From contig JAVTLE010000003.1 of the NCBI GenBank assembly GCA_033439295.1, positions 1,922,001 to 1,986,000 on the forward strand: a stretch of DNA of 64,000 bases, given 5' to 3'. How positions within the stretch are numbered: position 1 is the first letter of the stretch; each line of letters opens with the position of its first letter. Below, piece after piece: positions 1-64,000 of the stretch. The notes beneath the pieces were generated by a model. That model saw only the letters and a program-made list of their open reading frames with translations, did no database searches and was not told the DNA's origin. The DNA is from Deuterostichococcus epilithicus. Taxonomy: Eukaryota > Chlorophyta > Trebouxiophyceae > Prasiolales > Stichococcaceae. The translations under genes were made by a program, and so were the position numbers.

Positions 1-3000
1 ATGCTCGTCGTGGATGGTACGCAGCGCGCGCCACACGGCGGAGTTGCACTTGAAGCCCGAGCCGAAGGCGATCTGCCACACGCGGTCGCCGCGGTGCACC
101 GTCTTCTTGCTTTCGATGTTGGACAGCACGTACCTGCGGCCGGCATTTGAAGGCTCAACGGCTTGAAGTAGGCAGGACAGCACGTTTGCAGATCGCGAGA
201 GCTGGATGCCAGGGCCACCGCCACTGTATTCTTGTGTTCTGACAGCCCGTACCAGCCCCGCCGCCGCGTCATCAAGCCCTGCGCCACTCAGCCCGCTGCA
301 GCTCCCAGTCACGAGACCGCGAGCCCGTGCGGGGCGCAACGCACCCTCGAGCCGGTGAGGGTGCAGAGCACCAACACATGTGAGGCAACAAGCAATTGCA
401 TAACGAGCAACAATTCCACAATAAACCTGTAAAGCACAAGAGTAAGACCCACTTTCATATAAAAGCGCACCAGATGGAGGACGATGACACGTTGCCCCAG
501 CGGAACAGCGCGTCCTTGGACGGCTGCACGTGCTCCGGCGACAGCAGCAGCTGCTTCTCGATCTCCGCAATCACGCCGGCGCCGCCTGGCCGCAGTTGGG
601 GGAGGCTCGACGTGTTCTGAGGCAGGGCATCGCAAAAGCAAAACGAGCATGCATCAGTCAACAGACAGACACGGCACACCAGCTTCTTCGGACTGTGGCG
701 GACTGGCAACCACAGCTTGTGCAAGATTTGAGGAAATTCAAGGGACGTGGCAGGTCCAGCGCCCACCCACCGGTGTGTATGCAGAAGTGCTCGAAGGCCA
801 GTTTGAAGTCTGGGATGTATGGCCTGATGTGCTTCATTCGCAGGCCCTGCGGCATGGTGGGCGACGCAAATCAGTGAAAATCAGTGATTGTTGTGCACTG
901 TCAGCAGGTTTGTGCACCCTCAGCAGCTGTCGTGGCTTGATGATGCAGTGCACGATGACGCACAAGGTGTGGGTGTATGGCGGAGTTCATCGCACCTTCC
1001 TGCAGATGAGGTTCACGAAGAAGAGCAGCTGCAGGTGCCGCACAACAAACACATCAGGTGTCAATGCCATGCCACAATGAGGGTGCAGTGGGTCTGCTCT
1101 TGAAGCGTCAACAGAGGATCAGAGCGCCAGGTCAGGTCGACGCAGAGACGGAGCAGCACAGGTCTGGGGCTGCACATGATATGCAGTATGAAGGCGCCAG
1201 ACGGACCCACCTGCTCGCTGAGGGGCAGCACCATGGGGCCTAGCGTCGTGATGTTGGCCTTGAGGCTGCCGCCCGCAATGGCCATCAGGTCCCGTGACAG
1301 GTGCACGCCCACCTGCCATTGCACGTGCGGACGGGGCTGGCTCAGGGCTCTCGAACCCGGCATGAAGCTGCCAGGATGGGCTCAGGGCTGACGCCCGACC
1401 CGGCACACAGGCTGACGGCACACAGGCACTCCCTGCAGCGCCGGGGGCAGCCGGGGCCAGCGACCCGAGCCAGCAAAGCAGCAGACAGCCAGACGAACGT
1501 CATCACGGGGTCAGAATGTTGTCCGCAAACCATAACAGGCAACAGTTGATCGCGGCACACGACGACGTTCTGCTCGAGATCCACGCTCAGGAACCATGGT
1601 GATGGCGGCCATCGTGGCCGATCAGTAGATGGGAAGGCCAGCTCCGAGTCGTTGTGCAGCGTACATCCACTGTACACAAAACAATCACACCTAAAAGAAC
1701 AAGCACACCTTGCCGTCCTCGTCCTCACGCTGCACGACGCAGCCGAAGTTGGCATCGGAGGCGCCCATGTGCGTGCGCACCGTGTGCAGCAGCTCGTACT
1801 TTGCCGTCCACCTGTCCCGCCGCCTGCGGTGAAACAGAATCAGAAGGCGTTCAATGGGTGTTTTGCTGTCCGCAGCTCGTGCTGTGCTGCCGGCCTATAC
1901 CGGCGCCTGCACAAGAGGACAGTGGCCAACTCGGATCAAGTTTTGGATCCAAAGGTGATCCGTGAATGCGTGTCTGTGTGCAACAGCTCATCCTTGGCAG
2001 TCCACCTGTCCCGCCGCCTGCGTGCGGGGCAGGTTGTGCCGAGTTGGACCAAAATATCAATTCCAAACCCGGTCTGCCAATCGACTTGGGTCCCACACGT
2101 TGCTACTCACAGCCGGCCTTCAATCATCAGACTCTGCTGCTGCTACAAATCCGAAATAATGAAGGGAGAGAATCCTCGCCCATTGCTGTGTGATGCACTG
2201 CGCAGGCGCTGGCAGGCTCGCTGGCTAGCGTCGCCGCGTGCTCCGTGTCTCTGAGATGCTGGCAGCCGCCCATGGTCTAAGCCAGCAAAGCCAGGCCTCA
2301 CACGGCGTGATGTGCGCGTGCACAAGGGGATCGGGGAGCCTGGCAAACTTTTGAGGAGGAGCGAGACGGAGGGGAGGCGGAGGCGGGAGGCAAGGGCGGG
2401 ACTCACTTGTTGGACAGCACCATTGCGGCACCGCCGATGCGGAACAGGCAGTTGGGGATGAGCATGGAGCGCTCCTCGCCGAAGTACCAGTTCTGCGTGA
2501 TGTTCTCGGTGGACACCACCAGCGCAGTGGCGTTGGGGTACACCTGCGGACAGCAGCTATCAGAAGTCGACCAAGAACATTGGGGTTATCAGCCATATAG
2601 CAGTTTGCGGAAGATGTGAAGACGTGCAGATGTGAAGACATGGAAGAAAACTTCTCCAAAGAGATGTGAATGATTCTTGTTGGACACCACCAGCATCGTG
2701 GTGTCAGGACCACATCCGCAGGGCAGCCAGTGGCGACAGCAGCCCTAGCCAGAGGTCTGGTGGTATGACTGGAAATTAGATGGTTTGGACATCGCATAAA
2801 CCTGCTGGGGCTGCCGATCGGGCCATGCTCGCAAGCTTCTCCTGAGCGGATGCCCGCATTGCGCAGACATGTTTGGCGGCTCTGATGCTCAGGGCGAGCT
2901 GGCTGATCGTGCCGCTCCAGCAGCGGTGGCGCCCAGACGGGCTGCCCAGTGAGGTACTGCCCCACAGGATTTCTCATGCGTCACCTAGCATGTTGCACTT

Positions 3001-5356
3001 TGCATGCCTGCAGCTTCCCGCGGGCGAGGCCAACGACGACGACGCATTGCTGCCCGATTCGCTGCCCGATTCATAAGGTCAGGCCAGGTCCCAACTCTTA
3101 TGGCAGCTGGCTTGCAGCAGCCATGGCCTGCAGCTGTGCACCTGCAGCTGCTCGCGTGCGAGGCCGATGGCGATGACGCCGGCGGAGCAGCCCATGCCGC
3201 CCAGGTTGTACGTGATGGTGTCGGAGCGCATCTTGAAATGATTCACGATCATCGCGGACAGGCTGGGGGTCGGGTTGAACAGCGAGCAGTTGACCACCAA
3301 GATGTCGATCTGCGCGGATGAGCAATGAAATGGACCGCTGGCGCTGAACAGCGAGCAGGTGACTATCAGGATGTCTGTGCATGCGGGAAGCCGATGATGA
3401 AAGACCATCCTCATCACGACCCTGGGTGCAGCCTTCGCAACATGTGACTCCTGAATGCAATCAGGCCCGCAACTAGGCCCTTATCCTGCGGCCACGGTCA
3501 CGGAGCACAATGCCCGACACCCATCTGTGTGCTGCACGGCATGCTGCACAGCCTCAAATCGATCTGGACCCGACACACGCACGGCACTCCTTGCGCACCT
3601 GGGACGCACGGAGCTTGCACTTCTTCAGCACCTCCGCGACGCTCTCAAAGATCACCATCTCTGCCTCCTCCCGGGCGGTGCGCATGTTGATGTTGGGCGG
3701 CCACACCCGCACACCTGTACGCAGAGTGCAGACACTACTGACTACCCCGCTTGCAGGGTGCGACCTCCTGTAGCCCGGGAGGGGGGGAGTGGGGTGCCCC
3801 AGTTGGGTTCTCTGCCCAGCTGCGCCGCACGCACCCCCGGCACCAGCAGCAGCTGCTTGACTCCGCAGCAGCCCGCCTGCCGCCGCCCCAGCGCCGGCCG
3901 CCCATGCGCCAACTGTTCCGAAGCCCCGCCAACCTGCACCCTTCCCCTCGCTGGAAAGGTCGTGCCCCCAGTCTCAGCTCGCCAGCAGGAGGCGGAACGC
4001 GCGAATGGCCGCCCGCCGTCGCACATGCTGCACACATCGGCAGCGGCAACCCACCTGGCGGCAGGTATGTCTCGTCGCCCAGTCCCGACTTGTCCATGAT
4101 CCGCTCCTGGAAGTCCATGGCCCTCTCGCTGAACACCTGTGTGCGGTTTCGCAGGGTTGCATAAGGCACAGCAGGCGAATCCGAACTGTTCCGATGTTGT
4201 GTGCTGTGCCAGCTGCTGGGACCGCCTCACTGGTTGCGTCTGCGCTGCGACCGGCAGACTTGCAGGAGGGCCACAAAGGGCGACAGCGTGAGTGAGGCAT
4301 GTGCGCACCCCGGATGCTTTGCTGAGCTCCTTGAAGCGGTCGCGCGTAATTTTGAGCCTGCAGCAGCAATAGCTCAAAACCTATGAAAGCCCCACATAGG
4401 TGGCGAAGAATCTTTCAGCTTATATGCTCGTCAGATGAGCAGGCCGCAGGCATTGAGAACGATTTTTGACAAGGGAGCACTCACTCAGCTGGCGGCTTGA
4501 AGACGTGGAAGTCGCGCAAGTAGACCGGCTTGGCGCGCGTCAGGATGTAGGTTAGTGCCAGACAGGTCAGCAGCAGGCTGCACAGGCAGAACGTGATCTG
4601 CAGGGTGCACACATGCACGTTGGCATATGCAGCAAATGTTGGTCTCGGCAAGTTGCCTCCACAATGCTGTCGGCCTGCTGCTGCTGGCCAGCTGCGGCAC
4701 AGTCTGCCTTCCGCATTGCACTCGGTTGGTGGCCATGCCAGACTGCTTCGACAGAGCTTCAGCACGGGCTGGCTGCCGCCACTGCGCGCCGTTGCTGCGG
4801 CCGAGACATGCCAAACCATTCCACTCACCAGGTTGAACTGCACATTCGTGTTCGACGCCGATTGCCAGATGCTTTTGAGCTCGCCACTCTTGCCCATGTT
4901 GAGTAGCTCGAGCTGCGGGGGCGGAAGCACAACTAGGTGTCACAACGCAGTTCAGCAAGCAGCAGTACTCTCACTGGAGGTTCATGCTGCACCATTCTTG
5001 CAGCCAAGAGCTGGTCCACAGTCGGACAGCCATGAAGGTTGCAGCCTGGAATGCGCACCGCTGTGGTGATGGCAACCGGCACCAGCAGCAACGTGAGGAA
5101 GTGCGTGACCAGCACATGGTAGCCCCTGCACACCAATTGAGCAGTCAAGACCGCTAATGAAGTGACTGGACAGGTCTCGCAGTTCAATCCGCGCAGGTTC
5201 GGCCGGCATGGAGCATCAGCACAGCACTTCTGCGCACCGCTTGACGTATTTCAGGGCGACGTCGCCTCGCCGGAAGTCTGCGACGAAACATTTGTGGTCC
5301 TTCAGCACGGACAGAGGTAGAGCTGGACTGGCGGTAGGGTGTTGCGCAGCAGTCAT
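1..5356 (-). CDS. KCS: 3-ketoacyl-CoA synthase (very-long-chain fatty acid elongase), 3' end outside window
   Basis: Condensing enzyme of the ER fatty acid elongase, joining malonyl-CoA to long acyl-CoA. Fifteen exons chain in frame: 5356-5238, 5125-5059, 4912-4829, 4597-4485, 4357-4309, 4136-4055, 3714-3599, 3309-3142, 2543-2407, 1823-1709, 1312-1211, 1028-996, 846-771, 585-471 and 133 to beyond 1. They give 503 residues, close to the usual 500-550, so little is missing. Two hydrophobic segments lie near residues 43-62 and 91-110, as expected for the N-terminal membrane anchor. The family triad is visible: Cys in GGMGCSAG (about residue 251), His in HFCIHTGG (about 419) and Asn in [12 protein letters not shown] (about 489). 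FAE1/KCS signatures such as [15 protein letters not shown] and GLGDETYLP are intact. The ATG at 5356 is the first in frame and gives a short soluble leader. Introns before exons 8, 9 and 10 hold echoes of the following exon. Substrate chain length cannot be read from sequence. Confidence 0.93.
1972..2021 (-). repeat. Intronic echo of KCS exon 10 5' edge
   Basis: About 50 bp copying the acceptor and the first codons of exon 10 (true copy at 1775-1828). Shared blocks include CGCAGGCGGCGGGACAGGTG and GAGCTG.TGCACAC. The echo keeps an AG but its reading frame has drifted from the true exon. It lies upstream of the acceptor that homology supports. Confidence 0.75.
2688..2735 (-). repeat. Intronic echo of KCS exon 9 5' edge
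   Basis: Degenerate copy of the exon 9 start (true copy about 2500-2548). Both share the block GCTGGTGGTGTCC followed by an AAC/GAGAA-like stretch. The acceptor AG is lost in the echo. Confidence 0.65.
3338..3392 (-). repeat. Intronic echo of KCS exon 8 5' edge
   Basis: Copy of the exon 8 start (true copy about 3270-3312) with the shared block TGCTCGCTGTTCA and a preceding CACAG. It lies 30-80 bp upstream of the used acceptor. Confidence 0.7.
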
Positions 5357-6194
5357 GACCACGAGCTGTCGGACACATGCATAACATGCATCCTGTGCGA
5401 CTTAGGCGCTGGGCAAATCGCACGCCACGCCGTACAGTCTCTTGAATGCCATGCAGAATTGTTGCTCCACCGTCGGCACGTCAGATCGTGCAGGCAGGTT
5501 CAAACCAGCAGGCACCAGGTGCGGATTGGGCCGTGTTGTCGGCCGTGTTGTCGGCAGGACATTTCCGACGCCGCCGAGTGGTATGAAAGCGATCGAAGAG
5601 CGCGTTGCAGTAGTGTTGAGACAAAGGGGCCTGCCATGAGAAGCCTCTCTGCGGCAGGCCCGACCCCGGTGGCTGCGACTCAACCCGGGCAAGTGCAGCG
5701 AGCTGCAGAGCCGAGCTTGCCTGGGATTGTCGGGAACAGCGGCCTGGCCTCCATCTGCCCGCCTGACCCCATGCCGTCAGCGAGCAGTGCTCGCAGATCG
5801 CCTCAGCCACGCCGTTGTCCCGCAGTCGGGCCTGGTGCAGCAGAGTCAACCCCCGACGGCGCCGTACCAAGCAGATGCCGACACTTGACTGCCCCAGATG
5901 GTACCGACGGTGTGGCGTCCGTGTACAACTTGCGGCTCTGTTGCAAGCAGTCGTTCAAGACCACCAGCCCGAACACGTCTTGTAATGTACTGGACCCGTG
6001 TGGAATTGACTGTTTGTCTGACAGCTTACGGCAGATGTCAGCGTCACGCAACCAGCAAGTAACCCGGCGGCAATGGCCTTCTGAGAATCCGCAACACATA
6101 GCGCTCACAGCGCGACCGACAACGAGCGCCGCGGCCCAAGTCCCGGCAGATGACATCACGGCGAAATGCTGCAGGGCGCGGCACCGTGCCATTT
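5357..6194. other. Intergenic region between BUD13 3' end and KCS start
   Basis: Holds the KCS promoter and BUD13 3' flank in tandem orientation. Long open frames cross it on both strands, but they have no recognisable domain and overlap the first KCS exon or the last BUD13 exons. I see no gene in it. Confidence 0.6.
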
Positions 6195-9100
6195 CTACAT
6201 GTCAGACTGACCTGCATGGCATGAATTGGGCACATAAGCAGCAGCTGGTTCTGCTGCTCTCAAGGTTGTGCGGGCGGGATGCTCAGGTATACATGCCACA
6301 GCCATGTCCAGCTGCCATGCACTGCGGCCGCGTGACGGCATGCGACAGGCACTGACAGGGCAGCGACGGAAGACTGGACGCTCACCCCATGCGCGCGCCT
6401 CCGCCTGCAGAGCAGTGGCAGCGTTCTGCGATTTGAAAAGCTCCCGCTCGAAGCCGTTGGAGCGGTCGACTCCGTCCCAGTGGCGCCCCGGCTTGATGCC
6501 GTAGCGATTTGGCGGCGCACCTAGGTTGCGCTTCAGCCAGCTGTGGCCCGGCACCTGCTGCGGCACCAGGAAGCCTGCGGGCAGCACCGGCAGCAGTCTC
6601 GATCAGCGCAGCCGCCAGGTGTGAGGCTGCGCTTCAAACAGCTGTAGCTCGGCCCCTGCTGCGGCACCTGGAAGCCTGCGGGGGCGGCGCCGGCGGCATG
6701 CTCAGACGGAGGCTGAAGGGTGCAGTGTGCACTGACAGGGGTGCGTGCCGGGACCGGCAAAGGCAGCAGATGCACAGCACAGGAGTGCAACACCACAGAA
6801 GCCTGCAGGATGCAGCGGCACATCGTGCTGTCGGTAAGCTCCTTCTCCTCGTGTCAACACAGGGCAAGCGGCCGGCCGAAGGGCCGAACACCGCCGGCCC
6901 GACGCCGCTGCCGTCGGGGCAGCAACATGCATGTGCAAAGCAGCATGCTTGAGACGGCAGCTGCGCAATGGTGCTTGCGCACAGGCACGCTTACAGCCGC
7001 CACTCACCAGTCTTCTTCTGCAGCGCGGCTGGCAGCACGGGCGGCGGCGGCCCGGCCTCCGCCAGCTTTTTCCGCGCCAGATGCGCCATGGGGTCCCCCC
7101 ACCGCACACGCTCCTTGAAGCTGGAGTCCGCGTCCAGGTCCGCCCTGCACAGTTCATGAAACCAAGAGTTTAGGACATGGTGTTACTTCTGCCCCAACAA
7201 CCCAAAACCCACCAGCTCAGCCCTACAGAGTGTGACGTTACAGCACATCGCGCTCTGCAGGCTCCAACAGCGCAGAGTCCAGCAGTGGAGCTCTGCACAA
7301 CCTCGCAGTGAGGCTCTGCAGGGCTTACGAAGCGGCACTCTGCAGCATGTTCACTCTGGAGCATTGTAAAGCCCGACAAGTCGGGCTCTGCAGCATCCAT
7401 CAATGATGTGCTGCGGGGCTCGGCGCCCCTCGGTCCCCGACGACCCATGAGCTGCACGCCAGAACCGGCAGCTAGGACAACATAATTGCCGGCCCTGACA
7501 CATCCGGGTGATGGCACATTGCCCGGCACACTGCTCGCTGCCGCGCAGCCTTCGGACACTGCCGCACCGCCAGCTCTGCTGAAGCGTGCCGCACGTCATG
7601 CTACACACCTGTCTCGTCAGTTCATTCTGCTTCCTGTTGCCTCTGCTTCCTGGTCGGACCGACAGCGCACCTGCTGCGGGCAAAGGGCTGCGCGGCCTGG
7701 GCGGCCTGCTCCGCACGCCGCGCCTCCGCGTCGCGCTGCTGCTTGACGCCGCCCGCCCACTCGGGCGCCACCCACTCCTTCGCCTTCTTCTCGGCATCCT
7801 TCGCGGCTTTCAGCTCCTCTTCCGACACCTCCTTGCCGCTCTTGTCGCGGTGCACCTGCAGTGAGGGGAGGCATGTCATGCATCAGCAGCTCGAACCTCT
7901 TGGGCTGCGGCTCTTGCGGCTTTCAGGCCCTCCGACACCTCCTTGCCGCCCCTGTCGCGGTGCACCCAGGGTTGCCGTGCGGGAAAGATGCAACATGTCT
8001 CAGCGGCTCAAACGGCTGCACGTGCCTCGAGGAACCATCTTCACAGACTGCCGTCACATTGGCTGGCCGCCCTCTGCGCAGAACGAGGAGACTGGAGCCA
8101 TCTTCCACCCGCTGGGTGTAAACTGTCGCTCGCTGCCGCCTGCCAGGCTCGTGTGAAGGTGACAGGGACTGCAACCCCACCCGCCTGCTGGCACCTAGCC
8201 TCATGAAGCTCAGACCCGGTGACAGAGGCCTCCAGGAAGCAAGCCGCTTGCACACCTTCCAGTCTGTCTCTCGGCCTCCACCATATCAAAGTCGTCCGTT
8301 TCAGCGTTGCGCTCACCGTCTTGGCATAGCGCCCCGTGACGGAGGCGTCCAGGGAGGCGAGCCGCTTGCGGTCTGCCTCCTTTTTGCGGATCAGCTCCTC
8401 CTGTAGCTGCTTCCCGGTCACCATGCCGGCCGCCGTGCCGTCCAGCATGCGCTTCTCCGCCTTTGTCCTGCGCATTCGGTTCAGTGGATTTGACACGCTT
8501 TCTCCTGAGAGTGCTAGGCCAGCTTCTCCTGCAGCTGCTTGCCGGTCACCATGCCCGCGACCGTGCCATCCAGCACACGCTTCACCACCTTCGTCCTGCG
8601 AACAATTGGTCAAGTGGTCTTGACATGTTTTGTTGTGAGAAAGCCGGGTCAACGCCTCCAGCAGCTGCTTTCCGGTTGTCGTGCCGGCGGCCGTGCCGTT
8701 CAGCACGCGTCCTTCCGCCTTTGTCCTGCGCTCGGCCGGCAGGCACATCTGCTCACTGGGTGCAGCCAGCGAGGCCGTGTTGTGCCAGGATACATCTTCA
8801 GGCACCCGTTCTGGTCGAACGGGAGTCTGATTCGAATCTGGGCGCAAGTGTCCCCACCTTTGATGCAGGTAAAACTGCAATCAGTTGACCAAAGCAAAGT
8901 TGGTTTCACACCTGCGGGGTGGCGAGGCGTCTGGCGAGCCAGCCGCGGCCCGCTTGCGCGGCGGGCTCAGGTCTGCTGATGCGCTGCGGTCGCGTGGCTG
9001 CACGCCCCGCCGCGGCGGCGAGGCGTCTGCGTCTGAATCTGCGGCGGCTCGCCGCCTGGACGGCGATGCATCGCTGGCGTCAGAGTCGTGGCGGCCCGCT

Positions 9101-9918
9101 GCCGCAGCGTCGCCCCGCCGGGGCGGAGACGCATCATCGTTGTCAGAGTCATGCCGCTGCCGCCGCCGCGGCGGCGAAGCATCATCGTCGGAGTCATGCC
9201 GTTGCCGCGGCGGCGAGGCGTCATCATCAGAGTCATGGCGCCGCCGCGGCGGCGAGGCATCATCATCAGAGTCATGGCGTCGCCGGTGCGGCGAGGCATC
9301 CGAGTCGTGCCGCTGCTGCCCGCTGCGCCCTGCGTCAGGCTCCGCCGCTACCCAGCCGCTGCCGTCCCCCCGCTCGTAAAAACCGCGCTGTGCCTGCAAA
9401 TACGATCAGGAGCAGGCCTTTTAATTTTACATCTTGTCGAGTTGCCACGTAAGGTGCAAGAACGTCATTTAATCAATAGAAGTTGCAGAAGGGGGCAGCA
9501 GGCTGCGCAGTCCCACCGTCTCCAGCTGGCGCTTGATATTCTCGGCTTCCTCCTCGTTGGCAATTATCGGCGCCACTGCAGCAAAAGTCCTCAAGCTTTG
9601 AGGGTCAGCAGCTGATCCTGATGGCAGGCAAATCGGTGATGAGAGCTGGCAGACGCTGACGCAAGCATCGGGCGGCACCAGGAACTCACACTCGTCGTCG
9701 TCGTCTGGGTCAAGTGCTGCCGAGGGTGCTGCGAATCCGGAAACATCCTCATCCAGAATGCGCACGCCGGCTGCGGCCGGCTTCGGCTTTTTCTTCTTCT
9801 TTTTCTTTTTGCCGTCGCCGTCAGAGGTGTACTTTGACAAATAGTCCTGCAGGGCCTTGTTCACAGGCGGAGTCGCCTTGGTGTCTGCACCTCTCAGGGA
9901 AGACTTGCCCGAGAACAT
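6195..9918 (-). CDS. BUD13: BUD13 homologue, RES complex splicing factor
   Basis: Subunit of the RES complex (with Snu17/RBMX2 and Pml1), which helps activate the spliceosome and retain unspliced pre-mRNA in the nucleus. Eight exons chain in frame to 482 residues: 9918-9690, 9575-9517, 9393-8912, 8467-8317, 7855-7671, 7144-7008, 6574-6386 and 6211-6195. Features in order are an N-terminal LQDYLSKY motif, a run of eight lysines, a central array of [12 protein letters not shown]-like repeats, the conserved TGKQLQEEL helix, a VHRDKSGK block, [11 protein letters not shown], and the Snu17-binding C-terminal region [20 protein letters not shown] ending in SDM. The last exon is only 17 nt; it restores the family's terminal Asp-Met. 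Exon 2's donor is inferred from frame only. Three introns carry copies of flanking exon edges. Confidence 0.92.
6618..6680 (-). repeat. Intronic echo of BUD13 exon 7 5' edge
   Basis: About 60 bp nearly parallel to the true exon start at 6515-6580. Both begin CGCAGGCTTCC and share GGTGCCGCAGCAGG. If translated it reads [17 protein letters not shown], against [17 protein letters not shown] in the true exon. The acceptor AG is kept. Confidence 0.85.
7895..7967 (-). repeat. Intronic echo of BUD13 exon 5 5' edge
   Basis: Copy of the [12 protein letters not shown] start of exon 5 (true copy 7790-7860), here [13 protein letters not shown] followed by CTGAAAGCCGCA. The preceding acceptor AG has been lost. 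Confidence 0.85.
8216..8252 (-). repeat. Intronic echo of BUD13 exon 4 3' part
   Basis: Copy of the end of exon 4 (true copy 8328-8375), sharing the GGCCTC.GTCAC pattern and CTTGC.TCC. It lies downstream of the true donor, the opposite side from the 5' echoes of the same exon. Confidence 0.6.
8529..8734 (-). repeat. Two serial intronic echoes of BUD13 exon 4 5' edge
   Basis: Two copies (8529-8602 and 8654-8734) of the start of exon 4 (true copy 8395-8472). Each retains CGCAG followed by GAC.AAGG, and the GGCACGG.. and ACCGG.AAGCAGCT segments. The outer copy can be read as [20 protein letters not shown], and the inner one needs a different frame. Homology supports only the third, innermost copy as exon. 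Confidence 0.85.
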
Positions 9919-11734
9919 CTGCTGCTCTGACCCTGCAAGAAAATCCTCTTGGACCTCTTCAAAGACTGGTCGTTGACATGGGATGAGACTCTAACGCTGT
10001 GCAGTCGCGCCCTACACCGCTATGGATGACTCCAGACCCACTGCGACGAACAAACTGCGCAGGAATGCAAAATTTGCTCACCTTTGCTTGCTCCTTTGCT
10101 CAGACTGTGCTGTGCTGACTGCAAAACCTGCTTCCTGTTGCTTCCTGCTGCCTGTTGCGAATTTAGTCACGGCCAGGCATTTGAGCTGTGTATTGGCCAG
10201 TGACGGCACATATTGCTGCTGTTACCAACGCAGTCAATTTTTAGCTGCTGCTTTCCTGACGAACTGCTTTTGCGTCCTGCTTTAGAAGTTTGCCAAGCCG
10301 ACCTAGACAGTGTCCCTGACATTAGCGATATCATACGGCTGCAGCGAGACACGGCACCCGGGAAAACCTATATTGGTTCACCGGAATGACTTTATGCGGG
10401 TGAGACGGTTGACCACTCCTGCTGCGGTGAAAAGCTGGACGTTCTCGCGCAAACAGCTTTCCGGCAGAACGTGGCCAAAAGTGCATGACGATGCGGTTTC
10501 GCACTGACACGAGAAACGTAGAGCACGATCTTTGTGCAGGTTTTTTAAATTTCTGAAACGGTCGGAAGGCAAAAAGCGGCAGAAGGCCCCTGAGGAAAAG
10601 ACTCGGCGGGCGACGCTTTCGGAGGGTAGTGCGCAGAAACCTTGCGATGCCCAAGCGAGTGTTGCCATCGGGTTCGTCACTGCATCCAAGGACAAATCCG
10701 CGGGCCACCGGCGTGCTGCGAGGCTGTCGGCGCGGCGGGTGCTGCTCACAGCCAAGACCAGGTTAGTGCAGATCCACACACACATACAGCATGCGTCAGC
10801 ATCTTCCACTCTGTCAGGTGTCGTCGTCTCCGGTTAGCCCGGTTAGCTCAATTCGAACTTATACAGCTCAGCAAGCCTGAACCGCACCGTCTGCGTCCGG
10901 TCGTCTGTGAAAATTGTCCATTTGAACCATATTGATGAGCAATTGCGGACTGTCGCACTTGCCTCTCGACTGCCGGTCACAGCAACGGCTTCAAGCCTTG
11001 TATTTTCAAATGCAGTTCGGACCTGCGAAAATGCACACCGCCCGATTCGGAGCTGCCGAATGCCACTCGGCTGCGCCTGCTGCTGGCTGCTGCCACATCT
11101 CGGTGTGCAGAAGGCTGCATATGCACGATCTCCTCACAATCGCAACAACAAAATTTCGGGAGCTTAACTATCGTGCAAGCAGCCAGTGACACACGATGTC
11201 AGGCGTGCACTGCTGCATAATGCCTCATGTTGGCGCAGCATGCTGCCAGCATCCCGACACCACAAGAGGCCGTCTGATGTAGCGTCCTCTGCTTCCCGTG
11301 GAATGTGAACCTTTCGATACGGTGCAGGTGCACGTTGCGAGAAATCTCCAACAGCCCGGTGCACACTGGCAGTAGCAGCCTGCGCAGTGTCGGTAGCTGC
11401 AACTATGATGCTAATAATGACAGCTCTGACACGATCGGTAGCGACTCGGAGTCCGCCAGCTGCCGAGAGGTGCGAATGAAAGCATGATCCTCGACAATTC
11501 CAAGCCTGCACAGACGATTACGTGCAGATCTGGTGGCTTGCAGGTCTCGCGCACGCGCGCTCACACCGCAGCACCAGTGCGACATGCGTCTCCCACAACC
11601 TCGCCAGCTCGGGGCGCTGACATGTCGTCACTGGCTTCTAAAGTTCCCTCGCTAATGGCCCTGAGCCCGCTGACTCTTGTGCCCAGGAGCCACGCACCAG
11701 GGTTTCACTGACGATCCAGCGTACCGCCAGCGGC
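9919..11734. other. Divergent intergenic region between BUD13 and kinase
   Basis: About 1.8 kb between two divergently read genes, so it should hold both promoters. It is less GC-rich than the flanks. I recognise no gene, RNA or repeat. A short frame starting at 11622 could be 5' leader of the kinase but has no similarity I know. Confidence 0.6.
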
Positions 11735-14700
11735 ATGCCAGTGGTAAACAAGCAGTATATGCTGGTGAAGCGGCTGGGGGCGGGCGCCTTCGGCACCGTG
11801 CGGCTGGTGCTCAACCTGCAGGACATGGGCCTGTATGCCATCAAGTTCATCAGGAAGAGTCACCTGCGATCGTCTGTCAGGCAATGTAGCAGAGTGTACC
11901 CATCAAGCACGCTCTGTTGGAGACGTTGCACGAGTCTGAGTGCGGCCGCCGTTGAGTGGGCAGACCACCGCTCAGCAGAAAATTGACCCAGAATTTGACA
12001 GGTCCTCTGTGTTCGGGCTTCAATTGCGCGAATTCGCAATTAATTTTGCAATATGGGCAATATTCTGTTCTGCAACTGTGCAGGCGCATGTCCAAGTCAT
12101 CCAGGCGGTCCAGCAGCATGTCGATGGCTCTCAAGTCCGCCGCCGTAAGCCTTGCTCGCGCGTCTGTGCTGCAGCCGATGCGCACAAACTCGGCGCCCCT
12201 GACGCAGCTGCAGTGCTCCAGCACATCGGCCAGCACGGCGAGCGGCAAGTCCAGCAGCGGCGCTGGCCAGCTGGCCTGCAGGAGCCACATGCAGCGCACT
12301 GTGTCCCTGCCACACTCGGCGCATGCAGCTACCTCCAGTGGCGGCTCTGGAGGCAGTGCTGACGCCATGATCAGCAGCCTTTTGCAGATGCAGCAGCTGT
12401 CGAGGATCCAGTCGCAGCTGCAGCACAGGCAGTCGTCAGGGCTGGCGCGCCGGCCGCCGCCGCACGCACGGACCTTCCCGCCAGCTCAGCATGTGCAGCA
12501 GCTCGCAGCCACGCCGGCAACCGGCGGCAGTCGAGCGAGGGTGCGCAGCAAGTCAGTCAGCAATGTCAGCGGCCGCAGTGGCACCAGTCTTGCGCATGCA
12601 GGCTCGCGCCTGAAGCAGCAAGGCGCCAGGAAGCGAGCCTCGCCGGCTGCCGTGGCAGCCTTGCTTGCATTGCCCATGGACAGCAGCCGGGCAGCGCGTC
12701 CAGTTCCTATTGGCAGTATGCAATGCATCTCGACTGCAGCGGGATCCAGCAGTGACAGCCTCGAGAACACAGCGTCCAGACTGCATCAGCGCAATCCAGT
12801 ACATCAGACGGACATAGAGGAGGCTGCTGCGGCGCGGCGGGCCGCAGACGCTGCCAGAAGCGGCCAGCCTGTCTTGCAGATATTCAGCGCCGTCATGCGG
12901 CTTCCCCCTGGCCAGCGGCTGCCAATCGCCTCGGACAGCAAGCTGCAAGCCAAGCCGCGTGGCCGACAGCGGTCCGTTTCGCATGGCTCCACCTACTATG
13001 GGAGCACGGGAGCCACTTCCGGTGATGCAGCAGCGGCATGCGCGGCAGACGCCCTGGCCGACGAGCGGCGCCAGCGGAGGCGGTCGCAATCCCACGGCGC
13101 CATTACCGGCGACACCGCAGAGGCAGGTGGTGCCGGTACGCTATCAATAGCATCGTGTCCGAAGCTCGGAGAGCTGCTGGCGGTGCTGCGGGTCTCCAGC
13201 AGCGCCTCAGCCGCCCAGGCCGCGGTCTGCAGCGTGAAGACGCTGTCGGCGCCGTGCGTGTCTGCACAGCGGCGCTGCCCAGTGCATTCGCCGTTTGCAC
13301 AGCAGGAAGACGCAGGCGATGCAACGGAGCAGCATGCGAGCGAGCAGCATGGTGCAGAGCAGGCTAAGGCATTGCTAGCGCGATTGCCGGCAGGCAACAG
13401 CGCAGCAGATGTCCCGGTTGCACGGGGCAGCGGCGTATGCGCCACTCTCCCACTTGCAGCGCAGGTGCCGCCGCCGTATGCACTGCAGTTTTCTCTGCAG
13501 CCGACGACCGGCAGCTCGGGTGGCAGCAACAAGCTGGCAGATCAGCAGCTGGCCGCTAACAGGGTGACACCTTCAGTGTGGACAGCTGGCGCCACAGTGT
13601 CGCCATTTGCAGCTGCAGAAGTGCAGGCGACTCTGCTCAGCGATGGCTCCTCTGAGCCGGCGCTGACTGAGGCTGGGTCGGCGCCTGTACCGTGTGTGCC
13701 AGCCGCCCAACCGCTGGCGGCGTCAGCATCGCTTCTCGGCAGCACCTGCAGCAGCGGCAGCAGGCTGTCCCGGAAGCTGTCTGCCCTCACGGAAGACTTT
13801 GCCGCGGGCCGCCAGGACAGCGAGCCCCTTCCGGAGGCGGCAGCGGCCGGAGCTCCCTCTGGTAGGTGTGCTGCCGGCGGTGCGAGGGCCCCGCCGTCGG
13901 CGCTCGGTCGAGCGCACCTCCAGCCGGATGTCATACCCGCGCCCTTCATGCAGACCCGCCGCTTGATGCCCAGCTGGCTGCCCCGTCTGGACAGCAGCGC
14001 TGCCTTCCGCGTGCCGGAGCTGGAGGCCAGCCGCAGTACGGAGCATGCCCAACAGCTGCAGAGCGGCCGGAGTGGCGACAGCAGCCGCCTCGAGTTCACA
14101 GGCGCGGTCTCTGATGGCCAGCCGGACATGGTAGCGCCGGGCGCTAGCGACGAGGCCATGGCATGGCTGATGCGGCCCAGCACGGCGGATGCGGCGCTGC
14201 CCGCCTTCAGCCATCCCATGGCGTCGGCTCCGACCCAGGCGGCCAGGGCAGAGGTATGGTGTGCTGTCATTGGCATCAATCGAAAGTGCTTGCACGGGCT
14301 AGCCAGCAACAGCATATCTGCTACTTCGAGTAGACGGCCTGGGTTCGACGAGCACATCGGTGTTTCACTCGATCGTATGATTCAATGCAGCTGCTCAAGC
14401 GGCGGTCCGCCAGCCCTGGAATGTCGGCGCCGACGGCGCAACTGTCGACTGTGATGTCGACCAGCGGCAGTGCCCCCCGCTACGTCGTGCGCGAGATCGC
14501 GGTGTTGAAGAAATTGGACCACCCCAACATCGTCAAGCTGGTGGAGGTACTGTTTCTGCACTTCCATGTCGCCTGCTGCAGAGCACCTTGTGCTGCACCA
14601 GCTGTGAGCCCCAATGCGAGGCTGTCGGGCTGCAGGCTGCAGCTCATCCAACAGCATTCTCTGTCCCGTTCTCCTTTCTGATTTCCATCGGGGTGCTCAA

Positions 14701-17700
14701 CCATCCTGCTGTGCCGGTCGTCACGCAGGTCATCGACGACCCGTGCAGCAACAGCCTGCTGCTGGTGATGGAGCATGTTGCGGGGGGCTCCCTGGAGCAG
14801 CCGCCGGCGGGGCCAGCGCCGGCGCGCCGCTGGGCGCGGGTGCCGGAGGCCACCACCCTGCGCTATGTTCACGAGATCTGCCAGGTGTGCTGATGCTTCC
14901 ATACAAGCATCGCCAGCATTGGCGACCGTTTCGAATGCAGGTTGCGCAGCTGCACACACCAATGGCAACGCATGGCCCACTCCCGGTGCTCTCCCCGACT
15001 TGACTTATAGCCTGCTGCCATCTCCGTACAGACCAGGCAGTGCGCGCCTGCGCTTCAGATCCTAACACATCATGCGCCATGATTCTACTTTGACTTCCAC
15101 TAGCTTTCACTGCAGGGCCTGGCGTACCTGCACACCAATCACGTGGTGCACGGCGACTTGAAGCCCGCCAACCTGCTGCGGGGCGGCGACAGCCGCATCA
15201 AGATCGTGGACTTTGGCTCCTCCCTGGAGTACTCAGAGAACCTTGGCGCCTGGGACGGCCAGGCGAGCACGCAGCCAATATCTTGCATGGCGGAGCAGTG
15301 CCTCCGGGAGCAGGGTGCCTTCCACAACGCATGTGCAGCGTCGCGGGGCCGGGGCTGGGCTGGACTGGATGGGGTAGGGCAGAATAGGTCTGGACCAAAA
15401 TGCATTGGGCATCTTTGCGGCCCCTGGGATGCGTCGCACCATGCTTTGCACTGATTCGAGCACGTCCATCCAGGATGCTGCATGAGGAGACAGCTTGTAC
15501 GCTGCTGCAGGTCAGCGGCACGCCGGCCTTCCGTGCACCCGAGTCCCTGCAGTCGGGCAGGCTCACCAGCAAGGTGAAAGCCCTCCACGTCGTGCGCATC
15601 ATTGATTTTGTTCTCACGATCTGCCCCGGAGTCTTCGTTGGCTGCACTCCAACCAAGGACAGCCCTGCCCTCATGCACTCCTGTCCTGAATGGTGAAGCT
15701 GGATGCACCAGCACGCGCACTCAATAGACAAAAAAAATTGCTTTGCTGCGCAGGTGGATATCTGGGCGCTGGGAGTGTGCATCTACCAGTGGACCTTTGG
15801 CAGTCTGCCTTTCACCGGCAGCACCACCGCTGAAGTGTTCGAGTCCATCTGCAGCCAGCCACTGACGCTGCCGCCAGGCGGGCAGTGCAGCGCGCAGCTC
15901 GCCGACCTCGTCGCCTTGGTGCGTCTCCTGAGCACATGAGCAACGATGAAGCGGGGACGGCTGATCGAAGGGGTTGATGACCCTCGGCTGTTGTAAGCGG
16001 CCATGGCTGGGCGCCTGCATGGCCTGCGCCAACTGATTGCATTCCAGTGGCGGCAGCAACATTGAGAAGCAACAGTGCTGGCATCAACTTGGCACACAGC
16101 ACATGTGGATTCTTGTCTGCTTACAGATTCTGACAAAGGAGCCGGACGCCCGCCCATCACTCGATGCGCTGCTCGGCCACCCCTGGATGCAGTCGTCCGT
16201 GCAGCCGGCGCGTCTGCCAGCACCCAGCAAGGTGTGCGACTGGTGTGCGCAGTCAGTGCGATGGCAAATTTTGCAAATCTGTCGCTCTGAATCACCGGGA
16301 AGCTCTGACGCTAAGTGTTGTGGTTGCTGCCGCCAGGCGCTGACGGTCACAGAGGCGGAGGTGACAAGTGCCATCAGTCACCACGACAACGGTCATATGA
16401 TGACGGAGCTGCTGTCCATCTTCCAGGTGCCACTCGCGCACCCGACCAACTTCTGCATGCTCGGTTCTTGCTCTCAGCGGATGCACCGCCGCATGCTCCG
16501 TTCCTGCCGCATTGTCCAGCCCGCTTTGCATGAACATGGGGCATCTGATGCTGTAAAGTGTCCTGTCATACATTGACGTCAGATACCAACAATGGCACAA
16601 AAAGTCAAGCGGAACTCTCCTCGCTCGGAGCAGGAGGTGGAATTTGAGGCTGGCGAGGAGCTGCAATGCAGCGATGCAGCGGAAGATTCCGCCATCCTTC
16701 TGGTGGTCACAGGTCACATTGACACGGTGCTCGTGACGGCAGCCGCGAAGCTGCCGGGCGCCGCCTCTGGCGCCGGCAGCAGCGGCGGCGACGACTTTTC
16801 GTTCGACGGCGAGGCTATAGGTGAACATATTGCGGGGATTGGGTGGGGCATTGCAGCGGTAGTACAGGACGAGGAGGACCCGCTGGGCTGCTGCCTGTTT
16901 GACTTGATACTTGCAAATCAATGCGGCAGGAGGGGACCCCCAGGGGCAAATCGCTCCCTAGCATTCTCCTGGACTCTGACGATTTTTGGTGGCAATCTCT
17001 GGATTACCACAGGCCCGATGTCGCTAGGGTCAATCACCAGCATGCTGGGCGACATGCCGCGGCCTACCGACCTGGGCGCCGGCCACATTCTGCTGCAATC
17101 CCGTGGCCCCGGCGAGCTGTTCTTTGGTGCGCTCTACGGCCGCATGCGGGCCCATATCCACCTGCCCCCCCTTTCCCTGGGCGCCTTTTGTGAAGCCCCT
17201 GTGCGCTCTGTTCTTGCCGCTCCCGGCCGTCCAGAGTCACAACATTGCCGCCTACCATGGGTTGCTTTCGATATGGCAATGCGCAGCCGCCTTGTGTCGC
17301 CCATAAGGTGGACCGCTATATTGCAGGGCTGAACGGCGCTGTGCAAAGGGACGCCGCTAGCAGGGGCCGCACCATCGTGCACCGGGCGCGCGGCCGCATT
17401 GTTGCATACAGGACCGGCACGGAGCAGGTCGGCGCTGGTGGATGGGGTCGCTGCTGTCTTTGCGTGGATGTCTCGTGCATAAGCCATGCATCCACAAGCT
17501 CTTCCAAAGTATGCACTTTCCAGTCCGAGATCATTTCTCCCACCAAAACCACCCCATGCAGATGGCGGCGGCGGTGAAGCGCAACCCGGCGTTGTCCGAC
17601 CTGCTGGACACGACGGCCTGGCAGCACACGTCCGACAGCACCATCAGTCAGGTCAGTTCTTCTGTGTCTGAGTGCCTCGAAGTCTCGACGCCTTGCTTTG

Positions 17701-18047
17701 GAGCAGCATGCCAGCAACGTGGCGTTGTAGTCCGTAAACTCGTGGATGAATATCAATTGCATCAAGGCTGCGGGAGATGCAGCATTCCACATATATGTTC
17801 TACCCAGCCCAAAGTGCATGATATCCTGCGCATCCGGCGACTGCATCATCCCTGCTGTGTCCAGACACTGTACTTCACGAGCACATCCCTCTTTGGGCAG
17901 GTCATGACAGACCTGCACCTGTCAACTTCCGCTGCCATTGCCGCCGGCGCCTGCTCGGCGGCGCCACCCATCCTGGCATGCGGCGTATCTGGCCTGTCCT
18001 CGATTGTGTCTGGCGGGTCGGGAGAGCTGGACACCACAGCTCTGTGA
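11735..18047 (+). CDS. CaMKK/GRIK-like Ser/Thr kinase with giant low-complexity insert and possible cNMP-binding-like tail
   Basis: Upstream-kinase family (CaMKK, yeast Sak1/Tos3/Elm1, plant GRIK/SnAK) that phosphorylates the SnRK1/AMPK activation loop. Fourteen exons: 11735-11880 (or 11871), 12084-14253, 14391-14546, 14729-14884, 15116-15262, 15511-15573, 15754-15918, 16127-16231, 16337-16426, 16583-16820, 17013-17126, 17327-17427, 17562-17651 and 17901-18047. They total about 1,295 residues. Visible features are the Gly loop GAGAFGTV, Lys 37 in YAIKF, REIAVLKKLDHPNIVKL, catalytic VVHGDLKPANLL, DFGSS and SGTPAFRAPES. HGD in place of HRD is, to my knowledge, also the plant GRIK state. Between the Lys strand and helix C, where CaMKK has a short RP insert, exon 2 adds about 720 Ser/Ala/Arg-rich residues. 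Exons 10-12 may form a cyclic-nucleotide-binding-like fold (EVEFEAGEELQ, GRIVAYR), which is weaker evidence. Intron 5, and perhaps intron 1, starts with GC. Confidence 0.88.
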
Positions 18048-18223
18048 TGCGGGCTGAGGGGGCAGGCAGGTGGCGGCCGCCAGGTTCCTGTTTGCAGCGG
18101 CCATTTGTGCATGGCTGCAGCGCCTTTCAATCTTGATCCCACATTCAGGACGAGCGGTGTGGGTGCCAGCTGCATCGCTCGCTCTCGTTGTTCGTTGTGC
18201 ACACAGCAAAAACCACGCCCGTT
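18048..18223 (+). other. Kinase 3' flank
   Basis: Short non-coding stretch between the kinase stop and the repeat array. It probably belongs to the 3' UTR. Nothing else is seen. Confidence 0.5.
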
Positions 18224-19223
18224 GCCCTCTGTGGCAGTGGGCCTGCCATCTTGATCTGGCATTCACCGCCATTAGCATTACGCTTTCTTCTACGTTTGAA
18301 CCTCGTATCTAGTTGCAAGAAGGTTTGTTTACCCGTGTGCTCTAGAAAGTCTCCGTGTTGTTGCAACGACACGGTCTCTGTAATGCTTCAATTAGTGGTC
18401 CTGACGTTCAACAGCCCTGTCTCTGGCACCCCTCTGCGGCGGCCCAACCTGGAGAGGGTGAGGTTGCCGCGGTGCCCTCTGTGGCAGTGGGCCTGCCATC
18501 TTGATCTGGCATTCACCGCCATTAGCATTACGCTTTCTTCTACGTTTGAACCTCGTATCTAGTTGCAAGAAGGTTTGTTTACCCGTGTGCTCTAGAAAGT
18601 CTCCGTGTCGTTGCAACGACACGGTCTCTGTAATGCTTCAATTAGTGGTCCTGACGTTCAACAGCCCTGTCTCTGGCACCCCTCTGCGGCGGCCCAACCT
18701 GGAGAGGGTGAGGTTGCCGCGGTGCCCTCTGTGGCAGTGGGCCTGCCATCTTGATCTGGCATTCACCGCCATTAGCATTACGCTTTCTTCTACGTTTGAA
18801 CCTCGTATCTAGTTGCAAGAAGGTTTGTTTACCCGTGTGCTCTAGAAAGTCTCCGTGTCGTTGCAACGACACGGTCTCTGTAATGCTTCAATTAGTGGTC
18901 CTGACGTTCAACAGCCCTGTCTCTGGCACCCCTCTGCGGCGGCCCAACCTGGAGAGGGTGAGGTTGCCGCGGTGCCCTCTGTGGCAGTGGGCCTGCCATC
19001 TTGATCTGGCATTCACCGCCATTAGCATTACGCTTTCTTCTACGTTTGAACCTCGTATCTAGTTGCAAGAAGGTTTGTTTACCCGTGTGCTCTAGAAAGT
19101 CTCCGTGTCGTTGCAACGACACGGTCTCTGTAATGCTTCAATTAGTGGTCCTGACGTTCAACAGCCCTGTCTCTGGCACCCCTCTGCGGCGGCCCAACCT
19201 GGAGAGGGTGAGGTTGCCGCGGT
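18224..19223 (+). repeat. Tandem array, exactly four copies of a 250-bp unit
   Basis: Units start at 18224, 18474, 18724 and 18974. Copies 2-4 look identical and copy 1 differs at one base that I could see. Each unit carries a 22-bp palindrome (18353-18374 and every 250 bp after; core GTCGTTGCAACGAC) and a TGTAA motif. Open frames inside each unit are just the repeat read in phase and match no protein I know. It sits between two convergent genes, downstream of the kinase. The near identity implies recent or homogenised expansion. Confidence 0.97.
18379..18383 (+). promoter_or_regulatory. Possible TGTAA polyadenylation signal for the kinase
   Basis: TGTAA is the usual chlorophyte poly(A) signal. 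This one lies about 330 nt after the kinase stop, inside the first 250-bp repeat unit, so the signal is present four times in a row. Confidence 0.4.
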
Positions 19224-19455
19224 GGACTCCACCATTGATCCGAGCTCACATTCCAACAATTCAAATGGGAGTGAATGACAATTTGACATACAACGAACGA
19301 CTGACTGACAGACGATATGACGACAACATTGCACCAACGACGCCGCACTGACATGTTTGCGCTTGAGGCAAGCCCGAACACATCGTGCGACGCAGCCTTG
19401 TGTTCCAAAAATTTTCCAAATATCTGGAGTTGCCTCACGCTGTGCAGGCAATCAT
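19224..19455. other. Convergent intergenic spacer
   Basis: About 230 bp between the repeat array and the stop of the RAF2-like gene. No feature was seen. Confidence 0.5.
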
Positions 19456-21210
19456 TTAAGCCCAGTAGCGGGGCTTGCGCTTGGGCATCAAGTCGCTGAG
19501 CTCCAGGTCGTTGATCTTGTCAGCCAGGATGAAGTCATTGAGCGTCAGCCCGCCTGCATGCCATGCAAGTGAAGCCATGTCAGCGTCATGCTGCACAGAT
19601 GCACAAGACACGGCGCCTGCTGCTCGTTCACCACACAAAGCACCAGGCAGGGTCTTGGTCAGGCGCCGCCAGACTCTGCTGCTGCCGCCGCGCCGCTGGC
19701 GCATTGCGGCACGAGAGGCGGCGGGCATCGATCGACAGCAGACGACATCGCGGCAGGCAGGAGACGAGGGCCGCGCTGATGGCGTGCGTGGTCAGCTCAA
19801 TTTGCACACCGTTGCAGCTGAGGGGGTGCAGGTCGGGGTCAAAGACGACAGGTTTCCAAGGTGTTAAAGCCAAGAAACCGAGGATGGAGGCCGCACCGAC
19901 GGCGTGAGTGGTCAGCTCGATCGACACGCTGTTGTAGCCGGTCAGGTGGAGGTCCGGGTGGTGACCCTCAGCCTCTGCGACCTCAGCCACGCGGCCGAAC
20001 ATGTCGATCGCCGCCTTGAAGTTCCGCACCTGCTTGCAGCGCGGCGCAAGCAGGTGAGCAGGGGGTGCTGTGTCTGTCGCGGACGAGGCCTTTGCAACCT
20101 CCGCTAGGCAGCCGAACATGCCGACCGCCGCCTCACAGCTCGGCGCCTGCTATCTAAGCAAGCATGCGACTGGGCGCACCGACATGCCATTTGCGCACAA
20201 TGGCTCTGAAGCCTGACGTGGGCTGATGAACATGTTTGCTGCTGGGTGCGAAATGAAGGCAAGGCGCGGTGTGTGTGGTTCAGCCGTCCTCTGGCGGCGG
20301 CGCTCGTGATCCGCCCACAGGCCTCGCATGATGCTCTGGCAGCAACAACACTTTCAAGTGTCTCGCCAGCTCGGCCCTGCTGCTGCCCACGGAACCGCAT
20401 GCCGCACATGCGAGGTTTTGGCTGTTGTAAAAATAAAGGAATTTCGAAGATCAACAGCTGGCCCCCACGAGCGTGCTCACCTTGTAGTCGTGGCGGATGG
20501 CCTGCTGCCCTGCGGCGTTGGTTATCAGCTTCCATTGGACCTGGTTGCGGAGTGCCTCCGCCTCCACGTCCGATAGCTTGGGCACATTGCCGCCCTCGCA
20601 GGGGGCGCAGTGCTTCGCCTTCAGCCCCAGGATGTCACCCATGCCCTTCGGCGGCCTGCCGGCGCACGGTGCCATGCGCTCATGCACAGCAATGCCGGAA
20701 GCGCTTGAAAGTTGACGTGCCGTCTGTCGAGCGTCAGATGCTTCGTGCACGAGGGGCAGCGCCCACTGCTCCAGTGCACTGCGCAGCCGCTGATGATCCT
20801 GATGATGAGAGCCTGTGTGGGGGGAGCGCAGTGCAAGCTCGACCCAGAAGTGGTAAGCAGTGATCTCACCGTCTCACATGGTCCGTGTCAGAATTGCCCA
20901 GTGGCCTGACCCCCCAGTCGGTGACAATTTCTCCGGCGAAAGGGTCCCGCGCACCAAAATCCTGTGTGACGCGGGCCAGCTCCCTCAGCGGATGGCAGCT
21001 GAGATTCCGACAGGCCACAGGAGCATATGTTGCAGTCTTGACTGCAAGTTCATGAGTTGTGTTGTTTCTTCCTTGCGGACGCACCCCTTCGTGCTCAATG
21101 CCCTTTGTGGCAACGCCGGCGCGGCCGCTGCGCGGGAATGGCGACCGGCAGAGGGACGCGCCCTGCGCCAGCATGCGCTTCAGCATGGGACGTCTGCAAG
21201 TACTGAGCAT
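19456..21210 (-). CDS. RAF2: Plastid pterin-4a-carbinolamine dehydratase-like protein, RAF2 type
   Basis: PCD/DCoH-fold protein with the extended N-terminal domain found in plant RAF2, a chloroplast factor for Rubisco accumulation. Four exons chain in frame to 248 residues: 21210-20870, 20655-20481, 20029-19897 and 19553-19456. The basic, Ser/Arg-rich first 50 residues look like a transit peptide. The start at 21210 is a choice among several in-frame ATGs and is uncertain. Next come the plant-type block TQDFGARDPFAGEI, then AKHCAPCEGGNVPKLS, and then the PCD core. The core has EGHHPDLHLTGYNSV with the paired His of the active site, SIELTTHAVGGLT and FILADKIN. The protein ends KPRYWA. Because the HHP motif is intact, dehydratase activity is possible as well as a chaperone role. 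Exon 3 is flanked by an echo on both sides. Confidence 0.85.
19770..19845 (-). repeat. Intronic echo of RAF2-like exon 3 3' edge
   Basis: Copy of the PDLHLTGYNSVSIELTTHAVG end of the exon (true copy 19890-19955), here PDLHPLSCNGVQIELTTHAI. It lies downstream of the true donor, in the intron. Confidence 0.88.
20058..20142 (-). repeat. Intronic echo of RAF2-like exon 3 5' edge
   Basis: Copy of the KAAIDMFGRVAEVAEAE start of exon 3 (true copy 19965-20030), here EAAVGMFGCLAEVAKASS. It lies directly upstream of the true acceptor. Confidence 0.88.
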
Positions 21211-21771
21211 TTTAATATTTACAATGCACTTCCAAGCACACGCACCTGAGGTTGCACGGGGCAAAGGAGCCGACCAGCCTGCAGGCGGCTTGCTGCAGCA
21301 GTCGCCCGAGATTCGATGCCTGCGGGCATGGTCAAGGGAGTCTGGCATCACTCGCAGCTCAAATTACACATTGAAGAGGTTCACATCCTTTGCAGCCCAC
21401 AGACACAAACGCCGCACGGGCTCAGAGCGTGCAAGTCCCGTTCCTGTCGTTTTCAGACGACCTCGCGCTCGGAGCGCCTCACCAGTGATGGCGGTGCACT
21501 GGGCGGAGCTGGCGATGACGCGGAGCATCTCGCAGCGCTTTGCAAGCCTCCCGACGCGTGTGTGGACAATCCGAAATCATTTTGCTGGCTCATCTCGAGC
21601 TGTGCTGGTTGGTGTCTGGCCATGTTTCGTCGCCCTTGCTCCGCTGGATCACGTGCAAGTTATCGAGCGGCCTGCTCGGTCCGCACAGCAGAGAGAGGTT
21701 GCAAGGGCATCGTCGCTAAGAGACTAGATCTGTCTGGGTTGCGGTCTCGCGGACGGCCACAGCCTGCTAGA
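21211..21771. other. Divergent intergenic region, RAF2-like gene and bL34
   Basis: About 560 bp that should contain both promoters of two plastid-protein genes. No conserved element could be recognised by eye. Confidence 0.5.
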
Positions 21772-22644
21772 ATGGCTGCGACCCTGGGAATGCTGAGCTG
21801 CCGCCGGATGGTGACGACAGCAGCGGCCCGGCCGCTCAGATGCAGCGCCGTCCGCCCAGCTGCCCTGCAGACGTCGTTCCTGCGGCCAGCATGCAGCCTG
21901 CACAGCCTGTGCTCTTCCTTCGGAGGTGGGGCTGCTCAGGGCCAGTTGTCTGTCTGGCCGGTGTCGTGCGGGCCAGTGCAGGCGATCCCGGAACAGGCAG
22001 CGGCAGTTCTCCACCTCCAGCGATTTTTGTTCAAGCACAAGCTGCAGCTGGGCGTGCCGTCCGAACAATTGGAGTCAGACACCGCCTGGTGCGCGCATTG
22101 CGCTGGAGTGGTTGACCAGCCTGGTGAGACTGTTGCGCATCGTTCTGTGCAGGCATGCGCCTCAGCACCAGCCTCAGCCCCAGCCTGGCGGTCGCGCCGC
22201 CCAGCAGGCGAGGCGCCATGATTGTTGCCATGGGCGGCAACTCCATCGGTAACACAAAGGGCGGCACACGCAGGTGGGTGCAACTGCGCTGCTGGAGATC
22301 GTGACGTGAGATTTGCGGACGCCGCAAGGCGCCTCCGCCACGCAGCTCTTAGTTTGTGGCATCTTAGCTGCGGCATGACGGTTTGTCACCAGAGACGTCT
22401 GGCTGCATGGTCGCCGGCCGAATCGGATCCGCACTTTCGGCTGCAGGGTGCTCTGCGCTTTTTCTGTGTTCGACTCAATGTCCACTTGCCAACTGCTGAC
22501 TTGGACCGCAATGATGCTGGCAGGGCCCGCACACGTACATCGGGCTTCCGCACCCGGCGGCTCACGCCCGGCGGCCGCCACGTCCTGAAAAACCGCCGCA
22601 ACAGGGGCCGCAAGGTCCTGGCGCCGGGCGGCTACAAGAAATGA
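21772..22644 (+). CDS. RPL34: Organellar (probably plastid) ribosomal protein bL34
   Basis: Small basic protein of the bacterial-type large ribosomal subunit. Three exons chain in frame to 131 residues: 21772-21925, 22153-22273 and 22524-22644. The first 75 or so residues are rich in Ala, Ser and Arg with few acids, as in a transit peptide. The mature part runs NSIGNTKGGTRR, then RTRTSGFRTRRLTPGGRHVL and KNRRNRGRKVLAPGGYKK. This is the bL34 pattern TxGFRxRxxTxxGRxVLxxRRxxGRxxL. Plastid rather than mitochondrial location is inferred from the GNTKGGT lead-in, which I associate with algal plastid L34; mitochondrial targeting is not excluded. Confidence 0.88.
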
Positions 22645-23123
22645 GGCGGAGGCGGAGGGAAGGCACGTGGTGATGCGCCGCAGGCAGCTGAGCGTGCTCA
22701 GCCATGCTGATGATGACGTCGCAGCTTGCTCGTTTGGAAAACTGCTTGGAGGCTGCAGCATTCCAGCCATGCAGCCTGGATCCTACTGGGCACCTCCAAC
22801 TTGCTGTTCGTTCTCGCCCTCAAGCCAGTCGTCACAAGTGGTTCCTGTCACAGCTCAGTCGCACAGCGTTGCAGTTTCGATTAGTTTACTGTACATGTTG
22901 CATGGCAGACCAACGACTGGGGTGTAGGTACAGCAGCACTTGCAACTGCGGTGTCCTAGACCAAACCCTGACCCTCTACCTAGAAACATTGACTTCACAC
23001 GTTCCTCATTGTTGCTGTTCACGGTTTCCTACTGTGCGCACGCCTCAAGCCCAGCAGGTGCGCAAGATTGACGTCAAGTGAGATGCATGGGCCGCACAGC
23101 AGCCATCATGCTGCTGAACATGG
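22645..23123. other. Convergent intergenic region, bL34 and LON2
   Basis: About 480 bp, comparatively AT-richer, containing the two 3' ends. No gene or repeat was seen. Confidence 0.5.
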
Positions 23124-26100
23124 TCACAGCTTGGCCCAGGCCTGCAGCACCAGCGGCGGGTCGAAGGCGTGCGCCAGCACCTGTGCAAGGCCACAAAGGG
23201 CGTCTGACCTCTGACCCCAACCTGCAGCGTGTCTGAGGCGGCGCCAGGACAGGACACGACCCATCTACATCACCCTAGTAGTGCACGATCTCCCAGCTGC
23301 ACACGCGACACGTGTCACGAGTTCCTTCCTCCTGCCACAATTTCATCCCAGAAACTTTCAGAACCTCTCACCTGTTCGAGGCGCTCTGCGGGAATGATCT
23401 CCAGGGCGTCGCGCACCGCCGCCGGCAGGTCTGCCTTGACATCGCGCACATTGCGCGCTGGAATGATGACCCGCGTCATGCCTGCAGTGCGAGGCGAACA
23501 GAGGTCGCAAGCCGAATGCTGCAGCAAACATGTGCTGCTCTTGCGCAGGCAAGCCGGAAGTCCGGTCGACCTGAGTCTGGGTAGGTACGGAAGAGATTTC
23601 GGGCCGGCCTTTACGCACAGGCTGTTCTGCCACCTGCACGCCTTTGTGGGCGCTGTCGCTGTGGCTTCTGTTTTGCAGGGCAGCTGGCCACTGAACTGTC
23701 GGCCAGCCGCTTGATGGGCGGGCCCGTGGGCCCAGCACCGGCAGAAGCAACATTGCTGATATCATCTGATGTCTTGATGCAGCAACCCTGCCGACCGTCG
23801 ACCTGGGTGCGGGCGAGCTGAGCTATACCCAAAAGCAAGCTTCCGACTTTACAAGCAAGCATGGGAGCAGCAAGTGTCATCATGTCTGAGGTTCACCAGC
23901 CTGATGCGCGGCAAGCAGCTTGTCCTTGACGCCGCCGACGGGCAGCACCAGCCCCCTCAGCGTCAGCTCGCCCGTCATGGCGGTGTCGCCGCGCGCCGGC
24001 CGGCCCGTGTACAGGCTTGTCAGCGCGACAGCCAGCGTCACGCCCGCCGAGGGACCGTCCTGCGGGGAGCAGGAGAGGCGCTCAGGGCGCCTGGGGGGTG
24101 AAGGCGGGAGGTGTGTGCGTGGTGGGGGGGGATGGGGAGGGATGCGCCTGTTCCAAGGCGGCTATGCTGCAGGCCGCGGGCAAGCTGCCGGACGTAGGCT
24201 GGCAGACGGCTGGCAGATGCAGGCTGGCAGACGTTCACGAGAACAAGGCGGTCCGCGGTCGCCTTGCAGCAGCAAGATCAGGTTGCTGATGCAACATGGC
24301 GCTGGGGCTGGTGCCGTCTTGTAGAAGCGACTCGAGGAGGCTCAACAAGGTGCTTGGGGCCGAGCAAACCTTGGGCACGGCGCCGGCGAACAGGTGCACG
24401 AGCACATCCCAGCAGCACAGCGAATTGCCACGACGTCCAGAGAGACACATCGATCTGATTGGGGTCTGCCGACCTTGGGCACGGCGCCGGCCGGCAGGTG
24501 CACGTGCACATCCCAGCAGTTAGGCCCCGTCGCTGCAGAACTCTGCGGCGGCATCCCCGCCGCGCGCAGCGCCTCCGCCCCGGCTGCCGCCCCGTCGCCG
24601 GCGGCGGCGCCGGCGCGCTGCCTCGGCCGCCCTCGCCGCCGCAGGGGGGTTCGGGCGGCAGCAGCGGCAGCCGCGCGGCGTGCGCGCGGATCCAGGACAG
24701 CGCAATGCGTGCAGACTCCTCCAGCACCTCCCCCATCTATGTTCGTTGCAGAAGGGAGTTCAGGAAGGGGAAAGGCATCTCGAAACAGTAAATGAGCGGG
24801 TTTAGGGGGGGGATATTGGTGCACTATTAACGACGCCCCACAGCCAGGGGACAGCAACAAGCACTCCACAACCCCGGCCGAGACGTCTGGCGAGGCGCAT
24901 GTGCAAGACGGAACGGTTTTGGCCCATGAGGCGCATGGCTGCAGTTGAGGCGAACGATCGGGGTAGGTGCCAGGGCCTGCCGTACCTGGCCTGTGAGCGT
25001 GAGGCTGCCGGGCCGGCCGGCGGTGCCGTGGCCCGTGGCGATGCACTCCACATACTGCACCTGCCGGACACATGACGACAGGAGCTTCAGGCTGCAGCGC
25101 TCTCCTTGAGCGCGACCGAAGCAGCGCACTGTGCAACAGGTTCCTGCGCAGGCATTCAACTGAACCCCTCTTCCAGTGTCGCCTCGCCCCAGAAAAGGAT
25201 TTCTGGGTGCTGTTGAGCGGTCACCTGGCCACCCGCCTCGGTCCAGACGAGGCCCGCGGCGCTGCCAGCGCCCGCGATGCGCTGCGCGACGTCGTTCTCG
25301 CCAAAGCGGCGGGGCCCCAGCACCTCCTCGATCAGCGCCTCGTCCACAATCACCTGCATGCAGAATCCCAAACCCTCCTCGCGGTGGGTTGTTTGGCGTG
25401 CGCGCAGGCTGCGACCTGGCAGTGTGCACGCATTGCCTGGCTGGGGTTGAAAGGAAACACGTGTGTGGTTTGACACAGCATGGGTGCCCCACGACAATGC
25501 GTTATGCGGAACTATGTCGGTGGCCGGCTCATGCTGTTGCAAGTCTGCAGTCACCTGCTGGGTGTATTCGGCAAAGGTGTGGCCATTGGCGCTTGCCGCG
25601 AGCAGCCCCGGCGCTGTTGCCTCTGCCGAACACTGCGCACGCGACACCGCGGCGGCCGAGCTGCCTGCCGCCACCGCGTGCGAGGCATGCTGCGGGCAGT
25701 CATAACCCGTCGGGTCCGCCTCGGCGGCCGGCGGCTGCGGCGCGGGGTCGCCGCCGCCTGCGCCATCCGTCGCCTCCACCACATTGACGGCCACATGGCG
25801 GCAGATCGCGGCGAGCGCCCTGCGTGCAGGACAGCCAGCACCGCTCTGACGCCGCTCGAGCATTGCAGCAGCGGTGCTCGAGCATACCGCGGGGCGCCTG
25901 TTGCCTTGCACATCTCCATGCATGTAATGACAGCATCCATGGCTGCAATAACGATGTACAAATCTCGGTAAACCCAGAGGCACCTGGACAGGGACCGGAC
26001 CCCGGCCTCGCGCGTGTAGCCGCAGGCCACCACCTCCAGTGCGGCGGGCGGGAAGGCCAGCTGCTGCGACGTCAGCCCGTGCTCCTCCAGCAGGCTGGGG

Positions 26101-29100
26101 ATGAGGTGCTTGGCCGCGATGTGCACCTGCGGCAGCGGCGACGCAGGCGTCACATCCATCCAGGAGCTTGTGAACATCACAGGACTTCGACTGCGTGTGC
26201 AGGGCTTTGTGGCTTGTGGAGTTTTGATGGTGCAAACCCAGGTCCTGGAACTGGAATCACATGTGTCAGACATCAGCAGCAACACGGTCCCGCTGCTTGC
26301 GTTCGATGCCTTGGGGACTCCCCAATCGGGCGCAAACCTGCATGCCTTTCATTTGCGGGTGTAGCCGGACAGGCGGATGAGCCTCCAGCCAGTCTCACAG
26401 CATAACTGTCGAGCTCGCACAGCACCAAGATTAAACAGCGAGACCACCGGTGTGCACACCTTTTCGTCGAGGGTGTAGCCGGACAGGTGGATGACCTCCA
26501 GCCGGTCCAGCAGCGGCGCTGGGATGGCGCCCAGCTGGTTGCCCGTCGCCAGGAACACCACCTGCATTGGACGTTCGAGCTCGAGTTGGCAGAATACATG
26601 ACTTGGCTCGATCTCAGCTGCACCTCGCACACCGGCGGTCCAGCAGCGGCGCTGGGATGGCGCCCAGGTGGTTGCCTGTTGCCAGGACACCACCTGCATT
26701 GCACTCTCAGAGCTCAAGTTGGGACATACATGCCAGTCCAGCAGCGGCGCTGGATGGCACCCAGCTGGTCGCCGGTTGCCAGCAACACCACCTTGGTTTG
26801 GGGAAGGTCCAGCACGATCTCAGCAGCACCTCGCGACTCAACATTCCAGGCAGCATCAATGTGACGGCACCCAGCTGGCTGCCCATCGCCAGGACCACAT
26901 GCTGAGATTGGTTCAGCTCCGTCTCGACTGCAGCTTGCGGCTCGACACTTCGAAGTGCAGGAGAGTTTGATGTGGCATGTGCAGATCGCCTTGCAGCCTG
27001 CAGCGGAGAAGCAACATGCGCTTCGGGCTGCAGGACAGCACACAGGACAGCACCGCCTGCAGCCGACACTCGCTGCAGAGCCGATGCCACCAGCAAGCGA
27101 GTCTTCCTGGTGGCTTTCGACCCTGGAACCCAGTCCCACTCAGATGAGGCGTCGCACCTTTGACAGGTCGAAAGGGACGCCCAGGTAGGTGTCCACGAAA
27201 GCAGCGTTCTGCTCCGGGTCCAGCACCTGCAGTGTGGATTGCATTGATATGAGCCAAGGACTCGAGGGGAGCAGCAGCAATCTACAGCAGGCGACAGGAA
27301 GTACCCCGTCTGCAATCATTGGTTTCAGCTGCTGACGGGAGTTGAGTGACAAGCCGTCCAGCGGCTGCAGCCGGCGGGTGCGCTGGTGCGGGTGCCTCAG
27401 CTGCGCATGCCGCAGGCGGCAGGCGAGCAAGGGCGCCTCTGCCTGTGGTGTTGAGGGGAGCGTGGTAGTGTGTGGACCGTGCCGGAGGCATGGGCGCACC
27501 TCGAGCAGTGCGGCGGCGGGGTCACCGCGGGCATCGCGCCCCATCTTGTCCACCTCGTCCAGCAGCAACAGCCCGTCCCGCACGCCTGCCCGCTTCACCG
27601 CCTGCGCAAGGGTGTAGGGTTTACGGAAGGGGTGATGTGACGTCAGCATCACTGCCTGCTCGAGGCATTGGACGATGGCATTGGGAGCTGCCTCTGACCC
27701 AGCGCTGAGCAGCCCGCCTCTGCAGCTCGCCCTATACACTGGCGCCGCTTCACCAGCTGCGCAAGCCACCACCTCGCCGCTAGCGCAGGACTACGCACGT
27801 GGACCTGGGCGTGTGACTCTGCATGTATGAATGCATAGATGGACTTGCAGATGTGTACTCGCTGACGCGGTTGCCCTGCTGCAGAGCAGCCAGCCTGTTC
27901 AAAACGTCAGCATTGCGCCTAGCACACACTTTCGGCAGTGCCGAGCGCTTGGTGCGGGCGCACTGTGACACTTTGCAGCTTAGGCACATTGCTGATGCAT
28001 CATGCAAATCTTTTGCTCTGACCCCCTCTTCAATGACGGAAATGTTGCTTTTCGTTATGACAACGAGCATCAAACCGACCAACAGGGAGCCAGCCAGCCA
28101 GCTCCGACCTGCTCGCAAGCTTTCCTATGGACGTGGCGCCTCTCACCCAGGATGCCTCACCCACGCTTGGGCGTGTGCCTTTGGTGACCTAACAAGTAAC
28201 AGAGTGTGGCTAGGGGACCGGCGCTGCACTGCATGCTGGAACCCTGATCGCCCTCAAGGCAGCTGAAAACGAGGAGACGAGGCCGACCTGAATGATGCGG
28301 CCGGGCATGGCGCCGATGTAGGTGCGGCGATGGCCGCGCACCTCCGCCTCGTCCCGCACGCCGCCCAGGCTGATGCGCTGGAAGGGCCGCCCCAGGGCCG
28401 CTGCGGCAACATCACCGAATGTCAGGGTGTTCCCAGCAGGCGGAGCCTGTCCTCGTTCATGCACGCCGCCCAAGCTGATGCGCTGGAAGGGCCGCTGGAA
28501 GGGCCTCTACAGCAACAGCAGAGGCTCACTGTCGGGTCATTGGTTGCAATGAACGATTGCGAACGATTGCAGAACCACAGAAAGGCACACGGGTGCACGC
28601 CTGTGCGATGCCGTCAGGCAGATGCAGGCCTGCGCGTGTGATAATGAACAAGGGCGGCCGTCAAACCTGCGCATCGTGATGTTGGCAAGCGTGCAACAGG
28701 AAGGAATCGAGGTTGTGTGTCCAGGATGGATGCTGTCAGCCCAGAGCCACAGGTCGCTGGTCACCCTTGTTTCCAGCCGGCGGGCCGGTGGGTCATGTAG
28801 GCGAGAAGGGGCTGTACCCGCGACGGAGCGCGCGAGGCTGGTCTTGCCGACGCCGGGCGGGCCGACGAAGGCGAGGATGGGCGCACGCGCCTCCGGGCCC
28901 CGCAGCCGCCGCACCGCCAGGTACTGTATGATGCGCGTCTTGGCCTTGTCCAGGCCATGGTGGTGCTCGTCCAGCAGTGCTCGCGCCTCGCCCAGGCTCA
29001 GCTCTGCGGCACCAAAACACTGACGCTAAAGTTTTCCTGCACAGTGTGATGCAATGCGCGCATCTAGCAGCACCCGCGCGCCGCTCAGGCTCAGCTCTGC

Positions 29101-32100
29101 GGCGCCAAACGACTGATGCTGTATAGTGTGTGTTTTTGGGGTATTGTGTAATGCACGTCATCCACCTCGTCCAGGCTTCCAATGCTGCTCGTCCAGCAGC
29201 GCCCGCGAGCTGCACAGGGACAGCTCTGCGACATGAAGGCAGCCAGGCTGGACTCAGCGGAGCGGCAGTTGCCAAGGTCAGAAACTTCTGTGTGCCCTGG
29301 TCCGGCAGCGGGTTCGTCACGTCCAGGCTTAGTGCCGCGTCCGATGAGTGAGGGCGGTCTTTGAGCTTGTACAGACGACACATTCTCCTTGGAAGTCGAT
29401 CGTAGCATGGCGCCGGCGGGCAGGACAAACCGACGAAGCACTCGTCTGACAGCAGGGCCTCACCCAGACGCAGCTGCGCAGAACGTGGATAGGTGCCACA
29501 GACAGGGTCGAGGCGATTCCTGCGATGCTAATGCGGCGGACTGGTCCTGCTCAGGCAGTGGAAAATATCCAACGAACGGCCTTAGCCAGCGCTCGGCCTC
29601 ATTTTGCCGATCAAACGCCTTGTGTGCATCCCGCAACCGAGGAGCTCAGCTCTTGCAATGCCGGCAGTCACAACCACGCGCTGCAATGGGTGGCATGGGG
29701 GAGGCACAGCGCCGCCGTTCGCACCTTTGAATTCCTGGCCGGCGTCCGGACCCGCCCCGGCGGCACCGCTGGCGCCTGCCTCCCCCGCACCGCCACCCGC
29801 CTGGCGGGCATCGCCCGGCGCCGCCGCCTGCTCCGACTGGCTGTCCGAGCCGCTGTGCTGGGCTGCCGCCTTGGTGTCCGCCGGTGTCGCATCCGCTGCG
29901 ACTTTGGCTGCGGCGGCAGCTGGCGGCGGCCGGGCGGCAGCTGGCGGCGGCCGGGCGGCAAATGCGTTCCAGGGCAGGTCCGCCAGCGTTTCCAGGTAGG
30001 TGCGAGATATGGCGTGGCCTGCAACATGACAGGCGGTGAGGTTAACGCGGACCAGGGCAGTGAGTGGTACACGCTTTGCCTAATCCCCTGATTCTCAGAG
30101 TGGCACCGGGCTGCTTGCCATGCTGAAGTGCAGGGTGATCAGGACAGGGGACCCTGCCGAAGGCCGATGCCACAGCAGACCGGCGGGCACCGCGCATTTG
30201 TCGGGCTGGCAGGTCACCTGGGTGCTGCTCGTTCGAGCGCTGCAGCCGCTTGAGCTCCCGCAACGCCACCTGCACGCACACTGGCACACACCTCAGCCGC
30301 TGTCCTTTGACCACAATCCTTTCGGAGTCAGGCTGAATGATGGCTCGAGGGCCATTTCACCACAATGTCCCCATTGCACCTCATGAAAATTGGATCACAG
30401 CGTCAGGCAGGATTTGCTGGCGCCGCCAAACCTTGTGCACATCGGGCGGCATCGCAGCGCTCTCGATGCGCTGCGCAAGCTCTGCGAGCTCGTCCTCCTC
30501 CTCGCCGCCGTCGCCGCTGCCGCTGCGGCGCCGCGGGCCGCCACCCGAGAAGAAGGAGCCGCCTGCGCGGACAGCGGCCCTCAGGACCCTGGCGACGCAT
30601 GGTGTCGGGGCCGCGCCGCGTTCTCATCCCGTATGCGTACAGGCATTCGCACAGCTGCCATGGCTGATGACTGTGCGCAATCAGAACAGGAGTTTAGGGC
30701 AGCAACACACTCGGCAGGCCCTTCTGGGCGGCCTGCAGGCGTCGCAGCGCCGCGATGCGGGCGGCGGCTGAGGCCCGGTCGTCGCCGCCGGCGCCGCTGA
30801 GCGCGGTCGCGCTGTCTCCCAGCGCGCCCACCGCCTGCCCCGCCGCTTTCAGCGCGTCCTGGACGCGGACGGTCCGAACGGCGCCTCTTCACCTGGCTGC
30901 TGAGCCGACTGGTGCAGACAGCCGAGGTGCGCCGCCTTTGCGGCAGCTTGCATGGAGTGGCCGGAGCGTAGCGACCGGCATATCCTCGTCCGCCTTGAGC
31001 ACAATCGGCCTTGAGCACGTGCACGGTCCCTCAGGGACCATCACCCTCGCAAGCGCAGGGCGCACCTTGACGAGGGCCAGCACAATCTGCAGCCGGGCGC
31101 CGACGTCCACCGCCTCCAGCACGGCCTGCCGCGCGGGCGGCGGCGGCGTCAGCACCGCCGCCAGCAGGTCCGCGCACCTGCCCGGCGGCGACGACTCCAG
31201 CACCTGTCAGCACCTAAGCAGGGTTTGGTGAGGAATCAAAGCAGGGTTTGGCGAGGCAGCGAGCAGGCCAGCACCTGCCGGCGCGACGGTGCTGCAGGGT
31301 TGCTCAGCACTGAAGAACCTTGCAGCCAGGCCGACTCTGCCGCATATTGCCGGGGCTGACGCTACCAATGCGTGACCAGACCACCATCGACTTCGCCGGC
31401 AAGAGTGGTCAGTTCCCCCTGGCGCGCCTCCCAGCCTGCTGAAGCAGCCGCTCACGCCTGCCAGGCACACCGCCGCCAGGGCGCCGCTGGTCAGCAACCC
31501 CATGCCAGCAGCTTGCCGGCCTCCATCGTGCATCTAGCCGCCTGGCCCAGCATTGACGCAACAAGGGGAATACACATATTTCAAAAGCGCAGCCGCATTT
31601 ACTCACATCCGCCAGGCGCGCTGCCGCTGCGGCCCCGGTCGTGAGCGAGACCATGCCCAGCAGCTGCCGCGCCGCCCGTCGCAGCTGCGCCAGTGCCTCC
31701 GCCGCCTCCTGCCCCAGCTCCTCCGCATGATGCCTGCGGTCATGCGCAGGCGAGAATGAGTTCGGTTTCGAGTCCGATTCCTGAATAACTGTTCCGTGCG
31801 GCATCTGCGAGGCGCGCCCCTCAATGCCTCTTCCCACTGTTGCGCAGCGTGGCATCTGCAAGGACACCTCGAATTTCTTATGCTTCAGCCAGGAGCCCGG
31901 GGTTCACACCCTGCAGGTTGTGTCATCTCTTGGCTGTCTGGATGCAGGGTATTGGCGGCCCAAGAAAAGTGCTACCTGGGGTCAGAGGCCGGAAAGAGCT
32001 CCAGCTGCTGCAGGGTGGTGGTGTAGTATTCCCGCTCGCCGCTGGTGGCGTCGATGCGAATCCGGCAGCATCCCTCCAGCACCAGCACCCAGTTGCCGCT

Positions 32101-32919
32101 CTGCACGCACATGGCGAGGCCGTCAACCGCGGCGAAGACGCAGTGAAAAAGCCGCACGGCACACGACTGCCATGCGCTGGCGCTGCATCACTGGATTAGC
32201 GTTACGAACATTGGACCCTGCAAGCTGTCGCCACCTTACAGCGAGCACATCAGGGGCTGCTGGTAGCTGTACTGTTGCTCAACAGCAGGTGAAACCAGCC
32301 GCTTTGGACTTGCTGTGGCCTGGCACCTGTGCGGAGCGGGTGAGCTGCAGCACGCGGGCGGCGGTGCCGAGCGAGTGCAGCCTGCCGAGGTCCACGTCAT
32401 CGCGCCGCTTCGCGTCTGACTGCGAGCCGTGCTGCCCGCGAGAGTGTCTGCGATCCGCTGCCTGGCCCGGCAGCGCCTTGTGCGCACTCGCGTCCGTCGC
32501 GACCAGTGGCACAACCCCGACGAGCACGTTCCCGCCTCGCTGCTGCAGCAGGTGAGAGACGAGCGCCATGCTGCGCCATGGAGTAGCTCAGCGGTCAATC
32601 CTTGCGAGGCGCTGGAACATTTGCCTCAGGAACATGAATGTGCGCATGTGGGGCGCATTTGCGGCGCATGTTCCAAGCAAATCTGTGTGCAATATACCTG
32701 CGATCCGATTTGGCGGAGACTGATATGCGTGCGTACGCCGTCGGCAGCAGTACCTGCGGGCCACATCAGCGGCTTCAGCAACGACGGACTCTCGAGGTGT
32801 CGACCAACCTGCCACATGGTCAAGCCGAGCCAACAAACCTGCGCCTCCAGTGCCAGGAGCGGCAGCTCGGTCGGCACGAGCAGGCCATCAGAATCGGCTG
32901 AAGACTTGGTCTTTCCCAT
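23124..32919 (-). CDS. LON2: Peroxisomal Lon protease 2
   Basis: ATP-dependent AAA+ Ser-Lys protease of the peroxisome matrix. Exons: 32919-32839, 32753-32698, 32570-32327, 32100-31976, 31733-31607, 31203-31066, 30858-30711, 30562-30432, 30269-30218, 30018-29725, 29003-28818, 28400-28288, 27601-27500, 27226-27158, 26561-26460, 26126-25984, 25819-25555, 25353-25225, 25060-24986, 24736-24474, 24059-23897, 23481-23372 and 23180-23124; about 1,057 residues. Motifs in order: N-domain GVVPLV and [11 protein letters not shown], Walker [10 protein letters not shown], Walker [10 protein letters not shown], sensor region [16 protein letters not shown], Ser in DGPSAGVT and Lys in VGGVKDK. The C-terminus AKL is a canonical PTS1, as in plant LON2. 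Exon 10 carries a long Ala/Pro-rich insert after the N-domain. Exon 20 is one base short of frame within a GC-only low-complexity stretch (about 24560-24640). This may be an assembly error, or an intron I cannot see. Introns are loaded with echoes. Confidence 0.94.
24366..24420 (-). repeat. Intronic echo of LON2 exon 20 3' edge
   Basis: Reads [15 protein letters not shown] then GT, against [15 protein letters not shown] then GT at the true exon end (24474-24522). The true copy matches the Lon consensus HIHxPAGAVPK better. The echo keeps a GT at the donor position, so it could compete in splicing. Confidence 0.9.
26348..26398 (-). repeat. Intronic echo of LON2 exon 15 3' edge
   Basis: Copies the [10 protein letters not shown] end of exon 15 (true copy 26460-26512); the block CCGGACAGG.GGATGA.CTCC is shared. 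It lies downstream of the true donor. Confidence 0.85.
26641..26907 (-). repeat. Three serial intronic echoes of LON2 exon 15 5' edge
   Basis: Copies at 26641-26716, 26740-26797 and 26851-26907 of the exon start [19 protein letters not shown] (true copy 26505-26565). Nearest copy: ATGCAGGTGGTGTCCTGGCA with one base lost, so out of frame. Second: [13 protein letters not shown]. Third: [12 protein letters not shown]. Similarity to the exon falls with distance. The nearest also shares the intron end AATGCAG and a GAGCTC upstream, so the duplicated segment spanned the junction. Confidence 0.92.
27735..27775 (-). repeat. Intronic echo of LON2 exon 13 5' edge
   Basis: Short copy of the AVKR start of exon 13, sharing CGCTTCACC.CCTGCGCAAG-like sequence with 27590-27610. 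Length is about 25-40 bp, so this is less secure than the others. Confidence 0.55.
28436..28508 (-). repeat. Intronic echo of LON2 exon 12 5' part
   Basis: Shares GCTGATGCGCTGGAAGGGCC (plus-strand sense) with the true exon at 28370-28392. Flanking matches include ACGCCGCCCA. It lies upstream of the true acceptor. Confidence 0.88.
29052..29236 (-). repeat. Two serial intronic echoes of LON2 exon 11 5' edge
   Basis: Copies at 29052-29106 and 29178-29236 of the [15 protein letters not shown] start (true copy 28962-29008). The nearer copy reads [13 protein letters not shown]; the farther [15 protein letters not shown]. Both are preceded by CGCAG or CGCAGA-like sequence. Confidence 0.9.
31470..31522 (-). 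repeat. Intronic echo of LON2 exon 5 3' part
   Basis: Copies the [18 protein letters not shown] stretch (true copy 31615-31675) in another frame. Shared plus-strand blocks are CATGCC.AGCAGCT and GCCGCCAGGGCG-like. It lies downstream of the true donor. Confidence 0.75.
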
Positions 32920-33864
32920 GGTCCTGGGTTTGGGATGCGTCAACTGCAAAGTCAACGCGCATTCAGCCCGGAAAGGTGTCGCTGCATGCGCTCAGTCTGC
33001 TACCGCACATTGACCACAGACGACAAGTGCGACGTGAGAGACACATGGAAAGGGACAGACGGTGAATTTGCTGCTGAGCGGTCAGGTCGCCATTCTTCAC
33101 CTGACGCTGACCTGGCCTTATGACGGTCAAGAGTTGGAGCTCCGGAACTCCCGAATGTGACCATCCCTCCCAAATATGCACCGCAGCGTTCACGTTGCGC
33201 GTCGTTGCCGGCTGACACGACCCGGGAACAAGTCTTGCGGGATGATTTGACCTGCCTCAGGTGAAATCTATCCCTTTAAGTAGCAGGTGCACGGTTTTGA
33301 AGCGACAGCTGCTGCGGCTGAGGTCGTCACCATACTCACATTATTGCGGCAGGGCAGCAGGGTGCGTGGGGCATCAACAAACGATCTATTACAGACGGCT
33401 TGTAGGACAACACATTCGACAGCGCAGTCAATGCCGTTGATCAACATGGTGCGGTTAAGCCATTGCCGCAGTACTTGGCCGCGCTCTCACTCAACACTAC
33501 AACGCTGATGCAGCGCACACGATCAACTAGTACATATAATCGTCCAATACAACCAGCAAAAGACCAAACGAAAGCCGCTGGCAAAGCTACATCATCAAAA
33601 GGTACATGCCAGAGGTGGGCATCACTCGCAGCAGACAAGCTGGCGGTGAGCATCGTTCATAAATCAATTATAGCTGGCGATGGTACAACCCTCACAAGAA
33701 TGGTTCGAAGGACTGGCACAAGATAGATCCTGGCATGACCATCCAGGTTCAGATGGGGTTGGTCATGCGCAGCCAGCGCCAGTCTCGCTCTACATCGTCC
33801 TCCCTCTGGCGGCACCGCATGCCAGATGGTTGACACAGTGAGCCTCGAGGAGGCTGGGGCCGAC
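32920..33864. other. Intergenic region between CtpA 3' end and LON2 start
   Basis: About 945 bp in tandem orientation, with an AT-richer middle (33250-33720). It should hold the LON2 promoter. I see no gene or repeat in it. Confidence 0.5.
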
Positions 33865-36800
33865 TCACTTAGAGCCGATGCTGTCCAGGTAGCGCTCCGC
33901 CGTCAGCACGCAGGCGTCGTCCTGCAGCGAGTTGGCGGTGCGCAGCTGCATCGCCAGCCCCATCGGCAGCCCTGCAGCCCGCACATCAAGCACGCTGATG
34001 GGCGGTTGGTGCAACAAGGACACGCACGCTGAACGTCATCTCCTCTGGAGGGTGATCAAACAACCATGCATGCAACTTATCAAAGGCGCCCGAGGTCAGT
34101 AGGTAGAATCGCTGTTGCAAAGGAGCCTTGCTGATCGTGACTGCCGCCAGCGCAGCGGGACAGGTCAGATTGCGATGTGAAGTGGGTGCAGCGGCAGGAG
34201 CATTGCCAGCTGCCGTAGAAAGTCGCGCACCTGGCGGCAGATCCCGGCCGGCGACCTGCAGCCGGCCGTGGCGATCGAGCGCGGGTGGCGCGTCCGGCGC
34301 TTGGCAGCGCAGATCCGGCTCGATGCCCACCTGCACAATGCGTGCGCAGTCTGCGGGCCTGAACGTTGGGCTCGGGCCGGTTGAATTCCTTCACAGGCGG
34401 AAATTACAACCACGGGACATGCTGAAAAAAGAGGAAGATCCAGACGTTGCTGGCCGCGGTTGAATTCCTTCACAGGCGGAGATTACAACCACGGGACATG
34501 CTGAAAAAAGAGGAAGATCCAGACATTGCTGGCCGCGCTGTCCTTGGAGCAAAGGGCAAATGTAGTAAGTGCAGCGCACCTTGTCGATGTCCACCAGGGC
34601 CGGCGTTTTGTAGCGGGCGACGGTGACGAAAAGCGCCGAGCCGTCAGCCAACTCGAACACATTCTGAATCTGCAGCACAACTAACATCCTGTCTAGCCGT
34701 GCTCCTCTGTGGACGGCGATTGTCACAAGGCTCCTGCCAGCGGTCGCAATCTAAGACCGCAGCTGCTAGTAGGTGTGAAGCCAAAGGTAAGTGCATGCAA
34801 CAGCCCCAAGAATGTTGGTGCCAGCTTCAGAACTCTTCAGCAGCAGCACTCCAAAGCTCCAGGGTGAGGCAGCACTCCCAGAAGCGTATAGCAGAAATCC
34901 TGCACCTTGCCCTTGCCGTAGGTCTTCTGGTCGCCGATCAGCACAGCGCGGTGGCCATTGTCCCGCAGCGCGCCGGCCAGGATCTCAGATGCCGATGCCG
35001 ACTGACCGTCCACAAGCAGCGCCAGCGGCTGCTTGGTGACCGCGTGGCTGCTGGACAGCACCACCTTCTGCATGATGCGCTTCGGCGGCGGCGCCGCCGT
35101 GGCGGTCAGGCTGTCTGGCAGCGCGCTTGCCGGCAGCGCCGCCGGCGCGCGGCCAGTGACGTTGAAGACCTGCAGCAGCAGGGCAGCATCAGCATCGGCA
35201 GGCGGCCGCGGGCTGCAAGCACTGATGCCATCCTTTAAAACACATGTAGTTCGCCTCACAAAGGCCACAGCTGCTGAGATGCACCAAGCCGCAGCGTGCA
35301 GCTTTCATCAAGCCGAGAAGAAGGCTCACGGGGGCGGGGGCGTCCAGGAAGAGGCGGGCCACGTCGACGCCGGCGCGCACCAAGCCGCCAGGGTTCTGCC
35401 GCAGGTCCAGGATGTAGCTGCTGGCGCCCTGTGCCTGTGCGGCGATGGAGGAGGCGATGTCAGGCCCAACAGTAGACTCTCACAGCATGGGTGCAGGCTC
35501 CGAATGCAGCAGAATTGCGCACTCAGAAGTTGGCGCACCCGGCTGCAGGGACATACTGACTCGCAGGGAGGTGCAGAGACTGAACAGCCCGGCATGGCAC
35601 TATGCAGGGGCTCAGCTTTCCAAGCTCCGCGCAGCAGCCACCAAGACAAGCACGCACCTTCAGGGTGCGGATGGCGTGCTGCCATGCAGGGCACCAGCCA
35701 TCCAGCAACTCGAGAACCAGCCGCGTGCAACACACACCTTCAGGGTGCGGATGGCGCGCTGCACGTCCTCCGCGGCGTGGCTGTTGAAGTTGACCAGCCG
35801 GATGTAGCCGGTGGTCGTGGGCCGCCCGCGCGGGCCCGGGTGCGCAAAGGCGGTGGAGAACACCGGGTTGACCTCCAGCCGCTCCCGACGCAGGTTCACC
35901 TTCACCAGTTGGACCTGCCGCATGAACAAAGAAGGCGGCCTGCACTCCCGATGCGTTCCCAATGTGGTGCAGACACGCTGGCTGTGTCGGGGCGGGCAAG
36001 GCATGAGAGGGCACTCTCCTCTGGCTAGGGGCACATGGGCCGTTCTACGCATGTGCTCTGGGGGCGGCGTGGCGCTGCGCATCGACAGGAACCAGTCGCC
36101 TGCGCCCGAGGTTGCCCGATCCCGTGCCAGGAGGCGGGCAGGCGTGCAAACCCACCTTTGGCGGCAGCTCTGGTCGGCCAGCGACGCCAGGCACCTGCAC
36201 GGTGCGGCGTGCAAAGCGCACGGTAACGTTTGTGCCCACGCTGCCGCGCAGCAGCGCCGCTGCACGGTCGCCATTGAAGCCCTCCGTCGCCGTGCCGTCA
36301 ATGCTGATCACCTGGCCATCATGAGAGAAGAGCAGCTGCAGGATGGGCATGGGGCGAAAGAATCAGAACCGACCGCCGCACTGCCAGCCTGTGTGCAACC
36401 CTGATATGGCAGCACGGCCACAGCAGAGGCACAGAGCCGGCGCTCAGCAGGCAATGATTTGTTCAGCTGCCTGCCAACAAAGTCGCACCTCATCGCCGGG
36501 CTGGATGCCAGCACGGGCGGCGGGGCTGCCCTCCAGCGATGCCAGCACCATGAGCCGGCGGCTGTCAGGGTCCTGCGCGGTTAGATTGCCTCCATCGTCT
36601 AATCTAGTTCTGAAGGTTGTGTGAACAGCGCTGTTGAGTGGGCAGCGTGCCAGGGAGCCCATGTTCCCAGGGGCCTCGACCATCTGCAAGGCTCGCCACA
36701 GGGCCGGGAGGGGCAGATAAGGGGCAGGTTAATGGGTACTGGAGGCCATCTGCCCCTCGGTTCAGCCGACACAGAATGAGTAGTTCGTCAGGACAAATGC

Positions 36801-37721
36801 TCCGGTCTGCACCGCACCTGCGCAATCATGAGGCCCACGCCGTGCAGCTCGCCGTCGGAGCCGATGCGAAAGTCCCGGAACTCCTGCGGCGGGATGATGC
36901 GTGTGTACGGGTCGCCCAGCCGCCCCAGCATGACCTGCACCTGCTCGTACGCCTCTTCTGCGCTGCCGGCCTCGTAGGTGGCCATCAGCCCCTCCGCAAG
37001 GTCGCCCTCCTACAGGAGTGCATCGTGCTTGTGAAGTGGCATCCAGGCACCGACGCCGTTGTTCGTGGGATGCTTGCTGACGAGACCGACTGCGCATGGC
37101 ACAGCCGGGTGGCGGGGCCCTACCTTCACGATCACCATCGGCAGCTGGCAAGCAGACGTCAGAGAGGACGACCAAGGCTGGTATTCCAGAGGTGGCCAAT
37201 TTCGATGGCTGGTCCTCGGAGGAGTGGACTGAAGATGTCTGGCATACGCACCCAGTTGCGGCCATTGAAGCTGCTGTCCTCGTACGCCTCGCTGACGATC
37301 TGCCACGCCTCCAGCAGCGTGCGCTGCGCACTGAAGACGCCGGGGTCGCTGCTGGCCGGCATCCTGTCGGGCGAAAACCTTCCCCTTAGCGCTGGTGCAG
37401 GGCTCGACTGAGTGACGATGACCGAGACAATGCCCTTGCTAGCTTCGCGGCTCCGCGTCGCATGGTCATCAGAGGAACCAGGCCTCCATGCACACACACC
37501 GACCTGATGATCATGGGTTCCGCCAAGAGCGGCTGCGGGTGTGAGGCGAGCAGGCTGGCGAACGCCGCCGCTAGCACCGCTGCCTTGCCGAAGGCTGCAA
37601 TCGGGCGCGCTGCACTCGCGACGTTGCTGCGCCATGACCCTGCACCCAGGGCATCCATTGCGCTGGGCGATGCAAAAGGGCGCAATGAACCATGCAGGCG
37701 ACGTCCGCTAGCATCTATCAA
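33865..37721 (-). CDS. CTPA: Thylakoid-lumen D1 C-terminal processing protease (CtpA)
   Basis: S41-family tail-specific protease that trims the C-terminus of photosystem II D1 so that the manganese cluster can assemble. Eleven exons chain in frame to 534 residues: 37721-37504, 37363-37252, 37009-36818, 36572-36489, 36311-36156, 35914-35738, 35434-35330, 35169-34906, 34669-34580, 34330-34231 and 33971-33865. The N-terminus is bipartite. A basic Ser/Ala-rich plastid peptide is followed by a hydrophobic lumen signal AAVLAAAFASLLA and a likely cleavage near LLAE. Then come SFNGRNW, LGDPYTRIIPP, a PDZ domain (SPAARAGIQPGDE, VISIDG) and the catalytic core LDLRQNPGGL. Ser about 409 lies in SASASE and Lys about 434 in TYGKGK. 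Their spacing of 25 matches Ser372/Lys397 of the Scenedesmus enzyme. Intron 9 holds a 79-bp duplication. Confidence 0.95.
34381..34538 (-). repeat. 79-bp direct duplication in CtpA intron 9
   Basis: Two abutting copies (34381-34459 and 34460-34538) differ at two positions. They begin TTGAATTCCTTCACAGGCGG in plus sense. They lie wholly inside the intron and include no exon edge. This is a young example of the tandem duplication that pervades introns here. Confidence 0.96.
35648..35690 (-). repeat. Intronic echo of CtpA exon 6 3' edge
   Basis: Shares CACCTTCAGGGTGCGGATGG (plus sense) and the following GCG.GCTGC with the true exon end at 35735-35765. It includes the donor position and lies downstream of it. 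Confidence 0.88.
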
Positions 37722-38722
37722 CCTATATGTAGTCTCGAGACCTGATTTTGATGCTTGAAACGGTGCGGTCGACTGTCTGGTGCTTCACCGCGATGCTGCT
37801 TCGTGGGACGAGGGCATCTGACAGCGCATTCTGGCAAGTTCCCAGCAAGCAGGCACAAACGGTGAGAAAACGCATGCTGCAGGAAGATGATACGAGAATT
37901 TGCCTGCTGCTGGCGAGACTGCCGCTGGGGCTGCTGATTGTTGTCTGGTTTGAAGCGTGCAGGAAGGCGCGCGCGCCCGAAGTCGAGTCTGCCGCAGCGG
38001 TGTCGGGGCATACGCCCTCGCCAATTGCTGTCCTGGAGTTTTGTGACAAGGATACGGCCACGGGGGCAGGGCGCGGCCTGCGAGCATGGCTCCAGAAGGC
38101 ACGGCGAGTCAAGACCCTGGGTGCCAAGCAGCAGCTGCACCCGCGGCCTGCACCGTCGCAGAAGCCTCGGAGGATGCAATCGCAGACCGAAGGTCGGGAA
38201 AGGGGTCGGACAACTGAGCATTCTTGCGCACTTTTCGCGGTCACGCAGCGTTGTTCCTCGTGGTCTTGGTCGCTCACATGGTTCTCCGTCCCGAATGGTG
38301 CATCCCCAGACCAAGCTTCTGAAATTGACAAGGAAGCAGCAACCCATTCACCGCTTACAATCTCGCTTGAACATACAGGTGTCCTGCAGACTATGCCCGA
38401 CCAGGCAACAGCGTGGTTTTATGGTATGGGGCGAGGGTGCTCGAGTTGATGAGGGTCGACACTCCGTGCGGTGGCGTGCAGAATCATCAGGCGCATGATG
38501 AGCCAGTGGCAACAACCTTCCTGAAGTCCGGACAACTGATCTGCTAGTCAGAGCAACTCAAACCAGGCTGAGGGTGTACCCAACGCCTGACCGGGCACTG
38601 GCACAGCCAAAGAATATTTGAAAAGTGACACAAACAATTGCGGCAAAGCGCAGCGGCAAAGGCTACCAGGTCACCAGCCCCTGCGGATTGCACAGCGGCA
38701 GCTGCGATCAAGACTGTGTCCC
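37722..38722. other. Intergenic region between XPNPEP3 3' end and CtpA start
   Basis: About 1 kb in tandem orientation. Frames of about 200-230 codons are open on both strands (for example 37748-38449 plus), but none has a recognisable domain. With this base composition, chance is the simplest explanation. Confidence 0.5.
38355..38359 (-). promoter_or_regulatory. Possible TGTAA polyadenylation signal for XPNPEP3
   Basis: TGTAA on the minus strand about 365 nt past the stop. The distance is long, so this is only a candidate. Confidence 0.3.
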
Positions 38723-41700
38723 TTATAAGGGGGCCAGCAAAGGCTGGGCGTCGCTGCCGACCAGAGCTTCGATATCGGGTATCGAATGCGGCACGCCATG
38801 GGAGATGACCTCCGGGCCGTCGGTGCCGCACACCACATCATCCTCAATGCGCACCTACGGCAGGGGGCAGTCCGTCAGGAGAAAATTGGCAGGGAATATA
38901 CGTGATTCTTCCCCGTCACTTGCTGCGTATCAGTACAATCAAGCATGCAAATTGATTGCGCTGCATCAGGGCCGCCAAACATGCGTAAGATCCCGCCACC
39001 GTACGCTGCATGGGAATCGGGAGACGCCGCCAGCCATCAAGAGAATACACACCCCGATGCCAGCGAAGGCGCCAAAGCGGTCCTCGTCGGGGATGTAGAT
39101 GCCCGGCTCGATGGTGAGCGCCACCCCTGGCACCAGCTCCAGGCTGTCCATCTTGATGTCGCCGCAGTCATGCACGTCCATGCCCAACCAGTGCGCTGCG
39201 GGTTGAGGATGGAGACATCAGTCATCTTTCGATATCTGTGTTCTGACAATCTGAGCCAGGTGGTTCGGACAGCTTAGAGGAGTGCATAATGCGTATGTGT
39301 ATGATGCTCTGACAGTGCATATGCGGCACGGGGTCTGCACAGCTAATGAGCAGGCTCCAGCCAGATGCCGCTGGCAGGCCACCCTCCGACAGGCTTTGCA
39401 AGCACAGGGGCAGCACCGCCGGCACTGAGGCGTCTTGGTGCGCACCCAACGAGTGCGGATAGAAGCGGCGGTGCGCATCCAGGCCCCGGCGTGACCAAGC
39501 CAGCAGCCCCAGCCGGCACAGCGTGTCCGACACCTGTAGCAGTAGTGCAGACGCATTGTTCCACGCTGGCATGTGCTTAGTAATGGGAGCACAGCGGACG
39601 CATGTAGCCAGTGCAGCGACACACATCAGTGGAACAATTTGGACTTTGAGGGTGAAGTTGCGTATGACATGGAGTGCAAGGCAGCCAGTTGGCCGGGCGG
39701 CACCTGGGAGCACGACCAGCTGTGCAGCTCGGAGACCCGCGTGCCGGGGCGTATGTGCTTGATGCACTCCCTGCAGTCGACAGCGTCACAGGCTTTGATG
39801 CAGATGCAGCACACGTCTTTGCCAGAGGGTGAGAGTGGCAAACACGTCAGTAAACCTGAAGCAGCTTGTGCTCACCAACAGCAGCCCGGAGTGGCGAGAA
39901 GGGCACTGCGCTTCATGCAAAACGGTGCCATTGATGCAAATGTTTGCCGCGCTTGCCTGTTGATCTCCAGGACTGCCTCGTAGATTGCACGCTGCTGCGG
40001 CGAGAACGAGCCGCTGACAGGCCAGCACCGTGTGATGTCGCTACTGTAGCCTGCGATTGCGCCGAGACCAGCTGAAATGCGCAGGTACGACATGAAACAG
40101 CGGAATTTGTGAGTTGCAGAGACCTTGCAGGAAATACGTCAAACAAATATTCTATCACGGAGAAGTCTTGTCATTTTGCACACTTCGACAATGCGGTGGA
40201 TAATGTAGCAGGTTCTGTGCGTCATAATGTACTCATGTGCGGCAGATGGGGTGCAAAATCCACAATCCGACGCACCGTGAAGCTCGCAGCCGGCGTCCGA
40301 CTTGATCAGGGCGCCCGCCTTCAGCTTCTGCACAGTCGAAGACGGCACACCTTCAACAACTCCTGCTTGACGACACAAAAGCATCGTTGCTCTGCAGCCG
40401 GGACTGGGTGCACACAACGAGCAATGTGGCCCCATTACCTTGTCATTCCTGCTGTAGTGAATGGTGCAGGCGTCGGCGCCAGACGCCACAATCGGCGGGT
40501 AGGCCACACCCTCCGCCCCGTGCATCTTGCAGTGGTGCTCTGCGTCAGGTGGCATTTTTTCTTTTTGGAAAAAATCCGATCGCAATACTGCGAGCGCATC
40601 TCTCGTCTGGCGTGGTACTGTTGTCGTCAAAACAAGAGAACAGCGGAAACAGTTCGGGCGCCACAGTATGCACAGAGTGGAGGCTGACCGAAGGTGGCTG
40701 CCAGCTGGAATTCGAAGACGCCAGGCCGAGTGCGCTGCATGCAAAGCTTGATGCCCGCCGCCGCGATCGCCGCCGACTGCCGCATCAGTGCGAGCTCCGC
40801 AGGTGACTTCTGCCACCTGGCGCAGCGCTCACACACTCAGCGAGCGGTTGCATCTCGTGCTGGTGAAACACATGGTCGGCGAGACCTATCGGATGGTGGC
40901 TGAGACTTGGCGCCCAACACCGCAGACCTGACTCGAGCTGCGTCACCAGTTGCCGCATGCTCGGCGCCCCCTGCCCCTGCCACCCAGCACTATTTCGTGC
41001 AACCCCCAGCTACAGTCTCGCCTGAGGCGGTGCATGAGCGGCCGCAGCGGCCGGATGGCGGCGTCGTCCAGCTTGGCAACCTGCAGCGCCGACAACAGCA
41101 CCGGCTGCTCCCGTGCGCGCGCCGCGCTTAGGTCGCACAGGACCACCTTGGCGCCAGCCAGGAAGCCCGGCAGCCGCGTCCTCAGCTGCAAGCGCACGAG
41201 AGTGCATGTTGGCGGGCGCGATTCGAGTCTGGCGCCATCGAGAACTGCCAAAAGGAGCCGTCCAGTGGACTGCGTGCTGGCTGACTCTGTTCAGACATGC
41301 TGTGGCGTCGCTTCAATGTGCACAGATCAGGATTCAGCCGCCTAAAGGAAGCACCTGGGACATAGGGAATGCGGCGTTGGCGCCGAACACCTCCTCAGCG
41401 GCGGCGGCGTTGAGGGACAGCCCCTCCCACTGCGCCGCCGAGGCGCTGGCGTCCGGCACAAACAGCGTGAAGGCGCCCTTGCCGGAGCCCTCCGCTGATG
41501 AGATGGCAGCCACCGACCCCGGCTGCCGCAGGCCCGTCAGATACACCAGGTCCGTATCCTGCGCATGAGATGACAAGCTGTCAGGAAGATGTTACAAAAT
41601 GCTATGCTCCAGCCTCCCATCTTCCCAAGAGCCAGCCCATTTGTTGACCACCTCGCTGTTCGGCTCAGAATAAGTGAAGCTAGACGGCAAGAGCAAACTC

Positions 41701-42203
41701 ACCGGCCGGTAGGGGTAAGGGACCACGCCCGCCATGTACTTGGGCGGCGGCGCCGGCAGGATTGCCACGCTGTCCGGAGGCAGCGCTTCCGCCAGTCGCT
41801 GCCGCCGCTCCACGAACTCCTCCACCGTCAGCCCCGGCGCCAGTTCGCCGTGCTGAAGCAGCTGCGGATGTGCGTCGGCAGGTCAGTAGGCAGCGGCAGT
41901 GAACACCGTGCGGCGAACTCGCACGACATGCGTCGGTGACACTGTCGATGTACAGCGTTTGGTGTCAGGAGGGGGTCGAGCGCTGACGAGAGAGTGGATG
42001 CAGATCGCACCGTGTGGTATAGCTCATGCCCGATGTTTGGATATCTTGCTTCGCAGAGCTCACAGCATGCGTAGACGTGCGCCGTGTCGCCAAACATAGC
42101 CCACCTCGGGATGTGTCTGCCATGTCGCCTGCCCAGAGATGACGCGCTTGGATGCCGGCTGCCAGAGTCTGTGCGCCGTGCGCGCCAGCAGCCCCGCTGT
42201 CAT
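38723..42203 (-). CDS. ICP55: Mitochondrial Xaa-Pro aminopeptidase 3 / ICP55
   Basis: M24B metallopeptidase that removes single N-terminal residues from imported mitochondrial (and in plants plastid) proteins after presequence cleavage. Twelve exons chain in frame to 476 residues: 42203-42105, 41861-41703, 41558-41355, 41185-41022, 40816-40689, 40539-40439, 40327-40276, 40050-39957, 39770-39704, 39533-39446, 39195-39053 and 38854-38723. The start gives a short amphipathic presequence ([14 protein letters not shown]), then the family landmark [11 protein letters not shown] and [11 protein letters not shown]. Metal ligands are visible in order: Asp in KSDAGCE, Asp in SSDITR, His in HWLGMDVHD, Glu in TIEPGIYIP and Glu in [24 protein letters not shown] is the usual substrate-pocket block. 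Introns 4 and 8 need GC donors, and homology and phase agree on both. Confidence 0.94.
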
Positions 42204-42719
42204 TCACAAATTTCGCATGCACCCTTTCAGCCCGACAACCAGCAAATGCAGCAAAATTAGTCACAGCACGCAGTCGCTGCGACTGCGATGTGAAATCCGT
42301 CGCCGGCTTTGATTGATGTATCAGCTGTTGGTATCAGATGGGACTGAGCACCGCGATCGTGCGTGACACGTCAATGGAATGCCCAAGTGAACTTGTCGAC
42401 GTTTATGTACGTGCAGACCTCTGCGCTCTGTTCGATGTAGCTTCAGATGTTCTGTTGTCCAGCACTGCGGTGCAATCGCATCGGGCTGGCCAATGTGCTG
42501 TTCATCGTGCTCATTTGATGAGCTGCTGGGATTGCGCACGCTTTGGGACTGTGCGTGCTCTCTGGGGATTGGTTGTCATCATCACATGCGTCACATGGGT
42601 GTAGTCACGGCGAGCTTTCTCAGTGTGCTGCGATTTCCTGCAGCCCAGAAGGTCGCTTGCTCAGTTCATGCCGGGTTGTCGATCAGCGGCTCGTGCAGCA
42701 AGGCAGCTGCGTTGCAGTC
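42204..42719. other. Divergent intergenic region, ICP55 and XDH
   Basis: About 515 bp between two divergent starts, so probably a two-way promoter. No other feature was recognised. Confidence 0.5.
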
Positions 42720-45700
42720 ATGGGAGCTGGAGGAGCCAGTCAGATCGTCCCAGCTGCGGGCACCTCTGGCGACGCGATCGAGGGCGTGCCAATCGTGTAC
42801 GTCAACGGCAAAAGACATGTTCTACCGCTAGGCCGGGCAGAAGCGACACTCCTGCAATGGATACGAGGTACGCCGGCTCAGACCTAGGTGTGTCAGAACC
42901 ACAAACTGCTAGTGCACATTGTGCACAGACCTCTGTGCTGTCGGGGTGGGGGGCAGTTGAGTCCAGATGTGTTTGCATGCCTGCCTACTTGGGCGCTGTG
43001 ATGGTTGCTGGCGGCACTCACAGGTCGCTGTGCGGTGTCAGCCTCTGTGACAGAGCCTCACTCCGGAACCGATGCGTCCGGCCACGCTCCGCGATATGCC
43101 CAAAGACCTCGTTATTAGTGTCTCGTGCGTCGGAATGCACAGGATATCGCGCAGCTGAGGCCTGCTTTGCGAGTGCGAACGTCGCGAAATTCCCCTCATC
43201 CCTCGTGTCACTAGCCGTGCATGGCTTCTCGCGCCTCTTCTGCTGTACGCGGTGCCGTTAGATCACCTGGAATGGTCAGGATGCCTAACGTGGCCGAAGC
43301 CCACTGGTTCTTGTCCTGCACCTGCTGGAGCAGGCGCATGTGCCACGCCTGACAGCGCTCCTCTGCATTGCATGCTACACCCCAAGCTGATTTACCAAAC
43401 ACTGTGTTTGGAGCAGCTCTAAAGATACCATTTGATCAACAGCAGTGTCCGTAACAAGAAGCTGAGCAACCTCACATGCATTGCCGCAGAGCTGGGCCTG
43501 ACAGGAACCAAGCTCGGGTGCGCCGAGGGCGGCTGCGGCGCATGCACCGTCATGGTTTCGGGGCTGGAAGGGCCGGAGCGGCAGCTCACACACAAGGCAG
43601 TCAATGCATGCCTGTGCCCGCTGTACGCGGTGGAGGGCTGCCACGTCGTGACCGTCGAAGGTGGGCAGCAACCCATTCCATCTGCCAAAGGACTGCACAC
43701 AGGCTGCGGCAAGCACGTGCTTGCTGCGGGGGGCAACGGGACTGCGTGGAGCCTGCCTCGCTAGGCGATGCTCTCATTGTGAGCTCCCTGAAATCCGCCC
43801 GAACACCTCTGCTGTTGCTGACCCCGGGGTCGCATTGAAGCCATGGCAGAGCACGCTCGACCAGGTCCACATGGCCATGTCTGCATTGTGCGCAGGCATT
43901 GGCAGCGGGCGCGCTGGGCTGCACCCGGTCCAGGAGCGGCTGGCGCGCGCGCACGGCAGCCAGTGCGGATTCTGCACCCCAGGTCAGCATGTCATGCATG
44001 GCTGCACTCTGATGACGGCCCAGCCCGCCCGCCCAGATGTCAGCGGTCCCGCAGCCCAGGCCCCATTGCAATAGCCTGCCTGCACGTGACATACCTGCAC
44101 CTGAGATGCACAGGGTAGTGCGTGGCCTGTGGGAATGCCCCCTGCTCAATGCATCTGACGTGGGTCAACCCCCGAGTCCAACATACCTTCCCCTTCAGGA
44201 TCTCGCATGCCTGCCCGCAGGCTTCGTAATGAGCATGTACAGCCTGCTGCGCTCCAAGCCGGAGGCGCCATCTGAGGAAGACATCGAGGAGGCGCTGGCT
44301 GGCAACCTCTGGTGCGCTAGTCCCTGGCTCTGGAGGCCCTGTCACATCGCATCCTTTCGTCTGCACGGTCCATGCCGGGCTCAGAGACAGCGACAGCGCT
44401 TCTCAAATGTCCGAACTGGCCGCTGCTGCCCATCTGGCATGGTCGTCTGCCTGATGTGTCACCCGAAGCACGTGTTTGCGACAGCATGTGCCGTTCGACT
44501 GCGAGCAGGACGTCTCTGCAATGCAGCCGGTGCATGGGCTGCTGCCCCATCCTGGCGCCTCTCAGGCCATCCCGCAAGTGGACTCAACAGTCTTTGTTTT
44601 GGTGCAGCCGCTGTACGGGCTACCGCCCCATCCTGGACGCCTTCAAGGTGTTCGCCAAGGTGGAGGCCGGTGCCTACACCGAGGAATCTATTGAGGCCAG
44701 CCTGCGGACGGAAGACGCAAACAATGCGGTGGGGGAGTCCAACGGCGCCGCCAGCGGCCATGGCAGCAGCTGCAGCGACGACTGCGGGCACGAAACGGAC
44801 GGCACAGCGGCGCCAAACGGTGTGGAGACGCACGGTCTGAAGGTGCGCTTCAACCCTGAGTACGACTTATTGGGGAAGCGTCCTTTGTGGCCCTGACTGC
44901 CGTCATATATAAGCAGCCAGACGCCGTCCGACAGTGCGGCCAGCACACCACTGCTCTCTGCCGTCGCATCATTCTTTCGCCATCAACATGTCTTGCCGCA
45001 AGGATTCTGAGCCTGATGGCATCGTTTGCAGGTGGATGGGGCGGACCCGACGCTGCCGCGCGGCAACCCCGGTCGGGGAAAGGACGGCAACAACCCCTCC
45101 TCCAATAACCCACCACTCAAGAAGGACCAGAAGGCATGCCGACTTGTCTCCCCTGGAAACGGCCCCGCAAACCCATCAGTGTCCGCCATGAATTGACTGC
45201 ACACTCACCGGGCTGCCCGCCCGGCACCTCCTGCATACCATTTTCAAAGGCTTCGAGTCTCAGATGAACACTTACTGGAATTAGAGACAAAAGGTTCCGC
45301 CGCTGTTGCGTCCGCCAGGTGTGTCCGAGCACGGGGCGGCCCTGCGACTGCGGTGCGGGCGCCGAGAAGGGCACCAGCTCAGACGACAAGGACGCGATGT
45401 ACGGCTCTGGCATGCCGCACCGCCCGACGGTGAGCTGCCGCGCCGCCTTCACTCTGGCCCCTGCAGCCGGCTGCGGCCGGCGTCGGCCGTGCATCCTGCG
45501 GGCCATCGTGAAACATACTGCCTGCCACAAGACATAAGCTTGCACTTTACCACCGTTTCCAAGCTGCTCTCTGTAATAAAACGTTGAGGTGGGCATGTCC
45601 ATGGATGATGACGCATACTGTGTATGTGCGCAGGCGGAGCCGATCTTCCCGCCGGAGCTGCGCAAGCGTGTCGCGGCCGAGCTGCACCTGCCCGGCAAGC

Positions 45701-48700
45701 ACGCCACCTGGCACAGGTAGGGGGGGCGCCACTCATCCAGTCTGACGCAGCCAGCAACGGCCCTTGGCCCTGCTGCAGCCCTGACGCACCAGCTCTGCTG
45801 CAGCCGTGCCAATGGCCGGTCACCACCCAGCCGGCTGCAGGAGTGTGCCCAAGCCACATTGTGCTGAGCTGGTTGTCGAGGTTTCACGCCAATACTGTCA
45901 TGCGACTGCAGGCCTACCAGCCTGGCGTCGCTGCTGGCCCTCAAGGCGGAGCACCCGGAGGCGAAACTGGTGGTCGGCAACACAGAAGTCGGGATAGAGA
46001 TGAAGTTCAAGGCCATGATGTACCCTCACCTGATCGGCACCACCCACGTGCCGGAGCTCAACCAGGTACCTTGTCCAGCAGTCTATTCCCTCTCCCACTT
46101 CAGCGTACTGGCTGTCACCATGCCCTGCTGCCCGTGGAGACGAGCATGCGCCCTGGACGCTGACAGCGGACGAGCAGGAAGCACCGACCACCTCACTGAT
46201 GGAAGCACTCAAGAGTCGGAACGACACCGGTGTCATACAGATTTCGCACAACTGTCACTGATCCCATGTCGCGCCCCATTGTGCAGATCGAGGTGCTGGA
46301 GGATGGGCTGCGCGTGGGCGCCTCGGTGCCGCTGACGACACTGCTCAAGACGCTGCGCGACCAGATCGCGACGCAACCTACCCACAAGACGTCCACCTTC
46401 CATGCGGTTGTGGAGCAGCTGCGCTGGTTCGCCGGGGTGCAGGCGCGCTCTCTTCCCTTTCTGGCAGAATTGTTGTCACGCCAAGCCGGTTGTTGCCGGC
46501 CTTCTGAGTGCATCATGCCTGCGTTGCCCATCATCATGTGCCTAGAATGACGGCTGCTGCATTGGGCCGCCCGCCAGCTGGGAGCTGGCTGCATGCCAGA
46601 GAACAGGGCCACTGCGCCATTCACATGCCGTGCTGAAGCAGACCTCAGCCAGCAGCTCGGGTGCCATGCTCCTCACATACATCCTGCGCAGATCCGCAAC
46701 ACCGCGAGCCTGGGCGGCAACATCGTCACGGGGTCGCCCATCAGCGACCTGAATCCGCTGTGGATGGTCGCGCGCGCCACCTTCACAACGGCCGGGCAGG
46801 GCACTGAGTCGCGCACGCTGCCGGCGCGCACCTTCTTCCTCGGCTACAGGCGCGTCTGCAAACCCTCAACCCTGAGCTCACCCCTGAAACCCAACTCTGA
46901 CACTGCAGGCACGCACATCGACTGAGCCTCCTTGCAGCGCATTTGGAGCTTGTGCACAGAATCCCCCTGCAGGCCACAGTCACTGCTGATACATCAACCC
47001 TCCCTGCCCTGCTCAGGACGAGCATTGTCAAAAACACCGTCAAGAGTCCGTTCGAGCCGTAGGATCACAGGAACTGCTTGAAATCACCGAACCCCACCAT
47101 AAGTGACCTCATCCCCTTGTCGCGCTTGCAGGAAGGTGGACCTGCAGCCGCACGAGGTGCTGACGTCCGTGTTCATCCCCTTCACTGCCAAGAACGAGTA
47201 CGTCAAAGAATTCAAGCAGGTGCGCCGCAGGTGGACTCGTGCAACATGACATTGAACAACCCTCCAAAGTGATGTCAAACAATAACGTGTGTGTCTAGCG
47301 TCCGTCAAAGCCTGTCATTGTTGGCTCCCTGACGTCAGGCCACTCAGCAATATTGTAAAGCACAGTGCAGATGGTCTGATGATGCGGTGCAGGCGCACCG
47401 ACGGGATGACGACATCGCCATCGTGAACGCCGGAATGCGCGTGCGCATGGGCCAAGACTCCTCAGGTGCATGTCGCTGCAGCCCTTACGGCGTGTCAGAC
47501 TTCCAACAAAAGCATTTCAGATATGGCGCATGGAACAGGTAGGAACACAGGCATTGCGCTACAGTGCATGCCCCGCTAGTCCTGCTCTGCGACACCAATG
47601 CGTGGAGTCGGGCTTGCTTCCCAGCGGACTTCAGCAATTATATCTGTGCTTGGCCAACCAGGTGCCTGGGTGGCGGAGGAGGTCGAGCTGGCCTTCGGCG
47701 GCGTGGCGCCCAAGGCCATCACGGCGCCGCAGACGGAGGCGGCGCTGATGGGCAAGCGCTGGGACCAGGGGCTGCTGACCGCCGCGCTGGAGGCGCTTGC
47801 CACTGACGTCAACATCACCCCCAATGCACCCGGTGCGTCCGCCCTACAGGCCACTTGGCTTCAGAACAACTGTCCCCAGTCTCGTGTGGCACTCGTGTCT
47901 CGAATGCATGATGTGTCATGTCTCTGGAGCGCCCTGCTCGGGGTTCTGAGACTGCGCTGCCCTGAACAGCCCCGAACCCCCATCTGCTGTGCATGCAGCG
48001 CAATGGGCTGCCCTCATGCACCGCAGGCGGCATGGTGGAGTTCCGCCGCAGCCTGGCAGCGTCCTTCCTGTTCCGCTTCGTGGTGCACGCCAACTATGCA
48101 CTGGCGGTGAGACGCTGTCGCCCTTTGGTGGCATCGGCACTCTGGATACGGCGTGAAGTGCACGCCTTCATGTATGCATTGGCTTGCATGCACAGTCAGT
48201 GGCCACTCGCATTAACAGGACTGATAAGGGGGTCGCTGATGGCAGCTTCAGTGCATAGAGTAAGCCGGAACCTCATCCATATGCGTGTTGAACGGTTTGG
48301 CAGGCGGACGAGGAGAGCTTCACGCCGGCATTCCCGGAGAGCTTTGCGTCGGCCAATGTGACATACGAGCGCGCCCCCTGCCGCGGCTTGCAATACTTCT
48401 CTGCGGTGCCAGACGAGGACGTCGTCGGCAAGCCCTACCGCCACCAGGCCGCAGACATGCAGGTGTTCCCTGCTCCCGGCCTCGCCTCTCCTTTTCTGGT
48501 CCTTTCTGCCCTCGCTCATGGGTCCCGGTAGACTTGATCAGAACCTTGCTGCTAAGCCCTACTGTGACATGCAGATGCATGCCCCTGCTGCCGCTCTTTC
48601 TCCACCTTTCCTTGCCCTGCTCTCCACTTTCGTCAGGCTCTTGAAACTCCGACATGTTGTGGTTTGCAAGCCCTACTGCCGCCAGGCCGCAAACTTACAG

Positions 48701-51700
48701 CCGGCCCCAGCTCCCGCCTTTCCTCTGCTTTCCTCCCTCCTGCATTCGCGTTTCACGGTAGTCCTGCAGAGTCGGCGAAGTTATTAGCAACCCCCACCGC
48801 CACCAGGTTGCTCAGATGCAGGCACCTGGCACCTGTCATAGCGCTGATGCTAGACAGCTCATGCACACGAGCAGCAGGGTGGCTGCGTGTCCGGCGGCTG
48901 TCTGCAACCGGGGCAACCATCATTCAGCTGGTCCCTCCAGCTGGGTCCTCCACAGAGTCGCTCGAGTTATGACTGCCCAGGCCGTGTCGGTCACAGGTGA
49001 CAGGCGAGGCGGTGTATGTGGACGATATGCCGCTGCCGGCAAATGCGCTGCATGCGGTGCTGGTGCTGAGTACGCGGCCGCACGCCAAGCTGCTGCGGGT
49101 GGACGCCTCCAAGGCGCTCGAGGTACTATCAGCCGCCGCTGCCATTGCTGTTGCGGCTGCCGTTGCTGTTGCAGCTGATGCCACTGCTACCATGGCTGCT
49201 GATGCTGGCGCTGGTGTTGCTGTCTGTGCTACATTGTGCTGTTGCACCGCAGCTGCTGCTGCTGCGCAAACCTTCATTGTGCTTGTTGTGCTTACAAGTT
49301 TGCGGCAACACAAGCCGATGGTGGCTGGGCCTCTGATGGAAGGGTTCCATGATATATGCCACAGGCAGAGGGCATCATGGGATACTTCGACCACCGCGAT
49401 GTGCCGGGCGACAACCACATCGGAGCCGTTGCCCATGATGAGGAGGCAAGCACGGCTGCTTGTTGTTTTCTCCGGGTCTTGGAACAGACAGAATTCTGCA
49501 GCTTCCTGTACGGCCAGCAAATCACATGGAGCGATCAAACAGTAATCTCGCAGCTCGGGTGCTGCGGCCTGCCGGATTGCGCAGCCGGGCAATGCATCGC
49601 CTTCATCAACCTGGACATGGGCAGCACAGTGCCCAGGACGGCAACTGACGGAGTTTCATCCGCTGGGCTGCAGGTGTTCATTACGTCGGAGGTCACCTGC
49701 GTCGGGCAGCCCATCGGCGTCATCGTGGCAGAGACGGAGCAGCAGGCCCGCCTCGCCGTCAGGTGATTCCCCCTCTACTGGCTCCAAGGGTATCGCACTC
49801 AGTGCCGTCCCGATGCAGACTCAATCTGACCGCGCTCCCTGGGGGCGGCTGGTGTGGGTATGTGCCACCCACTCCTGCAGAGGACGCACAGCTCGCCGCT
49901 CAATCTGCACGCCTTCTCACACCTTTGTGTATGAGCTGAACATCGGAGAAGCAGCCTCAAGCCCTGGACTTGGGAGCGTAAGCCCTGCTACACCCTGCGG
50001 CAGGCTAGTGGAGGTCGAATACGAGGACCTGCCGTCGGTGCTCAGCTGCGCCGATGCCATCGAGGCCAACAGCTACTTCGAGGTGCGACACACCCTATCT
50101 TCTGTCCCATTCCCTTCCGTTCGTGGGGACGGCACCCGTGTGTTCCCTGCCTTTTCGCCACAAAATCCCCATCCCCTTAGCCCAGCCAAAGCCCAGTGCC
50201 TCCCGCTGCAGCGACTTGAGCTCGGGTTTCAACACCTTGTTCATTGTTCAGCAGCAAGCCGGAGGACCCACAGCCCCCATCGCTGACCTGTGTTCTGCCT
50301 GTGTGTCTGCCAGGGCTGGGGACACCGCATCGACTGCGGCGACGTGGAGGCGGCGCTGGCCAGTGGCTGCGACCATGTGCTGGAGGGCGAGGGCCGCGTC
50401 GGCGGCCAGGTGCACGGTTTTTGCACTGCATCAAGCAACAACTGGTTCACACCGACCGTTTCCCGTCGCATCCAGGGCCTCCTGAGTGCGTCCTTCGTGA
50501 GACGACCATAGTCGGTCTGGCAGAGGTCTGTCAGTGGTTCGCTGATGCGGCCGCCCTCAGCTTGGGTAAACGAAGCACAGGGCCTCTTCCAAGCTGTTCC
50601 AAGAAGTTACTCAGTCGCTTAGTTCAAACTGCTGCTATGATTGCAGGAGCACTTTTACCTGGAACCGCACTGCAGCATCGTCATCCCCAAGGTCACACTT
50701 CTTCCTTCCATCCTCGCCTGTGCAGCGGCGTCGCGCATCCTGCTCTTTGCCGAGCATGATTCGCATCTCTGCTCCCAGTGAGAGGCATAAGTCAGCGGCG
50801 CATTGTAGTCGCAGTGGTGCTCCTGCATGTCAGCCGACCTTGTACTTACTCGCTAGTCGAATCTCTGCAGGAGCACGACGAGTACGAGGCATATGCGTCA
50901 ACACAGGTGATGCCACACATCCGCACAGACGATCTACAGTCACCACATGGTCCTCAGAGATCTGTGCTGTTCCGGGTATCCAACACAAAACGCGGCTGTC
51001 ATCGTCAGCTCCGCCGGCTGCTGATCGCCCAGTGACAGCACATGCTGTCGCCGTAGCTCTGGAGAGTTGAACCCTGTGCTGGCTGCCGCAGGCACCCACC
51101 AAGCATCAGGTCACGCTGCACGGCGTGCTGGGCGTGCCTATGCACAAGATCGTGTCCCGCACCAAGCGCATTGGCGGCGGCTTTGGCGGCAAGGAGACCC
51201 GCTCAGCCTTCGTCCAGGTGTTGATTTCTCAAACCTGGGGCCTGTGCTGAATATAACTTCTTTCCAGCACTACTGTCCAGCGACTCACTTCGGCATGGTG
51301 CACTTGAAGTGCACTGCGTGGCGATGCAGGCCACACATGGCGCCCCCCTGCGCGCTGAGCGTCTGTGGCAACTAAAACGGTTTCATCAGCAAGGTTCCAG
51401 GATGACAGCTCTGTTGCCGCCCCCTGCGCAGGCGGCGATCGCAGTGCCAGCGTACCACACGCGGCGGCCCGTGCGCATCGTGCTGGACCGAGACGAAGAC
51501 ATGCAGATCACCGGGCAGCGCCACGCCTTTTACGCCAAGTACAAGGTGGCGGCTCCTGCGACCCGAACGCTTGAACATTCTTCGCTAGTCCGGCCATCCG
51601 CAGCATCCCGGCAGCCCTCTCGACCCCGCGCCGCAGCACACGGTGCAGCATCCCAGAGGCGGAACGCCTCCTGCAGCTGGAGTGGCCCTCGAATTGCGAG

Positions 51701-54700
51701 CAATCACAGCCTGCTTGGCATGCGTGCGTTGTATCAAGCTTGAAGCTTGCGTGAGTTGCCACCCGTAAACACTCGCAAACGCGCCACCAAACTGCTGCCA
51801 ACGCCGGCAACAGGTGGGCTTCACGAAGGAGGGCATCCTGAAGGGCCTGGACGTGGACCTGTACTGCAACGCTGGCTGCAGCCTGGACCTGTCCAGCTCC
51901 ATCATGGACCGGGCGCTGCTGCACACCGACAACGCCTACCGCCTCGGCGCCGTGCGCGCGGTCGGGCATCTGTGCAAGACCAACATGGCGTCCAACACCG
52001 CCTTCCGTGGCTTTGGCGGCCCGCAGGCGCGGCTTTTTACATTCAAATAACAATCTGGCTCGTGATGCTCTCGTCTGACTGTCCACTGACTGAGCAGCAG
52101 CATCGACATGTCGCCTCCGACAACATCTTCAGCGGCATTGGCGGAACCAAGGATGGCAACGCTGAAGCGTCGTATGAGTTTGTCTGCAAGAAAGGTCGTG
52201 CACTTTGGTCTGAGCCCTGCACCCCCTGCCGCAGGGCATGATGTTCACGGAAATGTGGGTGGACCGCATTGCGCGCACGCTCGGCATGACACCTGAGGCT
52301 GTGCGCACCGCCAACATGTACGCGGAGCGCGACAGGACGCACTATGGCCAGGAGCTGGAGGCCTGCCAGGTCAAGCCCTGCTGGGAGCAGGTGTGCGGGC
52401 GGCCCCTTGATCCTCGTCGAAGCTGTTCAAACGGTTCGAAACTCTCTTGAAGCGCAATATGACTCACAACAGCCAGGAGCTGGAGCCCTAGACCCAAGTC
52501 AGGCCTGCTGAAAGCAGGTGCGGACTTGCTTGCTCAATCTTTAACAGATTGCACGTCCGTCCTGCAGCAGGGCCGGCGGAGTGCCTGTGGATGAGGCGGT
52601 ATTGTGAGAGCAGTGAGGGAGGGATGCACATGGTTGGGGGAGGCATTCAGCACTTGGGAGAAGGCTCGACCCGCATCTGAGCAGCTGCAGCGCCCCTGCA
52701 TGCACGGCCGCACTCGATCCACGCACACCGAGGGACAGCAGGACTGATGCTGTGACGCCCGCCCGCGTCCTGCCAGGTGCTGGAGAGCTCGGCCTTCGAG
52801 GCGCGGCGCGCGGCGGCGGGCGAGTGGAACTCGAAGAACCGGTGGCGCAAGCGCGGCCTGGCGGCACTGCCCACCAAGTTCGGCATCTCCTTCACCACAA
52901 AGTTCCTCAACCAGGCCGGCGCCCTCGTGCACAGTGCGCTGTTTGCTTTCGGATCCTCCTTCTAGAAACTGCTCTCAGATCCTCCTTCCAGATCCTGCTT
53001 CCAAGCCCTGGGGCATGGCTGTCCCTCGGGGTGCCGCGGCTGGCGCCGCACACCTGACGGCGCCGTGGCGCTGCAATGCTGGAGTGTGACTGAGCTCGGC
53101 AGCGGCGGCGGACGCGGCGCGCGTCCATGATGCCTGCACCCAGTGTCACTGTCCCTATCCTGCGGCGTCGCATGTGCAGGCAACTGTTCCTGGAAGCTGT
53201 CTGTCGATGGAAGCTGTATTGCCGACTGCAGTCTACACGGACGGCACGGTGCTGGTCACCCACGGCGGCGTGGAGATGGGGCAGGGCCTGCACACCAAGA
53301 TTGCGCAGGTGTGCACCTTGTTCAATACTGCCCCAATACAGCCTCGAGACCAGCATGAAAGTCGGGCTCGTATGATTGCGTGGCCTGCCTGCTCGGCCTG
53401 CGATGCTGCAACCATTGCCAGCAAGAGCATCGCCACTGCTGCCTAGCACTCCTTTGCAATGTGAGTGTACTGCAGCACTTGTGGAGTGGCTTTGACAATT
53501 GATCCTGCCGACAGTGAGGCTGCTGACACTGAGTCGGGTTTTGCTCGAAGCGCAGATTGCGGCGCACGACCTGTGTGTGCCGCTCAGCAGCGTGTACATT
53601 GCCGAGACGGCCACCGACAAGGTGCGTCAATGCAAGCAGCGTCCAAGTCTGCAGCATGGAAACCATGAGTCCAGGCCGTGATGAGCAAGCCGCGACAATG
53701 CATGCAGCGGTGAAGCCTTGCAGCAGACGCATCATGGGTCGTCGTCAGTGGATGTCACAGCGGGAGCGCTAAGCTTCGCAGTCGTGCCAGCGTTGACGTT
53801 CAATCATGGCGCGGTGCTCACACGAAGCGCGACAAGTCACCGCCCCTGCCTCGCGGTTCGAGCAGGGTAGCCGGCTCGCTGAGGCCAAACACTGAGCTAT
53901 CTTTCCGCTCACTGAACTCTCAACTTCAAAAGGAGAATCTTCCAGCCCGTGCCTTGCGTCTTTCGTCTGCAGGTGCCCAATTCGTCGCCGACAGCGGCAA
54001 GCGCATCCAGCGACATGTACGGCGGCGCGACGGCGGATGCCTGCGCGCAGCTCAATGCCCGGCTGGCGCCCTTCCGTGAGAAGCTGGTCGGCAAGAGCTT
54101 CGCGGTGCGGCGCCCGGGCTGGCTTGTTACTCGTGGCTCGTCCTCCCTGTGAAACCTAGTGCTCCGCCAAAACAGCGGCGCCCGCATCAGGCGCAGGTGC
54201 AGTCATGCACTTGCGGAGAAGGCGCCAGGGCACTGTCTGGCACTATGATTCCGAGCGGTGTGTGCCCCCGTGTTCGTGTGAAACTCATCGAGAGTGCATC
54301 ACCTTGCGACATTGCAGAGCGTGCAAGCAAGCCTGCACGCCTGCCGCGAGCATTTCGTCTGGTCCTCAAATGCAACTGTGCGCCAAGCAGGAGATAGTCA
54401 TGGCGGCGCACTTGGAGCGGGTGGACTTATCGGCGCACGGCTTCTACACGACGCCTGATGTCACCGGGTGCGTCTCCTTTCCGTTATCTGCCTCCTCTCT
54501 CGGCACCAAAAAGCTGCACAGCGCACAACGCCACAGCTTTCGCATACCTTTCTGGCGACTGCGCCTCCTGTGGCCTCTTGAGCGGGTGGACGACGGGCGC
54601 ATGTAACCTGTGGCCCTCGCACCCGGGCTTGAGTATCATTCTCGTGTTACGTCCTGGATAACCTGCCGGCCCTGGCCGAGGGCTGTTGTCGCCGCAACAG

Positions 54701-56399
54701 GTCACACCTGTTTTCTGGTACGCGCAGGTTCGGCGGCGACCGGCCATTCAACTATTTCACATTTGGCGCTGCCGTCGCGGAGGTGGAGCTCGACTGCCTC
54801 ACCGGAGACTTCCAGGTACTGGGCAGTTGCCTGTTTCAGACGCCGTGCTGCTGGATGCAGCTGCATCGTGTACCGTGGTCGAATCTCAGATCTCCTCACA
54901 TGAGCAGTCAGTCACCTCGGCCGAAAAGGTCGGCACCTGCATGTGAGTCGCGCTCGTGTGGCGCTCACAGATTCTGCGCACCGACATCTGCATGGACCTG
55001 GGCAAGTCCATCAACCCCACCATCGACATTGGGCAGGTACATGCGCGACGAGCTACCTACTGCATGCGTTCGCTCCCTCAGTTGGTGCATTTCGTGTGTA
55101 CCCTGTGCTGACAAACAAAGCGCGGCCGCCTCCTTGGCGCCATATTGGGAACAATCGCCGCTCGTGCGTCTCATGCTGCGGTTGTCAGGCGCCTGGCGGT
55201 TGCGCCGGTCGCTCATGCTACTACTTTCACAGGGAACGCGCATTTCGGTGCCACTGCACAGGTGGAGGGCGGCTTCGTGCAGGGCCTGGGCTGGACGTGC
55301 ATTGAGGAGCTGGTGTGGGGCGACAAGGAGCACCAATGGGTGCGGCCCGGCACCCTGCACACGCGCGGCCCAGGTGCGGTTTTAGGGTTTAGGGTTTGAT
55401 TTTCCTCCTAACACTTGCCCTCCGAAGCTGCTGCCCTGCCACAGCAGCCGCAACTGGGTTTAGCCTCTTGACGGGGCGGGAGAGCCGCGCTCGACCTGCA
55501 CGAGCCCCACCCAGGTCACGAGGGCGCCGCCAGCAGGCATACCTGAGCAGCATGGTGGGTATCCGACAGTAAACCTGGACGGAGCAAGGATGCCTCGAGC
55601 TCCGCCTGCGGCGCCTGCGGGGGCGTCGCCTCGGCAGCCTGTGCTCCAGGACAGCTCGAGCATCAGCTCTTCAGGATGCCGCCCCTCCCCGCGCAGGCAC
55701 CTACAAGATCCCCACTGCCAACGACATACCCATGGACTTCCGGGTGACGCTGCTGAAGGACGCGCCGTGCCACCGCACGCCGCTGGCGCACTCGTCCAAA
55801 GCCATCGGCGAGCCGCCCTTCTTCCTGGGCGCGTCCGTCTTCTTCGCGCTCAAGGTGCGCCGTCCTGCCGCCAGGCTTGTGCCCGATCCCGTGTCCTGCC
55901 GCCAGGCTTGTGTCCGATCCTATGTCCTGCTGCCGGGCATGTGCCCGACGGCCCTGCGGTCGCTTGCTCTGCGGGGAGAAAAGCAGGGCCGGCCGGCTCC
56001 GGCTGCCTCGCATTCAGCGTCTGCGGGCAGCGCTGGCCCGACGGCACGTCCGTCTGCCGCTTGCTGAGCTGCTGAGGGGCTGCATGGGTGGCTGTGTGCC
56101 TCGACTCGGCACAGCCACTATCTGCCAGACAGGCCAGGCCAGGCCATGCCATGCCACCTGATCGTCTGCACGCCTGCCTGCCGGCTGCCTCGGCTGTGCC
56201 TGAGCATGCCAGGCTGAGCAGCGCTGCACGGTGAAATTCACCGCAGGAGGCGGTATACGCCGCGCGTGCGGAGGTGGGCGAGACCGGCTACTTCCAGCTG
56301 GACAGCCCCGCGACGCCGGAGAAGCTGCGCATGGCATGCGCCGACCATCTGACGGCGCCCTTCGCCGGCCTGGACCTGCGCTGCAAGATGAGCTGCTAA
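42720..56399 (+). CDS. XDH: Xanthine dehydrogenase (molybdenum cofactor, FAD, two 2Fe-2S)
   Basis: Oxidises hypoxanthine and xanthine to urate in purine breakdown. Thirty-seven exons chain in frame to 1,437 residues: 42720-42867, 43490-43660, 43896-43982, 44221-44311, 44608-44842, 45032-45133, 45319-45429, 45634-45716, 45912-46065, 46287-46442, 46692-46849, 47132-47219, 47393-47465, 47662-47832, 48027-48106, 48304-48462, 48997-49122, 49365-49445, 49674-49762, 50004-50082, 50314-50409, 50647-50691, 50871-50906, 51092-51217, 51432-51545, 51814-52026, 52235-52390, 52777-52933, 53232-53308, 53556-53621, 53973-54104, 54391-54467, 54728-54815, 54971-55036, 55262-55373, 55697-55854, 56247-56399. Key sites: cluster [12 protein letters not shown], cluster [12 protein letters not shown] and NLCRCTGYRP, FAD block [10 protein letters not shown], Moco blocks [27 protein letters not shown] and [10 protein letters not shown], and catalytic Glu about 1373 in KAIGEPPFF. 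Introns 10, 11, 18, 26 and perhaps 6 use GC donors. Exons 22 and 23 are micro-exons (45 and 36 nt). Confidence 0.96.
44505..44582 (+). repeat. Intronic echo of XDH exon 5 5' edge
   Basis: Copies the [13 protein letters not shown] start (true copy 44598-44650). TGCAGCCG then GCTG..GCCCCATCCTGG is shared. The AG is kept, and homology supports only the downstream copy. Confidence 0.85.
48547..48833 (+). repeat. Three serial intronic echoes of XDH exon 16 3' edge
   Basis: Copies at 48547-48600, 48666-48745 and 48789-48833 of the exon end [12 protein letters not shown] (true copy 48427-48490). They share AAGCCCTAC, CCAGGCCGCA and ATGCAG with the exon, and pyrimidine-rich intron sequence after it. 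The donor GT of the exon is replaced by AT, CC and GC in the three copies. Confidence 0.9.
49125..49262 (+). repeat. GCTGTT/GCTGCT-rich microsatellite in XDH intron 17
   Basis: Imperfect run of GCTGCC, GCTGTT and GATGCT triplets within the intron. It opens frames of Ala/Val repeats on both strands that are not coding. Confidence 0.8.
55380..55399 (+). repeat. Short interstitial telomere-type repeat in XDH intron 35
   Basis: Two full TTTAGGG units plus a partial one. TTTAGGG is the telomere repeat of land plants and Chlorella-type algae. Confidence 0.85.
55862..55954 (+). repeat. Three copies of a 31-bp repeat in XDH intron 36
   Basis: Units start at 55862, 55893 and 55924, each beginning GTCCTGC.GCC.GGC.TGTG. 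The third is more diverged. They follow directly after the donor of exon 36. Confidence 0.88.
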
Positions 56400-57119
56400 G
56401 CCCAGCTGGGCGATGGACGATGCTGTCGTCGGGCGGGTACCAAGAGCGGCACGCACGGCGTGCCTGGGCCCCCTTATGTGCAGCGTCAAATGTATGCTGA
56501 TGCAAGCAGCTGCTTGGCTGAGTACGACCTCTTGTGGCCCGTTGCAGGCTTATTGCCAATTTTATATTGTGTGATTTCATGTGTATCAGTATATGAGACC
56601 TCTCCGCTGTTTGGGAGGAACCGCTTTGCCTTGGTTTCTGCACCCGTGTTCTCGATGCTCAGCGCCGCCGCAACCGCACCGTTCAACTTTGCTGAAGATC
56701 TGAAAATCCAGCCGGGACCTTGGACTGTGGTGTCCCTTGAAATTCAGTTACGCCTGTCTTTGCTGGAGGCTTCCCACGGTCAGCATGGCGGCGACCTGGG
56801 AGCACCTGACAGACGACTGAGACGGCGGAGATTACGGCGGTGCTGGGTCCGTAGCGTCCCGCAGAATCCGTCCCGGAAATCACTGTGCACCGCGAGCGGT
56901 GATCTCGGTCACCGACTGCACCGGGTGCCGTTCCGCGACCTCGAAGCTTGCTGATTGCGTTCTTCAGAGCCATCCTTGATCGTCAGACGCAGCTGCACAG
57001 GCGCTGGCCACAATCGCGAGGCTCAGATCACCCCACCAGTGTGGCCCCAGTAGCAACCTGTCCGGCAGCCGTTGGAAGCCGGAGGGGCCACTTCAAAGCT
57101 GATCCGCAGTCTGGCTACT
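56400..57119. other. Intergenic region between XDH and BADC
   Basis: About 720 bp in tandem orientation, AT-richer at 56500-56720. It should hold the XDH 3' UTR and the BADC promoter. A minus-strand frame at 56683-56973 has no recognisable domain. Confidence 0.5.
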
Positions 57120-59116
57120 ATGGCTATCATGCTGTTCAAGCCATCTGCATCCCTGCTGGTCAGCCGACAGCCGTCCGCAGCATGGTGCACACACCGCCGT
57201 TCCCAGCCCGTCGGTCGTGCCCTAGTCGCAAGGCGCAGATGTTGCGCACCACCAGTCTTCACTGCAGCGTCGGGCATCGAGGCAGAGGCAGCGGAGGCGC
57301 AACGGGGTGCGCGTGTGACAGGCTCTGTCAGGTCTAAGCAATGCGTGCGCCAGGCAGCCTCCTGTCTTCCATTGATCTCAACCTGTTGAATGTGCAACAT
57401 GTGCAGATGCGGAGGAGGAGATTGAGGAGTTTGAGGATGAGGATGACGGCGTGGGCCTGACCACTCAGCAGGTAGTTTGCATGCAGCGCGTTTCGCCATG
57501 GCCGCTCGCCACTGCCACAAGTGCTGGCATCAAGCGCAGATCAGCCATTGCAAGCCACGGACGCACCCGTAAGGTTTCGCTGGTAATATCCGTGCAGGTG
57601 GAGTCTTTCCTGCAGACGCTGTGCCAGGACACCGAGATCGCCGAGCTCGAGCTGAAGGTGTTTTGTTGTCCTGGCATCAACTTGAGATGAGATGCTTGAC
57701 CCTGGAGACAGCAGCCACAAGCCACAGGGAGGGTCTCAGATGATGCACGGGCGCTGAAGAGCAGGCCTGTAGTGTGACAGGTGCTCATCAGCGCGCCAAC
57801 AGTTGCTGACCGAAACGGTAGCAGCTATCGGTCGAAATCGCTCACTGGTTGCGACCCGCAGATGGGCAGCTTCAGCATGAAGGTGCGACGCAGTCTGTCG
57901 GGCGGCGACGGCGGCGCCGGCGCCGGCGCCGGCGCTGCGGCGACCACCACTCTGCCGCCCTCGCCGGTGGCGACCCAGTCCCTGGACATGGCGCAGTTCC
58001 AGCCGCTCAGCCCGGCAGCCACCCAGTCCTTCAGCAGCTCCTTCGACGAGGAGGACGACTCCGAGAGCCTCGTCATGGTCGAATCGCCCAAGGTGTGCCG
58101 GCTCAGGTTGTGACTTCTGCCACGATGGTCCCGCGCAAAGACAGGTCAACCTGCCCAGCCCTGCGAGCGGCAGCGGCCGACATTATGTGGGCCGTGCCCG
58201 AGACACAGCCACCGCCACCGCCACCGCAGCAGAGCCGCTCCGGCGTGCCGACTGGCTGGTTCTTGCAGGCTCCAGCGTGCCTGCAGCGAGGCGTCAAGAG
58301 GCCCGTCTCAAGTGCCTTCTAGGCGTCCAATCACAACACCAGTGACAGCGTGACCAATGCGTGACGCCGCCATGCAGGTGGGCGTGCTGCGGCGCGGCAA
58401 GTACATCAAGGGCAAGAAGATCGGCAAGGGCAACCTGGTGGAGGAGGTGCCCCCGCCCGCCCCTAAAACCTGGCAGTCTGCACCCTTGCCGCTGATGCTG
58501 CTGCAGCTGCCGCATCTTGCATCCTCCTGCGACTGCTTCCCTCTGACACCCCTGCATTCTGGTGCCGCCGCCATGACCTGGTCTTCTGGCCAGCCCTGCG
58601 CGTGTAATTATGCGCCATAGCTCGACAAGGTCGCCGGACCAGGTGGTTTGCCGCTGTTTCACGAACAGGGCGACAGCATCAAGAAGGGGCAGCACGTGGG
58701 CTACGTGGAGCAGCTGGGCACCTTCGTGCCCATTGAGGTGCGCCAGCTGTGAAATGCTGTCTCGTGGTTGCCAGCGCTCTCCAGGTTGCACCGAGCATCC
58801 TGTGCTCCTGCTTGTTGTCTGAAGGCGTTGGCAGGCAGCTGTGCGCCTCGTTCGCTGCAATCGCCGGCTTAGAGGAGCTGCCGGTAGGGCAAGGCTGCGG
58901 AGCTACTGCACGGACGGAACCACAGCCGCCACACCGGGGGAAGAAGCCAGCCCTCCTCCTGCCCTGCTGCATTCCCCAGCTGAGGCACTCTCCTGTGCCC
59001 CTGTGCAGTCGCCGCAGGGGGGTGAGGTGGTGCAGTTTGTGGTGGAGGACGGCAAGCCTGTCGAGTATGGAGAAGTGGTGCTGGAGCTGGCCCCCTTCTT
59101 TGGTGGGCGCCCCTAG
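57120..59116 (+). CDS. BADC: BADC, biotin/lipoyl-domain protein lacking the biotin lysine (plastid ACCase regulator)
   Basis: BADC proteins resemble the BCCP subunit of heteromeric plastid acetyl-CoA carboxylase but cannot be biotinylated, and they modulate the complex. Seven exons chain in frame to 278 residues: 57120-57306, 57407-57471, 57598-57657, 57862-58092, 58378-58446, 58621-58737 and 59009-59116. The first 60 residues look like a plastid transit peptide. Then come an acidic stretch (EEEIEEFEDEDDG), the helix FLQTLCQDTEIAELELK and MGSFSMKVRR. A Gly/Ala/Ser-rich linker follows, then the barrel VGVLRRGKYIKGKK, GDSIKKGQHVGYVEQLGTFV and GGEVVQFVVEDGKPVEYGE. At the hairpin where BCCP has EAMK the sequence is EQLG, so the biotin lysine is absent. 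Exon 6's acceptor (ATAG at 58617-58620) was chosen by frame and homology. Confidence 0.88.
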
Positions 59117-59291
59117 TCTAAGCGCAAAACATCAAGTAGTCGGGTCCTGCCTGTTCCGCATGACCTTGCTTGGATCTGCATGTTCCTTTCTCTGCATGTC
59201 GTGGCACACTCTGCACTCAGCGGCTGTGGAGGTGATGACCATCACAAGTGCGGCTGAAACTCAATCCTCAAGAATAATCGTACGGTGAAAG

Positions 59292-59296
59292 TGTAA
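59292..59296 (+). promoter_or_regulatory. Probable TGTAA polyadenylation signal for BADC
   Basis: TGTAA lies 176 nt after the BADC stop in an AT-richer context, fitting the chlorophyte signal. Confidence 0.5.
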
Positions 59297-59335
59297 TTTA
59301 CCGCCTCCTTGAGTCTAATCCGCTGTGACCCTGAA

Positions 59336-59379
59336 TGTCGGTTCTCTGCGGGTCGCCGCCCTTTTGCACAGAGCCGACA
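59336..59379. other. Imperfect hairpin between convergent genes
   Basis: TGTCGGTTCTCTGC pairs with GCACAGAGCCGACA at 12 of 14 positions, across a 16-nt loop. It lies just beyond the BADC poly(A) candidate. Function unknown. Confidence 0.6.
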
Positions 59380-59965
59380 CCCCAGCAGCTCGACCCTGCT
59401 TCACTTCGGCTGCCTGTTTCAAATTTGTTTTCATATGGCAATCGACCCGGCCTGACTGCAGCCTACCCGCCTGCGCATTGGCGTTTGTCGCCACGTTTGT
59501 TGTACAGGAGTGAATGTGGCTCTTCTGTTGTTTGTGGAACGGAGGTACAATACAGTGTTACAGCGCTGCAGACGCGTGTCAATTGTCTACACCAAAAACC
59601 TTGACAGCTCAATTGCAAGCTTGAAAGGGACATGTAGCCAGGTGAAAGGCTGCTCTCAATCCCTCTTCAAGCAGAGCGTGTCGCATGAATTGGCACAGCT
59701 TGAATTTCTGCAACCAGAACTAGAGACCATTGTGGGACGCATCCTCGAGTCAAGTGCCGCAGTAAGACCCGTCCGCACTGCGCTCACGCCTGCGCCCGAC
59801 GCCAACAGACGATATCAAAAAGGTAATCGCAATCCACATTGAAGGCGCATCAGTGTCGAGTCTAGCGTTCACACACGAAGCCTGGCAGTCCCTGATATGC
59901 GACAGGTACTGTTTGCATCCAGTCTGACGTAGCATATCCAGTTTGACACACTGTGCATGCACGAT

Positions 59966-61195
59966 TTAGGAGGATTCCTTGCAAAGGCAGCGTACCAAGT
60001 AGCCAATGGCGCGCAGGCCTAGCACGATGCCGACGGCGACGACATGGCCCTGAGAGCCGCCCACCAGCACATCCACCGCGGTGTAGCCTGCGGTTTGGGA
60101 TTAGGGTTGAGGGATTGACAACCAATCTTTTGGCACATCCACCGCAGTGTAGCCTGCGCCCGACAATGCTTCGCAGATCTCAAGGCAAGACATCTTTCAG
60201 GTTGGCAGCCGTGTCTGAACGGACGCAGGTGTCAAAACACCGCAGCACCTGCATGCGGCATGCATGTGACGCGCGTGTGAAACACCTCAGCCTCCGCGGC
60301 AGAGAAATGCGGGGGCGCGATGCGGGGGGCTCATCGCGAGGGACAATCGTGGGAGCGGCAAGGCAGCAGGGCAGGGGCGTGGGGCAGCCCGCACCTCCCG
60401 GGTCGCTGGTCGTGAGGCCCTCGCTGTCCTCGTCGTACAGCTTGAGGCCGGCCTTGGTGTGCTTCTTGGCCGTCGGCGCCAGGCCGAAGCGGCCCGCTGA
60501 CAGGAACAGCGCTGTCGAGACAACGAAGATCTGCAGCGGAAGATTGATGCGTGTGTATGCGGTTGCTTCGTCTGACAGACCGCAAGGTGCAATGCAATCT
60601 GGAGATGCACTGAAAGCTGGCGGCCAAAGAACCATGTGCAATCTGTTGCGGGCAGGCGCCAGTGCGCTCCAGACGCATTCCTGTAAGAAACATACTCACC
60701 ACATTCGTGGGCGAACCCAGGTAGCCTGCCCGCGTCACGACTGCCTGCCTGCTGCGTGGGACGGCTGCCTGCACAGGCAGCAGTGCACAAGGTGGTCGCC
60801 TTCCCGTGCACTCTGGCCGAGTACCACCGTGCTGGGTGCCAAGCGATGGTGCAATGCTGCTCCCGGCTGGTCTCCTTCCCAGCGGCACTGTGCAAGTCGT
60901 TGGTGCTCGCCAGTGACAGGCCATCCCGCGGACGGCCGCGCAGCATGCTGCAAATGCCCGGCTGTGCATCACGCCATCGCGCTGCTGTTGATCGCCTCGA
61001 TCTACACTGCGCCCGCTAAGCGGATCGCAGATGATTCAACCCCCGCCCGTGCTGCCCATGGTGCCCTGGCCGGCGTAAATCTCATCGGAGTACCCTGCGG
61101 CCATCCTGCCCTACCTTCAGCGCCGCGCGCGGCGCGGACGTCGCCAACCGGCTGCCCAGGAACGGCTTGGTGGTCATTGCAGTCGCTGACGCCAT
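59966..61195 (-). CDS. PSAK: Photosystem I reaction centre subunit PsaK precursor
   Basis: Small two-helix thylakoid membrane subunit at the edge of photosystem I that helps dock light-harvesting proteins. Four exons chain in frame to 127 residues: 61195-61115, 60744-60700, 60530-60395 and 60087-59966. The first 30-35 residues (MASATAMTTKPFLGSRL...) look like a transit peptide. The mature part has YLGSPTNV, first helix VVSTALFLSAGRFGLAPTA, the stromal loop with AGLKLYDEDSEGL, then YTAVDVLVGGSQGHVVAVGI and VLGLRAIGYL as second helix. The C-terminus is a little longer than usual (VRCLCKESS). The acceptor of exon 2 was chosen among three nearby AGs by frame. Confidence 0.92.
60126..60162 (-). 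repeat. Intronic echo of PsaK exon 4 5' edge
   Basis: GGCACATCCACCGCAGTGTAGCC in plus sense matches the exon start at 60067-60090 except for one or two bases. It lies upstream of the true acceptor. Sequence between the two copies resembles degenerate telomere repeat (GGATTAGGGTTGAGGG). Confidence 0.85.
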
Positions 61196-61610
61196 TTTGC
61201 AAGCACGAGTAGCAATTGGTGGGGTGCGAGGCAGGCTGAACGGCGAGTGTGCGCGCGATAAGGTGTTGCTTCTGCTCGGTTCAGATCTGCGCCTAGACCC
61301 TATTGAGCGCGGGAAATGCTTATTTCCGAGAAGATGTGCAACCGCGCGAGATCCCATCTTGCCTGCAACGGGCCCGCGCTCCGCAGTGCGCCGCTTCGGA
61401 TGCCTTTCCTCATGTGCGCAGTAACGTCAGGAGCCTCTCGATCCACTCGAGTGACATAGACGGACCAGATTTGCAGGATCAGTACACTGTGCGAATGCAG
61501 ACCCGCTCCTCCGTCAGTGCGCACACTACATATCGCGATGTATGGGTACAGATAGCAATCAGTCAGCATAGATACATATCGAATCTTTCTTTCAGTCCAC
61601 AGTGACGGGA
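61196..61610. other. Divergent intergenic region, PsaK and DNAAF1-like gene
   Basis: About 415 bp that should include the PsaK promoter. No light-responsive element can be assigned by eye. Confidence 0.45.
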
Positions 61611-64000
61611 ATGACGGAGGCCAGGTTGAAACAGCCGTGCAGAAAGCACAAGCGGTTTCTGACACCTGCGGCAAACAGCTTCTCGTTTGCTGTTTGCCAA
61701 CTGCTGCGGCTTCAAGGCTCTCGGGGGCCTGGAGAAGTACGTAAACCTGTAGGCGTTATTCATCGACTCCAACGCCCTGGACTCGCTGCAGGGCCTGCCG
61801 CCTATGCCAGGCCTCAAGTGCACGTGCGCCACTGCAATGAGCCGTCAATGCGTGCTGAGTTGCTGTTGCTGTTTGCCACTCCTGCAGCAAGTTGGAAGAG
61901 GTTGCTGCTCACTCTGTCGCGTTCCGTTGCACGCATGCCGTAAATATGCAGCTGCGCCCACCTATTATGCGTTTAGTTTTACCTCTTTTACATCAGGTTT
62001 GCGCAGTCCAGCGGCCTGTTCACCCTGGAGGGTCTCGATGCGGCGCCAGGCCCGGAGACGCTCAACATTGACATCGACTGCCTGGATACGCTGGAGGTGC
62101 GTGCGGCATTGACCTACGTGCACGAGTGGAGCTGACATGTCAGGGCTAGCTGCATTTGTGATGCACAATGCTTGCGCTGCTATGTCGCCCATGTGCCGCT
62201 AGAATTGAGCAAGGCAACTCGACGATCAAAGGTGTGCTCAGGTTCGAAGGTAGGAACTGAGATACACATTGTGCTGTGAAAGGGGCTGGAGGCGGCGCCG
62301 CAGCTGGGCGTCCTGTACGCTGCCGGTAACCGCATCTACAACATGAAAGACCTGATAACCTGAAGCTGTGCCCCCTCCTGACGACCGTGGACCTGCGCAA
62401 CAACAAACTGCAGATGCACGAGGGACTCGTCGAGCTGCTGCAGGTAGGACTTGGCGGCCTGTCCACCGCCATCGAATTGGCGGCTCCATCCTGGCTTGCC
62501 TTCACCGGGGGCTGCAATGTCAGCTGATGTGCACAGTCTAGCTGGCTGTGGCGTGAGGAAAGTCCATGCATAGAATCTGCATGCACTTGACGTCTTGGCT
62601 TCCACTTCCTACACGTCCTGTTCGTGACAGCTTCTTTGACCAGATTGGTCTTATTCGGACAACCAATGGAACCGCCGGCACACCTGTCGTCAATTTGCTA
62701 TACCGCAGGACGGAGATGCCGGCGCTGCGGTGCCTGTACCTGAGCGGCAACCCATTCGTGCGCAAGATGCGAACTACCGTAAGGCGCTGGTCTCGGCGCT
62801 GCCAGGGCTAACCTACTTAGACGACCGCCCTGTGTTCGAGCTTGAACGCCTAGCCTCAGCGACCTGGTGCGCCTTCCACTGGGATATTTGAGAATGCGAC
62901 CGTGCATTCTTCGTGCAGTGCAGTGAGGCATCCTTTCGAAACCCCTGGATGTTAGCCTGCCGGCCGCTCAGGCTGCGCGCCAATGGGTGGATGCGGAAGA
63001 TTAACACATTGGCGCCGCTCCGCCATACAGAGCTGCAGCAGCTGACAGCAACTTATAGGCAAGCCAGTGTGCCGACCAGCGTAAATGTACATGCCGATTG
63101 GCAGGGCGCGCGGCGGACTGGACGCGGAGCGCGCGGAGCGTGAACGTTACAGGGCGGACCTCAAGCAAACCAACGCCAACAACTTCGAGTTTGTCATGCA
63201 GCAGCAGCGTGAGGACTTTCGCAAGGTGTGCCCCAGCTGCTGACTCATTATGGGCGCGGCATGATCTCGCCCGCTGGTTGAGGCGTCGGAGTGCTCATGT
63301 CTTGGTCTACGCCTCCATCTCGAAGAGCACCATGTAGTGGTTGCATGCCAACCCGGCAGCGGTCCATCTGGCAGTCAACTTGCATTCGAGTGCATCACGC
63401 TGAGACACCGCTGCCTGCACCCCGCAGCGGAGGGCATCGCTAGGCCTGCCGCCTGGCGACACCGACTTCTTCTTCGAGATGCACAAGTTCGCCAAGTCGG
63501 GAGATCACGGAAACAGCGAGGTACGTAAAGCGAGGGAGCCAAGCTGTGCCAGTGTCACGACGCCCATCGGTGTGTGGACGGGAGAAGCTGCACAGGCCAA
63601 AGTGCATGAGATTGAGGCTGATTTCATGCAGTTCGAAATGTTGTTTGATCCCTTCCCGCGCAGGGCGCTGATGAACGTGCCCATCCGAACGAGGGCTGCC
63701 GATGCGGCGACTCATGCCAGCCGCTGGAGGACTCGTCACCGTCATCACCGGACCCCATAACGTCCTCGGAGCTGCTGCCGGAACATGAAGCTAATTTTCA
63801 GGAGCTGCAGGTGACATTCGGACTGCGAAGACATATCGAAATGGTGAGTCGTTAGTACTTGTCCACGATTGGTGGTCAAGAGCACCTCAGCATGCCTCGC
63901 TGCCTTGCTAAAAGGTGTGCTGGCATGTTGATGGAGTACAGAGCGGCTTCGTCTCAAGGCATCTGGCACAGCAGGGATATTGAAGGCAGACTGCCAAAGC
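61611..64000 (+). pseudogene. DNAAF1: DNAAF1/ODA7-like leucine-rich-repeat dynein assembly factor, damaged, 3' end outside window
   Basis: DNAAF1 (Chlamydomonas ODA7) is a cytoplasmic LRR protein that preassembles ciliary dynein arms. Recognisable pieces in family order: CRKHKRFLTPA (61611-61671), FKALGGLEKYVNL then ALFIDSNALDSLQGL (61700-61820), SGLFTLEGLDAAPG (61999-62096), APQLGVLYAAGNRIYNMKDL and NLKLCPLLTTVDLRNNKLQ (62283-62443), MPALRCLYLSGNPFVRKM then NYRKALVSALPGLTYLDD (62716-62866), ARGGLDAERAERERYRADL (about 63105-63222), DTDFFFEMHKFAKSG (about 63430-63521) and an acidic exon (about 63664-63830). Lesions: a frame break near 61655-61705, an in-frame TAG at 61750-61752, and one-base losses near 62354 and 62770. 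The 3' exons are open. It is either a young pseudogene or a gene hit by assembly errors. All other genes in the window but one keep frame. Confidence 0.72.

Follow-up and report, generated by a model that had tools for sequence, protein, structure and literature searches.

Why should introns of the green alga Deuterostichococcus epilithicus hold degraded copies of the edges of the exons that they adjoin? We call a degraded copy of the adjoining exon's edge within an intron an echo. Echoes were first noticed in a 64,000-nucleotide stretch (the window) of a 46.8-Mb genome in 21 contigs (GC 61.5%), with the plant-type genes KCS, PsaK and a D1-protease-like CtpA among its contents. The original prediction placed at least 20 such copies in introns of KCS, BUD13, a RAF2-like gene, LON2, CtpA, XDH and PsaK. 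All seven genes proved positive, and the window holds ~25 copies, some of them weak (KCS 4-5, BUD13 4, RAF2-like 2, LON2 9-10, CtpA 1, XDH 4, PsaK 1).

We analysed 314 kb from this one genome, composed of the window and 250 kb more from three contigs. Genes were modelled de novo with our own generalised hidden Markov gene finder, which was seeded with long open frames and iterated on the 314 kb; an exon-length penalty was added after zero-length exons and micro-exons arose inside echoes, and 11 exons shorter than 24 bp remain. The output comprises 67 genes and 511 introns (median intron 220 bp), with splice contexts of CAG/GTGCG at donors and TGCAG/G at acceptors (the slash marks the junction). 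Exon edges were then compared with their adjoining introns by Smith-Waterman alignment (score at least 32), with shuffled, wrong-side and inverted controls, the shuffled control consisting of length-matched introns from other genes. Edges shorter than 25 bp and, for the wrong-side tests, exons shorter than 120 bp were left out before counting.

Among the edges flanking the 511 introns, 45 of 1009 matched their own adjoining intron, compared with 5 of 20,180 matches to shuffled introns. A comparison of this kind, side by side, had been proposed with the original prediction, and an excess was found on each side: 25 of 504 5' edges matched the upstream intron (shuffled 2/10,080) and 20 of 505 3' edges matched the downstream intron (shuffled 3/10,100). 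The geometry foreseen at the outset, in which copies of 5' edges lie upstream of the acceptor and copies of 3' edges lie downstream of the donor, also held, as wrong-side tests gave no match (0/308 and 0/319, that is 0/627) and inverted edges gave none against their own adjoining intron (0/1009). Matching of 3' edges to non-flanking introns of the same gene was likewise nil (0/5473). Echoes occur in 41 of 511 introns, ~1 in 12 (8%), and the 39 listed pairs are spread over 19 of the 67 genes. Echo-bearing introns number 16/111 in the window, 15/156 in neighbouring C3, 8/168 in C6 and 2/76 in C13, or 25/400 outside the window, which is richer in echoes than the rest, as expected of the place where the pattern was first noticed. 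Exon-edge echoes are real, and they are present beyond the window too. Within the window, they and related repeats are located as follows.

1782-2022, minus strand: KCS, acceptor edge (1782-1828) of exon 1709-1823, with echoes at 1865-1911 and 1976-2022; repeat family D8; Pfam match FAE1_CUT1_RppA.
3007-3375, minus strand: KCS, exon 3142-3309, with a donor-side echo at 3007-3045 (offset 134) and an acceptor-side echo at 3345-3375 (offset 69).
6523-6682, minus strand: BUD13, exon edge 6523-6581, echo 6624-6682, offset 101, 88%; Pfam match Bud13.
7821-7966, minus strand: BUD13, exon edge 7821-7856, echo 7931-7966, offset 110, 94%; the intron part is similar too (p 0.008).
8387-8731, minus strand: BUD13, edge 8387-8473 of the first modelled exon, copies at 8515-8601 and 8645-8731; a full tandem array with a unit of 128-130 bp; the upstream exon is unmodelled.
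19769-19959, minus strand: RAF2-like gene, donor edge 19889-19959, echo 19769-19839, offset 120; Pfam match Pterin_4a.
19971-20151, minus strand: RAF2-like gene, copies at 19971-20034 and 20088-20151 (offset 117), of which the latter is a likely acceptor-side echo, modelled as an in-frame exon and reassigned by eye from the protein.
24368-24519, minus strand: LON2, exon edge 24472-24519, donor-side echo 24368-24415, offset 104, 92%.
26339-26494, minus strand: LON2, exon 26460-26561, donor-side echo 26339-26380, offset 114.
26503-26898, minus strand: LON2, acceptor edge 26503-26554, three echoes at ~26636-26687, 26752-26793 and 26860-26898; exon confirmed by Lon alignment.
28356-28495, minus strand: LON2, exon edge 28356-28390, echo 28461-28495, offset 105, 97% over 35 bp; exon confirmed by Lon alignment.
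28970-29249, minus strand: LON2, acceptor edge 28970-29027, echoes 29063-29120 and 29187-29249, the last modelled as exon 29166-29225 and reassigned by eye.
31451-31657, minus strand: LON2, exon 31607-31733, donor-side echo 31451-31506, offset 151, 71%.
34378-34537, minus strand: CtpA, an exact tandem duplication that lies wholly within an intron, with a 79-bp unit and 97-98% identity; the sole young duplication of such size observed.
35651-35762, minus strand: CtpA, donor edge 35731-35762, echo 35651-35682, offset 80, 94%; exon confirmed by homology.
44522-44636, plus strand: XDH, acceptor edge 44603-44636, echo 44522-44555, offset 81; exon confirmed by homology.
48411-48822, plus strand: XDH, donor edge 48411-48463, echoes 48649-48701 and 48770-48822; repeat family D7; exon confirmed by homology.
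52326-52489, plus strand: XDH, donor edge 52326-52364, echo 52451-52489, offset 125; exon confirmed by homology.
60067-60158, minus strand: PsaK, acceptor edge 60067-60092, echo 60133-60158, offset 66, 25/26 bases; the spacer is not similar.

Errors in the gene models, introner-like repeats, retrocopied mRNA or copies of back-spliced RNA could be imagined as the source of this pattern, an origin that we regard as highly improbable. The gene models are indeed de novo, and at least two echoes were mis-called as exons, namely the LON2 call at 29166-29225 and part of the RAF2-like call at 19897-20146. In addition, minus-strand PsaK underlies a wrong plus-strand exon of the gene finder, one LON2 donor is, judged by eye, ~23 bp off, and the XDH model (1338 aa, 36 exons) probably lacks one exon, with ~27 residues skipped in the alignment. 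Against an artefact stand an offset peak that appears without gene models (see below) and alignments to relatives in the PDB. At least three long stretches of the XDH model align to mammalian XDH, and the CtpA and LON2 models align to the photosystem II D1 protease and to Lon proteases, respectively. The echo-bearing exons of XDH and CtpA, and two of LON2, align to these relatives without interruption, indicating that the proximal copy is the real exon at these sites; this agrees with the earlier proposal that the exon-proximal splice site is the one in use. Introners, a genome-wide source of intronic DNA according to a passage in PMC9860276, share sequence among introns, whereas the introns in our 314 kb have no common sequence family: only 4 short hits were found among the 511 introns, none within one gene. 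Retrocopied mRNA and back-spliced RNA are also excluded or unlikely as sources: the flank beyond the echo matched the next exon in 1 of 38 pairs, and in 1 of 38 it matched the opposite end of the exon that was copied (p<0.05 in each case).

The distance between edge and echo is narrowly distributed. For the 39 pairs with an offset of at most 180 bp, the mean is 118.5 bp (sd 22.4), and offsets range from 69 to 178 bp in counted pairs; 38 of these pairs, those with a flanking intron, form a subset. Neither the PsaK pair nor any echo absorbed as an exon belongs to these sets or to the 43-pair set described below. In the 39 pairs, the length of the exon part is negatively correlated with that of the spacer (r -0.51), and the sd of the offset is below that of permuted pairs (p 0.0003). 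A scan made without gene models placed offsets in two groups, 10-50 bp and ~80-160 bp, with few between. None of 45 exon-intron events had an offset below 69 bp (the PsaK pair, at 66 bp, lies outside that count), and 13 of 18 intron-intron events had offsets of 10-41 bp. Echoes occur in series of two or three in KCS, BUD13, LON2 (two places) and XDH, with spacings of 83-133 bp, except for the first step in XDH (238 bp).

Introns with an echo are longer than others (median 332.5 bp, n=36, versus 215 bp, n=475; p 8e-10), and the excess persists among introns able to hold an echo (p 1.2e-4). When the offset is subtracted, their median length is 218.5 bp (38 pairs), compared with 215 bp for other introns (p 0.88). 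Each event therefore added approximately one offset length, as expected from the earlier claim that duplication lengthens introns, and growth of introns through local duplication beside splice sites is well supported. The same lengths bear on another possibility, that the introns themselves were born by tandem duplication of an AGGT-containing exon segment and grew later. Intron gain of this type (Rogers; Hellsten et al. 2011) is cited in passages of PMC3443670 and PMC4974935, and it shares with echoes a tandem-type duplication that leaves the protein unchanged; donor and acceptor contexts in our models have CAG/G in common, and the repeats are direct and local. However, birth in this manner predicts an offset equal to intron length and an echo at the opposite end of the intron, and neither was observed, as the intron exceeds the offset by ~220 bp in the median. 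We therefore consider this origin very unlikely, and echoes differ from AGGT-type gain, as originally suggested, in both their position within the intron and their offset. The few cases in which offset and intron length were nearly equal involved micro-exon artefacts of the first gene models.

Gapped identity between edge and echo is 0.70-0.91 across the 43 pairs, with none higher. The exon-echo differences (401 over 2235 sites) occur at a rate of 0.162 at first, 0.151 at second and 0.226 at third codon positions. Because third positions differ more, the exon seems to have changed there too, and the divergence thus reflects time and not copying error alone. A steady birth rate predicts young copies at least as frequent as old ones. 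Young copies are absent, suggesting that the duplication process has probably stopped or slowed, and intron growth is documented for the past only. A DNA search for a LON2 paralogue that might serve for dating matched exons only, and hence yielded no paralogous introns for that purpose.

Could echoes have persisted because they are used? Alternative or decoy splice sites, or parts of alternative exons, would be under selection and would outlast their flanks, and echo edges do appear conserved relative to flanks. Nevertheless, the offset is divisible by three in only 14 of 38 pairs, and an open in-frame extension is present in 6 of 38. Of 15 donor-side copies, 3 retain GT at the exact register, and of 24 acceptor-side copies, 10 retain AG; among pairs that extend to the junction, 5 of 8 no longer have GT and 5 of 14 no longer have AG. 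Judged from frame, stops and lost GT or AG in the sequence, echoes are probably not used as regular alternative exons, and we consider selection for function an unlikely reason for their persistence.

The excess, side, orientation, offset, net length gain and decay of echoes are all shown by the data, and on balance we read echoes as what is left of local duplications that took place long ago and inserted ~118 bp apiece beside an exon edge. The founding event, we infer, would have been a tandem-type duplication across the junction, which at some sites happened more than once. If the exon-proximal splice site stayed in use, the protein would have been unchanged, and the extra copy would have turned into intron, lengthening it by the size of the insert, and then decayed. 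The exon part might stay alignable longer since one side is under protein constraint, perhaps aided by gene conversion from exon to echo, and the intron parts would be lost to recognition in both copies. Tandem arrays, serial echoes, recognisable intron parts in some pairs, the young 79-bp intronic duplication and the third-position excess argue for a duplication origin. Weighing against it are an intron part that is mostly unrecognisable, the scarcity of pairs away from exon edges, the lack of any pair above 91% identity and the lack of a hump at 118 bp, with autocorrelation of introns and intergenic DNA giving no visible hump near that distance.

The similarity between the copies stops close to the junction. 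It had been noted that copies often include a few intron bases beyond the junction; this is right, and it is also a limit, as matching declines to near background ~7 bases past the junction, at donors as well as at acceptors (22 junction-reaching pairs). We examined the intron part of the unit in 43 pairs with an offset of 60-260 bp and at least 12 exon bases, some of them from the same arrays and so not all independent, 41 of which have an intron part that is long enough. It was significantly similar in 8 of 41 (combined p 1e-4), and p exceeded 0.5 in 20 of 41, compared with ~28 of 43 pairs expected to be recognisable in an identity-matched simulation of neutral tandem duplication. Thus, the original reading of a tandem duplication across the junction stands with regard to side, orientation, proximal copy and length gain, and falls short with regard to the intron half of the unit. 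Matches end within -12 to +10 of the junction in 27 of 39 pairs, compared with 33% in simulation (ungapped), and the match rate at +8 to +23 is 0.33 (22 pairs), compared with 0.55 under neutral tandem duplication. None of the indel rates tried in the neutral simulation (0.15-1.2 per substitution) repaired the misfit, nor did any random-position model, including straddling blocks with filler, reproduce the observed end positions. When flank divergence was accelerated by factors of 1-6, a ~2-3x increase was needed (factor 2 was rejected at p 0.01, factor 3 was not). Under these simulations, either the flanks would have diverged ~2-3x faster than the echo or the intron flank would never have been copied.

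The limit is not uniform. Full or near-full tandem homology was found in the BUD13 8.4-kb array, in CtpA at 35.6 kb, in BUD13 at 7.8 kb and in LON2 at 26.5 kb, and homology also continues past the junction in XDH at 48.4 kb. In one LON2 pair, similarity appeared to stop 23 bp before the modelled junction but ends, by eye, 2 bp past the donor suggested by Lon homology; the modelled donor was apparently mis-set, and errors of this kind in gene models blur the limit. The spacer resembles other local sequence barely above chance (exon interior in 5 of 36 and post-echo intron in 7 of 38 at p<0.05), and no local source for it was found within 3 kb on either strand. At our detection rates, tandem duplication blind to position would be expected to leave ~16 detectable intron-intron and ~22 intergenic pairs, if every event across a junction is tolerated and decay is alike in intergenic DNA and introns. 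Two independent intron-intron pairs and one intergenic pair were found in the offset band, not counting two arrays (an intergenic one of 250 bp and one of 31 bp) and the pairs internal to the LON2 series. Plain neutral tandem duplication alone is not sufficient, and plain neutral decay does not explain why similarity ends at the junction.

A conceivable, if doubtful, alternative is that only 20-90 bp of exon edge and up to ~10 intron bases were copied, accompanied by ~70 bp of unrelated spacer, with the copied block stopping at the splice site itself. Copying limited in this way would require a process that senses the junction, either via RNA or via tight selection on inserts that splice well. 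The sharp drop in similarity on both sides and a spacer resembling no exon interior, post-echo intron or other local sequence much beyond chance are as it would predict, and a block model of such copying compares well on four measures (match length 47.1 versus 43.3, aligned fraction 0.62 versus 0.58, gap rate 0.030 versus 0.032, end positions 0.70/0.03/0.27 versus 0.69/0.05/0.26). The block model predicts 5% significant intron parts, however, and so cannot cover all pairs given the 8 of 41 observed; moreover, the arrays have wider homology, the offset is tighter than an independent block and spacer would yield, and no mechanism is known. Somewhat improbable, in our estimation, is a past splice-aware process in which the copied block was bounded by the junction at donors and acceptors alike. 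Within the ~118 bp inserted, local templating would account for the exon edge and 3-12 intron bases alone. If that were true, introns would have grown by copying that recognises junctions, through splicing RNA or very tight splice selection, and not by blind slippage.

Our preferred reading, remnants of old local duplications, has relatives among described events. Gao and Lynch, whose 2009 work is cited in PMC3443670 and PMC4974935, reportedly showed that internal gene duplications are local, lie inside genes and may cover both exonic and intronic sequence. Echoes are alike in being direct local repeats within one gene, with one copy in an exon edge and a net gain equal to the unit; they differ in that the units are short (~118 bp), lie at exon edges and lengthened introns that already existed, 41 of the 511 carrying them, with no new intron shown. 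In a potato RdRp gene, as described in a passage of PMC4974935, a tandem duplication across an intron-exon boundary that carried the branch site and polypyrimidine tract created a new intron. There too the copied segment crosses an intron-exon boundary, but the intron part of echoes is mostly unrecognisable and no new intron is evident. Because junction-crossing and internal duplications are in print, the suggestion that this mode of growth may be undescribed holds at most for its scale, its ~118-bp offset and its restriction to exon edges. The literature that we searched contained no report of exon-edge copies in algal introns, nor of this frequency, offset or junction limit, several key papers being outside its coverage. 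The frequency, narrow offset and exon-edge limit therefore look new.

Discussion of intron evolution, in the passages of PMC3443670 that treat it, centres on gain and loss and less on growth. The comparison of exon edges with their own introns is applicable to any genome rich in introns. That similarity ends so abruptly at the junction raises a specific question about how the copies were made. From a single genome, echoes provide a fossil record of the lengthening of existing introns, in which the step and its size are still visible in 8% of the introns examined.

Echo density, counted as introns carrying a decayed copy of an adjoining exon edge, is uneven between the stretches compared: 16 of 111 introns in the window have one, compared with 15/156, 8/168 and 2/76 in three further stretches of the same genome (C3, C6 and C13, respectively). 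LON2 by itself holds 9-10 echo copies. Other repeats and a long open frame also lie in the window:

9113-9300, about four copies of a 39-bp GC-rich repeat, upstream of BUD13
18220-19269, intergenic array of four 250-bp repeat units
34378-34537, tandem duplication of 79 bp in CtpA, entirely intronic
60017-61212, plus strand, long open frame overlapping PsaK (minus strand)

The CtpA duplication, whose ends share ~2 bp, is young. The intergenic array is likewise a young, minisatellite-like expansion, because its first three units are 99% identical; the assembly resolves long near-identical repeats. The de novo gene finder called the repeats upstream of BUD13 as a small, dubious gene, and it was misled by the plus-strand frame, which is a GC-rich shadow of the minus-strand PsaK locus.

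Across the 314 kb analyzed, the donor GT is gone from five of the eight donor-side echoes that reach the exon/intron junction (three now read GC), and the acceptor AG is retained in 9 of the 14 acceptor-side echoes that do so. Loss of GT from donor-side echoes possibly reflects selection against competing donors.
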